This document shows, one piece after another, positions 1 to 64,000 of a stretch of 64,000 nt of DNA; the stretch's first letter is position 1, and each line of letters opens with the position of its first letter. Position numbers and translations under genes: made by a program. The notes beneath the pieces were generated by a model. The model saw nothing but the letters and a program-made list of their open reading frames with translations, had not been told where the DNA came from and ran no database searches. The stretch lies in NCBI GenBank assembly GCA_001972305.1, contig BDDD01000171.1:361882-425881 (forward strand). Reading direction: 5' to 3'. Origin of the DNA: Cephalotus follicularis (Eukaryota; Streptophyta; Magnoliopsida; Oxalidales; Cephalotaceae).

Positions 1-1293
1 TGAGTAGATTCCCCTTGATGTTCTCCAAGCCTCAGGAACAGCAAGTAATCCAACCAGCAATTACAAAGTGCTTGAACTCACTCTCTCTCTCACTTAGCTT
101 AGAAAAGGAATATTGATTATGACCAATGAAGTCAATAATAAATCCACCCTAGATAAGCCTTTGCTTGGTGTTTATCAAAAGAAGGAACACTCAGTCTGCA
201 GAGAAATTTCGAGTTCTTGCCCAGCAAAAAATGTCTTCACCTCTCTTTTACATTTTCTGCAGAAATGCTTATAACTAGCCTACAATTCTCTCTCCCAATC
301 TCCCGTTCACTTAGGATCATGGCCTTCACTCCCTGCGAGTCCGAAGCCATGATTCCCACGTTTCTAAAACGTTGAAAATCGAGAGAAACCGGCAAAGGAT
401 GTGAGAGAAGTAGTGCCCACGATTTGAGCTTGTGCACAAGATGCACGTTCTGCTCAAAGACGTCGATGTCTTCCAAAAGACGTCGACGCCTATGCAACGT
501 GGCACTAAAGCACATCGATGCTTTCTAAAAGACATCGACGTCTTTCTCAGATAAAAGCATCGACGTCTTTCTAAAAGACATCGACGCCTTTTGGCCAGTC
601 AAGCATAAAGAGTCTAACTCTTTTAGAGATCTCGTGTATCCTTCGAATATTGGTTAAGTAAGATCAGACATATGTGTTTCCACAAAATGTAAAATCCACA
701 CAACCGATATTTGACACCTAGACTTAATATGTCCAACATGTTAAAGATCTAATCATTATAAGGCAGGGACCCTTTAAAATCTTGGTTAGATCGATAGGTG
801 TTCACAAATTATCGAAATACCCCTAGGGTTCGGTTTAGCCATTCTAAATTATCCCAGACCATTTAAATGCTCTCGGAATAATATCTAATATTATCCAGAT
901 GGAAAAATTTAATCTAATTAATTTTACCATAATTTATTACACACCTCATTAACCCTAGATTTTCTAAGTCGTCGGTTCGCGTGTACTATAATTCCTTGTC
1001 ATACTTGGCCCTGATTGAGGTCTATGGTAAGGATATGTGTCAACCCTAGATAGTACCTCAATAGCTAAAATATCTGATCATTACTAGGACCTTTGGTAAA
1101 CTCTCCGAAAATCTAATTTCCAGTCCACCTCAACCTTGGCCAAGGATTTCATAAGTCCAAAGTATAATCAGACAATAATAGGGCCGATCACCTTCGCTCA
1201 GGTGTGACGATCCCTTATTGCGCACTCACTTGTATTCGTATAGATTCGATCATACCCAAAGACCACCCGATTGCCAGCCCTGCGTAAGGACTG
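1..1293 (-). repeat. Copia-C left (3') LTR, truncated at both ends
   Basis: Collinear with the right LTR: 1-546 matches 2986-3530 and 1140-1293 matches 3531-3683. Bases 547-1139 are present only here, so the right copy carries a deletion of about 593 bp. After about 1293 the sequence leaves the LTR and continues as leader. The palindrome array at 456-591 lies inside this LTR. No gene is seen; the short ORFs on either strand are unrelated to any known coding domain. Confidence 0.8.
456..591. repeat. GTCGAC-core palindrome array (Copia-C left LTR)
   Basis: Six copies of a near-palindrome with consensus AAAGACGTCGACGTCTTT. The TCGA cores start at about 463, 483, 515, 535, 560 and 581, so spacings are 20, 32, 20, 25 and 21 bp. 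Most deviations are CG to CA or TG. Confidence 0.85.
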
Positions 1294-2688
1294 GGCGGTG
1301 CCCAACACCGACGTTGACATAATATCCCCAAGTCATCAGCCTCAGCTAGGGCATGACAAACCAACAACCCAGGAACCCTACTCAACGAAAATTGTGGAAG
1401 GCCACGGGAACCACTCCATGGGTTCCTACGTTGAGACTTATTATTGTAATGAGGGAATTTGCGGTCTCATGTTTTAATTACCAAGCCATTTATTAATTCA
1501 TTGGTTATATTAGCCAATTTCAATTAATTACGTCTTATCATGCAAGACGATTATCTTATGCACCTTGGACATATTTCTAAAATATGTCAATGGATTGGTC
1601 AGGACAAAATTAGTAATGACTTGAGCCCAAAGTCACTACTAGGTCTTCCTAGGTGTAAAAATTTAAATCTATTTATTACAACATTAACCATGCATACATG
1701 ACCTTCAAAAGTCTTGTACTCCATATCTCCTTTCCTATATCTCTCCTTGCAAGGTCTTCTTTTACAAAAGGAACAATACATTTTCGAAAAGGAAAAATTA
1801 CATTTAAAATTACAAGGAGAAATTACAAAGGTAAGGAAAAAAAATGGTGCACGCAGGCACCTTATTACAGACCTTTAAAGATAATAAATAAATAAATAAA
1901 TCCATTCACACAAAGAAAACCTTAAACTAGGTCAAAGTCCTTTTCGGGCCATCCATTGTGCATAAGATCTATATTATATCCAATATAATAAAAAAAACAC
2001 AAATAAAACAAATGCCATAAATGATAACCAATTACACAATTTAATTCAATGATTGTTAATTGATCAAACTCCCACTAAATCAAGCAATGATTTTTAATCT
2101 TCCAAGTGCCAAAATGTATAACATCCAATTTTATCAAAAACAGTTTTTTTTTTTTTATAAAAGACGTCGACGCCTTTCCAAAAGCATCGACGTGTTTTCT
2201 GGAAAAATATGAACAATGCATCAATGCAAAAACAGAGCATCAATGCGTTTCTCAAGAACAGTTGAAAAAGGCATCGACGTCTAACAAGAACATCGACGCG
2301 TTTCACAAAGTATGAACAAGACATCGACGTCTATAACAAACGTCGATGTCTTTACTGGGAATTTGAACATGACATCGACGTCTACCAAGGACGTCGACGT
2401 CTTTAGCCTCCTGGGCATTTTCTGCATTTCGAAAAATGCTAAATTCAATGGTTTAGACTATGGAATACCATACTGGCATTCCAAAATGCACTATGCATGT
2501 TCCAAACTTAATTCTAAACACATTTAAACAGCATTCCCAGCGTTAAAACACAATGAAATCCAATTTCATGCAAATTTCATTAAGGCACTTAGAAAATTTA
2601 GTTTGATCACAAAAACACATCCGATGATTAAACTATTAATCAGTACATCATCTAAGGCATACATATTCAATTAAGGACGATGTGGGAC
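1294..2688 (-). other. Copia-C untranslated leader (PBS-proximal part of the internal region)
   Basis: Read on the minus strand from the PBS, this matches the long leaders of the plus-strand Copia elements in the same order: a palindrome array, a segment ending in GTGGGAGTTT (around 2064), the stretch around GGATATAAT and GGGCC (around 1940-1990), GACTTTTGAAGGTCATG (around 1700) and GTGGCCTTCCACAATTTTCG (around 1400). It stops before the gag start, and nothing coding remains. The central part (1480-1900) is AT-rich and otherwise featureless. Confidence 0.7.
2159..2404. repeat. GTCGAC-core palindrome array (Copia-C leader)
   Basis: At least eight units, some degenerate, with cores starting at about 2167, 2187, 2240 (degenerate), 2274, 2293, 2324, 2343, 2375 and 2394. 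The last five intervals are 19, 31, 19, 32 and 19 bp. The array lies downstream of the PBS, so it would be transcribed. Confidence 0.85.
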
Positions 2689-2700
2689 GCTCTGATACCA
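2689..2700 (-). other. Primer-binding site, tRNA-iMet type (Copia-C)
   Basis: The plus strand reads GCTCTGATACCA, the reverse complement of TGGTATCAGAGC. It is separated by one base from the LTR that starts with TGTTGG at 2702. This fixes the element's orientation as minus. Confidence 0.9.
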
Positions 2701-2701
2701 C

Positions 2702-4276
2702 TGTTGGAATCGGATATACCGAGTCCGGTACCAAAATGGACTTAGGTGTGAAGGGTGTAGAATAAAAGTTTAAACATACAATCATGGCAGCGGAATAACA
2801 CCCTATATAACGAAACCAATCCATAATGGCACGTCCACAGACCACATGGATCACCACAACAACAACAGAATTGAATTGGTATCACCATTGCAAACAATGA
2901 TGACACACAAGCATGGCATAAGGAAGAAGGACCAAGAATTTATACCAGCGGGTGAAGGCTCCTTCTTTCTTTGCCGCTACAAGCTTGAGTAGATTCCCCT
3001 TGATGTTCTCCAAGCCTCAGGAACAGCAAGTAATCCAACCAGCAATTACAAAGTGCTTGAACTCACTCTCTCTCTCACTTAGCTTAGAAAAGGAGTATTG
3101 ATTATGACCAATGAAGTCAATAATCAATCCACCCTAGATAAGCCTTTGCTTGGTGTTTATCAAAAGAAGGAACACTCAGTCTGAAGAGAAATATCGAGTT
3201 CTTGCCCAACAAAAAATGTCTTCACCTCTCTTTTACATTTTCTGCAGAAATGCTTATAACTAGCCTACAATTCTCTCTCCCAATCTCCCATTCACTTAAG
3301 ATCATGGCCTTCACTCCCTGAGAGTCCGAAGCCATGATTCCAACGTTTCTAAAACATAGAAAATCGAGAGAAACCGGCAAAGGATGTGAGAGAAGTAGAG
3401 CCCACGATTTGAGCTAGTGCACAAGATGCACATTCTGCTCAAAGACGTCGATGTCTTCCAAAAGACGTCGACGCCTATGCAACGTGGCACTAAAGCACAT
3501 CGATGCTTTCTAAAAGACATCGACGTCTTTCCCAAGGATTTCATAAGTCCAAAGTATAATCAGACAATAATAGGGCCGATCACATTCGCTCAGGTGTGAC
3601 AATCCCTTATTGCGCACTCACTTATATTCGTATAGATTCGATCATACACAAAGACCACCCGATTGCCAGCCCTGCGCAAGGACTGCGTAAGGTGGAGATC
3701 AAAGCATAACCGTCTCCATACAATATAGAGTAGTCGCTCAGGTCTTAGAATCAGACGAGTTTAAGAACTCGTTAAGTGATCATCACTTATACACAACCGC
3801 AACTAATAGAAGTCACTACTGACACGAAAATAGCGGCTCTCCGAACAGTGTCTCCTACGCGGGTCCTGTTCAGTGTACACGCTCCCAGCGTGCACCCCGT
3901 ATTTGCCCTAGTGTCCAACACAGATGGTAGTGAGAGAATCCATCCTCCAATTCCATGAGCAGGCAACATACGTGCAAGTCTATCGGGTTCACTAATGCCC
4001 ACAAAGTGAACCTATGACTTGGAACTAACTTGACATAAGGAATAAGGTAACCAATCTCACAGCCTCCATGCTAGGCATTCATCCTTATGTCAGGGCATCA
4101 CAAGTGTAAGCAGGTAAATAATTAACTACTTCAATTAAGTGATAAAACACAAGTGATATAGCCATAACAAAATTAGCACGCATCATATATATATATAAGG
4201 AATAAAATTGTTTCATACAAGATAAGATATAATGTGACAACCCATCTGATGGCTTGTCGGGTCACTATATCTAACA
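2702..4276 (-). repeat. Copia-C right (5') LTR, with an internal deletion
   Basis: Runs TG...CA (TGTTGGAATC to ATATCTAACA). Near 3530 it lacks about 593 bp that the left copy retains. It contains a short (TA)n run near 4187-4196. No gene is seen. The segment around 3776-4000 resembles other Copia LTRs in the window in antisense (CCC.AGCGTGCACCCCG, AGTTCCAAGTC). Confidence 0.8.
3441..3530. repeat. GTCGAC-core palindrome array (Copia-C right LTR)
   Basis: Four units with cores at about 3448, 3468, 3500 and 3520. Spacings are 20, 32 and 20 bp, the same as the first four units of the left LTR. The deletion in this LTR begins immediately after the last unit. Confidence 0.85.
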
Positions 4277-4283
4277 ACCCCCA

Positions 4284-4348
4284 TGTAACACACCGGATCC
4301 CTGAAGCTCTCTTTGAGCATAAAGTGAACTCGGATAGGGGGTGTTACA
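4284..4348. repeat. 65-bp TG...CA segment with inverted ends (possible collapsed LTR)
   Basis: Begins TGTAACAC and ends GTGTTACA, the terminal form of the Gypsy LTRs in this window, but is only 65 bp long and has no visible target duplication. It sits between the end of the Copia-C LTR and the abrupt start of the Copia-A1 leader. It may be the two ends of an LTR left after an internal deletion, or a tiny inverted-repeat element. Confidence 0.4.
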
Positions 4349-5607
4349 AATCTAGTGGGAGTTTTACCATAATGTGTCACATTCGATTCGATTAGCCATC
4401 GAAAAATAAAATTGTTAAGTTTATATTCAATTTTATATTAGATATAATTTTGGATGTGATATGCATGATGGTGGGCTATGGGACATGACCTGGTTTTTCG
4501 TTTCCTTTGTGGATGTTTAAATTTGCTTTATTATTTTTGTTGGGTTTGTAATTTGGTGGCCTGCGAGCACCTTAATTCCTTATTTTTTTTCCTCTCTAAG
4601 ATAGATTCTTTTCTTTGAAATTTAAATGTAAATTTCATTAAAAGCTTTATAAGCACTTGGAGGAGAATCGAAGGAAAGGAACATCAAGGAAGTTGGAAGA
4701 CCGAGATGAAGGCCATGGATGCATGGTATTCTTTGTAATGAAGTAGAATTAAATAGTTCACCTAGGAGACTCGGTGATTACATTGTCTCATGTGAATCAC
4801 TATAGAATTGTCCCTAGCCTAACCATATTTTATGTTGTTCTTCGGATGCATGTGTTGGACAATTGGTCACATTACCTCATTGCATGTAAGCCATAATTAA
4901 TTGAATTTGGATAAGATAACAAATGAATTAATTAAAGGATAGGCTTAATTAAAATGTGAGACCTAAAATCCCTCCAGGGATGAAATTGTAAGTCTTAACG
5001 CTAGGGATACTAAGAGTGACACGACGTGGCCTTCCATAGTTCTCGTTGAGTGGCATGGGCAGACTGTGGGATTGTCAAGCTACAGTTGAGGCCTGCTATC
5101 TATCAGATGTCATGTCAATGTCAGTATTAGATGCTGCAAGGAAATCACAATGTTTTTGCACTTGGACACGCAAACGTGTGGGTGTCAAAACATGTGTATT
5201 ACTTTAAGGATTGTGGGTGTAGACTCATGTTGGCTCTAATTGTTTGTCGAGCTATAGCCGAGATCATATTGAGCTAGTAGGCTGAAGCTATGATTGGATC
5301 TTACATGAGCGAGGTGGAATTAGATCCCGAGCTATGAAAATTGGCAGGTGAGCCTACCTATCTTAGGTATTGTGGTTTGTCAAGCTATAACTTAGGCCAT
5401 AATATGCTGAGATAGATTCCAATCCCCACTAGGAGATTAGATCTCCCGAATTCCACATGGGGGGGTGGGATACGATTAGAATAGTGGGAGGAACAATAAG
5501 CACTAAAGACCAAGTGTTATGGTAGTAACATGGAAAATGGATAAATATAATATTCGCTAATAGTCTCTTTATTGCTTCCTATAGGTTATATATATAGTTT
5601 GCTAAAA
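4349..5607 (+). other. Copia-A1 leader, 5' part missing
   Basis: Collinear with the Copia-A2 leader from about 24345 to 25587, and more loosely with the Copia-B leader. Shared blocks include GTGGGAGTTTTACC, ATGCATGATGGTGGGC, GCCTGCGAGCACC, a (G/C)AAG(A/T)CC...GAAGGCCATG block and GACGTGGCCTTCCATAGTTC. The motif TTGTCAAGCTA and its variants recur near 5078, 5240 and 5370. Confidence 0.7.
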
Positions 5608-5674
5608 ATGTCTGTCAGTGCTGCAATTGCCAGAGTCTTAAAGACTAATAAGTTGGATGGGCCAAATTTACTCG
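5608..5674 (+). pseudogene. Copia-A1 gag, N-terminal fragment before the Copia-B insertion
   Basis: The ATG at 5608 begins MSVSAAIARVLKTNKLDGPN, the start of a plant Copia gag. The same start is present at 25588 in Copia-A2. The reading is cut by the Copia-B LTR at 5675 and resumes at 17868. Bases 5670-5674 (ACTCG) are the left target-site duplication. The Gag would form the virus-like particle shell; this copy cannot do so. Confidence 0.8.
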
Positions 5675-6357
5675 TGTTGGAATTGGATGTCCCTGCAAGC
5701 CACAAGAGGCTACATGTACACTCTGATTCAACGTCAGTATGTCCACATAGGACCACAACAGTCAGTATGTAGTGCCGCCAACTCCTGGCCCCATGCTACA
5801 CTCCCACTCTGGTCCCCACTTCGGGCAACCGAGCGAGGCAACAGTACAGTGAGTCACCTAGCCATGCTCCTGGCCCCTAGGTACAACCCTACCACTAGTC
5901 GGCGCTGGCAGCCTCCGCCATGCAACTAGTAGCTCAAACACAAACACATAGCAATTCACAGAGCAAACAGTGAATCCAAACAGTAACAGTACAGTAAACA
6001 GTAATGATCGTTTAGATCGACAACAGGCAGTTGTTTTCCAAAATGTTTTCAAAAGTGACAACATTTGAAAATAGACATTTTCAGTAGAAAATACCTTTAA
6101 ACAGTTTCAGTAGGGTAAATTGTTTATCAGTTCAGTCGAAAATACGTTATTTAACCAATACATACTTTCATACTCAAAATATCATATTCCGAGTTCATAT
6201 ATGCATTTCTAAATATCAATACTTTAGAAATCATAAACAATTCACAACAGTATACAATCAGGCAGTAAACAGTACATATGCAATGCATACAAATGCTCAA
6301 ACGCATCCTAGCGGGAATCGGGATCGTTTCGCATCGTTTTAGGCAAACAGCAGTCCA

Positions 6358-6620
6358 ATCCAGTCGACTGGAATTCTCACCAGTCAACTGTTCTGGGTCG
6401 AGCAGTATGAGTAGTCGACTGGTTCCATCTACCCGTCGACTGTCCATTAGGCAGTCGGCTGTTGTTCTTCAACAGTCGACTGTTCCAGTACTCACACATG
6501 AGAAAATTCCCAGATTTCCATTTTCTGGGCAGTAGGAGGTATGAGTAGTCGACTGCTTTCCACTGGCAGTCGACTGGAATCAATGAGTAGTCGACTGTCT
6601 TGCTTCGATAGTCGGCTGCT
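6358..6620. repeat. CAGTCGACTG palindrome array (distal array)
   Basis: About ten copies of CAGTCGACTG or one- to two-base variants (CAGTCAACTG, CAGTCGGCTG, GAGTAGTCGACTG) separated by roughly 10-20 bp. The array lies about 1.1-1.4 kb from the LTR start at 7743. Confidence 0.9.
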
Positions 6621-7437
6621 CTGCAATCCAGTGGCACACCATTCGATCTAATTACTCCAACGGATCATGGTAAGCAGCTAGCTTAAGTTCAGGGACAGGA
6701 AATACAACTACAGTTGTCATATTACTCCTATAACAGTTTATCCAACATTCATTTCATCATGCAAACCAAGCCATACAAGGTTCAACATGCATGCACCATA
6801 ACCACATTGATTCTCAGTAACAAGTATAACAGCTCTTAAAACAGTAGTAATTTCGTTCTAAAACCAGTAGCTATAAGTCACATAACCAGGCATTGCAATT
6901 CATGGAACATGCAATAAGTTTAAACTCAAAATGCCCATTACAACTTCCCATACCTTTGATTCCAAGTTAGGAATCTGTAAGTCCACCTTTTTTCGTTCCA
7001 ATCAGTGGCTTTTCGAGCTCCCCAGAAGCTCCAGCTCCAATCCCAGCAGCTCCAAGAACAGCTCCCACTTTGAGCTCCAAGCCTCAAAAAATGGACAAAC
7101 ACTCTCGTTTCTCTCTTTCTTGTGGTTTCTTTCTATAATTCTCTCTGTGATTCTCAAAACAAACAGTACTAGGATGAGAGAGATGCTTGAGATGTTTTTA
7201 TGCAGAGGCTTTCCTCTCTTTTCTTCCCTCACACCTCACATGGCACTAAATGCCACACTCCCCCTTCACATGCAAGCACACACTCACAGAGGCAATTTCT
7301 CTGCCCCAGGAAGTATTGCATGAACCACAGGTGTCTCTTCTCTCCATCCTCTCGGCTGCATGAAGCATAGGTGGCCTCCTCTTCCCATGTCAGTTATAAC
7401 ATGTGATTCCCTGTCACATGCAATAAACAGAGCATGA

Positions 7438-7592
7438 TCCAGTCGACTGCCCTTTCCTGGCAGTCGGCTGTTCGCCTGGCAGTCTGTTGCCAAGTGTCAC
7501 GACAGTTGGCCAGTCGACTGGTTCATCCCACCAGTTGACTGCCCCCATATGCAGCCATCCAGTCGACTGGTCCTACATACCAGTCGACTGCC
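7438..7592. repeat. CAGTCGACTG palindrome array (proximal array)
   Basis: About seven copies or variants, with cores near 7443, 7464, 7514, 7535, 7563 and 7584 at mostly 21- or 28-bp spacing. The array lies about 150-300 bp from the LTR start at 7743. Confidence 0.88.
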
Positions 7593-9925
7593 CCAGCAAT
7601 TTTACCAAGCAATCACACTTCAAAGTATATAATTGATCAAAATCAACACCACCATAATTTGGGAAACATCATCATATTATTAATTCCACAATAAAGTACA
7701 TTTACATTGTGAATTACAATACATAAAAATCTCGGGCGTTACAATTACGCTTGCTCCCAAGGAGGGAGGATGGATCATCTCATGGACCATTCGGTATTAT
7801 CCTAAAGCTAATGTGGGGTGTGTGCGCTATTGCATAATGCTGAACAGACCCACCAATAGGATCCCTATTTGGATAGTCTATACCCATGTCAATAGGGGTT
7901 CCTATGGTCTCGGTAGTGTATAGTCATGGTGACTAGTACGTCCACACCTACGATGTTCCTTTGACCTGAGCAGCTAGCATGCATTGTGTGGGGACTGCTT
8001 GACTTTGATTTCCGCCTTCCCCAGCACTAGCCACGTGCTGGCAAAAGGGTTGTCTTTGGGTCTTGTGGAAGATGCATTGAGATGTACAAGAGAGCGCGTA
8101 ATAAGGGATCGTCACACCCGGGCAGAGGGTGACTAGCTCTATTTGATCTGTGTACATTTTAGACTTTAAAGTCCTGATCAGGCAAAGGTGAACTGGAAAC
8201 GAGAGGTTTTCGTGGGAGGCCTGCCGTTAGTCTCAGTGCATTCACGGATTTTATAGCATCACGACTAAATCTAAGGGTGACATTCATCCAAACCATAGAC
8301 CGTTGATCGGAGCTAAGTATGACAAGGGAAACACTACACATATGCTGATGACTGGAGAAAGTGACTGGCTATTCGGTCCCTGATTGATAGACGTGGTAAT
8401 ACACGGATCCGGGGGGTGACTGGAAATCACACCGAGGCTATTCTAGTAGTCGGTGACTATTAAAGTAGTCGTACCAGATGACGGGGTGCTCTGGGAATTT
8501 ATCATCATACTGGAGATCGACAAGCTTTCGGGTCCCGCCCGATTATTGGACAAGTGAGGTATGCTGCACACATGCTCGCTTGGTGGTAAATCTAGTTTTT
8601 AACTAGCATATATTAATTAGACATTTGTGGTTTGTTCCTCTCTCCACCATTTGCCTTATTGATATATTAAGAGAATTAATGTCGGAACATGATTTAATTT
8701 TATTAAATCAAATTAATTGAAGAGAGAGTCTTTAATTAATTGGGAGAGAAGCAAATTATATTGAAAGAGATTTAAAATTTATTTAAAAGAGAGGAGACAT
8801 TTGGGACTTAAAACGAATTTGTTATTCCTTTTGTCACACACACAACAAACGCACGTCAGCATTTTTGGAAGGGGAGAAAATGCGTGAAACGCGTTCAGCG
8901 CGCAGGAGCACGCTCTGGCCAGGAGAGAAGACTGGTGCTTTGTGCCGGTGGCCGATTTAGTGGAGTCCACTCATCCTGGTATGCCTCTTCTCCTCTCTCT
9001 CCCATTTTCTCCTTCTCTCTCCCTGCTCCTCTCCCTAGCAGCAGATGCGTTTTCTGCCGCTGCTTGTTCCCAGCTCCTCTTCCACCGCCGGCGATCACAG
9101 TGGGTAGAGCCAATCAATGGCTCTATCCATTTTGATCTGAGTCTAGCTTTTCCCGGTGCATTTTTAGCCGGTTTTCGTGCATCTGAGTTGACCATGTTGA
9201 CTCAGTGGCTGTGTGCCACGACTTGGCTTTCTGGCCTGAGTCACGGTAAGTCTTGTGTTGGGTTGTGTAGACCGTGGTTTGTAGGTGCTGGTTGTGGCGG
9301 TGTGATGTCACGGCGACCCTGTCTTCGCCGGCGAGTTGACTCTCCGCCTACTATTCGCCACTTTCCACGCCGAGTCTCGCCGAGTCTCGGCCACCAGTGT
9401 GAAGATCGGGGTCCTGGCATCCACATATGTCAAGGCTGGTCAATGGCAAGTTGACCGAGACTCACTTAGTCCGAACTCAATAAGTCGCAGCCACTGTTCG
9501 TCATGTTCCGACGCGATTCTTGGCGTGTCTCGGCCAGCAATGGGTAGAGCAGAATTTTTGGAGTCCGGTTGTGTTAAGATCGGACCTAACATGGACTATC
9601 CGAAATCTGGCGATGGTACCGGTGACCGGCTGTTTCTACTGCAAGCGTGTAGTGGAAAAGTGGTGGAGCCTCCAACGTTGGTATGGTTGCTTCCCATTTG
9701 TTTTATGTTTTCCGCTATGCTTACGTTTTATGTTTTTTACGTGCATGCCTTATTTCGTAATTGTTCGATTGAATATTAAACGGAGATCCTAGGCTTTTCT
9801 ATTTGGTACTAAGATGTCAGTGTGAACCTTGACTTCCTGTCTTAGTGTTTTTCAAAAATTAAAATTATACACACTAGCGTCCTATGACCAAATTGACCGT
9901 GAACCTTTGCCAGGTTTCCAACAAG

Positions 9926-9937
9926 TGGTATCAGAGC
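9926..9937 (+). other. Primer-binding site, tRNA-iMet type (Copia-B)
   Basis: TGGTATCAGAGC, two bases after the LTR end TTTCCAACA (9923). It is complementary to the 3' end of plant initiator-Met tRNA. Confidence 0.93.
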
Positions 9938-11397
9938 CATCCACTTTAATTTCAATTGGACTTTAATTTCGGTTTTGGTGACTATTTTGGAATAATTAAA
10001 GTACCTGAAATTCTAGTTTAGTTCCCATCCCATGGTTGTTTTATAAAATAAAATATTATTTTTTGGGATACTAGGTTTTAAATAATCTAGTGGGAGGTTT
10101 ACTGGAATGTCAGTGGACTTGTGGAATTATTTCGATTGGTCATCAGAAATTGAAATTGCCTGTGTTTATTTAAAGTCTATAGTTGATATAGATTTTAAAT
10201 GTCTTATGCATGATGGTAGGCTATGGGACTGGACCTAGCTTTTGATTTCTTTTGTGGATGGTTTAATTTGCTTTATTAACTTGTGCTTTATTTGGTATGT
10301 AATATGGTTGCCTGCGAGCACCATTAATTCCTTATTTGTATTATTCTCTCTCCCTCCATTTGTATTCTATTCTTTATTTTTAAAATGTATTTTCGTAATT
10401 TCATTTTTGTAAACAAAGAAGAGAGGAATCACAAAAGTGCGAGAAGAGGAAGATCAAGGAATTTGCAAGACCAAGTGAAGGCCATGTATGCGTGGTGCAT
10501 TTTGTAATAAAGTAGATTTAAATAGTTCACCTAGGAGATGAAGTGATCACATTGGCTCGTGTGATCATTCATAGATTTAGTCCCTGGTCAGACCATATTT
10601 ATTTCTAAGAGGGAAATAGGTTGCATGATATGGATGTTTTCTTTTTACAAACAATCCAAACACGTCAAGCATGCTCAACCGTCCAAATGGATTGGAAGAT
10701 AATTAAATTTATCTAAAACGACATTGGTAAATATATAAAATTTGATGAGACCAAATTCCTCCAACTTGTGAAATAATAAGTCCATAAACGGTGGGACATA
10801 AGGCTGTCCCGTCGTTGGCCTTCCATAATTTTCGTTGAATGGTGTGGATATATTGGGGATAGCACTGCCAAAGCAGAGATCCCCCGTATGGCCATTTCTA
10901 TTCAATTTCAGTACTAGGGTAGCACTGGAAGGAAATGACCATGTTTTTTATTCTCTGACAGGCCAAAGCGTGTGGGTGTCAAAACGGGTTTATTTCTTTG
11001 AGGATTGTGGGTCTGACTTATACCGGGTTCATACTATTGGTACAGCCAAAGCTGTGGATTGTATGGGTCGTGAGGCTGAATCTTGTATCGGATCTTACAT
11101 TTCGAGGGAAGAGCCCGAGAATGTAAGTTGGTACTCATACCTACCTATTTAAGTATTACGGTTTGTTAGCCAAAGTTAAGGCTATAATATCTTGGTAGAT
11201 TCCGATCCCTCCTAGGAGGCAAGAGGCTTCCCGAGTTCCACATTGGAGGTGTGGGATACGATTAGAATAGTGGGAGGAGCCATAATTACAAAAGATCAAG
11301 GATTATTGTAATAACATAAATGGAATGATCTGTTAATATTCTCTCTCTCTTAACTCTTATAGGTTGCTAGTTTTCACATACTCAATTTAAAACTCAA
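9938..11397 (+). other. Copia-B untranslated leader
   Basis: Shares the ordered leader blocks of Copia-A: AATCTAGTGGGAGG near 10086, ATGCATGATGGTAGGCTATGGGAC near 10206, TGCCTGCGAGCACC near 10310, a GAAGGCCATG block near 10477 and GTTGGCCTTCC near 10813. It lacks the palindrome array present in the Copia-C and Copia-A2 leaders. A 106-codon open frame at 10835-11152 aligns in frame with one in the Copia-A2 leader, but no ATG is conserved. Confidence 0.65.
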
Positions 11398-12120
11398 ATG
11401 GCAAACATCAATAACAAATTCAAACACATTTGGAACTCCTAAACTTGAACATCCAATTTTCACTGAATGGAAACGCGTTTAGCATAACATTCTCACGAGC
11501 ATGAGAGGCGCTCATGTCATGACTGAGATAACCCTGAGCTAGGGAATGATGTATCCGACCATCACAAAGCCTTGGTGGTTAAGTGGTGGGACGATGATTA
11601 TCAAGCTCGTAACCTTGCATTTGTTGTCACGAAGCCACAATTTTTATGCAGGTTATGCACTCACAGACCTTATGTGTCATGCTTACACAACTTGAGGAGT
11701 TGTATGACACCCAGTCAAGGACTGTAAAGGTATATTTTGAACAAAAGAGGTCGAGATCGTCTGTGATGCCTCGATTTCCTACTTGAATAATCTCCAGGGG
11801 AGATAGATCAAGTGAATCTAAGTTCCAAAGGGTGAAAACCCAAGGAAGAGGCAGCTTGTGCAAAGGGAATTCTATTCTAGAAAAACGATTACAAGTTTTA
11901 TATGGAGTTTGCCTACTTCCATCGTGGGAAGCTAAGGAAATTGAAAGATATTGTAATATGTTCCTATAGTCCATAGATAGAGATGCTTTGTGGTAAGACA
12001 CCTCCATATACTTTATCTAGCTTATGATGTAAGTTGAGCTTGAGTAAGGAACTCAGGTTATGACACTTACATCGGTATCTCTATGCAAGGAGCTAAGAGA
12101 AGCTAGTCAGCAAGTAGCTG
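11398..12120 (+). pseudogene. Copia-B gag remnant
   Basis: Begins near ATGGCAAACATC and has many stops in all frames. A short block near 11695-11735 (TTGTATGACACCCAGTCAAGGACT) aligns with the Copia-A2 gag segment coding LYGAQSRT at about 25890. No zinc knuckle remains. Little else is recognisable, and the boundary at 12120 is approximate. Confidence 0.5.
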
Positions 12121-12650
12121 TTAAAGCTGTGGATATACGCCATAGTGATGAGTCAAGGGATTCACACATTTGTATAGGCGTAATGAATTGTTTAAATATT
12201 GTGAATGGATATATACTAAAACTGGATCGTTAAATATAAAGAATATTGTAAGAAACATTGTTTCCATTTGTATGAGATAAGCAAGGAGCTTGAATTGCGG
12301 TAATTTTTTTTCTCATACATAGCAATATTCTAGTTAGTGCAAGCGGCACATAGATGCAAACGGATCTAAGTTTTAACCATTGTATTAACAATTCAATAAG
12401 GAACATATAATAAAAGATTATTGAGAGATAATGAGACTTTCTCTCTAAATGGACATCTTCGAGGAAAAACCATGTGGAAATGGTATATCCGTACATAGTA
12501 TATGGACTTTGTGGAAAGGGTCTAGTCCATTAAATCTTTTATACATCTTCCTATCTCCTTATGGGTTAAGCATTGCACAAGGCAATACTTATCCTAATCT
12601 GGATTCCTTTGGAATTCATCCCCTCCGATATCGAGAGGATATCATGTGAT
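12121..12650 (+). other. Unrecognised internal segment of Copia-B
   Basis: Lies where the end of gag, protease and integrase core would be expected. I could not align it to the other Copia copies. It is AT-rich with stops in all frames. It may be diverged coding sequence, or filler left after a deletion. Confidence 0.3.
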
Positions 12651-14327
12651 CAAGGAGATCATAAATGGAGGAAACCCAGCCTAAACCATCAGTTGGTTAA
12701 AGGCTGTCCAACTTATATAAGAAGGTGGAAACCTTATAAGCAGGAGGCATGATCGAGACGTTGCCAGTTTGTGGAATATTCTAAGAAGTGCTTAGGATAT
12801 TATTTCTACCATCCTAGCGAACAAATATGGTTTTGTTTCGCGTACTGCAAAATTCCTATGGAAGGAATACCTGATTGTAGGAAGCAGTGGGAGTATGGTA
12901 TAACTAAGTGAGTTTCCACTAGGTAGAAACCCACAGGACGATAAGGAACTACAAGTTTATTCCTCTAAAGATATAATTGGGAAAGGATCCCAATCTGAGA
13001 TGGAATCTCGGTTAGGAACTTGTCTAGCGAGGAGATTAGGCAAGGTTTTTGACAGCGCCTGAGAAATACGGTTTTCTTAATAAAGGCACTGACGAACCTA
13101 ACGTCAGCGAGATGACGAGCCTGTCAGCTATGAGGAAGCAGTGAAGTGCACTGATTCTAGGACATGGTAAGAAATCATGAAATCCGAAAAGGACTCCATA
13201 TACGCCTACCAACTGAGGGACTTGGTATATGCACTCGAAGGCTTAAAACCCTATCAAATGCTAAGTAAATATTCCCGAGGAAGATTGGCGTTAATGGAAA
13301 AGGTTAAAAACCTTTACAGCGCAGTTAGTGGCAAAAGGGTATACACTAAGATGAGATTTGTATATACCGGGAACTTTCTTTCCAGTCGGAAATGCTTAAG
13401 CCCATTAGGATTATGCTTGCAATTGCTGCTCATTGTGGTAATGAGCTATGGCAAATGAATGTTAGGATTACCTTCCCCGAGGACTATCTTGAAGAGGACA
13501 TTGATATGTTCCAAACCAAGAAGGTTTACATTCATGGAGCATTAGCACATGGAGTGCAAAGCTCAAATGGTCTGTGTATGACCTTAAGCAAGCATCCCAT
13601 AGATGAAATATCCATTTTGATTGTATCAAATATATGGATAAGCTTAATGTCTACCAGAAACAGGATAACCTAGAAATCACTTTCTTGATACTGTATATCG
13701 ATGATGTACTATACACAAATGATGTTGTAGGTATGTTGAAGTACAGTTATGCAAGAACTTCTCCGAGAAAGGATTTGGGGAGGGCTTTCTACGTTTTAGA
13801 GAATGAAGATCTAAAGAGTAGATCGAGTCGATTGCTTGGACTTTCCCAAAGCCAGTACATCAGTAGGGAGCTGAAATGGTATGGAACGAATTCCATGTAT
13901 GGCTTATTGCCAATTAGCCAAGGAATTCACCTTTCCAAGAGGATGTCTTCTAAGACTTATGAGGAGAGGACACGCATGAATAGGTAACCTTATGCTTCAA
14001 CAATAGGCTCCATCATGTATGCCATACTTCGTACTGAGCATGATGTGGATATGCCTGAGGGTTTGGCTAATCGATTTCAGTCCAGTCCCTGTAAGAGACA
14101 GTGGGACATTGTCAAGAGGATATAATGCCTGTGAAAGATTCAGAATTATTTCTTGATACATGGAGAAGATAGTGAATTGAGACGTAAGAGTTAGGTTAAC
14201 TCTAGTTTCAATAATGATCCGAATGATCACAAATCCATTTCAGGTTATGTGTTAGTCCTAAATGGAAGTGCTGTGTGAGTGGGAAGAGTTTGTGGCAGTC
14301 GAGGACTGCAGACTCCACCATGGCACA
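12651..14327 (+). pseudogene. Copia-B pol remnant: integrase C-terminus and reverse transcriptase
   Basis: From 12655 the DNA follows the Copia-A integrase C-terminal region (the GGAAACCCAGCCTAAACCAT block, then the tail around CTATTTCTACCATCC). From about 13177 an RT (RVT_2 type) follows: a MKSEKDSIYAY block, LAIAAH near 13430, LEEDIDM near 13490 and the catalytic YxDD as LYIDDVLYTND near 13690. The RT is broken by several frameshifts and about 130 codons are badly diverged. It continues into RNase H, where the Cassandra LTR interrupts it at 14328. Confidence 0.75.
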
Positions 14328-14699
14328 TGTGACACCCCACTTAAGAGTGGCAAGAGGAAAGGGCTATCCATGAGATGAAGCCACCCTTGTGACAGGAATG
14401 AACCAGATCCATCGAAATGGGGGAAAGTATGGCTGTGCTATATAAGAAATGATCCTTGAAACTAATTACATGAGGCGCCTTTTGATGGATTGGCTGAGGA
14501 GTTAGTGTAAACTCCAAGTTTAAGCGTGCTACGCTTAGGGCAAAACCAGGATGGGTGACCTCCTGGGAAGTCTGACCAATCCATCAATTAGGACAAAACC
14601 GTGATGGTCCACGTGGAAACGCAGATGTATGGGCACTGTATGTTCTGCGTGGGACAAAAGCGGACAATCTCTCATGTGGTTAAGGATCGGGTCGTTACA
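14328..14699 (+). mobile_element. Cassandra-type TRIM solo LTR
   Basis: A 372-bp TG...CA unit starting TGTGACACCCCAC and ending GGGTCGTTACA. It is flanked by GCACA (14323-14327) and GCATA (14700-14704), a 5-bp duplication with one mismatch. It contains a 5S rRNA-like stretch and, near its end, ACAAAAGCGGACAATCT, which resembles TRIM/Cassandra LTR tails. Cassandra elements are known non-autonomous terminal-repeat retrotransposons in miniature that carry 5S rRNA sequence in their LTRs. Only one LTR is present, so this is a solo LTR. It interrupts the Copia-B RNase H region. Confidence 0.85.
14508..14575 (+). promoter_or_regulatory. 5S rRNA-derived segment with Pol III internal control elements
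   Basis: TTAAGCGTGCT at about 14520-14530 matches the A-box region of plant 5S rRNA. GGATGGGTGACCTCCTGGGA, starting at 14549, matches the intermediate element plus C box. The spacing between them is close to that in real 5S genes. The 5' half of 5S rRNA is poorly preserved, so this is not a functional 5S gene. In Cassandra this segment is known to act as an internal Pol III promoter; activity here is an inference. Confidence 0.85.
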
Positions 14700-14704
14700 G
14701 CATA

Positions 14705-15060
14705 AGAGTATGTTGCAACCTGTGATACCGCTTATGGTAGCTGATTTGGCAGCGAAAGTTTATTACAAAACTTTATGTGGTTCTATCGATCGTTATGCAG
14801 TTGTGCAGCATAAGGACGACGATGGGGCTTTGCAAAAACCAACGAAATCTGGTCTCATTACCACCCAAATACATATAGCAACGATATCATTTTGATAAGG
14901 GAGATCATATATGAATGTAACGTTTCAAAAGAGATGTTATTGAGAAATATATGAGACATCATGAGAGTAGATGTCACCATAGAGAGAGTTGCGTGGGAAG
15001 CAAACTTAGCAAACCCACTTACCAATGCCTTTAGCAATTCGATACTTGTGGGAGTCATGT
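14705..15060 (+). pseudogene. Copia-B RNase H C-terminal remnant
   Basis: Resumes after the Cassandra LTR with an AGAGTATGTTGCAACC block that parallels the Copia-A TEAEYIAA region. It runs to the ACTTAGCAAACCCACTTACC block near 15005-15025, equivalent to the ADPLTK tail of Copia pol. Several frameshifts and stops are present. Confidence 0.6.
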
Positions 15061-15100
15061 ACGATATGCATAGGCTATAAGGTCTCGTGGTTGTAGGGCC

Positions 15101-15111
15101 AAGTGGGAGAT
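15101..15111 (+). other. Polypurine tract (Copia-B)
   Basis: AAGTGGGAGAT lies directly before the 3' LTR, within the GGGCCAAGTGGGAGA context shared with Copia-A1 and A2. It primes plus-strand synthesis in this class. Confidence 0.85.
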
Positions 15112-17862
15112 TATTGGAATTGGGTGTCCCTGCAAGCCACGAGAGGTTACATGTACACTCTGATTCAACGTTCTTAGTTCCAATTATGTTCTATGTGCAA
15201 ATTTATTTATATTGGCAAGAATATATGGCTCATCCCAACCAACCAAAAGGAACAGAATAATTATTATTAATTAACTGTATGCCATATATTGCTCTGTCAC
15301 ATCAAAGGGTTCGATATCTCACCAGGGAGGCCATGAGATTGAGATCCTTATTCCCTGTGACTAAACTTGTTCCAAGTCACAGGTTCACAATCTTTGGGCC
15401 ATTGTAGAACCGTAATAAAGACTTTCCACATTACGCTTGCTCCCAAGGAAGGAGGATGGATCATCTCATGGACCATTCGGTATTATCCTAAAGCTAATAT
15501 GGGGTGTGTGCGCGATTGCATGATGCTGAACAGACCCACCAATAGGGTCCCTATACCCATGTCAATCGGGGTTCCTATGGTCTTGGTAGTGTATAGTCTG
15601 TGGTGACTAGTAGGTCCCCTACGATGTTCCTTTGACTTGAGCGGCTAGCATGCATTGTGTGGGGACTGGTTGACTTTGATTCCCGCCTTCCCCAGCACTA
15701 GCCGCGTGCTGGCAAAAGGGTTGTCTTTGGGTCTTGTGGAAGTTGCATTGAGATGTGTCAGCGAGCGCACAACAAGGGATCTTCACACCCGGGCAGAGGG
15801 TGACCAGCTCTATTTGATCTGTGTACGTTGTAGACTTTAAAGTCCTGATCAGCCAAAGGTGGACTGGAAACGAGAGGTTTCCGTGGGAGGTCTGCCATTA
15901 GTCTTAGCGCATTCATGGATTTTATAGTATCACGGCTAAATCTAGGGGTGACATTCATCCAAACCCCAGACTGTTGATCGGAGCTAAGTATGATGTGGGA
16001 AACACTACACATATGCCAATGACTGGACAAAGTGATTGGCTATTCGGTCCCTGATTGATAGACGTGGTAATACACGGACCCGGGGGGTGACTGGTGCTCA
16101 CACCGGGGATGTTTTGATAGACGGTGACTATCAGGATGGTCGTACCAGATATAGGGGTGTACTGGGAATTTATCATCATATCGGAGAATGACAGGCTTTT
16201 GGGTCCTACCTGATTTTGAACAGGTTGATATGTGGTGGGAGACATATCCTTTAGTGAAAGGACAACATCAGGGAAGATGTTGCTTTGCTAGTGAGAATTT
16301 CGTCTGTTGGATTTAGGTCCATGCAATCCAACAAAGGAATATTCCAATCAGAAGGTTTTTAAAAGAGAAGAGGTTGTCTCCGGGGCTATTCTAGTAGTCA
16401 GTGACTATTAAAGTAGTCGTACCAGATGACGGGGTGCTCTGGGAATTTATCATCATACTAGAGATCGATAGGCTTTCGGGTCCCGCCCGATGATTGGAAG
16501 AGTGACACATCTTGCACACATGCTCGCTTGGTGGTAAATCTAGTTTTTAACTAGTATATATTAATTAGACATCTGTGGTTTGTTCCTCTCTCCACCATTT
16601 TCCTTGTTGATATACTAAGAGATTTAATGCCGGAAAATGATTTAATTTTATTAAATCAAATTAATTGAAGAGAGAGTCTTTAATTAATTGGGAGAGAAAC
16701 AAATTAAATTGAAAGAGATTTAAAATTGATTTAAAAGAAAGTAGACATTTGGGACTTAAAAGGAATTTTTTATTCCTTTTGTCACAGACACAACAAAATC
16801 CACGGCAGTGTTTTTGGAAGGGGAGAAAACCCGTGAAACGCGTTCAGCGCGCAGGGGCGCGCTCTGGCCGGGAGAGAAGACCGTCACTTTGCGCCGGTGA
16901 CCGATTTGGTGGCGTCCACTCATCCTTATATGGCTCCTCTCCTCTCTCTCCCATTTTCTCCTTCTCTCTCCATGCTTCTCTCCCTAGCGCCAGATGCATT
17001 TTCTGCCACTGCTTGTTCCCGGCTCCTCTTCCACCGCCGGTGATCACAGTGGGTGGAGCCAATCAATGGCTCCATCCATTTTGATCTTAGTCTAGCTTTT
17101 CCCGGTGTGTTTTTGGCCAATTTTTGTGCATCTGAGTTTACCCTGTCGACTTAGTGGTTGTGCGCCGTGACTTGGCTTTCTGGCTCGAGTCACGGCAAGT
17201 CTTGTGTTGGGTTGTCTAGACCGTGGTTTGTAGGTGCTGATTGTGGCGGTGCGATGTCGCGGCGACCCTATTTTCGCCGGTGACTTGACTCGCCGCCTAC
17301 TGTTCACCGTATTCCAGGCCGAGTCTCGGCCACCAGCGTGAAGATCGTGGTCCTGGCATCCACATATGTCAAGGTCGGTCAATGGCTAGTTGACCGAGAC
17401 TCACTGAGTCTGAACTCAGTGAGTCGTCGCCACTGTTCGTTGCGTTCCAACGTCATTCCCGGCGTGTCTCAGCCAGCAATGGGTAGAGCATGATTTTTGG
17501 AGTTCGGTGGTGTCAATATTGGACCTAACGTGAACTATCCGAAATCCGACGATTGTACCGGTGACCGGTTGTTGCTACTACAAGCGTGTAGCGACAATGT
17601 GGTGGAGCATCCAATGTGCATATGGTCGCTTCCCATTTGCTTTATGTTTTCCGTTGTGCTTACGTTTTATGTTATTTGCGTGCATGCTTGATTTCGTAAT
17701 TGTTTGATTGAATTTTAAACGGAGATTCTAGGCTTTTCTATTTTGTACTAAGATGTCAGTGTGAAACTTGACTTCATGTCTTTGTGTTTTTGAAATATCA
17801 AAATTATTCACACTAGCGGCCTATGACCAAATTGACCGGGAACCCTTGCCAGATTTCCAACA
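15112..17862 (+). repeat. Copia-B 3' LTR
   Basis: Begins TATTGGAATTGG (the initial TG mutated to TA) and ends TTTCCAACA, followed by the target duplication ACTCG. It is collinear with the 5' LTR except for an extra segment of about 285 bp near 16096-16380, which is a diverged second copy of the neighbouring sequence. The ORF at 16749-17084 has counterparts in the 5' LTR and is not a gene. Confidence 0.85.
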
Positions 17863-17867
17863 ACTCG

Positions 17868-19130
17868 ATCGGCAGCCCAACTTGCGCTTTGTTCTGACAT
17901 CAATGAAATTGTCTCATGTGATGATGGAATCGCCCCCCATACTTGGTGACGATCCATATTTTGACACTCAGGGTGTTGTTGCTAAGTGGCTTGATGATGT
18001 CGAGCAGGCTCATTGCCTCGCTATTGCTGGCATGGTGCCGGAGCTACAACAACAGCACGAGCATATGGAGCGCCTTGGTGCTATACTTCTCCGACTGAAG
18101 GAGATGTATGGCGTGGGTTCTAGGACTTGTAGTTTCAACCTCTCTCGTCAGCTTTTTAGTGCAAAGATTGTGGAGGGATCTTCGGTCCATGAACATGGAC
18201 TGAAGATGATAGATCTGATTAAGCAGTTGACTCGATTGGATTTGACTATGGATAACGATTTCTATATAGATATCGTTTTGTCATCCCTCCCTCGATCGTT
18301 CTCGTAGTTTATTACGAACTTCCACATGAATAAGGTGGATAGTTCATTGTCTGAGATAGTGTCTACGCTGAGAACTGCGGAGGCGGATCTTGAAATTGGT
18401 AAGTCAGAATCTGTCGTTATGTTTCTTCCTTCTTCTTCAAAGATTGCCTAGAATAAGGGTGGGTCTAAAGAGAAAGGCAAGGCCAAGAAGAAGAAGAAGA
18501 GCATAAAGAAGAAAAATCCACAAGGAGTGGTTGGGGGAATAATCAAGGATAAGCTCAAACAGCTTATAGATGAGAAAGCTTGTTTCCATTGTGGGAAACA
18601 AGGACATTGGAAAAAGGACTGCAAGGAGTTTCTTGCTTCCACTGCTGTTGCCTCAGGTTTGGGTACCTACATGATTGAGCTTCATGTAGCTTCTAATTTT
18701 AGTTCTACTTGGGTGTTAGACACTGGTTATTGTACTAATATTTGCAATTCTCGGCAGGGTCTAAAAAGCGCAAGGCAGATTAGAGCTGAAGAAGCAGCGG
18801 ACCTACGACTGGGTGATGGATCAAGGATCATTACTAGAGTTGTAGGTGTTTTTTATTTACATTTGTCAAATGGTTTTGTAATAAGTTTAAATCCTTGTTA
18901 TTTTGTTGAGAACTTAATTTGGAACATTGTAAGTATTTTGTACCTTTATAAATTGTGCTTGGAACTTAATTTTAAGGCTTATGGTTATTCTCTTTTGTCT
19001 TCTGACAAAAATATCATATGTGAGGGCCACAATGATAATGGGATTTATGTTTTCAATATTAATTACAAAACGGCATTGTCAATCGAGCAAGGAACTAAAA
19101 GACAAAGAGAGAATAATGAAATTAATCAAT
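17868..19130 (+). pseudogene. Copia-A1 gag (remainder) and protease
   Basis: Continues the gag begun at 5608. It contains an UBN2-type gag region (NLRFVLTSMKLSHVMM onward), a lysine-rich stretch near 18470-18520, and an intact CCHC zinc knuckle CFHCGKQGHWKKDC near 18580. The aspartic protease motif follows as WVLDTGYCTNIC near 18710; DTG is kept but the flank is altered. There are in-frame stops near 18305 (TAG, gag) and 18449 (TAG). Gag packages RNA and protease matures the polyprotein; this copy cannot make either intact. The gag_pre-integrase region begins towards the end. Confidence 0.85.
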
Positions 19131-20240
19131 CCTATACTTGGCACTGCCGATTGGGTCATCCTAGTGAGGCAAGGATTTCAAAGTTGGTTAAGGATGGTCT
19201 TTTGGACATCTAGGACATAGAGTCCTTTCCAACATGTGAATCATGCCTACTTGGAAAAATGACCAAATCTCCTTTCTCCGGTCAAGGAGATAGGAAGGTG
19301 GATTTACTAGGTTTAATCCACAGTGAAGTCTGTGGACCTAGGTTGGTCAGTGCGCGAGGAGGATACCTTTAATTCATTACTTTTACCGATGATTTATCAC
19401 GGTATGGGTATGTGTTTCTGATGACACACAAATCATATTCCTTTGAGAAGTTCAAGGAATTTAGAAATGAAGTAGAGAAGCAAATAGGTAAGCCCATTAA
19501 AACACTTTGATCGGATCGAGGGGGTGAGTACCTTCTGCTGAGTTCCAGTAGTATCTTATAGATAATGGGATTATCTCACAGTTGACCCCTCCAGGAACAC
19601 CATAGCATAATGGTGTGTCCGAACGGAGGAATCGGACCTTGATGAATATGGTCCAGTCCATGATGTCTTTTGCAGACCTCACTACCTCTTTTTGGGGTTA
19701 TGCACTGGAAAGAGCTGCATATGTCCTTAACTGGATTCCTTCAAAATCCGTTCCCTCCATTCCATACCAGGTATGGAAAGGGAGGAAACCCAGCCTAAAC
19801 CATTTGAAGGTTTGGGGATGTCCGGCATACGTTAGAAGGTTAGAACCTAGTAAGCTGGAGGCACGATCAGATCGATGCTGGATTATGGGGAATCCCAAAG
19901 AAACAATGGGATACTATTTCTACCATCCCAGCGAAGAAATAGTGTTTTTTTCGGGTACTGTAGTTTTCCTGGAGAAGGAATACCTACTCGCAGGAAGCAG
20001 TGGGAGCAAAGTGGAACTCAATGTCTTGCCATCAGGAGAAGCACCACAGAACAGAAAGGAACTAAAGGCCGGTACCTCTAGAAACACAGTTGAGATTAGA
20101 TCCCAGCATGATATTAGATCCCATACAGGCACTCCTTCAGTAAGAAGATCAGGTAGGGTATCAACAACACCCGAGAGATATGGTTTTCTCATTGCAGGCA
20201 CTGATGAACCCAATATCATCGATGATGATGAGCTTTCTAG
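19131..20240 (+). pseudogene. Copia-A1 integrase
   Basis: The N-terminal zinc-binding residues are visible as WHCRLGHP (about 19140) and CESCLLGK (about 19235). A catalytic-core fragment FTDDLSRYGYVF follows near 19383. The second acidic site is disrupted: a stop replaces the codon before SDRGGEY (about 19510), and frameshifts follow near 19535. SERRNRTLMNMVQSMMSFAD resumes at 19615 with the likely catalytic Glu. The C-terminal region (WKGRKPSLNHLKVWGCPAYV, then FYHPSEE) is readable to about 20080. Confidence 0.82.
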
Positions 20241-21755
20241 CTATCACGAAGTACTGCAAGGCACTGATTCTGAAGCATGGTTAGATTCCATGAAAACAAG
20301 ATGGATTCCATGTACGCCAACCAAGTTTGGAGCTTGGTCAAAGCTCCCGAGGGCATAGTGCCTATTGGTTGCAAGTGGATCTTCAAGAAGAAGATTGGTG
20401 CAGATGGAAATATTGAGACATATAAAGCGCGATTGGTGGCTAAAGGGTATAGACAGTGACATGATGTCGATTATACCGAAACTTTCTCACCGGTAGCAAT
20501 GCTCAAATCTATTCCGATTTTGATTGCAATTTTTGCTCATTATGATTATGAGATATGGAAAATGGATGTCAAGACTGTGTTCTTAAATGGAAATCTTGAA
20601 GAGGACATCTATATGTCCCAACCTGAGGGGTTTACATCCATTGAATGTTCGCACATAGTGTGCAAGCTTCGGAGGTCGATTTATGGCCTAAAGCAAGCAT
20701 CAAGGAGCTGGAACATACATTTTGATGAGGCTGTCCAGTCCTTTGGCTTCATTAAAAACGTAGATGAGCCTTGTGTTTGCCGGAAACAGGAGAACTCAGG
20801 CATCACTTTCTTGGTGCCATACATGTATGACATTCTACTCATTGGGAATGATGTAGGGATGTTACAATCCGTGAAAGTATGGCTAGCCAAGAACTTCTCC
20901 ATGAAGGATGTGGAAGAGGCCTCTTGCATACTTGGTATAAAGATCTATAGAGATAGATATAGTAGGTTACTTAGGCTTTCCCAAAGCAGTACGTCACCAA
21001 AGTACTGAAACGGTTCAGTATGGAGAATTCCAAACGGGGCTTATTGCCAATAGGCCATGGAATTCAACTTTCCAAGAAGATGTCCCCGCATACATCTAAG
21101 GAAAGGGCATTCATGAGTCAGATACCCTATACTTCCATTGTAGAATCGATCATGTACGCCATGCTATGTACTAGGCCTGATGTCGCACATTCCTTGGGAT
21201 TGGAAAGTCGGTTTCAGTCCAATCCTGGTATGAAACACTGGGAAGTAGTCAAGGGGATCCTTAAGTACCTTGAAGGACTCAGGATGCTTTCTTGATCTAC
21301 AGTGGAGATATTGAGTTGAAATTGGAGGGATACACTAAATCCATTTTCAATAGTGATCCGGATGATCACAAATCAGTGTCAGGATATGTCTATATCCTGA
21401 ATGGTGGTGATGTGAGTTGGAGAAGCTCAAAACAGGAAACTACGGCAGACTCCACAACGGAAGCAGTGTATGTAGCAGCCTCAAATGCTGCAAAGGAGGG
21501 TGTTTGGATGAGTAAGTTCATAGCTGAAATTTTAGTGGTTCCAACCATTAGTCATCCTGTAGTTCTCTACTTTGACAATAATGGGGTTGTTACACAAGGA
21601 AAGGAGCCCAGGTCTCACCAACAGTCATAGCATATCCTACGGCGTTATCACTTGATCCGAGAGATCATTGACAGAGGAGACATTGTGTTAGAGAGGGTTG
21701 CCTCATAGGCAAATTTAGCAGACCCACTTACTAAAGCTTTTAGTCGTAATGTATT
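20241..21755 (+). pseudogene. Copia-A1 reverse transcriptase-RNase H
   Basis: The RVT_2 domain begins near 20285 with ANQVWSLVKAPEGIVPIGCK. A TGA lies at about 20457. MSQPEGF and SIYGLKQASRSWN are readable. The catalytic box reads PYMYDILLIGND near 20820 where Copia-A2 has LYVDDILLIGND, so the first Asp is lost. A frameshift near 20990 and a stop at about 21294 precede RNase H, in which TEAEY is changed to TEAVY near 21460. The ADPLTKA tail is near 21718. The enzyme is inactive. Confidence 0.85.
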
Positions 21756-21810
21756 CGAGCTTCATCGAAATACGATGGGCTTGAATTATAGGGCTTCATG
21801 GCTTGAGGGC

Positions 21811-21822
21811 CAAGTGGGAGAT
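21811..21822 (+). other. Polypurine tract (Copia-A1)
   Basis: CAAGTGGGAGAT immediately precedes the LTR at 21823 and is identical in context to the tracts at 15101 and 29611. Confidence 0.88.
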
Positions 21823-23892
21823 TGTTAGAGAGTGTATGACCCATTAAGCCACTAGGTGGTTGGATGTCTTGTACTCTGCTCATTATATATACAGTCTTGT
21901 TCTATCCATGTTACATTGTGCAAATGATATTTATTATTGGCATAACTGTATATGTTTTATCACATAATCAAAGATTGACACTGCTTACATATATGGTGCC
22001 CTGTCACATCAAAGGGTTGGTTGTCAAGCCAAGGGCTATAAGAGTGACTTCCTTATTCCCTGTGACTAAACTGTTCCAAGTCATAGGTTCACTTACTTTG
22101 GGCATTCGTGAAGAGGACAAACTTCCGGTATTATGCTTGATCTCGCGAATGGGAGGGTGGAGTATCCCATTGCCACTTGGGTTGAACCCTAAAGCCAATG
22201 CGGGGTGCGCGCTAGGTGCATGTACGTTTAACATGACCCACCATGGAAATTCCACTTGGATGGTCACATATCCCGTGTCAGTAGATATTCTCGTCTGAGA
22301 AGGTAGTGTATAGACTCTACGAGTCTAGGAAGTTCTGAATGGACTTGTCTGATCCTTACTATGCATTGCATAGAGACTGTCTGACATTGATTTCTGCCCT
22401 ACCCTGTTCTTTCACGGAATTGGCAAACAGGCGGCTTTTGGGTCTTGCAGAATTTATGTGAATGTAAGTGAGTGAGCAACAAGCGATCATCACACCCGAT
22501 ATAAGGGTGATTAGCTCTATAGTATCTGTATTCATTATGGACTTTGAAATTCCTGGCCAGGTTATGGCGAGCTGGAACCTAGGGTTTCTGGAAAGGCTTG
22601 TCGATAGTCATGATGGTAAAATACGGATTTATAGATACATGCATATCTAGGGTTGACAGGTATCCTTACCCTAGGCCGTGATTGCAGCCGAGGATGATGA
22701 GGGATTATAGTACATGGTAAATGTCGTCATGATAAAGTATCTGATGTATCGAAAACTGACTTAATTGTGAAAATTAATGAAGGGATTAATTTACACACAT
22801 GGAATATGATAGTCATAGGTTCAGGGTCTTAAAACCAGTCAAGGACTATTTATGGTAAGTTTACTTAAGAGCAAGGCGTCTTAGTAACATACCATCGTTA
22901 CCGATTAATTCCGGACTTTCGGGTCCCGCCACACGAGTATATGTATTAGATACATATATCATATTGTTGTATAATGTGTGATAGCACATGTTATACCGTG
23001 GTGTACTAGTGTTGTTATGTGACTGGTTAGTTGACATAATATACTAATATGTTTTTTTGTATTAATGCATAATTGGATTATGCATTTCTCTAATCTCTCA
23101 TTCTCTCTACACATTTTTTGCATGGCTACTGCATGGATTAAAGAATACATGCGCGTCTGTTTTTGGAAGATAACGCGTCTTCCTTGCATGGACATTTCGT
23201 ATGTCATGCAAACAGCTTTGGTAAAGCCTTGAGTCATGCATTATGGCGCCAAAGAAAAGGAAATGTGATCTCTATTTGTGGAATGGAATCACTTGGCTTG
23301 TTTTCTTGTATGGTAGCCTTAATCATATCCACAATTGGTGGATCGTTACTCCACATGCATCAGTGCATAAAGAGGAATCAGAGAACACGTTTTTATGTGC
23401 GCTATGTTCTTGCTCTTGCCGAAAATGTTTGAGATAGAGAGAAAGTAATTGAGCTTTGGTTTTGGTTCTTAGTGTAGAACAAAATAGAGAGAAAGAAAAC
23501 AATACCGAAACACACCACAACTTGATTACTATAGGTGGTGTATTGCTTGCATTGAGCTCTATATTCACTGTATTAATCCTAGAGTAGGATTAGTGTTATA
23601 GGAATTTTTTTACATTGGTTATTCTGATGCTGTTCGTTCATGAATAAAAGCTTGAAGTCTCAGAACGGAAACTTGAAGGAAGGAGTTGGTTGCTCGGTAT
23701 AAACTCTATCCTTCTCTGTATGTTTACATTGTTTATCTGGGCTGTTGATTAGCGATCCTAGGTTGTTTGTATTCGTTTATGGAGTTAGTTTATGGGATGT
23801 TTTTGTTATAGTGCCACTTTAATGAAAATTAAAGTTATACATCCTATGCACTTAAAGCCTAAAATGACTATAAACTCATTATAGTTCTTTCA
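21823..23892 (+). repeat. Shared LTR: 3' LTR of Copia-A1 and 5' LTR of Copia-A2
   Basis: Starts TGTTAGAGAGTG after the A1 polypurine tract and ends at TTCTTTCA just before the A2 PBS. One 2,070-bp LTR therefore serves two internal regions. It contains GGACTTTCGGGTCCCGCC (about 22914), a segment also seen in Copia-B LTRs, and CT-rich blocks near 23090-23110. No gene is seen; ORFs at 21864-22298 and 23163-23432 recur in the A2 3' LTR and are LTR sequence. Confidence 0.9.
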
Positions 23893-23894
23893 AT

Positions 23895-23906
23895 TGGTAT
23901 CAGAGC
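23895..23906 (+). other. Primer-binding site, tRNA-iMet type (Copia-A2)
   Basis: TGGTATCAGAGC, two bases after the LTR end at 23892. Confidence 0.93.
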
Positions 23907-25587
23907 GTACTAATCACCACCAATGAAACATTGTTTTTGGTTTTTGGTGGCTGTTTTGGATTAAAATTCTGGCACTGCTTGTTTAACTGTCGATGCTAAA
24001 GCTAGTGGTAAAGCCAAAGCGTTGACAGTTAGACAAAAGCGTCGATTCTAAGACTAGTGTTAAAGCCATGGTGTCGATGCTTAAAGTATTAAACATAGCG
24101 TACAAAGCATACAAAGCATCGACGCTAGGGGCTAGTGGTAATGCCATAGCATCGACGCTTAAGGTATTAAACGACGAAGCTTATTTTAAACCGTTGATGG
24201 TTTCGCATAGGCGTCGACGTTAGCGTCGACGCTTAGCTTGAAACCGCGGATGCTTATAATTAGGCATCGACGCTTTAGACAAGACTTGTATGGCTCTTTG
24301 GAATTATGGTCTGTAATCCCTGTGATGCTGGATTTTGATTAATCTTGTGGGAGTTTTACCATAATTTGTCACATTCGATTGGATTAGCCATCAAAAATTA
24401 AAATTGTTAAGTTTACATTCAACTTTATATTAGATATAATTTTGGATGTGATATGCATGATGGTGGGCCATGGGACATGACCTAGTCTTTCGTTTCCTTT
24501 ATGGATATTTAAATTTTCTTTATTATTTTTGTTGGATTTGTAATTTGGTGGCCTGCGAGCACCTTAATTCCTTATTTTTGTTTCCTTTCTAGGATAGATT
24601 CTTTTCTTTTCTTTGAAATTTAAATGATAATTTTATTAAAAGTTTTGTAAGCACTTGGAGGAGAATCGAAGGAGAGGAACATCAAGGAAGTTGCAAGACC
24701 AAGATGAAGGCCATGGATGCATGGTATTCTTTGTAATAAAGTAGAATTAAATAGTTCACCTAGGAGACCCGATAATAACATTGGCTCGTGTGAATCACTA
24801 TAGAATTGTCCCTAGCCTAACCATATTTTATGTTTTTCTTCAGATGCATGTGTTGGCAATTGGTCCAATTACGTCATTGCATGTAATCCGTAATTAATTG
24901 AATTTGGATAAGATAACCAATGAATTAATTAAAGGATCAGCTTAGTTAAAATCCCTCCAAGGATGAAATTATAATTCTTAACGATAGGGACACTAAGAGT
25001 ACCCCGACGTGGCCTTCCATAGTTCTCGTTGAGTGGCATGGACAGGCTATGTGTTTGTCAAACTATAGCCGAGACTTGCTATCTGTCAGATGTCATGTAC
25101 ATGCCAGTATTAGATGCTGAAAGGAATTCACAATGTTTTGCACTTGGACACGTAAACGTGTGGGTGTCAAAACGTGTGTATTACTTTGAGGAGTGTGGGT
25201 GTAAACTCATGTTGGATCTAATGGTTTGTCGAGCTATAGCCGAGATCATATTGAGCTGGTAGGCCGAAGCTATGATTGGATCTTACGTGAGTGTGGTGGA
25301 TTAGATCCCAAGCTATGTAAATTGGCAGGTGAGCCTACCTATCTTAGGTATTGTGGTTTGTCAAGCTATAGCTAAGGCCATAATATGCGGAGATGGATTC
25401 CAATCCCCACTAGGAGATTAGATCTCCCGAATTCCACAAGGGGTGTGGAATACGATTAGAATAGTGGGAGGAACCATAAGCACTAAAGACCTAGTGTTAT
25501 GGTAGTGGCATGGAAAATGGATAAATAGAATATTTGCTAATAATCTCTTTATTGTTTCCTATAGGTTATATATATAGTTTGCTAAAA
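23907..25587 (+). other. Copia-A2 untranslated leader (1.7 kb)
   Basis: The most complete Copia leader here. A palindrome array lies at 24020-24275, followed by the ordered conserved blocks described for Copia-A1. An open frame from an ATG at 25038 to 25262 includes VWVSKRVYYFEECG, and a similar peptide is encoded in the Copia-B leader. A TTGTC(A/G)AGCTATAGC-type motif recurs near 25055-25070, 25226 and 25358. The gag ATG at 25588 is the first start followed by a long homologous frame. Confidence 0.7.
24020..24275. repeat. GTCGAC-core palindrome array (Copia-A2 leader)
   Basis: Eight or so units of the form AAGC(G/A)TCGACGCTTA, several degenerate. Cores lie near 24022, 24042, 24074, 24119, 24152, 24214, 24226 and 24268. 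The array lies between the PBS and gag, as in Copia-C. Confidence 0.8.
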
Positions 25588-26900
25588 ATGTCTGTCAGTG
25601 TCGCAATTGCCAGAGTCTTAGAGGCTAATAAGTTGGATGGGCCAAATTTCCTCTATTGGCAGCACAACTTCCGCTTGGTTCTGACATAAATGAAATTGTC
25701 TCATGTGATGACGAAATCACCCCCCATACTTGGTGATGATCCATCTTTGGACACTAAGGACGTTGTTACTAAGTGGCTTGATGATGACGAGCAGGCTTGG
25801 TGCCTCGCTATAGCTGGCATGGTGCCGGAGTTACAACGATAGTACGAGCATATGGAGAGCCTTGGTGCTATACTTCTCTGTCTGAAGGAGTTGTATGGCG
25901 CGCAGTCTAGGACTACTAGTTTCAACCTCTCTCTTCAGTTTTTCAGTACAAAGATGGTGGAGTGGTGGAGGGATCCTCGATCCATGAACATGGACTGAAT
26001 ATGATAGATCTGATTGAGCAGTTGGCTCAATTGGATTTGACTATGGATAATGATTTCTATATAGATCTCATTTTGTCATCCCTTCCTCGACCGTTCTCGC
26101 AGTTTATTATGAACTTACACATGAGTAAGGTGGATTGTTCATTGCATGAGCTACTGTTTATGCTCAGAACTGCGGAGGCGGATCTTGACATTGGTAAGTC
26201 AAAATCTGTCGTTATGTTTCTTCCTTCTTCTTCAAAGACTGCCCAGAATAAGGGTGGGTCTAAAAAGAAAGGCAAGGCCAAGAAGAAGAAGAAGAGCATA
26301 AAGAAGGAAAGGCCACAAGGAGTGGTTGGGGGAATAATCAAGGATAAGCACAAACAGCTTATCGACGAGAAAGCTTGTTTCCATTGTGGGAAATAAGGAC
26401 ATTGGAAAAAGGACTGCAAGGAGTTTCTTGCTTCCACTGTTGGTGCCTCAGGTTCAGGAACCTACATGATTGAGCTTCATGTAGCTTTTAACATTAGTTC
26501 TACTTGGGTGTTAGACACTTATTGTGGTACTAATATTTACAATTCTTGGCAGGGTCTAAGAAGCGCCAGGCAGCTTAGAGCTGAAGAAGCAATGGACCTA
26601 CGACTGGGTGATGGATCAAGGATCATTACTCGAGTTATAGGTGTTTTTTATTTACATTTTCCAAATGGTTTTGTAATAAGTTTAAATCCTTGTTATTTGG
26701 TTGAGAACTTCATACGGAACATTGTAAGTGTTTCGTACCTTTATAAATTGGGCTTGGAGTTTAATTTTAATGCTTATGGTTGTTCTCTTTTGTCTTCTGA
26801 TAAAATTATCATATGTGAGGGCCACATTGATAATAGGATTTATGTTTTAAATATTGATTACAAAACGGCATTGTCAATCGAGCAAGGAACTAAAAGACAA
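25588..26900 (+). pseudogene. Copia-A2 gag and protease
   Basis: The ATG at 25588 gives MSVSVAIARVLEANKLDGPN. Stops occur near 25687 (TAA) and 25840 (TAG), with a frameshift near 25960. From there a long frame covers the gag core to the lysine-rich segment near 26270 and the zinc knuckle. The knuckle is broken: CFHCGK is followed by TAA at about 26394, then GHWKKDC. The protease motif reads WVLDTYCGTNIY near 26508, with DTG changed to DTY, so the active-site glycine is lost. Confidence 0.85.
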
Positions 26901-28085
26901 AGAGAGAATAATGAAATTAATCCATCCTATACTTGGCAGTGCATATTGGGTCATCCTAGTGAGGCAAGGATGTCAAAGTTGGTTAAGGATGGTCTTTTGG
27001 ACATACAGGACTTAGTGTCCTTCCAAACACGTGAATCCTGCCTGCTTGGAAAAAATGACCAAGTCTCCCTTTTTCCGGTTAAGGAGAGAGGGCGGTTGAT
27101 TTACTGGGTTTATTCCACACTGACGTCTGTGGACCTATGTCGGTCAGTGCGCGGGGAGGATACCTTTACTTCATAACTTTTACCGATGATTTGCATGGTA
27201 TGGGTATGTGTTTCTGATGAGACACGAATCAGATTCCTTTGAAAAGTTCAAGGAATTTAGAAATGAAGTAGAGAAGCAAATAGGTCAGCCCATTAAAACA
27301 CTTCGATCAGATCAAGGGGGCGAGTACTTGTCAGCTGAGTTCCAGGATTATCTTAGAGATAATGGGATTCTCTCACGGTGGACGCCTCCAAGAACACCAC
27401 AGCATAATGGTGTGTCCGAACGTAGGATTCGAACCTTGATGAATATGGTCTGGTCCATGATGTCTTTTGCAGACCTCACTACCACTTTTTGGGGTTATGC
27501 CCTGCAAACAACTGCATATATCCTTAACCGGATTCCTTCGAAATACGTTCCCACCATTCCATACCAGGTATGGAAAGGGAGGAAACCCAGCCTAAACCAT
27601 TTGAACGTTTGGGGCTGTCCGGCTTACGTTAGAAGGTTAGAACCTAGTAAGCTGGAGGCACGATCAGATCGATGCCAGTTTGTGGGGTATGCCAAAGAAA
27701 TAATGGGATACTATTTCTACCATCCCAGCGAACAAAAGGTGTTTGTTTCGCGTACTGCAGTTTTCGTGGAGAAGGAATACCTACTCGCAGGAAGCAATGG
27801 GAGCAAAGTTGAACTCGATGATTTTCCATCAGAAGAAACACCATAGAATGGAAAGGAACTAGAGGTCGGTACATCTAGAGACACAGCTGAGATTAGATCC
27901 CAGCATGAGATTAGATCTCATACAGGCATTCCTTCAGTAAGGAGATCAGGCAGGGTTTCAACTGCGCCCGAGAGATATGGTTTTCTCGTTGCGGGCATTG
28001 ATGAACCCAACATCATCGAGGAAGATGAGCCTGCCAGCTATCAAGATTTAGTGCAAGCACTGAATCCGAAGCATGGTTAGATGCC
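26901..28085 (+). pseudogene. Copia-A2 integrase
   Basis: In the N-terminal zinc motif WHCRLGHP has become WQCILGHP, and CESC has become RESC (about 27035). An extra A in an A-run near 27048 shifts the frame. The core is then well preserved at 27208-27846: LRSDQGGEYLSAEFQDY is followed by TPQHNGVSERR with exactly 35 residues between Asp and Glu (the D-35-E of retroviral integrases). WKGRKPSLNHLNVWGCPAYV marks the C-terminal region. A TAG lies at about 27844. Confidence 0.87.
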
Positions 28086-29605
28086 ATGAAATCCGAGATG
28101 GATTCCATGTACGCCAATCGAGTTTGGAACTTGGTCGAAGCTCCCGAGGGCATAGTGCGTATTGGTTTCAAGTGGATCTTGAAGAAGAAGATTGGCGCAG
28201 ATGGAAAGATTGAGATATATAAAGCGCGATTGGTGGCGAAAGGGTATAGACATCGATATGGTGTCGATTATACCGAAACTTTCTCACCGGTTGCAATGCT
28301 CAAATCTATTCGGATTCTGCTTGCTATTGCCGCTCATTATGATTATGAGATATGGCAAATGGATGAAAACACTGCGTTCTTAAATGGACATCTCGAAATG
28401 GACATTTATATGTCCCAACCTGAGGGGTTTACATCCACTAAATATTCGCACATGGTGTGCAAGCTGCAGAGGTCGATTTATGGCCTAAAGCAAGCATCAA
28501 GGAGCTGGAACATACATTTTGATGAGGCTGTCAAGTCCTTTGGCTTCATTAAAAACGTAGATGAGCCTTGTGTGTACCGGAAACAGGAGAACTCATGTAT
28601 CACTTTCTTGGTGCTATACGTGGATGACATTCTACTCATTGGGAATGATGTGGGGATGTTGCAATCCGTGAAAGTATAGCTAGACAAGAACTTCTCCCTG
28701 CAGGATTAGTGAGAAGCCTCCTACATACTAGTTAAACAGATCTGTAGAGATAGATCTAGTATTTTGCTTGCCCTTTCCCAAAGCCAGTTCGTCAGCAAAG
28801 TACCGAAACGGTTCAGTATGGAGAATTACAAACTGGGCTTATTGCCAATAGGCCATGGAATTCAACTTTCCAAGAAGATGTCCCTACAGACATCTGAGGA
28901 AAGTACAGTCATGAGTCGGATACCCTATGCTTCGGCTGTAGGATCGTTCATGTATGCCATGCTGTGTTCTACGCCTGATGTCGCACATGCCTTTGGTATG
29001 GCAAGTCGATTTCAGTATAATCCCGGTATGAAACACTTGGAAGTAGTCGAGGGGATGCTTAAGTACATTAGAAGGATTCAGGATTCTTTCTTGTTCTGCA
29101 GTGGAGATAGTGAGTTGAAATTGGAGGGATACACTAAATCCAGTTTCAATAGTGATCCGGATGATCACACATCAGTGTTAGGATATGTCTATATCCTGAA
29201 TGGAGGTGTTGTGAGTTAGAGAAGCTCAAAATAGGAAACTACGGCAGACTCCACAACGGAAGCAGAGTATATAGCAGCCTTAGATGCTGCAAAGGAGGGT
29301 GTTTGGATACGTAAGTTCATAGCTGAACTTGGAGTGGTTCCAACCATTAGTCATCCTGTAGTTCTCTACTGTGACAATAATGGGGCTGTTGCACAAGCCA
29401 AGGAGCCCAGGTCTTACCAACGGTCCAAGTATATCCTGCGGCATTATCACTTGATCTGAGAGATCATTAACAGAGGAGACGTTGTATTAGATAGGATTGT
29501 CTTAGTGGCAAAATTAGCAGACCCACTTACTAAAGCTCTTAGTCGTAATGTATTCGAGCGTCATCGTAGCACGAGGGGCCTGAATGATAGGGCTTCATGG
29601 CTTGA
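28086..29605 (+). pseudogene. Copia-A2 reverse transcriptase-RNase H
   Basis: An open RT frame at 28086-28679 carries MKSEMDSMYANRVWNLVEAP, MSQPEGF, SIYGLKQASRSWN and the intact catalytic box LYVDDILLIGND near 28613. A TAG at about 28677 ends it. After frameshifts near 28710-28760, the connection and RNase H region runs from 28764, with stops near 29217 and 29231. The TEAEYIAA motif is readable near 29262 and YCDNNGAVAQAKEP near 29370. The ADPLTKA tail is near 29520. Confidence 0.87.
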
Positions 29606-29610
29606 GGGCC

Positions 29611-29621
29611 AAGTGGGAGAT
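29611..29621 (+). other. Polypurine tract (Copia-A2)
   Basis: AAGTGGGAGAT directly before the LTR TGTTAGAG at 29622. Confidence 0.88.
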
Positions 29622-30421
29622 TGTTAGAGAGAGTGTGACCCGTCAAGCCACTAAGTGATTGGATGTACTTTTACTCTGCTCATTATATATACAGTTTTGT
29701 TCTATCCATGTTACATTGTGCAAATGATATTTATTATTGGCATAACTGTATATGTTTTATCATTTAATAGATGCATGACACTGCTTACATATATGGTGCC
29801 CTGTCACATCAAAGGATTGGTTGTCAAGCCAAGGGCTATGAGAGTGAATTCCTTCCCTGTGACTAAACTGTTCCAAGTAATAGGTTCACTTAGTTTGGGA
29901 ATTCGTGAACTGGACAGACTACCTTTATTGTGCTTGCTCTCGCGAATGGGAGGGTGGAGTATCTCATTGCCACTTGGGTTGAACCCTAAAGCTAATGCGG
30001 GGTGCGTGCTGGCTGCATGTACACTGAACATGGCCCACCATGGGAATTCCACTCGGATGGTCACATATCCCGTGTCAGTAGAGATTCTCATCAGAGACAG
30101 CAGTGTATAGACTCTATGAGTCTAGCCAGTTCTGATTGGGCTTGTCTGATCCTTAGACTTGAGTAGCTACTGTGCATTGCATAGAGACTGTCTGACTTTG
30201 ATTTCTGCACTACCCAGTTCTTACGCGAAATTGGCAAACAGGAAGCTTTTGGATCTTGAAGAATTTATGTGAATGTAAGTGAGAGCGCAACAAGGGATCG
30301 TCACGCCCGATGTGAGGGTGATTGGCTCTATAGTATCTGTATTCATTATGGACTTTGAAATACCTAGCCAGGTTATGGTGAGCTGGAACCTAGGGTTTCC
30401 GGAAAGGCTTGTCAATAGTCA
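29622..30421 (+). repeat. Copia-A2 3' LTR, first part
   Basis: Collinear with 21823 to about 22613 but clearly diverged. Interrupted after AGTCA (30417-30421) by Gypsy-1. The ORF at 29655-30110 corresponds to the same LTR segment as the ORF at 21864-22298 and has no domain. Confidence 0.88.
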
Positions 30422-30610
30422 TGTAATGCCCGGGATTTTCGTTATTGCAATATTTCAATTAGAAATGTAACCTTATCGAGGAATGAATGAGAATAATGAA
30501 ATTTCTGACTTTGATGATGTTTTCCAAACTCTAATGATGTTAGTTTTGGAATACGAATACTAAAGAAATGTTACAAGTGTAAGATTAAGTCAAAACGACA
30601 CAATTTTGAG

Positions 30611-30742
30611 GCTAAAGCGTCGACACCTATTAGAGGAGACATCGACGCCTAAGCACTGGAAGCGCTGATGCTAAAGGGCTGAACATCGACGCTTAAAGGA
30701 CATAAGCGTCGATGCCTAAGAAAAAAACGTCGACGCTTTAGA
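30611..30742. repeat. GTCGAC-core palindrome array (Gypsy-1 5' LTR, fused array)
   Basis: Units of the form AAGCGTCGACGCCTAA or ACGTCGACGCTTTA. The first unit corresponds to the first unit of the proximal array in the 3' LTR (40113). The rest correspond to the distal array (60344 onward), so the two arrays have been fused by deletion. Confidence 0.85.
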
Positions 30743-31876
30743 GTCTTGTTTGGAAAATTTTTATGATTTTGACACCCGACAACCCCGATTTTGCTTAGGA
30801 TACATTCGAGCATTTGTATGCATTGCATATGTACTGTTTACTGCCTGTGTATTGACCGATTATAAACTGTTTATGATTTCTAGATTACTATGTCAATTTA
30901 GAAATGCATATGTAAAACTGAAAATGACTATTTTAAGTACAAAATAGATATTTGATAACAACATATTTTCGAACAAACTGGGAAAGCGATTTCCACCAAC
31001 TAAACTGTTTAAAAGTATTTTCCGCTACTGAAAATACATATTTCAAATGTTTATGACTTTTGAAAATAGTTTGAAATAAACTGCCTGATGTTGATCTAAC
31101 GATCATTACTGTACTGTTTACTGTGACTATTCACTACTTACTCTATGAATTTTATGTGGTTGTGTTTGAGCCACTAGTTGCATGGCGGAGACTGCCAGCG
31201 CCGACTAGTGGCAGGGTTGACCTAGGAGCCAGAAGCTGGCTGGGTAACTCATTGTACTGTACTGTTGTCTCGCTTGGTTGCCTGGAGAAAGGACCGAAGT
31301 GGGAGTGTAACTTGGGGCCAAGAGTTGGCAGCGTTACACATACTGCTTGCCTGTTGTGGTCCCTTTGTGAACTTACTATACTGTTTACTGGTCCTATTTG
31401 GACATTACTGTTCCTGTTGATGTAGCCCTGGCCGGGCTACCACTGTACTATTGTTGCACACATATATTTTCATATATATGTCCCTACTATTATTTTAATG
31501 TAATGCTAACTTATATATATTTCCATATATATATAAACTGGTATTTTCCACTGCACTGCATCATCTATGCATACATTTCATGGCATTCATGCAATGTTGA
31601 TCCAAAAGTACTTTTATGACTTAGCCGAGTGAGGACAAAGGCTAACCCCCTACTTTACAGATTGATGCATTGGACCGGTTGGACTAGCTTGGACGAAGAA
31701 CAAGCCTTTATGTTGTTGTTGTTGGTTTTATATTCTTTTGGATTGTAATGAACTTGTTTTGTTTTAAGGACTACTGATGTACCGTACTTTTGGCTTTGTT
31801 TAACAATGGGTTTCAATAATATATTATGAATCACGCTCCATTTATGGACTTTTAACAGTGACAGACTTGTATTAGC

Positions 31877-31902
31877 TAGCGTGCAGTATGGGATGCACGT
31901 TA
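31877..31902 (+). other. Conserved hairpin with GTATGGGA loop (Gypsy-1 5' LTR)
   Basis: AGCGTGCA and TGCACGTT can pair around the loop GTATGGGA. The same loop with a different but still pairing stem occurs in the Gypsy-3 LTRs (52910-52935 and 57483-57508). It also occurs as a loop variant in the Gypsy-1 3' LTR (60918-60945). It lies about 150 bp upstream of the PBS, in the part that should be transcribed. Confidence 0.6.
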
Positions 31903-32052
31903 TGTGTTTTTCAGCTTATGAGTTTAAATGCTTCTGCAACTATTATCTTACTTGAAAAGTTTAAGTTTAATGGTTTTTGCATGAGCTGAATCTTAATGTT
32001 AATTGCCTTTACCACTTTATATGTGTTTCTCGAAAGCGGGGTGTGACAACAG

Positions 32053-32064
32053 TGGTATCAGAGC
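32053..32064 (+). other. Primer-binding site, tRNA-iMet type (Gypsy-1)
   Basis: TGGTATCAGAGC, four bases after the LTR end GTGTGACA. Confidence 0.93.
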
Positions 32065-32159
32065 ATATTCCATTTATGCTTAGCTAGGATATTTTCCTTG
32101 GCAATTAATGAATTGTTTCCTAAAGTCGTGACTAATCGTCATCCTTCTTATAGGAACCA

Positions 32160-33380
32160 ATGGACCAAAGGAGAACACGTGCTAGGGCTAGGGCTATTGG
32201 AGCCAATGGCCCTGAGGAAGCGAATGTTCCACAAGGGATGAATGTCCCCCAGGATGAGAGAGATCCGATGACCTGAATTGCGGATTTTTTTCAGCAATAG
32301 ACGGCCTTTAATATGGCGAATACGGAAGAGATGCGCCAATACTACGCGCAAGCTCGGCCGTAACATAGAGCTCCTGACCACTGCCCAAGAGAGGATGGTA
32401 ACCAGTTTGGGAGGGACATTGAAAGGTTCATGAGGTAGAATCCACCCAGTTTCCAGGGGGGAACTTGATGCCACCGTTTCCAAGAGATGTCTGCAGGATT
32501 TGGAGAAAATATTTGAAGTAATGGACTGTACTGACAATCAAAAACTGAAGTTTGTTGTATACCGTCTGTGGGGTGAGGCCACTTATTGGTGGGAGATGGT
32601 CAAAGAAAAGTGGGAATCTCTTAGGCTTGACAGTACTTGGGGCAGATTCCAGACAGAGTTCTTGGAGACCTATGTTCCACGGATTGAACAAGAGCGACGG
32701 GAGAGGGAGCTCTTGGAGTTGCGACAGGGAGAGATGACGGCGACAGAATATCAAGCAAGTTTCATGGAGCTAGCCAGACATTCACCCTATCTGGTAGTTG
32801 ATGAAGTAAAGAAGATACGGAGATTCCTGAGAGGTCTACGGCAGGATCTTCGATTAAGAATTAGAGCTATGGAACTGGGGACTTTTGTGGAAGTTGCACA
32901 GAAAGCAAGACTATTGGAGAGCAAATCCAGTGAAGACTGAGTTGAGAGAGCTCGCGTACAACAGAATAAATAGAGTCCTACACAATCCAGACCGGCATCA
33001 TCGAAATGGCAAGATGGTGGCTCTTTGACAAAGTCATCCAAGAGAAAATCTCAACAGACAGCTTCACAAGGTTCTCCCAGCCAAGGGAGTGATGCTAGAT
33101 CCGGAGGTTGTCACTATTGTGGTCTCACAGGACACCAACAGAATGATTGCTGGAGGTTTAATGGCTGGTGTTTGAGGTGCGGGGCACTTGGTCATTCGGT
33201 GAAAAACTGTCTAAAGAGTTCAGCTACAGCGCCTACTGGGCCAGGAAGTAGTAGTGGTGCGGCGGCGGGACCGTCACCGAGGAAGGACACCGGCAAGGGC
33301 GTCGCAAAAGGTAGAGTTTTTGTACTTGCTCAGACAGAGGTTCCAGAGTCGACTTCTGTTGTGGGAGGTACATTGTATAT
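32160..33380 (+). pseudogene. Gypsy-1 gag
   Basis: The ATG at 32160 (MDQRRTRARARA) matches the Gypsy-3b start at 53182. Stops occur at about 32275, 32298, 32360 and 32437. The retrotransposon gag domain is open at 32500-32940 (MDCTDNQKLKFVVYRLWGEA to GTFVEVAQKARLLESKSSED), ending in TGA. Two tandem CCHC knuckles follow: CHYCGLTGHQQNDC near 33111 and CLRCGALGHSVKNC near 33171, both CX2CX4HX4C and separated by only a few residues. A two-base insertion near 33380 shifts into the protease frame. Confidence 0.87.
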
Positions 33381-36013
33381 ATCTATGGTTTTTCTGCTAG
33401 AGTGTTGTTGGATTCTGGAGCATCACATTCTTTTATATCTGCACGTTTTGCATCTTGTTTAGATGTCTCCCCTGACTGCATGTCAGATATGCTTGATGTG
33501 AGTACACCGACAGGGACTTCTATGTACACTGACTCGATATATAGGAGTTGTGAGATGTCTATGGCATGCATTTCTTTGTATGCTGATTTGATAATACTGC
33601 CTATCCGTGACTTGGTTGTTATACTGGGGATGGATTGGCTATCAGCACACCGTGCTCGCATGGATTGTTATAATACAACTGTGGATTTTTGTCTGCCCGA
33701 CGGAACGACATTCCAGTTCAAGGGAGACAAAGGGTTCTCGACACCGATCGTATCCTTTATTCGAGCATCGAAATATCTAGAGAAGGGATGCGAGGGATAC
33801 CTGGCTTATGTGATTGATCGAAGGAAAGAGAAAGGTTTGAGTATGGAGGAAATTTCGGTTGTGTGTGAATTTCCGGATGTGTTTCTTGATGACTTGGGGT
33901 CTTTACCACCGAGGAGGAGTATGGAGTTCGTTATTGATCTTGTTCCTGGAATGGCTCCTATCTCTAAATCACCTTATCGGATGGCTCCTGCCGAGTTGCG
34001 AGAGCTAAAGTTACAATTACAAGACCTTATTGATAAGGGTTTTGTTAGACTCAGTGTTTCTTCGTGGGGTACGCCTGTGTTATTTGTCAAGAAGAAGGAT
34101 GTGTCGATGAGGCTTTGCATCGACTACAGAATGTTGAAGAAGGCAACTATCAAGAACAAGTATCCTTTACCCCACATCGAGGATTTGTTTGACCAGTTGC
34201 AAGGATCAAGGGTGTTTTCCAAGCTCAATTTGAGGTCGGGTTATCACCAACTGAGAGTAAGGGAGGGAGACATTAAGAAGACTGCCTTCTGGACACGGTA
34301 TGGTCATTACGAGTTCTTGGTGATGCCGTTTGGTGTTACCAATGCACCGGCAGCTTTCATGTCATTGATGAATGACGTATTTCGACCATACCTGGATCAA
34401 TTTGTCGTAGTGTTTATTGATGACATACTGGTATATTCAAGGAGTGAGGAGGAACACACTCATCATCTGAGGCTAGTATTGCAGGTTCTCAGAGAGCATC
34501 GGTTGTACGCCAAGTTCAGGAAGTGTGAATTCTGGCTTGATCATGTGATCTTTCTCGGTCACATCGTATCTGGGGAAGGCTTGACGGTGGATCCGTCAAA
34601 GACTGAAGTTGTGCGAGACTGACCGCAACCAAGAAACGTAATTGAAGTACGTAGTTTCCTTGGCTTGGCAGGGTATTACAGGAGGTTTATCCAAAAATTT
34701 TCAAGGATAGCCGTGCCTTTGACTAGACATACCCAGAAGAAGACCTTATTTGTCTGGGACGAATATTGTGAAGCTAGTTTTTATGAACTGAAGGATCGGT
34801 TGGTTTCCGCTCCTATCTTGGCATTACCTGATGTAATGAGGGCTTTGTAGTCTATAGTGATGCATCGGGCAAGGGCTTGGGCTGTGTGCTGATGCACCGA
34901 GGAAGGGTGATCGCTTATGCTTCCAGAAAGCTAAAGTCGTATGAAGAAAACTACCCCTCACATGACCTTGAACTTGCAGCTATTATCTTCGCCCTTCGAA
35001 AGTGGAGGAACTATCTTTATGGTCCGCAGTTTGAGATCTTTACAGATCATAAGAGTTTGAGGTACCTGTTCTGTCAGGATACACTGAACATGAGGCAATG
35101 AAGATGGGTACAATTCTTTAACAATTATGATTGCAGTGTTCAGTACCACCCAGGGAAAGCGAATGTGGTCGCTGATGCCTTGAATCGCAAGGCTATGATA
35201 GCCAGTACGATGGTGTAGCAATGGAAGATATTAGAGGACTTCCAAGAGTGGTTTCTGTTTAATCAGTCACCTGGAGTGTTTATGGCTAGCATGAGAGTAC
35301 AGCCAGTTTTGCTTGACGAAATAAAGAACGCTCAAGCACACGATCCAGAATTGCAAAAGATTCGAGAGAATCTGGACTCAGAGTCTGATTTTTGGATACA
35401 TTCCTATGGTGTGTTAAGATTTTGGGGACGGGTCTGTCTTCCGAATGAACATGGGTTGAAGAGTGAGTTGCTTTAAGTGACTCATAGATCTCAGTACACC
35501 ATTCAGCCTGGTAGCACAAAAATGTACCAAGACATAAAGAGGGATTACTGGTGGCCTGGCATGAAACGAGAGATCGCTGAGTATGTGGCAAGGTGTTTGA
35601 CTTGCCAGACAGTTAAGGCCGAGCACCAGAGACCGACAGGGTTGCTACAGCCTTTACCAATTCCAAAGTGGAAGTGGGATCATGTTACGATGGATTTTGT
35701 TTCGGGTTTTCCTCTGACTCGAAATTGTCACAATGACGTGTGGGTTATCGTGGATAGACTCACCAAATCAGCGCACTTTCTACCTACACACGTTACTGAT
35801 TCTGCGAGCAAGCGGGCTCGTTTGTATGTGAAGGAGATAGTGAGGTTACACGATGTTCCAGTAAGCATCATATGTGATAGGGATGCCATCTTCACTTCAA
35901 ACTTTTGGAAGAGATTTCAGGCAGCTTTCGGGACGAAACTGAACCTGAGTACTGCCTTTCACCCTCAGACTAATGGGCAGTCTGAGCGTACCATCCAGAC
36001 CTTGGAGGATATG
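33381..36013 (+). pseudogene. Gypsy-1 protease-RT-RNase H-integrase, up to the solo LTR
   Basis: Protease [11 protein letters not shown] near 33408. RT includes [50 protein letters not shown] and catalytic FIDDILVYS near 34412. A TGA at about 34620, a frameshift near 34845 and a TGA near 35099 break RT and RNase H ([25 protein letters not shown]). In the integrase zinc finger one His is lost (TIQPGS where Gypsy-3b has SIHPGS); CLTC is kept. The core keeps D-35-E (CDRDAIFTS to NGQSE). It is cut after LEDM at 36013. Confidence 0.9.
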
Positions 36014-39000
36014 TGTAATACCCCGTTCGTTCACGTGCATATTTTCGGATTTTAAATTTGATTTATTTGGTTGTGTTGGCATAATGTGATCTTTGGGCTA
36101 TATAATTTTAAAATAAGGCTCCTCATATTTATTAGAATATGATTGTTGGAAAAGTAAAAATTTAATGTTTTGTTATTATATTGGTTGGACTATGTACATG
36201 AATAACTAAAATTAATTGAATTATATTTTGTATAAATATAATATCAGTTATTATTATTATTTTGGCCTATTTTAATTTATGAGCTATATGATATTATAAT
36301 TTTTGGGCTTTTATGACTTAGGCTAAATAATACCATCTTTGGGCTTTTGCTAAATTATTGGAATAGGGATTATGGGAAAGATAAAATCAATTGTTTGTAT
36401 TATAAATTAGTTTAATTATTAATATGGCAAAAGTGTATTATATTGGAAATAAAATAAATGAATTATGGCAATTTTATTGTTTTCCCTTTTCTTCCCTCCC
36501 TTTCCCGTTTTCTTCCTTCTTCCTTCCCAAAAACAGATTTCCTTCCTTCTTTATCACCCTCAATCCCTAAATTATGCCCTATTTCCACATTATATCAGAT
36601 TTGGATTCCTTTTCTGCATTACCATGACCTAAATTACCTTTCCCATATTGTATATGTATGCCATTATCCATTGTTTGTGCCTCCATTGTGTGTCTCTCTC
36701 CTAGTAGCCGAATTTGCAAGGATTAGAGCCTGTTTTTGTCTTCTTTGCTTCACTGAATCAGGTTTGTTCCTCTGTTATTATGGTTTAACAATTAAATTAG
36801 TTTAATGACAGTCGAATTTTATTGCATGATTGGTTGCTAGCAAGTTTTAGTTTTGATTCCTGCCATGTATGTTGGTTAATGTTTATGAGATTCTTAGCAA
36901 GCCTTGAAGTGTCTAGTAATGGTTATAAAAAGATTTTGAAACTAGAAATTGGTATATGACAGAAATTGATTAATAGTTATGCATGCTATGAAGTAGAATT
37001 TTGCTTCCTTCAAAAGAAAGATTACCCATTGCATGAACTTTTTGATTCTGGATGTTTAAATGCCACGGTTAAGTCACATGAGACCTATATAAGTGTTTAA
37101 AATCATCTAGTAATGTAGTAAAACGGTTTTGACAGAAAATTGACATAGGATTGTTAGATTTTTTGCTGTTCTGTCGAGCAAAACAGTCGACTGTCCATTT
37201 AAACAGTCGACTGTTAGCCATTGAGTAGTCGACTGCCTCTTGAAACAGTCGACTGTTTTGCCTTGCACAGTCAACTAGACCCCCTGTCACAGTCGACTGG
37301 ATTCAACCCAGTTTGAGTAGTTGGCTGCCTATGCCACACAGTCGACTGCAACCTTTGAGTAGTCGACTGGATCTTGATACAGTCGACTGGTTTTGTCCAG
37401 TGAATTTTCTGGTTTTAAGTTTTGTAATCCGTTTGTTCGTCTAATGATTTGGGGTATGTTTTAAACACTGTTAAATTACTGTTTGATGTTTGGAAGTGAT
37501 ATTTGAATGCTTATATGAATGATATTGCATCTTTTAGATTTTTGTGCTTCGAGGGACTTTTTAAAATTGTTGATCAATTCGTCTATCTTTGTTGTGATCG
37601 CCCAAGGTGCGGATTTTCTGCTCTTTGGCTTATTCCTTTGGTTTTACTGAAATAAATTAAAAAATGTTTTTGTACGGATGTTTCGTTCCTTGATACCCTC
37701 CTATCGTTTTTATTGTAGTAAATAAAAGATAGTTTTACTTTATGAATAACGTACGGATTCTTCGTTCTTGGCTTATTCCTTGGCTATCTGTTTATCAAAC
37801 TAAAATTAGTTTTAATTTATGATCTTGTTTTATAGACTTGATTATATTTTATGATATGTCACGTAAATAAATTAGTTTTTGACATTTTATAAAATTAAAT
37901 ATTCCTAATTATATTTTTATGCTAAGATACGTTACGATATTTATGAAATGATCATCTCTTTATAGCGAAAATAATAAATGAGTTGGTGCTATGTAATGAT
38001 TTTGCTATGTCCAGAATATGTTTAGAAAATGTGTTTACGTTTTTTTTTAAAATTGTTTTTAGAAAGAAAGCAATGTTTTTGAAAAAGGATATACACAGAG
38101 ATATTTCCTACCTATGGAGGTACCATAGGCATGTCGTGGGCCTGGCACTGGGGCATGACACTGTCGTAGCGGTGTGATTTGACTACGGCGTCTCTCTATG
38201 TTTTGAATAAATCCCATGAGGAAGATTTATGGATCCAATATGTGTGATAGAGGCGTATGGGTATACTCTAGTATCCGATATGTTAAGGATTTGGATTTTG
38301 GGGATTTATTGTGTAGTGCCGTACACGTCTTTCCATTTGGCATGTGGGCCTTGCAAACCCCTTGCAACTACGCATACGTGTATGCGCTTTGGATCTCTGA
38401 GATGAGATTTTGGAAATCGGATAAGTCTCTGTTTGTTTTTCGTTTTGAATATGTTTTGTGATTTTGAACTTGGCTTATGTTTTGAAATTGAATAACGCTT
38501 TTAAAATTAGATATTCATTTTGAATTGATTGAATGACTCTCACCTTCTCGCTTTTGAAATTAATGTTAAATTATTTTATGTATAAAGTATATGATATTTG
38601 AAGATTCGGGTATTTTCTATCTTTTAAAATTATCGTTTCATGTTTTATGATTCTATATCCGTACTGAGGTTTGCTCAGTCGCGTTTTTGTTTCCATGCGG
38701 CAGGTATCCTGGGACAGCATCCGGGCAATGTGTGATGAGCGAGATGTCACCCATGATAAGGATCACTTAGGAGATGGAACCGTTTATGCTTAGTTATTTT
38801 ATGGTCATGTTAGGACCCCCTATTAAAACAATATTATGTCTTTCAGTTTATGACTTAGAATTATGTTTAAGCTTTTGGTTTATGTTTAACTATGTTTAAG
38901 TTTTAGATTATGAATAAAGTTTTCAGACTATGTCTTAGATTATATTTGTTATGTTTACACCATCACGCAATTTGAATAAAAGATGAGTTAATATTTGATA

Positions 39001-39147
39001 GTAAGAATAAAGGCGAACATTGATTTATAGTTAAAAATGAATTAATAATCTGATAAAAGGAATAAAATTGAATCATGTTATAAGATAGGTTATGTTTAGT
39101 CTCGGATTAGGACCCGTAACGACTCCCGCCGTTCGGGGGGTGTTACA
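36014..39147 (+). mobile_element. 3.1-kb Gypsy-type solo LTR inside the Gypsy-1 integrase
   Basis: Starts TGTAATACCCCG and ends GGGGGGTGTTACA, with exact 5-bp duplications ATATG at 36009-36013 and 39148-39152. Removing it rejoins the integrase reading frame. The block at 38112-38180 (a TACC...CATAGGCATG stretch, then GCGGTGTGATTTGACTAC) is the same as the reverse complement of 41620-41700 in the Gypsy-2 LTR, so it is a relative of Gypsy-2. It has a CAGTCGACTG array. No internal coding is present; ORFs at 36458-36805 and 38216-38461 show no domain. Confidence 0.9.
37170..37392. repeat. CAGTCGACTG palindrome array (solo LTR)
   Basis: About ten units, with cores near 37187, 37207, 37229, 37249, 37271, 37293, 37321 (degenerate), 37342, 37363 and 37383. 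Spacing is 20-22 bp except one interval of about 28. It lies about 1.17-1.38 kb from the LTR start; no proximal array is seen in this LTR. Confidence 0.92.
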
Positions 39148-39152
39148 ATATG

Positions 39153-39869
39153 CTACGGGCTTGCGTTATTGACTTTGCTGGTACATGGGAGGATCACATT
39201 CCTTTGATAGAGTTCTCTTATAATAACAGCTATCATTCTAGTATCGGCATGGCACCGTTTGAAGCGATGTATGGGAGGAAGTGTAGATCTTCTGTTTGTT
39301 GGGATGAGGTCGGGGAGCAACCTTTACTCGGGACTGAGTTAGTGGAGGAAACTTCAAAAAAGATCAGAATGATTAAAGATAAGTTGCTTGCTGCTCAGAG
39401 CTGATTAAAGAGCTACGTGGACAGTGTCAAGAGGAAGCCTTTGACCTTCAATGTTGGTGATCATGTTTTCTTAAAGGTTTCACCATGGAAGGGCGTGCAA
39501 AGGTTTGGGAAAAAGGGCAAATTAGCTCCACGCTATATTGGTCCTTTTGAGATTTTGGAGAGAGTTGGGGAGGTAGGCTACAAGCTTGCCTTGCCTCATG
39601 CACTGTCAAATGTGCACGACGTCTTTCATGTATCTATGCTGAGGAGATATATCCCAGATCCATCACATGTCCTGGATTATGATACTGTTCCTGTACGAGA
39701 TGACTTATCTTGTGAGGAGTTGCCTGTCCGGATTCTAGATTGGAAGACGCAGACTTCGAGGAACCGAACCATCTCCATGGTCAAGGTTCAATGGTAGTTA
39801 CACCGACCGGATGAAGCCAATTGGGAACGTGAGGATGATGTTCGAGAACGTTACCCACATTTATTTTAG
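39153..39869 (+). pseudogene. Gypsy-1 integrase C-terminus with chromodomain-like tail
   Basis: Directly continues the frame broken at 36013. FSYNNSYHSSIGMAPFEAMYGRKC is readable in outline near 39210-39280. A stop follows at about 39403 (QS, then TGA). GPFEILERVGEVGYKLALP and HVSMLRRYIPDPSHV make up the GPF/GPY region. The tail EELPVRILDWKTQTSRNRT onward, with a TAG near 39796, aligns with the chromodomain-like C-terminus of Gypsy-2. The final stop is TAG at 39867-39869. Confidence 0.85.
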
Positions 39870-39903
39870 TGTTGTTTTAATTTCGAGGACGAAATTTCTA
39901 GAA

Positions 39904-39914
39904 TGAAGGGTGGA
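39904..39914 (+). other. Polypurine tract (Gypsy-1)
   Basis: TGAAGGGTGGA immediately before the 3' LTR TGTAACGCCC at 39915. Confidence 0.85.
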
Positions 39915-40851
39915 TGTAACGCCCAAGATTTTCGTTATTGTAATATTTCAATTAGAAATGTAACTTTATCGAGGAATTAATGAGAATAATGAAATTTCTG
40001 ACTTTAATGATGTTTTCCAAACTCTAATGATGTTGATTTTGGAATACAAATGCTAGAGAAATGTTAAAAGTGTAAGATTAAGTCAAAACAGCACAGTTTT
40101 GAGGCTAAAGCGTCGATGCCTTGAGGGGAGCGTCGACGCCTAAGAAATTAAAACGCGCGCTTAATTCAAACACATAAGCGTCGACGCCTGCATGTAAACG
40201 TCGATGCTTTGCATCGTGGTTCTGGTACACACAAACAACAGATAGACGTGTCACATGGTGGCATGTTTCTGCCACTTATCAAGCGTCTTGGCAGGCACTT
40301 TGGGGACATGTTATGCATGCAATGTAACATCTGACTTACCAGAACTTGACAAGCACTGAAGAGAGAAAGAATCTCTGAGTGCATGGCTTGTGAGGAGGAA
40401 GAATGCAACACCTATTGCGTCAAGCTTGCATGAAGGGGAGAGACTTGAACTGGTGGGCATATGCAGATGAAACAAAGACGAAATCTGCATAAAAGTTGAC
40501 TCCTCTCACCCCCTCTCATCTGTTACTAAAAGCCAAAGGATTTAGTGACACTGTGAGTGACTAAGGAGAGCAGAAAATTAGAGAGAGGAAGTCCAACCAC
40601 CATTGTTGAGCAAAGGAAACTTGGAACTTGGACAACGACTGTGGAGCGAACCAGGGAGCTTTCAGGCCAAACCTGGGGACTCAAAGTGACTGACAGGATA
40701 CTAAAAGAGGTGGACTTTCGGCTTCTAACTTGAGGCCAGAGGTAGGGGAAGCCATAATTGTATTTTATGTTCAATGATTGGTGTTTGTTCAGTGATGTTT
40801 ATACATGGATTTCATGGCCTGTTGAACTGTCTTTGATCACTAAAATGATAC
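39915..40851 (+). repeat. Gypsy-1 3' LTR, first part
   Basis: Starts TGTAACGCCCAAG. Interrupted by Gypsy-2 after GATAC (40847-40851). A TATA-like CATAAAAG lies at 40489, in a context (ATCTGCATAAAA then CT-rich) shared with Gypsy-3 at 51036. This is a plausible promoter about 570 bp into the LTR. No gene is seen. Confidence 0.87.
40107..40212. repeat. GTCGAC-core palindrome array (Gypsy-1 3' LTR, proximal)
   Basis: Cores near 40113, 40133, 40181 and 40201; spacings 20, 48 and 20 bp. The Gypsy-3 proximal array begins with 21, 48 and 19 bp. Confidence 0.87.
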
Positions 40852-42227
40852 TGTAACACCCCCGATGATGGGAGCCCTTACAGGTCATAATACCAAACTG
40901 AAACATAACAAAAATCTAAACAAGAGACTGATACGAAACGGATGTGGTGGTCTGAAAGCATATCTTATAACAATTGATTTAAACAAAAGCTGAAATTTTA
41001 AACAGTCATAAATAAAAACGAATCGAAATCCGATATCCAAATACTGAAATCATAACTGAAACAAAAACCAAAGTCTGAAACTGTTTCTAATGAAAACTAA
41101 TCCGATACTACTGGAAAACACAAGATCCAACTCCTAGCTGATACTCTAACAAGTGGGTAATTCTCATCACACGTTTCCCCCATCTTTCTGAAAACCTGCC
41201 GCATAGAAACAAAAAACGCGGCTGAGTAAACCTCAGTACGGATAAGGAATTAAAACAGTAAACGATAAACAAAATAATTTGAACTTTAAATTCAGTAAAG
41301 TAACATAGTAAATATTCTTGAAAAGTAAAACAGAATATTTAAAAACGAGCAGTTATAAAATCATCATAACTTACGAAAAACATAATATCATAATGCAAAA
41401 CATTATCTGACTCATAATTCCATAACAGAGAATTTCTGACATACATACATATATAGGTGCAAGGGGTTCGCGAGGCCCACATGCTCTGACGGAAAAGTCG
41501 TGTACGGCACTACACAAACAATCCCAATACTGAATACTGAATTTTGTCAATAACTAGAGTATACTCATACGCCTCAAAAGGATCCATATCCTACCCTCAG
41601 GATACATATTTAAAAGAGACGTCGTAGACCGATCACACCGCCACGGTAGGTGTCATGTCCTCTGTGCCAAAGAACATGCCTATGATACCTCATAGGTAGG
41701 GTTTTTCTCTGTATGTTATTATGCTAAAAACATTGTTTTAATCTAAAACAATTTTAACAATTTCTAAACAATTTCTGATCTTATCTGAAAACAAAATCTT
41801 AACTATATCTGAAGTTAACATACTCCGAAAGTGGAAGCCATGTTAATATTTTTTATATATATAGTGAGAAACACGCAGATGAAAACCCATATCCGATGTA
41901 ACAATACTAAAATTCATTTAGATAAGATTATTACCAAAACGAGAATATCCGTATCAAAACACGAGTTTTATTGCTAATAAAACCAGGAACATAGATCCAT
42001 TCGATAAAACGTACAAAATCATTAGTTAATGAAAGTTTAATCGAAGGAGTACCAAAGAACGAAGAATCCGTACCTTAGCTGATCGAACAATCTAAACAAA
42101 TACGAATACCGGACAAAAGTATCCTAGAAGTGTCCTAGACTCCACCAGGAATGATATTAAGACCTAAACATACGAGTCCAGACATCATATTGCATAAAAG
42201 AAATCAAAACATCAAAAATGTCATAAA

Positions 42228-42362
42228 GCGTCGACCATTTGTTCCTTGGCGTCGACGGTTTAATAGCAAAAAGGGACAAAGCGTAGAGCCAAGAGTCGAC
42301 AGACTAAGGCATAAAACAACACAAAGCGGCGACGGTTAGAACTAAAGCGTCGACGGTTTGCG
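42228..42362. repeat. GTCGAC-core palindrome array (Gypsy-2 left LTR, distal)
   Basis: Units of the form AAGCGTCGACGGTTT, with cores near 42231, 42252, 42296, 42330 (GGCGAC variant) and 42350. It lies about 1.0-1.15 kb from the LTR start on the minus strand (43383). Confidence 0.85.
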
Positions 42363-43114
42363 TCAGACACAGCATACCAATAGCAGAAAGTAGTTTCAAT
42401 TTCATGAATAATCCGATTTTTGATAAACACAATGCATAACTAACAACATTTAGGTTCAGTGACATGTTATATTACTTCAAAAACGCCAGAATAACCTTAT
42501 GATTTCATACAGAGAGTAAAATCCATTTTGAAACCTAATTTTTTTTTCATATAAATAGTTTATGCAACCATAACAAAATTTCGAATTTCTTTTGTTTAAA
42601 TCATAAAACCAGTGACATATACATATATCTACCTTCGTCAATAGTATAATTTCTTTGTTTTTACGGATTAACATCACTAGTTATGCATAAAACTCATGAA
42701 TGAACATATAAAAACAACAACAGAATTTAGTTTTAACAAGCTCCCAAAATCATGCTCTAGATCATGTTATAGTCGTTTTAACACGAATTAAAAGATGATA
42801 CAGAAATTATATAGTATGAACTACAATTTTCGTTTAGATATTACCTCCAGAAAACGTCGAAATCAGTGTAGAAAATGGCTTGTAAGGTTGTTGTTTGTTT
42901 GTCAAAAGTGCAGAAAAGGTTTATGCTTTTTAAGACGATTTTGTCTGGTTAATGTACAAATCCACATTTTAATTGTCAAAATCAGTATATTAGGACATTA
43001 CCATACTAACCAAAACGCGTCTAACACTTAAGGAAATCGGATAGCCAGAAAAAGGAAAGAAGTCAACCTTCCAAAAACACTGTCACCGTCCAAACTGATA
43101 TGGAAAGCCGAACA

Positions 43115-43258
43115 AAGCGTCGACTGTTTACTTAAAGCGTCAACGGTTAAGCACATAAATAAAAAACGAGTCGAAGTCAAACATTTAGGCATCGACGTGC
43201 CACCCAGCAGCCAAAGCGTCGGCGGTTCTAAAGAGAGCGTCGGCGCTTTGTGCCCAGA
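43115..43258. repeat. GTCGAC-core palindrome array (Gypsy-2 left LTR, proximal)
   Basis: Cores near 43120, 43140, 43171, 43192, 43219 and 43240; spacings 20, 31, 21, 27 and 21 bp. It lies 125-270 bp from the minus-strand LTR start. Confidence 0.88.
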
Positions 43259-43383
43259 AAATAACAAAAATAACATAACTCAAGCAAAATCAAAAAGGTC
43301 CACAAACCATAGCATAAATAAAAAGGGATATGATGCCAAACAATAAACATATAAACATGTCATCACAGAAACGGGATATTACA

Positions 43384-43395
43384 TCCACCCCCCTT
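43384..43395 (-). other. Polypurine tract (Gypsy-2)
   Basis: The minus strand reads AAGGGGGGTGGA, directly abutting the 3' LTR. Confidence 0.88.
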
Positions 43396-43429
43396 AAAAA
43401 GGATTTCGTCCTGAAATCATAACTATACC

Positions 43430-45026
43430 TTATTCAAACAAGCGAGGATATTCTTCCCGAATATGCTCCTCCAACTCCCAAGTAGCTTCGCTTTTGGGAT
43501 GATTCTTCCATAAGACTTTTACAAAAGGGATAGTCTTACTATGAGTAACCCTCTCCTGTCTGTGCAAAATAGCCTCAGCTTCCTCATCGCAAGACAAGTC
43601 TTCACGAATGCAATCAAAAGGGTAGTGAACCACGTGCAAGGGATGGTACTGGTAACCCCTCAACATAGACACATGGAACACATTATGTACATGAGATAAC
43701 TGTGGAGGCAAAGCTAATCGGTAAGCAACCGCTCCAACCTTTTCCAGAATTTCAAATGGTCCAATAAACCGTGGACTCAACTTTCCCTTCAGCCCGAACC
43801 TCCGAACTCCTTTCCAAGGTGAAACTTTCAGAAACACGTGTTCACCAACTCTAAATTCCAATTCCCTCTGATGTTTGTCTGCATAACTCTTCTGTCGGGA
43901 TTGAGCTTCTTTCAGTCTTTCTCTAGCTACAGTCACTTTTTCAGTAGTGATCTGAACTAGCTCAGGTCCTTCAATACCTCTCTCGCCAACCTCATCCCAA
44001 CATGTCGGAGACCGACATTTTCTCCCATAAAATTCCTCAAATGGAGCCATCCGAATGCTAGCATGCCAACTATTATTATATGCGAACTCCACCAAGCTCA
44101 AATACTCATCCAGTTTCCCGCCCACTCTAACGCACAAGACCTTAGCGTGTCTTCTAAAGTCTGGATGGTCCTCTCCGATTGTCCATCTGTCTGTGGGTGA
44201 AAAGCTGTACTGTAGTTAAGCCGTGTTCCACAAGCTTTCTGAAATCCCTTCCAAAATCTAGACGTGAAACAAGGATCCCTATCCGAAATAATGGATACAG
44301 GAGTCCCATGTAGTCTCACAATTTCTTGCTGAAAAACTTCCGCCAACCGGTCTACAGAAAAGTTCTCCCGGATAGCCAAGAAATGTGCTGATTTAGTCAA
44401 ACGATCCACCACTACCTAGATGGTATCATTTCTTTTAAATGTCCTTGGCAATCCCATAACAAAGTCCATTGCTATGCTCTCCCATTTCCACACTGGAACT
44501 TCCAAGGGCTGTAACAAACCACTAGCTCGTTGGTGCTCAATCTTAACCTGCTGACAGATCAAACACTTCCCAACATAATCGGCTATATCCCTCTTCATTC
44601 CATTCCACCAGAAATTCCACTTCAAGTCCCTATACATTTTTGTGGAACCTGGATGTATAGAGAACGGAGAACTGTGCGCCTCAGACAAAACAGCATCTCT
44701 GACAGTAGTATCTGACGGCACACACAACCAACTACCCAACCAGATCACTCCATGCTCATCCACATGGAACGCTGACTGTTTACCCTCATCGACATTCTGG
44801 ATTAACGCCCATAGTTCACCATCATCACTCTGAGCCGTCTTAATCCGAGATATAAGGGTAGGCTCTATACTCATATTAGCCATATAACCACCAGAACCCC
44901 GAACAAACAAATTCAAATCCAAACGCTCCATATCTGCTATCAACTGCGGCTGAGTAAGCAAAGCCGCAACACTTCCAGAACTCTTCCTACTCAAAGCATC
45001 AGCTACCACATTTGCTTTACCAGGGT
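43430..45026 (-). pseudogene. Gypsy-2 RNase H end, integrase and chromodomain-like C-terminus
   Basis: On the minus strand the frame enters at the [17 protein letters not shown] junction of RNase H (about 45026). The integrase zinc finger shows SIHPGS and CLICQQ (about 44600). A TAG near 44415 follows the NDTI segment. The core from 44412 keeps D-35-E (SDRDPCFTS to DGQSE). A frameshift near 44130 precedes the C-terminal frame 44137-43430 with FAYNNSWHASIRMAPFEEFY, GPFEILEKVGAVAYRLALP and a chromodomain-like end (KTIPFVKVLWKNH...EATWELEEHIREEYP). This is Tekay/Del-like by family resemblance. Upstream RT and RNase H are deleted. Confidence 0.9.
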
Positions 45027-45197
45027 TGTAACGCCCGGTATTTTCCTGAATGTGATATTTCGATTTATGATGTAATCTTGAACTTGATTTAATGAGAATG
45101 ACAAGGTTTCAAACTCAAAAAAGGTCTCTAAACCCTAAATATTGATTAAGGATGGAATGTGTATGTCAAAAGTTTGAAACGGTGCTGTTTTTGGACA

Positions 45198-45354
45198 AAG
45201 ACATCGACGTCTTTGTAACAAATGTCGACGCCTTTGGAGACAGAGGTACACGTGAATGCTTGGGCATACGCGTCGACATGGAGAGAAGGCATCGACACCT
45301 TCTTACAAAATGGAAAAGACATCGACGTCTAAGGAAAGACGTCGACGCCTTTGT
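45198..45354. repeat. GTCGAC-core palindrome array (Gypsy-3a LTR, proximal)
   Basis: Cores near 45204, 45225, 45273, 45292, 45322 and 45342; spacings 21, 48, 19, 30 and 20 bp. The best units approach AAAGACGTCGACGTCTTT. Confidence 0.9.
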
Positions 45355-46089
45355 AGGAATGTCTGTCGAGCTTTTTCGCTGGCAGAGTAACATGCAAGGG
45401 GATTTGTTTGGAGGCTTTACCTAATGCCTTTACAAGTGCGTTATGACGTGTTGAGCATGTCGGTGTATTGCCAGGAATACTAAAACATGCCCATCACCTG
45501 GAACATGCAAGGAATATACAGCCTAACATGCAACCTGCAAAAAGGAAGAGTAGAAAACAAAAAGGAATTGCAGAAACCTGGAAAGTGGGAGAGATCTCGG
45601 GGGTGGCCTGTTAAATGTCAGCAAAAGGCTGTTGGGGGGGAGCCATCTGCATAAGAATATCCCTCCCCACTTCTCTCTCTCGTTTTAAAACACCAGAAGA
45701 AAGAAAGGAAAGAAAACAGTGAGTGTGAGAGTCACCATTACTGAGTTTGCTTGGAGCTAGAGGTTAGAGCTCGTGGGTAGCAGTTGCTAAGGGATCTTGG
45801 AGCTGTTGGTAGCCAGAACTTGGAAACTTAAAGAGGTGGACCTTCCAGTTCCTAACTTGGAACATCAAGGTAAGGGAAAGTGATGGATTTATATATGCAT
45901 TTTGAGTTCTAAGCTAATGAATGGCATGGTGAATTGCATGTTAATTATTGAATTGAGATTCTGGACTTGTTGTAGTGTTACTGTGATACACTGAGTTGAT
46001 CATGCATGTACGATTACATGAATACGTGAATCTGTTGTGTAAAGGATGGATTTGTTAATGGCTTGGTATGTTAAAATGAAATTCTGGGT

Positions 46090-46182
46090 TGTGAAGACAT
46101 CGACGCCTATGTAAAGAAGTCGATGCCTTCGTGTGGATATGTGAAAGACATCGATGTCTTTTTACTGACATCGACACCTTTT
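46090..46182. repeat. GTCGAC-core palindrome array (Gypsy-3a LTR, distal)
   Basis: Four units (GACATCGACGCC, AAGTCGATGCC, GACATCGATGTC, GACATCGACACC) about 1.06-1.16 kb from the LTR start. Confidence 0.82.
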
Positions 46183-46280
46183 CTGGAAAAATCGTTGAAC
46201 TGTAATGTTCATTTCTGATGGCCATTTAAGCCACTTGGGAATCATCTGTTTGATTCCGATTTGATGTTCTGGTTATGTTG

Positions 46281-47034
46281 TGTCAAAGCAAAGTGGGAGT
46301 CAGCTGGACTTGACGCTACATGGGAGAGGTTCCAGACAGAGTTCCTCGACTCCTATGTACCTCGGATGGAGCAAGAAAGGAGGGAGAGTAAGCTTCTGGA
46401 GTTACGGCAAGGGGAGATGTCTGTGGCCGAGTACCAGGCCAGGTTTATGGAGCTATCCAAACATTCACCATATCTGGTAGCTGATGATGTGAAAAAGATA
46501 AGGAGGTTTTTGAAAGGTTTACGACCAGACCTTCGGTCGATGATTAGGGCTATGGAACTAGGTACCTTTTCAGAGGTAGCACAGAAGGCGAGGCTGCTAG
46601 AGAGCATATCTAGTGAGGATCGAGCAGAGAGGACTCGGGAGCAACAAATTAAACAGAACCCGACAAGACCAGCTTCTTCAAGATGGAAAAGCAGTGGTTC
46701 TCCAAATAAGTAAAAGAAGAACAGATTTGGGCAGACTGCCACGCTGAGGACTCCTAGTAAGGGGAGTAATGCGGGGACCGGAGCTTGTTATCACTATGGA
46801 CGGAAGGGCCACTTGCAGAAGGACTGTTGGAGGATGAACGGACTATGTTTGAGGTGTGGAGCATCTGGCCATTCAATGAAAAATTGCCCGAAGAATCAGA
46901 CTACAACGCCTACCGGACCAGCTAGCAGAAGTGGGGCCGCAGCGGGGCCTTCACAGCGAAGGGACACCGGCAAGGGCATTGCAAAAGGTAGAGTTTTTAC
47001 CCTTTCAAAGACAGAGGTTCCGGAGTCTACCTAG
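46281..47034 (+). pseudogene. Gypsy-3a gag, N-terminally deleted
   Basis: Begins within the gag domain (KWESAGLDATWERFQTEFLD) and is open to a TAA at 46711. The first zinc knuckle is damaged (CYHYG; second Cys to Tyr) near 46788. The second is intact (CLRCGASGHSMKNC, about 46851). A TAG lies at 47032, just before the protease. This segment is nearly the same as Gypsy-3b 53605 onward. Confidence 0.88.
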
Positions 47035-48398
47035 GTGGTTGGAGGTACACTGTATGTTTATGGTTTTGATGCAAGAGTATTGATGGATCCTGGAGCATCA
47101 CATTCTTTCATTTCATCACATTTTGCATCACGTTTTGATATGACACCTGACTGCATGCCATATACCTTGGATGTGAGCACACCCGTCGGAGTTTCCATGT
47201 GTACAGACACTGTATATAGGGGTTGTGAGATGTCTATGTCAGGCATTCCCTTGTGCGCGGACTTGATAGTTTTACCTATCCGCAATTTTGATATCATTTT
47301 GGGGATGGATTGGCTGTCAGCACATCATGCTCACATGGACTGCTACAGCAAGACGGTTGATTTTCGTCTGCCCGATGGAACTACCTTCCAGTTCAAGGGA
47401 GACAAGGGGTTTTCTACACCGATCATATCCTTCATCCGTGCGTCGAGGTATCTCGAGAAAGCATGTGAAGGGTATCTTGCTTATGTGATCGATCGGAGGA
47501 AAGAAAAAGGTTTGAGCTTGGAGGAGATCCCTGTAGTGTGTGAATTTCCAGATGTATTTCCGGATGACTTGGGATCTTTACCACCGAGAAGAAATATGGA
47601 GTTTGTTGTCGATCTTGTGCCAGGTACAGCTCCGATTTCGAAGGCGCCATACAGGATGGCTCCTGCGGAATTGAGAGAGCTGAAATTACAGTTACAGGAC
47701 CTGATCGATAAGGGTTTCATTCGACCCAGTGTTTCGCCATGGGGTGCACCTGATCTGTTTGTCAAGAAAAAGGATGGGTCGATGAGGCTCTGCATCGACT
47801 ACAGAATGTTGAACAAAGCAACTATCAAGAACAAGTATCCTTTACCCCATATCGAAGATTTGTTCGACCAGTTGCAAGGAGCGAGAGTGTTCTCGAAGCT
47901 TGATCTGAGAACAGGATATCACCAGTTGAGGGTGAGGGAAGGAGATATTGAGAAAACTGCCTTCCGGACAAGATACAGTCACTATGAATTCCTGGTGATG
48001 CCTTTTGGTGTTACCAATGCACCGGCTGCGTTCATGTCTCTGATGAACGATGTGTTCCGACCGTACTTGGACCAGTTCGTCGTAGTGTTTATTGACGACG
48101 TGCTTGTATACTCGAAAAGTGGGGAGGAGCATGCTTCCCACCTGAGGTTGGCTCTACAGATTCTCCGAGAGCACCAGCTATATGCCAAATTCAGTAAGTG
48201 TGAATTTTGGCTTGACCATGTGACCTTTCTTGGTCACATAGTATCTGGAGAGGGTTTCGCGGTGGATCCGTCAAAGATAGAGGTGGTACGAGATTGGCCA
48301 TGGCCAAGGAATGTGACAGAGGTACGCAGTTTTCTTGGCTTGGTGGGATATTACAGAAGGTTTATTCAGAATTTCTCAAGAATAGCTGAGCCTTTGAC
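47035..48398 (+). pseudogene. Gypsy-3a protease and reverse transcriptase, 3'-truncated
   Basis: A long open stretch. The protease reads [11 protein letters not shown] near 47083, so the catalytic DSG has become DPG. RT includes [51 protein letters not shown] and the intact catalytic box FIDDVLVYS near 48090. It runs through [17 protein letters not shown] and then leaves Gypsy-3 at about 48398 into antisense Gypsy-2. RNase H and integrase are absent. This is the best-preserved RT in the window. Confidence 0.92.
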
Positions 48399-50342
48399 TA
48401 TCCTAGGCAAAGGGTATTTATTTCTAATAGTAATCCTGTTCAGTTCTCTGTAGTCTATGCACAACCTCATAGACCCATCCTTCTTCCTAACGAAAAGAAC
48501 CGGAGCTCCCCACGGTGAAACACTAGGCCGGATAAAACCCCGATCCAACAATTCTTGCAATTGCTCCTTCAGTTCTTGCAACTCTAACGGTGCCATTCTG
48601 TAAGGTGTTTTAGATATCGGAGCCGCTCCGGGAATAAGCTCGATGGTAAACTCTACTTCCCGTTGCGGTGGCAAACCCGGTAACTCCTCCGGAAACACAT
48701 CTAAAAACTCTCTAACGATCGGATAGTCCTCAAGGCGAGGCTCATCCTTAGAGACGTCTTTTACAACAGCTAGGTAACCCTCAGCACCCTTAGCTACCAT
48801 CCTTCTAGCCTTCAGAGCAGAAATCATCTTAACTTCTTTTCTCGGCTGTGAACCCTGATAAATAAAATCAGGTCTATCGACATCCCCAAACAAAATCCTC
48901 CGAGTGTGACAGTCAATCATGGCACGATGGCGATCTAACCAATCCATGCCAAGAATCATGTCGAAGTCATACATATCCATCGGAAATAGATCAGCATCTC
49001 GAACACGATCATCAAAAACAATAGGACAAGCACGAAAACATTCAGATATCACAACAGATGTCCCCATAGGGGTCGAAAGAACCAAAACCGGATCCAGAGA
49101 TAAAGATGGCATCCCAAGATGCCGAACAAAAGATCTCGCGACCACAGAGTGAGTCGATCCAGTATCATACAAAACATAAATCATACGACCACAAACAGAA
49201 ACATATCCCGAAACAGTACCTGGAGCACCTGCTGCCTGATGAGTGGTCAAAGCAAAGACTCGGCCGCCTACATTGCGTTGTCCCGCATTTTTGCCATTTC
49301 CTTTCTTCTCCTTTGCTTGAGGGTCTGTGCAATCCATAAAACGATGGCCCTGCTTTCCACACACAAAGCATGCCCCCGTAGCTTTGTAACAAGTCCCAAC
49401 CGGATGTCTCTTCCCACAAGTCTCACACTGTGCAATATGAACATTGGGGTTACCCCCACCAGTATTCTTCTTTTGCTGCTTACCATTTCGGCCCTTATTC
49501 TGCTTCCCCGAATTTTGGCCCTGAGAGTCTCCCCTATTTCTCTTCTTTTCTCCTTCTAAACGTGCAGCCTGAAAATCCAACCTTTCCATCTGTATGTTCT
49601 TCGCGGCGTTTGCAACCTCTGACACATCTACAAACCTCAAGTTAATCAGCTTACCCCTAAGCTGATAGTGCAACCTCCATTTAAATTTCTCTGCCTGTTC
49701 TGCTGCTGACCCCGCTGCAGGTCCCGCAAAGCCCACCAATCTGGTAAACCGTGCTAAGAACTCAGTAACAAATTCACCTTCCTTCTGTCTGGTCATCAGG
49801 AACTCCCTAGCATAAGCCTCTTTATCAACAGTGGGAAAATACTGCTGATAAAAGATCTCACAAAAATCAGACCAAGACAAGGTCTCGACAAAACCTCTAC
49901 CCTTAGTTGTCTTCAAGGTCTTCCACCATGTCTGGGCATCACCCTCCAGCTTATATACTGCCAACTTAACCTTCTGATTATCGCCACATTCCAGCACATC
50001 AAAAATCTTCTCCAAATGAGCAATCCAATGCTCAGCCTCCACTGGTGTTGGCGTCGAAGTAAAGGATCGTGGTCTCTGTTTTTGGAACCTTTCCAGCCAT
50101 ACATGAGCTGGAGTATCTGGATGGTCCCCAGCTCCCCTAGCTGCAGGAGCATCAACTGGTACATTCTCCTCAACTACTTGCTCACGATGACCCTGTTCAT
50201 GATTTCGCTGTTGCTGCATCACTCGGTTCACTTCCTGAGCCACAGCCTGTCGAACCATATCGGCAGTTACAGGCTCATTTCTTACTCCACCCTGAGCCAC
50301 AACTGGTTCGGTCCTCTGAGGGGTGTTCCTTGTCCGAGCCAT
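48399..50342 (-). pseudogene. Gypsy-2 gag-protease-RT N-terminus (about 650 codons, open)
   Basis: ATG on the minus strand at 50342 ([12 protein letters not shown]). Residues about 90-190 form the retrotransposon gag domain ([20 protein letters not shown]). A two-part knuckle is at 306-338: [13 protein letters not shown] then [14 protein letters not shown], the CX2CX3HX4C plus CX2CX4HX4C pair typical of Tekay/Del chromoviruses. Protease YDTGSTHSV is at about 392, followed by ILGMDWL. RT starts with [17 protein letters not shown] and ends at [20 protein letters not shown] (about residue 648). The next ten codons are antisense Gypsy-3a. No internal stop is present. Confidence 0.93.
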
Positions 50343-50418
50343 CTACGCAAAAAAATCCAAGACAAGATAAAGGCAAAAGTGTCAGAAGGTCAAAACGAAA
50401 GACATATCAAAAGATCGT
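50343..50418 (-). other. Gypsy-2 leader, gag-proximal part
   Basis: Short AT-rich stretch between the gag ATG and the Gypsy-3b insertion. It ends in the target duplication ATCGT (50414-50418). The rest of the leader lies at 57649-57728. Confidence 0.75.
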
Positions 50419-50589
50419 TGTAACGCCCGGTATTTTCCTGAATGTAATATTTCCATTTATGATGTAATCATTAAACTTGATTTAATGAGAATGTTGAGTT
50501 TTGAACTCAAAAGATGCTTGCAAACCCTAATTATGACTTTGGAAATGGGATGTGTATGTTAAAGCTTGAAACGGCAACGTTCTGGGACA

Positions 50590-50746
50590 AAGACATCGAC
50601 GTCTTTGGAAAAGACGTCAACGCCTTTGGGAGCCAGGGCATACGTGTTTGAAGGGACATGCACGTCGACAACGGAAGAAGGCATCGACACCTTCTTACAA
50701 AATGAAAAAGACATCGACGTCTAAGGAAAGACGTCGACGCCTTTAT
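50590..50746. repeat. GTCGAC-core palindrome array (Gypsy-3b LTR, proximal)
   Basis: Cores near 50596, 50617, 50665, 50684, 50714 and 50734; spacings 21, 48, 19, 30 and 20 bp, identical to Gypsy-3a. Confidence 0.9.
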
Positions 50747-51040
50747 AAGAATGGCCAGCACGTTCTTCGTCGGCAGAATAACATGCAAGGAGAATTGTTT
50801 AAGGGCTTTACCTAAAGCCTTTTCAAGTGCGATTCGACGTGTTGGGCATATCTGTGTACTAACCAAGGGCACTAAAACCTAACCTCACATGGAACATGCA
50901 AGGAATTATGCCATCCTAACATGCAACCTGCAAAAGGATGGTTAGGAAATAAAAAGAAATGCAGAAAAAGAGAAAGTGGGAGAGATCTAGAGTGTGGTTG
51001 TTAGATGACAGAAGAAGGGTGTTAGGTGGGAGAAATCTGC

Positions 51041-51049
51041 ATAAAAATA
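51041..51049 (+). promoter_or_regulatory. TATA-like element of the Gypsy-3b LTR
   Basis: ATAAAAATA in the context ATCTGCATAAAAATAACCCT, followed by a CT-rich stretch. An equivalent context occurs at 45646 (Gypsy-3a) and 40484 (Gypsy-1). It lies between the proximal and distal palindrome arrays, about 620 bp into the LTR. Promoter function is inferred. Confidence 0.45.
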
Positions 51050-51476
51050 ACCCTCCCCACCTATCTCTCTCGTTTCATAACACCAGAAGAAAACAGTGAG
51101 TGTGTGTATGCCATTGTTGAGCTTGGAGCTTGGACCTTGGAACCACTGGTGCAGCTACGGGAAGGACCTAGAGAGGCTGCTGTGACCTGTTTGGATTCTA
51201 AAAGAGGTGGACTTTCCAGTTCCTAACTTGGAACAACAAGGTAAGGGAAAATGATGAATTTATATGTGCATTTTGAGTTTTAAGTTAATGTATAGCATGG
51301 TGAATTACATGTTAATGATTGGATTGAGATTCTGGACTTGTTGAAGTGTTACTGTGATGCACTGAGAATATTATGCATGTTTGGTTACATGAATACGTGT
51401 GTTGCTGGTGTAAAGGATTGATTTGGAAATGGCTTGGTGTGTTGAAATTGTGGAAAACACATTCTGTGTTGCAAAA

Positions 51477-51515
51477 GACATCGACGTCTTTTGTAAAGAC
51501 ATCGACTCCTTTTCT
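51477..51515. repeat. GTCGAC-core palindrome pair (Gypsy-3b LTR, distal)
   Basis: AAAGACATCGACGTCTTTT and AAAGACATCGACTCCTTTT, about 1.06-1.1 kb from the LTR start. A further pair (AAAGACATCGACGCCTTA, GACATAGACGTCTTT) lies at 51726-51765. Confidence 0.8.
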
Positions 51516-52254
51516 GGGGAATTATAGAACTGTGATGTTAATTCGAATGGCCATTTAAGCCACTTGAGATCGTCTGTTTAGTTTCAATTTGATGTTATGG
51601 TTATGTACACATTAACCAGTAGCATACCTTATACGTTTATGGAGTGAGATTCGTTGTTATGACGGATTAAAAGGTTGGGTTTTACCTCAAGAATCAAGGT
51701 TGCGAACTGATACTCTCTAGTATGAAAAAGACATCGACGCCTTAGGGAATGACATAGACGTCTTTCCTCCTGGACAGTAGAATTTCGCTTGAATGGGACC
51801 CGTTAGACCCGAAACAACTCTAGAAACGAACCTAGATGCATTCCGAGCATATGTTTGCATTGTTACTATGATTTGCATTATGGTGGCTTTCCTAAAAGTG
51901 TCAAACCATTTTGAAAAAGCTTGCATGATTATTATGATCATTTAGGTACGAAAATGTATATTTGTCAACACATGAATTTATATATTTTAAAAATGTTTGG
52001 GGAAGTATTTCCAAAGACAGAGAACTGATTTAAAAATTTGATTATGAAATCAAAGGTAATTTGAGAAAGTGTACTATTTACAAAATATATATTTTCGAAA
52101 TGATTGGGGAAGTAATTCCAAAGACAGAGAAATGTATTGTTTTAAGTTATGACTTATTACAACTTGTGAACGGAAAAATATATTTTTAACAAATATATTT
52201 GATCAAGTAATTATATGTAATTGCTTGACTTGTACTGTGAAATGCTTGTGCTTG

Positions 52255-52344
52255 TTGATTATTGGCCATCGTGCTAATAACCTGTTGATTATTGGCCATC
52301 GTGCTAATAACCTGTTGATTACTTAGCCACTGTGCTAGTAACTT
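52255..52344 (+). repeat. 30-bp tandem repeat in the Gypsy-3b 5' LTR (2 perfect plus 1 degenerate unit)
   Basis: Two identical 30-bp units at 52255-52284 and 52285-52314, beginning TTGATTATTGGCCATCG, then a diverged unit to 52344 and a further remnant. The 3' LTR has three perfect units (56798-56887). Confidence 0.93.
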
Positions 52345-52909
52345 GTTGTTGGTTTAGTCGCCGTGCTAAACGACTTACTGAGGACTTGCTCCAAAACCGT
52401 TTGGGTTAAAGCAAGAGTGCGTGACGTTGGGGCTAGGAGGTGGCGACGGTCATGACGACTGGTTTGTCTGGTTCCCTTTTGGTAACGTATTTACTGCCTG
52501 TGTTGATATAACTTATGAGTTATACTTGTATTGTGAGCATGCACATATTTTTATATGTACACACGGAGGTATTTTACTGAAAGAAATTACACGTCATGGC
52601 TCATCATTATGCATTCATTCATGATACTCCTTATCTTATGACTCGAACTGTATTTTATGGGTTTATTCACTTAGCCGAGTGAGGACAAAGGCTAACCCCT
52701 ACTGTAACAGATTGATGGAGTGGTCTTGACATGGAGCATGCACGGAGATTTAAAGAGAAGGCTTGTTATCTCTTTATTTATGTATTCTGGTTATTGAACA
52801 CTGACCATGTTATTTGGATTTTGTAATAATTGATATCTTGTTATTTCACACTGATGTATTATTTCACGCTCCGTTTTGAGCGATCAACAGTTGTGTTTGG
52901 ATTATTGGG

Positions 52910-52935
52910 CATCACGTAGTATGGGATGCGTGATG
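52910..52935 (+). other. Conserved hairpin with GTATGGGA loop (Gypsy-3b 5' LTR)
   Basis: CATCACGTA pairs with TGCGTGATG around the loop GTATGGGA: nine pairs, one of them G-U. The stem differs in sequence from Gypsy-1 but still pairs, while the loop is the same. It lies about 140 bp upstream of the PBS. Confidence 0.6.
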
Positions 52936-53074
52936 TGTTTTTATATTCGGCTCGTTAAGTTATTGCTTCCGCTATTGAAGGTTTTAAATTATTGGTATTT
53001 TTGCACGAGTTGGATTATTTATATGTTGATTGCCACCACTTTTATTGTTGTGGAAAGACGGGGTGTGACAGCAG

Positions 53075-53086
53075 TGGTATCAGAGC
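53075..53086 (+). other. Primer-binding site, tRNA-iMet type (Gypsy-3b)
   Basis: TGGTATCAGAGC, four bases after the LTR end. Confidence 0.93.
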
Positions 53087-53181
53087 ATATTCCATATATG
53101 CTTAGCTAGGATATTTTCCTTGGCAATCAATAAATTGTTTCCTAAAGTCGTGACTAACCCTCGTCCTTCTTATAGGAACAA

Positions 53182-54960
53182 ATGGACCGAAGAAGAACGC
53201 GTGGTAGGGCCAGGGCCACTGGAGCCAATGCCCCTGAAGGAGTGAATGGGCCTCAAGATAATAGAGATCCGATGACCCGGATTGCTGACTACTTCCAGCA
53301 GCAGATGGCCCCTTAATATGGCCAATGCGGAGGAGATGCGCCAGTACCACGTGCAAGCTCGACCGCAACACAGAGCTCCCGATCACTGTCCGGGGGAGGA
53401 CGGTAGTCGATTTGGAAGGGACATCGAAAGATTCATGAAGCAGAATCCACCTAGTTTCCGAGGAGAACTTGATGCCACAATTGCTGAAACATGGCTTCAA
53501 GATTTAGAGAAGATTTTCACAGTGATGGACTGCACCGACACTCAGAAGCTGAAATTTGCCGTATACCGTTTATGGGGAGAGGCCACTCACTGGTGGGAGA
53601 TGGTCAAAACAAAGTGGGAGTCAGCTGGACTTGACGCTACATGGGAGAGGTTCCAGACAGAGTTCCTCGATTCCTATGTACCTCGGATGGAGCAAGAACA
53701 GAGGGAGAGTGAGCTTCTGGAGTTACGGCAAGGGGAGATGTCTGTGGTCGAGTACCAGGCCAGGTTTATGGAGCTATCTAGACATTCACCATATCTGGTA
53801 GCTGATGATGCGAAAAAGATAAGGAGGATTTTGAAGGGTTTACGACCGGACCTTCGGTCGATGATTAAGGCTATGGAGTTGGGTACCTTTTCAGAGGTCG
53901 CACAGAAGGCGAGGCTGCTAGAGAGCATATCTGGTGAGGATCGAGCAGAGAAGGCTCGGGTGCAACAAATTAAACAGAACTCGACAAGACCAGCTTCTTC
54001 GAAATGGCAAAGTAGCGGTTCTCCGAGTAAGTCATCGAAGAACATATTTGGGCAGACTGCCACACTGAGGACTCCTAGTCAGGGGAGTAATGCGGGAACC
54101 GGAACTTGTTATCACTGTGGTCGGAAGGGCCACTTGCAGAAGGATTGTTGGAGGATGAATATTCTGCTAGAGTACTGATGGATTCAGGTGCATCGCATTC
54201 ATTTATATCTGCACATTTTGCATCTTGCTTAGATGTCACCCCTGACTGATTGTCTTATACACTTGATGTGAGTACACCGACTGGGACTTCTATGTATACT
54301 GACTCGGTATATAGGAGTTGTGAGGTGTCTATGGCAGGCATTCCTCTATATGCAGATCTGATTATGTTGCCTATCCGTGACTTCGACGTAATATTGGGGA
54401 TGGATTGGCTTTCGGCGCACCGTGCTCGTATGGATTGTTACCACAAGACTGTGGATTTTTGTCTGCCCGACGGAACGACTTTTCAGTTCAAGGGAGACAA
54501 GGGATTCTCAACACCGATCATATCCTTCATCCGTGCGTCGAGGTATCTCGAGAAAGGATGCGAAGGGTATCTTGCTTATGTTATTGATCGAAGGAAAGAG
54601 AAAGGCTTGAGCTTGGAGGAAATTCCAGTTGTGTGTGAATTTCCGGATGTGTTTCCTGATGACTTGGGATCCTTACCACCCAAGAGGAGTATGGAGTTCG
54701 TTATTGACCTTGTTCCTGGAAGGGCTCCTGTCTCTAAATCACCCTATCAGATGGCTCCGGCTGAGTTGCGGGAACTGAAACTACAGTTACAAGACCTGAT
54801 TGATAAGGGTTTTGTAAGACCCAGTGTTTCTCCATGGCGTGCACCGGTACTGTTTGTCAAAAAGAAAGACGGGTCGATGAGGCTCTGCATCGACTACAGG
54901 ATGTTGAACAAGGCAACTATCAAGAACAAGTATCCTTTACCTCACATCGAAGATTTATTC
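53182..54960 (+). pseudogene. Gypsy-3b gag-protease-RT start, with an internal gag-protease deletion
   Basis: ATG at 53182 (MDRRRTRGRARA). An extra C near 53311 shifts the frame. The gag domain is then open from 53318. The first knuckle CYHCGRKGHLQKDC is near 54109, and WRMN follows. At about 54160 the sequence jumps directly into [16 protein letters not shown], so the second knuckle and linker (roughly 240 bp in Gypsy-3a) are gone. Protease DSG is intact; a TGA lies at about 54247. The RT N-terminus follows to [16 protein letters not shown], ending in TAA near 54969. Confidence 0.9.
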
Positions 54961-56675
54961 GACCAGTTGTAAGGAGCAAGAGTGTTCTCAAAGCTTGATC
55001 TGAGAACAGGATATCACCAGTTGAGGGTAAGGGAGGGAGATATTGAGAAAACTCCCTTCCGGACGAAATACGGTCACTATGAGTTCCTAGTGATGCCTTT
55101 TGGTGTTACCAATGCACCGGCTGCGTTCATGTCAGTGATGAACGATGTGTTCCGACCGTACTTGGACCAGTTCATCATTGTGTTTATTGACGACGTACTT
55201 GTATACTCGAAAAGTGTGGAAGAGCATGCTTCCCACTTGAGGTTGGCTCTACAGATTCTCCGAGAGCACCAGCTATATGCCAAATTCAGTAAGTGTGAAT
55301 TTTGGCTTGACCATGTGATCTTTCTTGGTCACATCGTATTTGGAGAGGGCTTGGCGGTGGATCCGTCAAAGACTGAGGTGGTACGAGATTGGCCACAGCC
55401 GAAGAATGTGACGGAAGTGCGCAGTTTTCTTGGCTTGGCTGGATATTACAGAAGGTTTATTCAGAATTTCTCAAGAATAGCTGTACCTTTGACAAGATTG
55501 ACCCAGAAGAAGACTTTGTTTGTCTGGGACGATGTTTGCGAAGCTAGTTTTCGTGAACTGAAGGATCGGTTGGTTTCCGCTCTTATCTTGGCATTACCTG
55601 AGGGTAATGAAGGTTTCGCGGTTTACAGTGATGCATCGGGAAAGGGTTTGGGCTGTGTATTGATGCAGCGAGGCAGAGTGATTGCATATGCCTCAAGGAA
55701 GCTCAAACCGCATGAAGAAAACTACCCGACCCATGACCTTGAACTTGCAGCTATCATCTTCGCCCTTCAGAAGTGGAGGCATTACCTTTATGGGGCGCAG
55801 TTTGAGATCTTTACTGATCATAAGAGCTTAAGGTACCTTTTCTGTCAAGACACGCTGAATATGAGACAGCGTAGATGGGTGGAGTTCTTCAATGATTATG
55901 ACTGCAGTATCCAGTACCACCCTGGGAAAGCGAATGTAGTCGCTGATGCCTTGAGCCGCAAGGCTATGCTTGCTAGTACCATGGTGTCACAATGGAAGAT
56001 GTTAGAAGACTTCCAAGAATGGTCTCCATTCAATCAGGCACCGGGGATATTTCTTGCAGACATGCGGGTAGAACCAGTGTTACTGCATCGCATCAAAGAG
56101 GTGCAACCACATGATCCTGAGTTGTAGAGGATTCGAGAGAATCTGGATTCGGAGTCTGATTTTAAGGTACATGATGATGGTATTATGAGATATCGGGGGC
56201 GAGTGTGTCTTCCGAATGAGCCAGAGTTGAAGGGTAGGTTACTTCACGGGGCCCATAAATCTACGTATAGTATACATCCTGGTAGTACCAAGATGTATCA
56301 AGACATGAAGAAATGTTATTGGTGGCCCGGCATGAAGCAGGAGATCGCTGAGTATGTGGCGAAGTGTTGGACTTGTCAGATAGTTAAGGCTGAGCACCAG
56401 AGACCCGCAGGTTTGCTACAACCTTTGCCAATTCCAGAGTGGAAGTGGGAGCATGTTACGATGGATTTTGTTTCAGGTTTTCCTCTGACTCGGAACCGTC
56501 ATAATGCTGTGTGGGTTATCGTGGATAGACTCACCAAATCAGCGCACTTTCTGCCAACACACGTTACTGATTCTGCGAGCAAGCTGGCTCAGTTATATGT
56601 AAAGGAGATAGTGAGGCTGCACGGGGTTCCAGTCAGCATCGTATGTGATAGAGATGCTATCTTCACTTCCAACTT
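54961..56675 (+). pseudogene. Gypsy-3b RT core-RNase H-integrase N-terminus, 3'-truncated
   Basis: Open from 54982 to a TAG at about 56125: [14 protein letters not shown], catalytic FIDDVLVYS near 55180, the RNase [17 protein letters not shown] near 55630, [10 protein letters not shown] and [15 protein letters not shown]. Integrase follows from 56185: an intact zinc finger (HKSTYSIHPGS then CWTCQ) and a core with first Asp (MDFVSGFP) and second Asp (CDRDAIFTS). It breaks at TSN (56675), before the catalytic Glu, into the 3' LTR. Confidence 0.92.
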
Positions 56676-57643
56676 AGTATTGTTTTAAGTTATGACTTAT
56701 TACAACTTGTGAACGGAAAAATATATTTTTAACAAATATATTTGATCAAGTAATTATATGTAATTGCTTGACTTGTACTGTGAAATGCTTGTGCTTGTTG
56801 ATTATTGGCCATCGTGCTAATAACCTGTTGATTATTGGCCATCGTGCTAATAACCTGTTGATTATTGGCCATCGTGCTAATAACCTGTTGATTACTTAGC
56901 CACTGTGCTAGTAACTTGTTGTTGGTTTAGTCGCCGTGCTAAACGACTTACTGAGGACTTGCTCCAAAACCGTTTGGGTTAAAGCAAGAGTGCGTGACGT
57001 TGGGGCCAGGAGTTGGCGACGGTCATGACGACTGGTTTGTCTGGTTCCCTTTTGGGAACGTATTTACTGCCTGTGTTAATATAACTTATGAGTTATACTT
57101 ATATTGTGAGCATGCACATATTTTTATATGTACACACGGAGGTATTTTACTGAAAGAAATTACACGTCATGGCTCATAAATATGCATTCATTCATGATAC
57201 TCCTTATCTTATGACTCGAACTGTATTTTATGGGTTTATTCACTTAGCCGAGTGAGGACAAAGGCTAACCCCTACTGTAACAGATTGATGGAGTGGTCTT
57301 GACATGGAGCATGCACGGAGATTTAAAGAGAAGGCTTGTTATCTCTTTATTTATGTATTCTGGTTATTGAACACTGACCATGTTATTTGGATTTTGTAAT
57401 AATTGATATCTTGTTATTTCACACTGATGTATTATTTCACGCTCCGTTTTGAGCGATCAACAGTTGAGTTTGGATTATTGGGCATCACGTAGTATGGGAT
57501 GCGTGATGTGTTTTTATATTCGGCTCGTTAAGTTATTGCTTCCGCTATTGAAGGTTTTAAATTATTGGTATTTTTGCACGAGTTGGATTATTTATATGTT
57601 GATTGCCACCACTTTTATTGTTGTGGAAAGACGGGGTGTGACA
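56676..57643 (+). repeat. Gypsy-3b 3' LTR, 5'-truncated
   Basis: Matches 52134-53070 almost base for base apart from one extra 30-bp tandem unit. It ends GGGGTGTGACA, followed by the target duplication ATCGT. The hairpin recurs at 57483-57508. Confidence 0.92.
56798..56917 (+). repeat. 30-bp tandem repeat in the Gypsy-3b 3' LTR (3 perfect plus 1 degenerate unit)
   Basis: Units at 56798-56827, 56828-56857 and 56858-56887 are identical, followed by the same degenerate unit as in the 5' LTR. Confidence 0.93.
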
Positions 57644-57648
57644 ATCGT

Positions 57649-57728
57649 AACGAAGAAGTCCTAACCCAGTGTCTACCCAATCTCACAGGTCAAACCTAGT
57701 CAGGTCTTCCAAGGAAACACAACCTAAT
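57649..57728 (-). other. Gypsy-2 leader, PBS-proximal part
   Basis: Non-coding sequence between the Gypsy-3b target duplication and the Gypsy-2 PBS. Together with 50343-50413 it gives a leader of only about 150 bp, much shorter than the 1.3-1.7 kb Copia leaders. Confidence 0.75.
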
Positions 57729-57740
57729 TCTATGATACCA
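57729..57740 (-). other. Primer-binding site (Gypsy-2), iMet-like with mismatches
   Basis: The minus strand reads TGGTATCATAGA, five bases after the LTR end. The first eight bases match the standard TGGTATCAGAGC; two of the last four differ. Confidence 0.75.
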
Positions 57741-59119
57741 CAATCTGTAACACCCCCGATGATGGGAACCCTTACAGGTCACAATACCAAACTGAAACAT
57801 AACGAAAATCTAAACAAGAGACTGATACGAAACGAATGTGGTGGTCTGAAAGCATATATTATAACAATTGATTTAAACAAAAGCTGAAATTTTAAACAGT
57901 CATAAATAAAAACGAATCCAAATCCGATATCCAAATACGGAAATCATAACTGAAACAAAAACCAAAGTCTGAAACTGTTTCTAATGAAAACTAATCCGAT
58001 CCTACTGGAAAACACAAGATCCAACTCCTAGCTGATACTCTGACAAGCGGGTAATTCTCATCACACGTTTCCCCCATCCTTCTGAAAACCTGCCGCATAG
58101 AAACAAATGCGGCTGAGCAAACCTCAGTACGGATAAGGAATTAAAACAGTAAACGATAAACAAAATAATTTGAACTTTAAATTCAGTAAAGTAACATAGT
58201 AAATATTCTTGAAAAGTAAAACAGAATATTTAAAAACGAGCAGTTATAAAATCATCATAACTTACGAAAAACATAATATCATAATGCAAAACATTATCTG
58301 ACTTATAATTCCATAACAGAGAATTTCTGACATACATACATATATAGGTGCAAGGGGTTCGCGAGACCCACATGCTCTGACGGAAAAGTCATGTACGGCA
58401 CTACACAAACAATCCCAATACTGAATACTGAATTCTGTCAATAACTAGAGTATACTCATACGCCTCAAAAGGATCCATATCCTACCCTCATGATACATAT
58501 TTAAAAGAGACGCCGTAGACCGATCACACCGCCATGGTAGGTGTCATGTCCTCCGTGCCAAAGAACATGCCTATGATACCTCATAGGTAGGGTTTTTCTC
58601 TGTATGTTATTATGCTAAAAACATTGTTTTAATCTAAAACAATTTTAACAATTTCTAAACAATTTCTGATCTTATCTGAAAACAAAATCTTAACTATATC
58701 TGAAGTTAACATACTCCGAAAGTGGAAGCCATGTTAATATTTTTTATATATATAGTGAGAAACACGCAGATGAAAACCCATATCCGATGTAACAATACTA
58801 AAATTCATTTAGATAAGATTATTACCAAAACGAGAATATCCGTATCAAAACACGAGTTTTATTGCTAATAAAACGAGGAACATAAATCCATTCGATAAAA
58901 CGTACAAAATCATCAGTTAATGAAAGTTTAATCGAAGAAGGAGTACCAAAGAATGAAGAATCCGTACCTTAGCTTATCGAACAATCTAAACAAATACGAA
59001 TACCGGACAAAAGTATCCTAGAAGTGTCCTAGACTCCACCAGGAATGATATTAAGACCTAAACATACGAGTCCAGACATCATATTGCATAAAAGAAATCA
59101 AAACATCAAACCTGTCATA

Positions 59120-59252
59120 AAGCATCGACCGTTTGTTCCTTGGCGTCGACGGTTTAATAGCAAAAAGGGACAAAGCGTCGAGCCAAGAGTCGACAGACTA
59201 AGGCATAAAACAACACAAAGCGGCGACGGTTAGAACTAAAGCGTCGACGGTT
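59120..59252. repeat. GTCGAC-core palindrome array (Gypsy-2 right LTR, distal)
   Basis: Same array as 42228-42362, with unit differences such as AAGCATCGACCG against AAGCGTCGACCA and GCGTCGAGCC against GCGTAGAGCC. Confidence 0.85.
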
Positions 59253-59859
59253 TGAGTCAGACACAGCATACCAACAGCAGAAAGTAGTTTCAATTTCATG
59301 AATAATCCGATTTTTGATAAACACAATGCATAACTAACAACATTTAGGTTCAGTGACATGTTATATTACTTCAAAAATGCCAGAATAACCTTATGATTTC
59401 ATACAGAGAGTAAAATCCATTTTGAAACCTAATTTTTTTTTTCTTCCATATAAATAGTTTATGCAACCATAACAAAATTTTAAATTTCTTTTGTTTAAAT
59501 CCTAAAACCAGTGACATATACATATAGCTACCTTCGTCAATAGTATAATTTCTTTGTTTTTAAGGATTAACATCACTAGTTATGCATAAAACTCATGAAT
59601 GAACATATAAAAACAACAGCAGAATTTAGTTTTAACAAGCTCCCAAAATCATGCTCTAGATCATGTTATAGTCGTTTTAAGACGATTTTGTCTGGTTAAT
59701 GTACAAATCCACATTTTAATTGTCAAAATCAGTATATTAGGACATTACCATACTAACCAAAACGCGTCTAACACTTAAGGAAATCGGATAGCCAGAAAAA
59801 GGAAAGAAGTCAACCTTCCAAAAATACTGTCACCGTCCAAACTGATATGGAAAGCCGAA

Positions 59860-59998
59860 CAAAGCGTCGACTGTTTACTTAAAGCATCGACGGTTAAGCA
59901 CATAAATACAAAACGCGTCGAAGTCACACGTTTAGGCGTCGACGTGCCACCCAGCAGCCAAAGCGTCGGCGGTTCTAAAGAGAGCGTCGGCGCTTTGT
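59860..59998. repeat. GTCGAC-core palindrome array (Gypsy-2 right LTR, proximal)
   Basis: Same array and spacing as 43115-43258. Units differ between the two LTRs by CG to CA or TG changes (for example AAGCATCGACGG against AAGCGTCAACGG). Confidence 0.87.
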
Positions 59999-60135
59999 GC
60001 CCAGAAAATAACAAAAATAACATAACTCAAGCAAAATAAAAAAGGTCCACAAACCATAGCATAAATCAAAAAGGATATGATGCCAAACAATAAACATATA
60101 AACATGTCATCATAGAAACGGGATATTACAGATAC

Positions 60136-61089
60136 TATGTTATACTGGATGTGTAATATGATGTTGCATGCCGGTTTTCTGGGCTTTATACATGTTGGAT
60201 TGCATGTTATTATGGTGAAACTGTTACTGGTTCATCATGTCACGAGGAAGAAGACGACTGACGCTAGAAACCATCGACGCCTTAGGTAAGCGTCGACGCT
60301 TTGTACTGTGAACTGCGTTTTATATACTGAATGCGTTTAAACGTCGACGCCTATAGGAGGAGACATCGACACTTAAGAACTGGAAGCGCTGACGCTAAAG
60401 GACTGAACGTCGACGCTTAAAGGACATAAGCGTCGATGCCTAAGAAAAAGACATCGACGCTTTAGAGTCCTGTTTGGACTGGTTTTACGATTTTGACACC
60501 CGACAACCCCGATTTCGCTTAGGGTACATTCGAGCATTTGTATGCATTGCATATGTACTGTTTACTGACTATTTATTGACAGATTATAAAATGTTTATGA
60601 TTTCTAGATTACTATGTTAATTTAGAAATGCATATGTAAAACTGAAAATGACTATTTTAAGTACAAAATAGATATTTGATAATAACATATTTTCGAACAA
60701 ACTGGGAAAGCGATTTCCACCTACTGAACTGTTTAAAAGTATTTTCCGCTACTGAAAATACATATTTCAAATGTTTATGACTTTCGAAAACAGTTTAGTT
60801 TTGTTTTAAGGACTACTGATGTACCGTACTTTTGGCTTTGTTTATCGATGGGTTTTAATATTGTATTATGAATCACGCTCCGTTTATGGGCTTTTAACAA
60901 TGACAAACTTGTATTGGGTAGCGTGCAGAATGGGACGCACGTTACGTGTTTTTCAGCTTATGAGTTTAAATGCTTCCGCAACTGTTATCTTACTTGAAAA
61001 GTTTAAGTTTTATGATTTTTGCATGAGCTGAATCTTCATGTTAATTGCCTTACCACTTTATATCTATTTCTCGAAAGCGGGGTGTGACA
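60136..61089 (+). repeat. Gypsy-1 3' LTR, second part
   Basis: Resumes after Gypsy-2 and ends GGGGTGTGACA, followed by AGTCA (61090-61094). It lacks about 690 bp near 60798 that the 5' LTR retains. A hairpin equivalent lies at 60918-60945. The ORF at 60819-61031 is LTR sequence. Confidence 0.88.
60268..60466. repeat. GTCGAC-core palindrome array (Gypsy-1 3' LTR, distal)
   Basis: Cores near 60274, 60293, 60344, 60366, 60390 (degenerate), 60410, 60433 and 60454. It lies about 1.07-1.26 kb from the LTR start after subtracting Gypsy-2. Confidence 0.88.
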
Positions 61090-61094
61090 AGTCA

Positions 61095-61858
61095 TGTTGG
61101 TAAAATACGGATTTATAGATACCGACATATCTAGGGTTGACACGTATCCTTACCCTAGGCTGTGATCGGAGCCAAGGATGACGAGGGATTATAGTAACGG
61201 TAACTGTCGTCGGGATAAAGTATCTAATGTATCAAAAACGGACTTAACTGTGGAAATTAATCAATGGATTAATTTACACACATGGAATATGCTAGGCATA
61301 GGTTCAAGGTCTTAAAAGTATCAAGGACTATTTATGGTAAGTTTACTTAAGTCCAAGGCGTCTTAGTAACATACCATCGTTACCGATTAATTCTGGACTT
61401 TCTGGTCCCGCCTCATGAGTATATGTATTAGATACATATATCGTATTGTTTTATAACGTGTGATGGCACATGTTATATCGTGGTGTATTAGTGTTGTTAC
61501 GTGACTGGTTAGTTGACATAATATACTAATATGTTTTCTTGTATTAATGCATAATTGTATTATGTATTTCTCTAATCTCTCATTCTCTCTACATGTTTGT
61601 TGCATGGCTACTACATGGATGAAAGAATACATGCACGTCTATTTTTGGAAGATAACGTGTCTTCCTTGCATGGACATTTCGTATGTCACTCAAACAGCTT
61701 TGGTAAAGCCTTGAGTCATTCATTATGGCGCCAAAGAAAAGGAAATGTGATCTCTATTTGTGGAATGGAATCACTTGGCGCGTTTTCTCGTATGGCAGCC
61801 TCAATCATGATCCACAATTGGTGGATCTCTACTCTGCATGCATGAGTGCATAAAGAGC
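61095..61858 (+). repeat. Copia-A2 3' LTR, second part, 3'-truncated
   Basis: Matches about 22615-23374 of the shared LTR and continues exactly from 30421. The match stops at GCATAAAGAG (61858), so the last 520 bp or so of the LTR are missing. Confidence 0.85.
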
Positions 61859-62490
61859 AAGACAACCCCAAGGATGCATGGCCAAGTGTTGAAATCTACA
61901 CTAAATCACTCTAGGTGTAGATAAGATGCAGTGTACAAGTTATCTCCACCTATTATGACCTTTGGGTGGTGAAAGGAGGGTCAAAAATGGATGCAAATCG
62001 CACCAGGCGACGTAGGCGTCAATGCGTACGCAAGCAGGAAGAAGAGAATGCACAGCAAGGAAGAGAGAGAAAGAGGAAATCTCAAAGTGTGTTCGACAAG
62101 CTTCTCTTAATCTATTTACAGTGTTGACTTTCTCTCTCCAACAAACCCGCGCATCAGCCTATCAAGGCGTCAACGCCATGTGTCTCATCTTATCTAGGCG
62201 TCAATGCAAATGATAGGATGAAACATGCACCCAGTCTCGTTTGTCTTCGCGTCGACGTGTAAACAACACAGCGTCAACACGTAAAGCTACTGGTTTTTAA
62301 ATTGTCAATGCCATGCTCTCCATAGCGTTAACGTCCAGCAGCCTTTTCTAGTTATGGCATCGATGCATGCTCTTCATGGCATCAACGTTTAAAGCTACTT
62401 GTTTTGTCAGCGTCAACGCCTAGCAACTCAACTAGACATGGCGTCGACGCATGCTCTTCATGGCGTCGACGCCTAAGACAATAATGAGAC
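61859..62490 (-). repeat. Palindrome-rich segment, probably part of the following minus-strand LTR
   Basis: Not alignable to the other elements in this window. From about 62000 it contains many degenerate units of the form GGCGTCGACGC or GGCGTCAATGC. The ORF at 62022-62213 overlaps this array and is not credible as a gene. Confidence 0.5.
62000..62475. repeat. GTCGAC-core palindrome array (right edge)
   Basis: About twelve units, for example GGCGTCAATGCG near 62010, AAGGCGTCAACGCC near 62163, GCGTCGACGTG near 62250, GGCATCGATGC near 62357, GGCGTCGACGC near 62440 and again near 62461. This is the most degenerate array in the window, with many CG to CA or TG changes. Confidence 0.75.
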
Positions 62491-63782
62491 AATCTCTTCT
62501 ATTTTCAAAACCCTTCGCATGGAATATTTCATCATGGCATTGCATGGACCTAAATCCATCAAATGAAATACTCACTAGCAAAGCAACATCTTCCCTAATG
62601 TTGTCCTTTCACTAAATGATATGTGTCCCACCAAATATGAACCTATTCAATGTCAGGCAAGACCCGAAAGCTTGTCGCTCTCCGGTATGATGACAAATTC
62701 CTAGAACATCCCGATTTCTGGTACGACAACTCTAACAGTACATCGACTATCAGAGCAGCCCCGATGTGATCACCAGTCACTCCCCAGATCTGTGTATTAC
62801 CACATCTATCAATCATGGTCCGAATAGCCAGTCGCTTTATCCAGTCATCGACATATGTGTCACGTTTCCCTCGTCATACTTGGCTCCCATCACAGCTTAG
62901 GGTTTGGATGAATGTCACCCCTAGTATCGTTGCAATAACTATGAATCTATGATCACACTGAGACTATTGGTAGACCTCCCACGGGAACCTCTCATTCCTA
63001 GTCCACCTATTCCTAATAAGGACTTTTAAGTCTGCAACGAACATAGATAAATAGAGTCAGTCACCCTCAGCTCGGGTGTGACGATCCCCTATTGCGCAAT
63101 CGCCTATACATCTCAATACAGCTGCCACAAGACCCAAAGACAACCCTTTTCTAGTGCCTGGCTAGTGCTGGGGAAGGCAAAAATCATAGTCAAGTAGTCA
63201 CCACACAATGCATGCTAGCTGCTCAGGTCAAAGGAGACAACGCAGACTAGAGGCCTACTAGTCACCATAGACTATACACTACTGAGACCACAGGAATCCT
63301 ATTGTCATTGGGTATTGACTATCCAAATAGGTTTCCTATTGGTGGGTTAGTTCAGTGTCACGCTCTCTAGCATACACCTCACATTTAGCATTAGGGATAA
63401 ACCCAAATGACTACAAGATAACCATCCTCCACTGCTAACCCGGGAGCAAGCTTAACGTGACAAGTCTTCACGGTTCATCAATGGCCGAAAGAAAGTGAAC
63501 CTATGACTTGGAACATTTGTCACATTGAATAAGGATCTCATTCTCATAGCCCTCTTGGCAAGAGATCCAACCCTTTTGATGTGACAAGGCGTTATATGAC
63601 ATACATTTAATTACGTATAATTATTATGTTACTTTTGGTTGGTTGGGATGAGCCACATAGCCTTGCCAATAAATTAAATGTGCACATGAAACATAAAAGG
63701 GAATTCAGAATTGTATTAATTAAGAGCGTGTATAGAACCTACAGTCCATATTGTGGCATACAGGGACACCCCTAACCTAACA
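62491..63782 (-). repeat. Copia-B-like LTR, minus strand
   Basis: The reverse complement starts TGTTAGGTTAGGGGTGTCCC at 63782. It follows the Copia-B LTR through the GGCTCATCCCAACCAACCAA block (about 63650), TTGCTCCCGGGT (about 63441), GGATCGTCACACCCGAGC (about 63085) and TGTTGCTTTGCTAGTGAG (about 62590). It is clearly diverged from Copia-B, so it is a separate copy or subfamily. No PBS is visible at its left end; its partner LTR, if any, lies outside the window. Confidence 0.8.
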
Positions 63783-64000
63783 ACACCCATACTTGAATTT
63801 TATTATCTCATTTCAAGTTCTAGAATGAAAACACATCTCAATTAAGGAGCTTTACCAAAAAAAAATAAAAATTTATTCCACACAATATATACCAATCAAG
63901 ATATGCATTCTTAGCAACATAGAATCCTACTTCGGTGTCAAACAAAGAATTTTAGCACTTACACATATTTGTTTCTTTCTTTCTCTTTTCTTTTCTATCA
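63783..64000. other. Unassigned AT-rich sequence at the window edge
   Basis: Follows the start of the minus-strand LTR. AAGTATGGGTGT on the minus strand next to the LTR is weakly polypurine-like, so this may be the 3' internal end of that element. It could equally be the sequence it inserted into. Ends in a CT-rich run. Nothing coding is seen. Confidence 0.4.

Follow-up and report, generated by a model that had tools for sequence, protein, structure and literature searches.

Clusters of TCGA-core palindromes in Copia and Gypsy control regions: candidate counterparts of the Sirevirus boxes

Results

The window, by which we mean the whole 64-kb stretch of DNA analyzed, holds Copia and Gypsy LTR retrotransposons that carry arrays of short palindromes with a TCGA core (Table 1). 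The LTRs of Copia el1 span 5676-9924, within which GM is inserted, and 15112-17863, and G2, with the target-site duplication GATAC, splits the 3′ LTR of G1. In the 5′ LTR of G1, the segment between arrays I and II is gone, with the junction inside an array unit. Pfam scans of 20 of the 28 open reading frames of at least 150 codons returned retrotransposon domains in 17 and no match in 3. The first ten protein matches to the G2 gag-protease came from Asteraceae and Apium (46 to 55% identity over 77 to 95% of the query), in searches that scored the 7999 to 8000 candidates with the most shared words. Named matches were from angiosperms, save one labelled Bifidobacterium among the best 120 of 7611 in the second search.

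Table 1. Array-bearing and related features of the window
Feature	Position	Strand	Arrays and remarks
Copia-C 3′ LTR array	463-584	-	6 strict sites; AAAGACRTCGAYGTCTTT type
Copia-C leader array	2160-2404	-	8 strict sites
Copia-C 5′ LTR	2703-4276	-	TGTTAG start, CCAACA end; array 3448-3521
Copia el1	5676-17863	+	Target-site duplication ACTCG; own LTRs without array
GM, truncated or solo Gypsy LTR	5735-7743	-	Array I 7443-7585, array II 6364-6592; CAGTCGACTG type
Copia-A leader	23893-24290	+	Primer-binding site 23895-23906; array 24119-24268
Gypsy G1 5′ LTR	30422-32048	+	Single fused array 30620-30731
GS solo LTR	36014-39147	+	Target-site duplication ATATG; array 37187-37384, CAGTCGACTG type
Gypsy G1 3′ LTR, first part	39915-40851	+	Array I 40113-40202
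Gypsy G2 (chromodomain) 3′ LTR	40852-43383	-	Array I 43120-43193, array II 42231-42351
Gypsy G3a LTR	45027-46280	+	Array I 45204-45343, array II 46100-46152; AAAGACATCGACGTCTTT type
Gypsy G3b LTR	50419-51800	+	Array I 50596-50735, array II 51481-51502, site 51734
Gypsy G2 5′ LTR	57746-60130	-	Array I 59867-59940, array II 59125-59245
Gypsy G1 3′ LTR, second part	60136-61089	+	Array II 60274-60455
Copia-D LTR, 5′ part	62240-63782	-	Array 62252-62467, about 1315-1530 bp from LTR start

Forms of the motif topped the enriched 6-, 8-, and 10-mers in a ranking that did not assume it. Near-palindromes centered on TCGA (half-length 7, with one mismatched pair or none) numbered 36, against 3.1 ± 1.7 expected from 20 dinucleotide shuffles of the 64-kb window, a count unmatched by any other of the 16 cores compared; CTAG reached 8 versus 2.8 in the same test, and perfect palindromes with a TATA core were also raised (16 versus 5.1 at half-length 5 and 7 versus 1.1 at half-length 6). 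Strict sites, a class of seven 8-mers picked after the data were seen, numbered 81, compared with a mean of 3.0 and a maximum of 8 in 100 dinucleotide shuffles. For 64 of the 81, at least three sites, the site itself included, fell within ±125 bp, and every shuffle yielded 0. Clustered TCGA/GTCGAC-core palindromes, which a previous sequence-only reading had noted in both Copia and Gypsy, are thus real, and the comparison with shuffled sequence that it proposed, made here at the scale of the window, places motif frequency far above composition. The shuffles and the k-mer ranking refute chance or composition as the source of the arrays at that scale, and we regard such an origin as exceedingly improbable. 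The sites form 18 clusters of at least two, plus 4 single sites, compatible with the earlier count of at least nineteen arrays. Among the palindromes quoted with that count, CAGTCGACTG (13 exact copies), AAGCGTCGACGGTTT (2), and AAGCGTCGACGCTT (1) are present, but the perfect 18-mer AAAGACGTCGACGTCTTT has no copy in the window, where near-palindromes such as AAAGACATCGACGTCTTT occur instead.

LTRs or Copia leaders hold 79 of the 81 strict sites, and the remaining 30.7 kb holds 2. By our count 8 of 10 families bear arrays, the exceptions being Copia el1 and Gypsy G4 (52134-57643), and "nearly every LTR family" was therefore too broad a description. Placement in LTRs, also claimed, applies to most arrays but not to two Copia arrays, at 2168-2395 and 24120-24268, which lie in the leader, 3′ of the primer-binding site; that of Copia-C is about 295 to 520 bp downstream of the site at 2689-2700 (minus). 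Strict sites number 11 in the GM LTR, 10 in the G1 3′ LTR, 8 in GS, 4 to 5 per LTR in G2, 5 in G3, 4 in Copia-D, and, in Copia-C, 4 to 6 per LTR in addition to those of the leader; none occurs in the LTRs of el1, Copia A (21823-23892), or G4. The AGTCGACT variant is confined to Gypsy: of its 19 sites, 18 belong to the GM and GS LTRs and one stands alone at 33350, in G1 coding sequence. What the superfamilies have in common is therefore the CGTCGACG group alone. The CpG observed/expected ratio is 1.40 in arrays, whose motif itself contains CpGs, versus 0.64 elsewhere; array G+C is 0.47. The surroundings of the arrays showed no consistent TATA box.

Neighboring sites lie 19 to 23 bp apart in 25 of 41 nonredundant distances (up to 60 bp), and the spacing of about 20 bp recurs in the 10-bp CAGTCGACTG type, although tighter packing is possible there. 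All-pairs distances (n = 119) fit best to a period of 10.55 bp (R of 0.35); this helical period is weak beyond 25 bp, where the best value is 9.35. Between Copia-C and Gypsy-3, boxes are 82 to 85% identical and flanks 27 to 36%, near chance, in three array pairs. Within arrays, identity is 65 to 89% for boxes and 18 to 40% for flanks, and flanks of different families agree at 24 to 37%; flanks are the 12 bp on each side and may overlap a neighboring box. The statement that spacers are not conserved between families was therefore borne out, and alignable spacers of the kind that one inserted satellite would leave were sought between arrays and not found.

The arrays of G1, GM, and G3 occupy two homologous LTR positions. 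Since these LTRs are alignable beyond the arrays, array location there reflects inheritance and not convergence, which weakens the earlier proposal that unrelated superfamilies converge on the core. The homologous arrays of GM and G1 carry different box variants (box identity of 0.45 to 0.51), whereas Copia-C and G3 share one variant.

Identity between the separate insertions G3a and G3b is 87.5% in motif columns, 73.6% in spacers, and 80.3% in the rest (P = 0.0014 against spacers and a marginal 0.048 against the remainder of the LTR, computed from percentages for one family and 144 motif columns). In the LTR pairs of G1 and G2, which measure divergence after insertion, motifs were no better conserved than the rest in three alignments; the Copia-C pair showed the opposite, with identity of 100% across 72 motif columns and 97.1% elsewhere. 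Mismatches in near-palindromes are compatible with CpG deamination. Decayed boxes, counted on the sense strand as CGTCGATG versus CATCGACG, are biased 8:2 in Copia-C, 0:7 in G3, 0:3 in Copia A, and 2:0 in G2, and unbiased (4:4) in G1. This orientation bias speaks against CpG decay as the sole origin of the near-palindromes, to which the copying of array units has probably contributed.

Discussion

The TCGA-core palindromes of the window are enriched, restricted to noncoding control regions, dyad symmetric, spaced at about 20 bp, and alike in their boxes but not in their spacers. The sequence-only reading knew of no described element that matches; however, the repeated-motif (RM) boxes of Sireviruses, palindromic clusters in LTRs (Bousios 2010, PMC2829016), belong to the same type. 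As excerpted from that source, RM boxes are likewise palindromic, CpG rich, and conserved while their flanks diverge; some elements have a second cluster outside the LTR, and two listed boxes are TCGA centered (Tnd-1 ACAATCGATTGT and Vitis CGGTCGACCG). The array-bearing families of the window have a dyad-symmetric box clustered in the LTR, except Copia A, in which the leader alone carries an array. In the same excerpts, RM boxes are reported as Sirevirus specific, with a CGG-CCG core in 12 of 13 and at least 8 copies per element, and the second cluster precedes env; here the arrays are in Gypsy and non-Sirevirus Copia, often with fewer copies, and the second cluster is in the Copia leader. The core here is GTCGAC, and the listed CGG-CCG matches lie outside the arrays. 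Further Sirevirus traits given there are CpG-island character, a conserved TATA box a short distance past the cluster, and the polypurine octamer AGGGGGAG, present in several copies, 10 bp upstream of the 3′ LTR (PMC2829016). That octamer is absent at the Copia LTRs of the window, where its sole exact copy is at 7258 (minus), inside the GM LTR; the polypurine tracts of el1, A1, and A2 (15102, 21813, and 29612) read GTGGGAGATT, and no tract was located for Copia-C or Copia-D. The Sirevirus-type primer-binding site TATCAGAGC occurs at 2689 (minus), 9929, and 23898 and once at 62748, but also in Gypsy at 32056 and 53078 and is therefore not diagnostic of Sireviruses. The arrays are a known kind, here extended to Gypsy and non-Sirevirus Copia.

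Repeated factor-binding sites in LTR U3 regions or leaders are known from the Tnt1/Tto1 U3 boxes, the HTLV-1 21-bp repeats, and the Su(Hw) insulator of Drosophila gypsy, each in one element family and with sequences and factors that differ from those of the window. We presume that bZIP ACGT boxes would match the GACGTC type only. In maize, one palindrome, CACCGGACNNNGTCCGGTG, is described as outnumbering all other motifs in the structured regions of both Copia and Helitron elements (PMC10760457); it resembles the present case as a single palindrome common to unrelated superfamilies of one genome and differs in its sequence and in pairing Copia with Helitron and not with Gypsy. Palindromes at insertion targets are set aside, since the slight preference described concerns short palindromes, 5 to 6 nucleotides on average, with no arrays in the portion cited (PMC6911290).

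We lean toward reading the arrays as clusters of cis-regulatory boxes that bind a symmetric, sequence-specific protein, a TCGA-core counterpart of the Sirevirus boxes. Each array would offer multiple sites to a symmetric, probably homodimeric, DNA-binding protein; the box clusters, placed in Gypsy and Copia LTRs and, in some Copia elements, in the 5′ leader, may have a role in transcription, and both superfamilies could be served by one factor or by related ones. Similar Copia and Gypsy boxes within near-chance flanks make a shared trans-acting factor, as proposed earlier, a sensible reading, limited across superfamilies to the CGTCGACG group. More tentatively, Copia and Gypsy may have built their arrays independently for one TCGA-palindrome factor, with related Gypsy LTRs switching all boxes of both arrays from CGTCGACG to AGTCGACT, a concerted change such as an arms race would produce, or the capture of paralogous factors whose half-site preference has shifted; we consider this combined history possible but doubtful.

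Alternatively, the arrays may work as RNA, with hairpins in LTR or leader transcripts feeding small-RNA production or packaging, a role previously proposed for maize Sirevirus palindromes, whose regions are described as small-RNA hotspots (PMC5311732 and PMC10760457). Segments of eight arrays fold at z scores of -2.1 to -9.3, against control values of 0.15 and 0.78 from two stretches, but stable folding is expected of any palindrome cluster. The sense strand folds better in all 4 Copia arrays but in only 2 of 10 in Gypsy (6 of 14 overall), 7 of 12 G3 units have an A-C mismatch in sense RNA instead of a G-U pair, and the 20-bp spacing is left unexplained. A hairpin as the main function is unsupported across families, and we keep it as a rather unlikely rival. 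Units of the G3 array could pair with one another as well. No Rfam match in the window reached the gathering score.

A binder encoded by transposons themselves is another candidate: the arrays might bind a VANC-like anti-silencing factor that unrelated elements exploit. In VANDAL transposons, the targets of VANC proteins are short motifs clustered in noncoding parts, and the unrelated element AT9TSD1 carries VANC6 motifs (PMC5735166). Dense arrays in noncoding DNA, lineage-specific variants, and sharing by an unrelated element recall the window, as does the distribution of box variants among GM, G1, Copia-C, and G3. However, in the cited parts of that source VANDALs are DNA transposons with a known element-encoded binder, and the VANC21 motif is nonpalindromic, keeps a single orientation, and often forms part of tandem repeats, whereas the present motifs are palindromes whose spacers barely repeat. 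No VANC-like gene was seen among the 20 of 28 open reading frames scanned with Pfam, and we judge this reading unlikely. Descent of all arrays from one satellite or tandem duplication, spread by recombination or template switching, would agree with the 20- to 22-bp units that TRF calls in some stretches, with the segment lost from the G1 5′ LTR, and with the orientation bias within Copia-C and G3, which suggests unit copying. Boxes that are alike amid near-chance flanks, within arrays as well as between families, argue against a single satellite, as does the failure of spacers to align, and we hold it very unlikely; old transfer of an array with later selection on the boxes alone may have occurred.

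If, on the preferred cis-regulatory reading, one factor serves unrelated superfamilies, a single protein could control whether many genomic repeats are active or silenced. The concerted box switch between related LTRs, if true, would provide a natural series for studying the coevolution of control sites and binding proteins. Palindromic LTR boxes are in any case extended past Sireviruses, the limit set for them in the excerpts of PMC2829016. GTCGAC arrays in Gypsy LTRs were undescribed among the matches listed from the open-license literature (titles and abstract starts). From viral contigs, 40 stretches with motif patterns were compared, of which none aligned to the window (blastn, 1e-4) and four (L013, L014, L020, and L028; two motif patterns) contain at least three sites in 250 bp.

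Element content and enrichment of TCGA palindromes

The window is made up of plant LTR retrotransposons nested in one another, their order having been reconstructed from self-alignment and target-site duplications. Ten families were counted (Copia C, A, D, and el1; Gypsy G1, GM, GS, G2, G3, and G4), those of Copia-D, GM, and G3 having uncertain boundaries because only partial copies are present. Pfam domains identified Copia gag/pol (PF14223 and PF07727) and Gypsy gag/pol (PF03732 and PF00078), with a PF00385 chromodomain in one Gypsy element.

Elements and their nesting in the window
Element	Position	Target-site duplication	Context
Copia-C	1-4276		Minus strand, at one window end; apparent internal deletion, leader abutting mid-LTR sequence near 1301-1304
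Copia el1	5676-17863	ACTCG	Inserted in Copia A
Copia A1/A2	17864-30421		Apparent tandem with common LTR (21823-23892); internal-LTR-internal order
Gypsy G1	30422-61089	AGTCA	Inserted in Copia A
GS solo LTR	36014-39147	ATATG	Inserted in G1
Gypsy G2	40852-60130	GATAC	Inserted in G1
G3 and G4 sequences			Between the G2 LTRs
Copia-D			Minus strand, at the opposite window end
G4 LTR 30-bp tandem repeat, 3.2 copies	52253-52369		
G4 LTR 30-bp tandem repeat, 4.2 copies	56796-56942		

The sequence-only reading described clusters of TCGA palindromes, and these exceed chance: 36 near-palindromes were found against 3.1 expected, or 54 against 6.6 under a looser rule. TATA-cored perfect palindromes likewise exceeded expectation (16 versus 5.1). 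In a motif-free test of k-mer over-representation against a second-order model, CGTCGA, GCGTCGAC, and CGTCGACGCC ranked first among 6-, 8-, and 10-mers, respectively, GCGTCGAC occurring 33 times against 0.41 expected. All these counts are inflated by duplicate LTR copies. A class of seven 8-mers, picked post hoc from data already seen, matched 81 strict sites, 69 of which are left without the G1 5' LTR array, the G2 3' LTR, and the copy at 3449-3521.

Location of the arrays

LTRs of the array-bearing families (21.4 kb) hold 66 of the 81 strict sites, and two Copia leaders, the stretches following the primer-binding site, hold another 13 within 1.4 kb. Copia A, el1, and G4 have none in their LTRs (10.5 kb), and the other 30.7 kb contains two. 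Leader arrays lie ~225-375 bp (Copia A) and ~295-520 bp (Copia C) after the primer-binding site, and the LTR arrays of Copia C and D lie ~1.3-1.5 kb from the LTR start, allowing for a ~590-bp deletion in one Copia-C copy. Gypsy LTRs carry arrays at two positions, ~157-316 bp (array I) and ~884-1377 bp (array II) from the LTR start, GS having only the second. Alignable LTR starts (the first 67 bp for G1 with GM, the first 73-130 bp for G1 with G3), alignable short blocks near 740-875 (G3 with GM and with G1), and, by eye, a block right after array II common to G1, GM, and G3b suggest that these three families inherited the placement of their arrays. Arrays do come and go among related elements, since Copia-D is 79% identical over ~1.2 kb of LTR, as far as the array edge, to el1, which has no strict site. 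In the G1 5' LTR (30422-32048), arrays I and II are fused into one, ~950 bp between them being absent relative to the 3' LTR (39915-40851/60136-61089); as the deletion junction falls within an array unit, recombination appears to have used the boxes as its substrate.

Box types, spacing, and constraint

The boxes, TCGA-centred near-palindromes, fall into two separated groups. The first is AGTCGACT, GM and GS accounting for 18 of its 19 sites. The second comprises CGTCGACG and variants of it produced by CpG decay; all 22 perfect copies lie outside GM and GS. Within this second group, G3 and Copia-C have AAAGAC...GTCTTT arms in common, GCGTCGACGC-like arms are common to G1, Copia A, and Copia D, and the G2 box is asymmetric; the two sub-types are poorly separated (0.66-0.69 identity). 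Over 18 bp, box identity was 0.82-0.85 between Copia-C and G3 (three array pairs), 0.71-0.72 between G1 and Copia A, and 0.65 between G1 and Copia D. Copia-C with G3 is thus the strongest case for the sharing across superfamilies claimed from sequence alone; the AGTCGACT type is common only to Gypsy LTRs, and its identity to other types (0.44-0.52) is, by our estimate, about what the fixed core alone would give. Spacers are indeed unconserved between families, as had been proposed, with flank identities of 0.24-0.37 in the comparisons made.

Among non-redundant neighbour distances of up to 60 bp, 25 of 41 measured 19-23 bp, one measured 12 bp, and none fell at 13-18 bp, the remainder clustering near 32, 42, and 51 bp. 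Across all pairs (n=119, G3b array I also dropped), the best period was 10.55 bp, driven by the 20-bp class; past 25 bp periodicity was weak, with R 0.24 for periods of 10-11 bp (P 0.016 against a jitter null) and 9.35 as the best period.

G3a and G3b, separate LTR copies ~77% alike, are 87.5% identical in motif columns, compared with 73.6% in spacers (P 0.0014) and 80.3% elsewhere (P 0.048; both from rounded percentages). In the G1 and G2 LTR pairs, by contrast, conservation is lower in the motifs than outside them (three alignments, pooled P 5e-5), as expected of CpG-rich DNA decaying after insertion. The contrast suggests that boxes were under selection during element activity, with one family as its basis. 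The Copia-C LTR pair, outside the pool, shows the opposite trend to G1 and G2 (72/72 motif columns identical versus 97.1% of 415 elsewhere).

Proposed function

Given the dyad symmetry, the roughly two-turn spacing, the likeness of boxes without likeness of spacers, and the restriction to control regions, the arrays are most likely clusters of putative sites at which a symmetric DNA-binding protein would bind and regulate retrotransposon transcription. Near the arrays, no consistent TATA box was found and no promoter could be located. Folding of the array RNA is a rival reading, possibly an additional role in Copia: pieces of eight arrays fold strongly, but strand preference splits between the superfamilies over the 14 arrays compared. 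The sense strand folds better than the antisense in all 4 Copia arrays (a margin of 4-27 kcal/mol) and in only 2/10 from Gypsy, and RNA is therefore kept as a rival.

Comparison with known systems

All array results come from a single 64-kb window. The earlier statement that no described element matches them does not hold, as the repeated-motif (RM) boxes of Sireviruses have the same anatomy and include two TCGA-centred cases, according to the excerpted text of PMC2829016. That paper describes RM boxes as specific to Sireviruses, finds a CGG-CCG core in every case except one, and counts eight or more copies in each element. The window arrays, in contrast, also occur in Gypsy, a different superfamily; array copy numbers, Copia included, are often under eight, and no Copia LTR of the window has the Sirevirus AGGGGGAG octamer at it. 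Given these differences, the arrays are, judged by sequence, akin to RM boxes in kind yet a variant rather than a member. For concerted motif change, the nearest functional analogy is the VANC arrays, target motifs in VANDAL transposons (PMC5735166, in excerpt). The array-free el1 LTRs each carry two widely separated CCGGTGACCGG-like palindromes (8946 and 9620; 16895 and 17559) with a CGG-CCG core, as in Sirevirus boxes.
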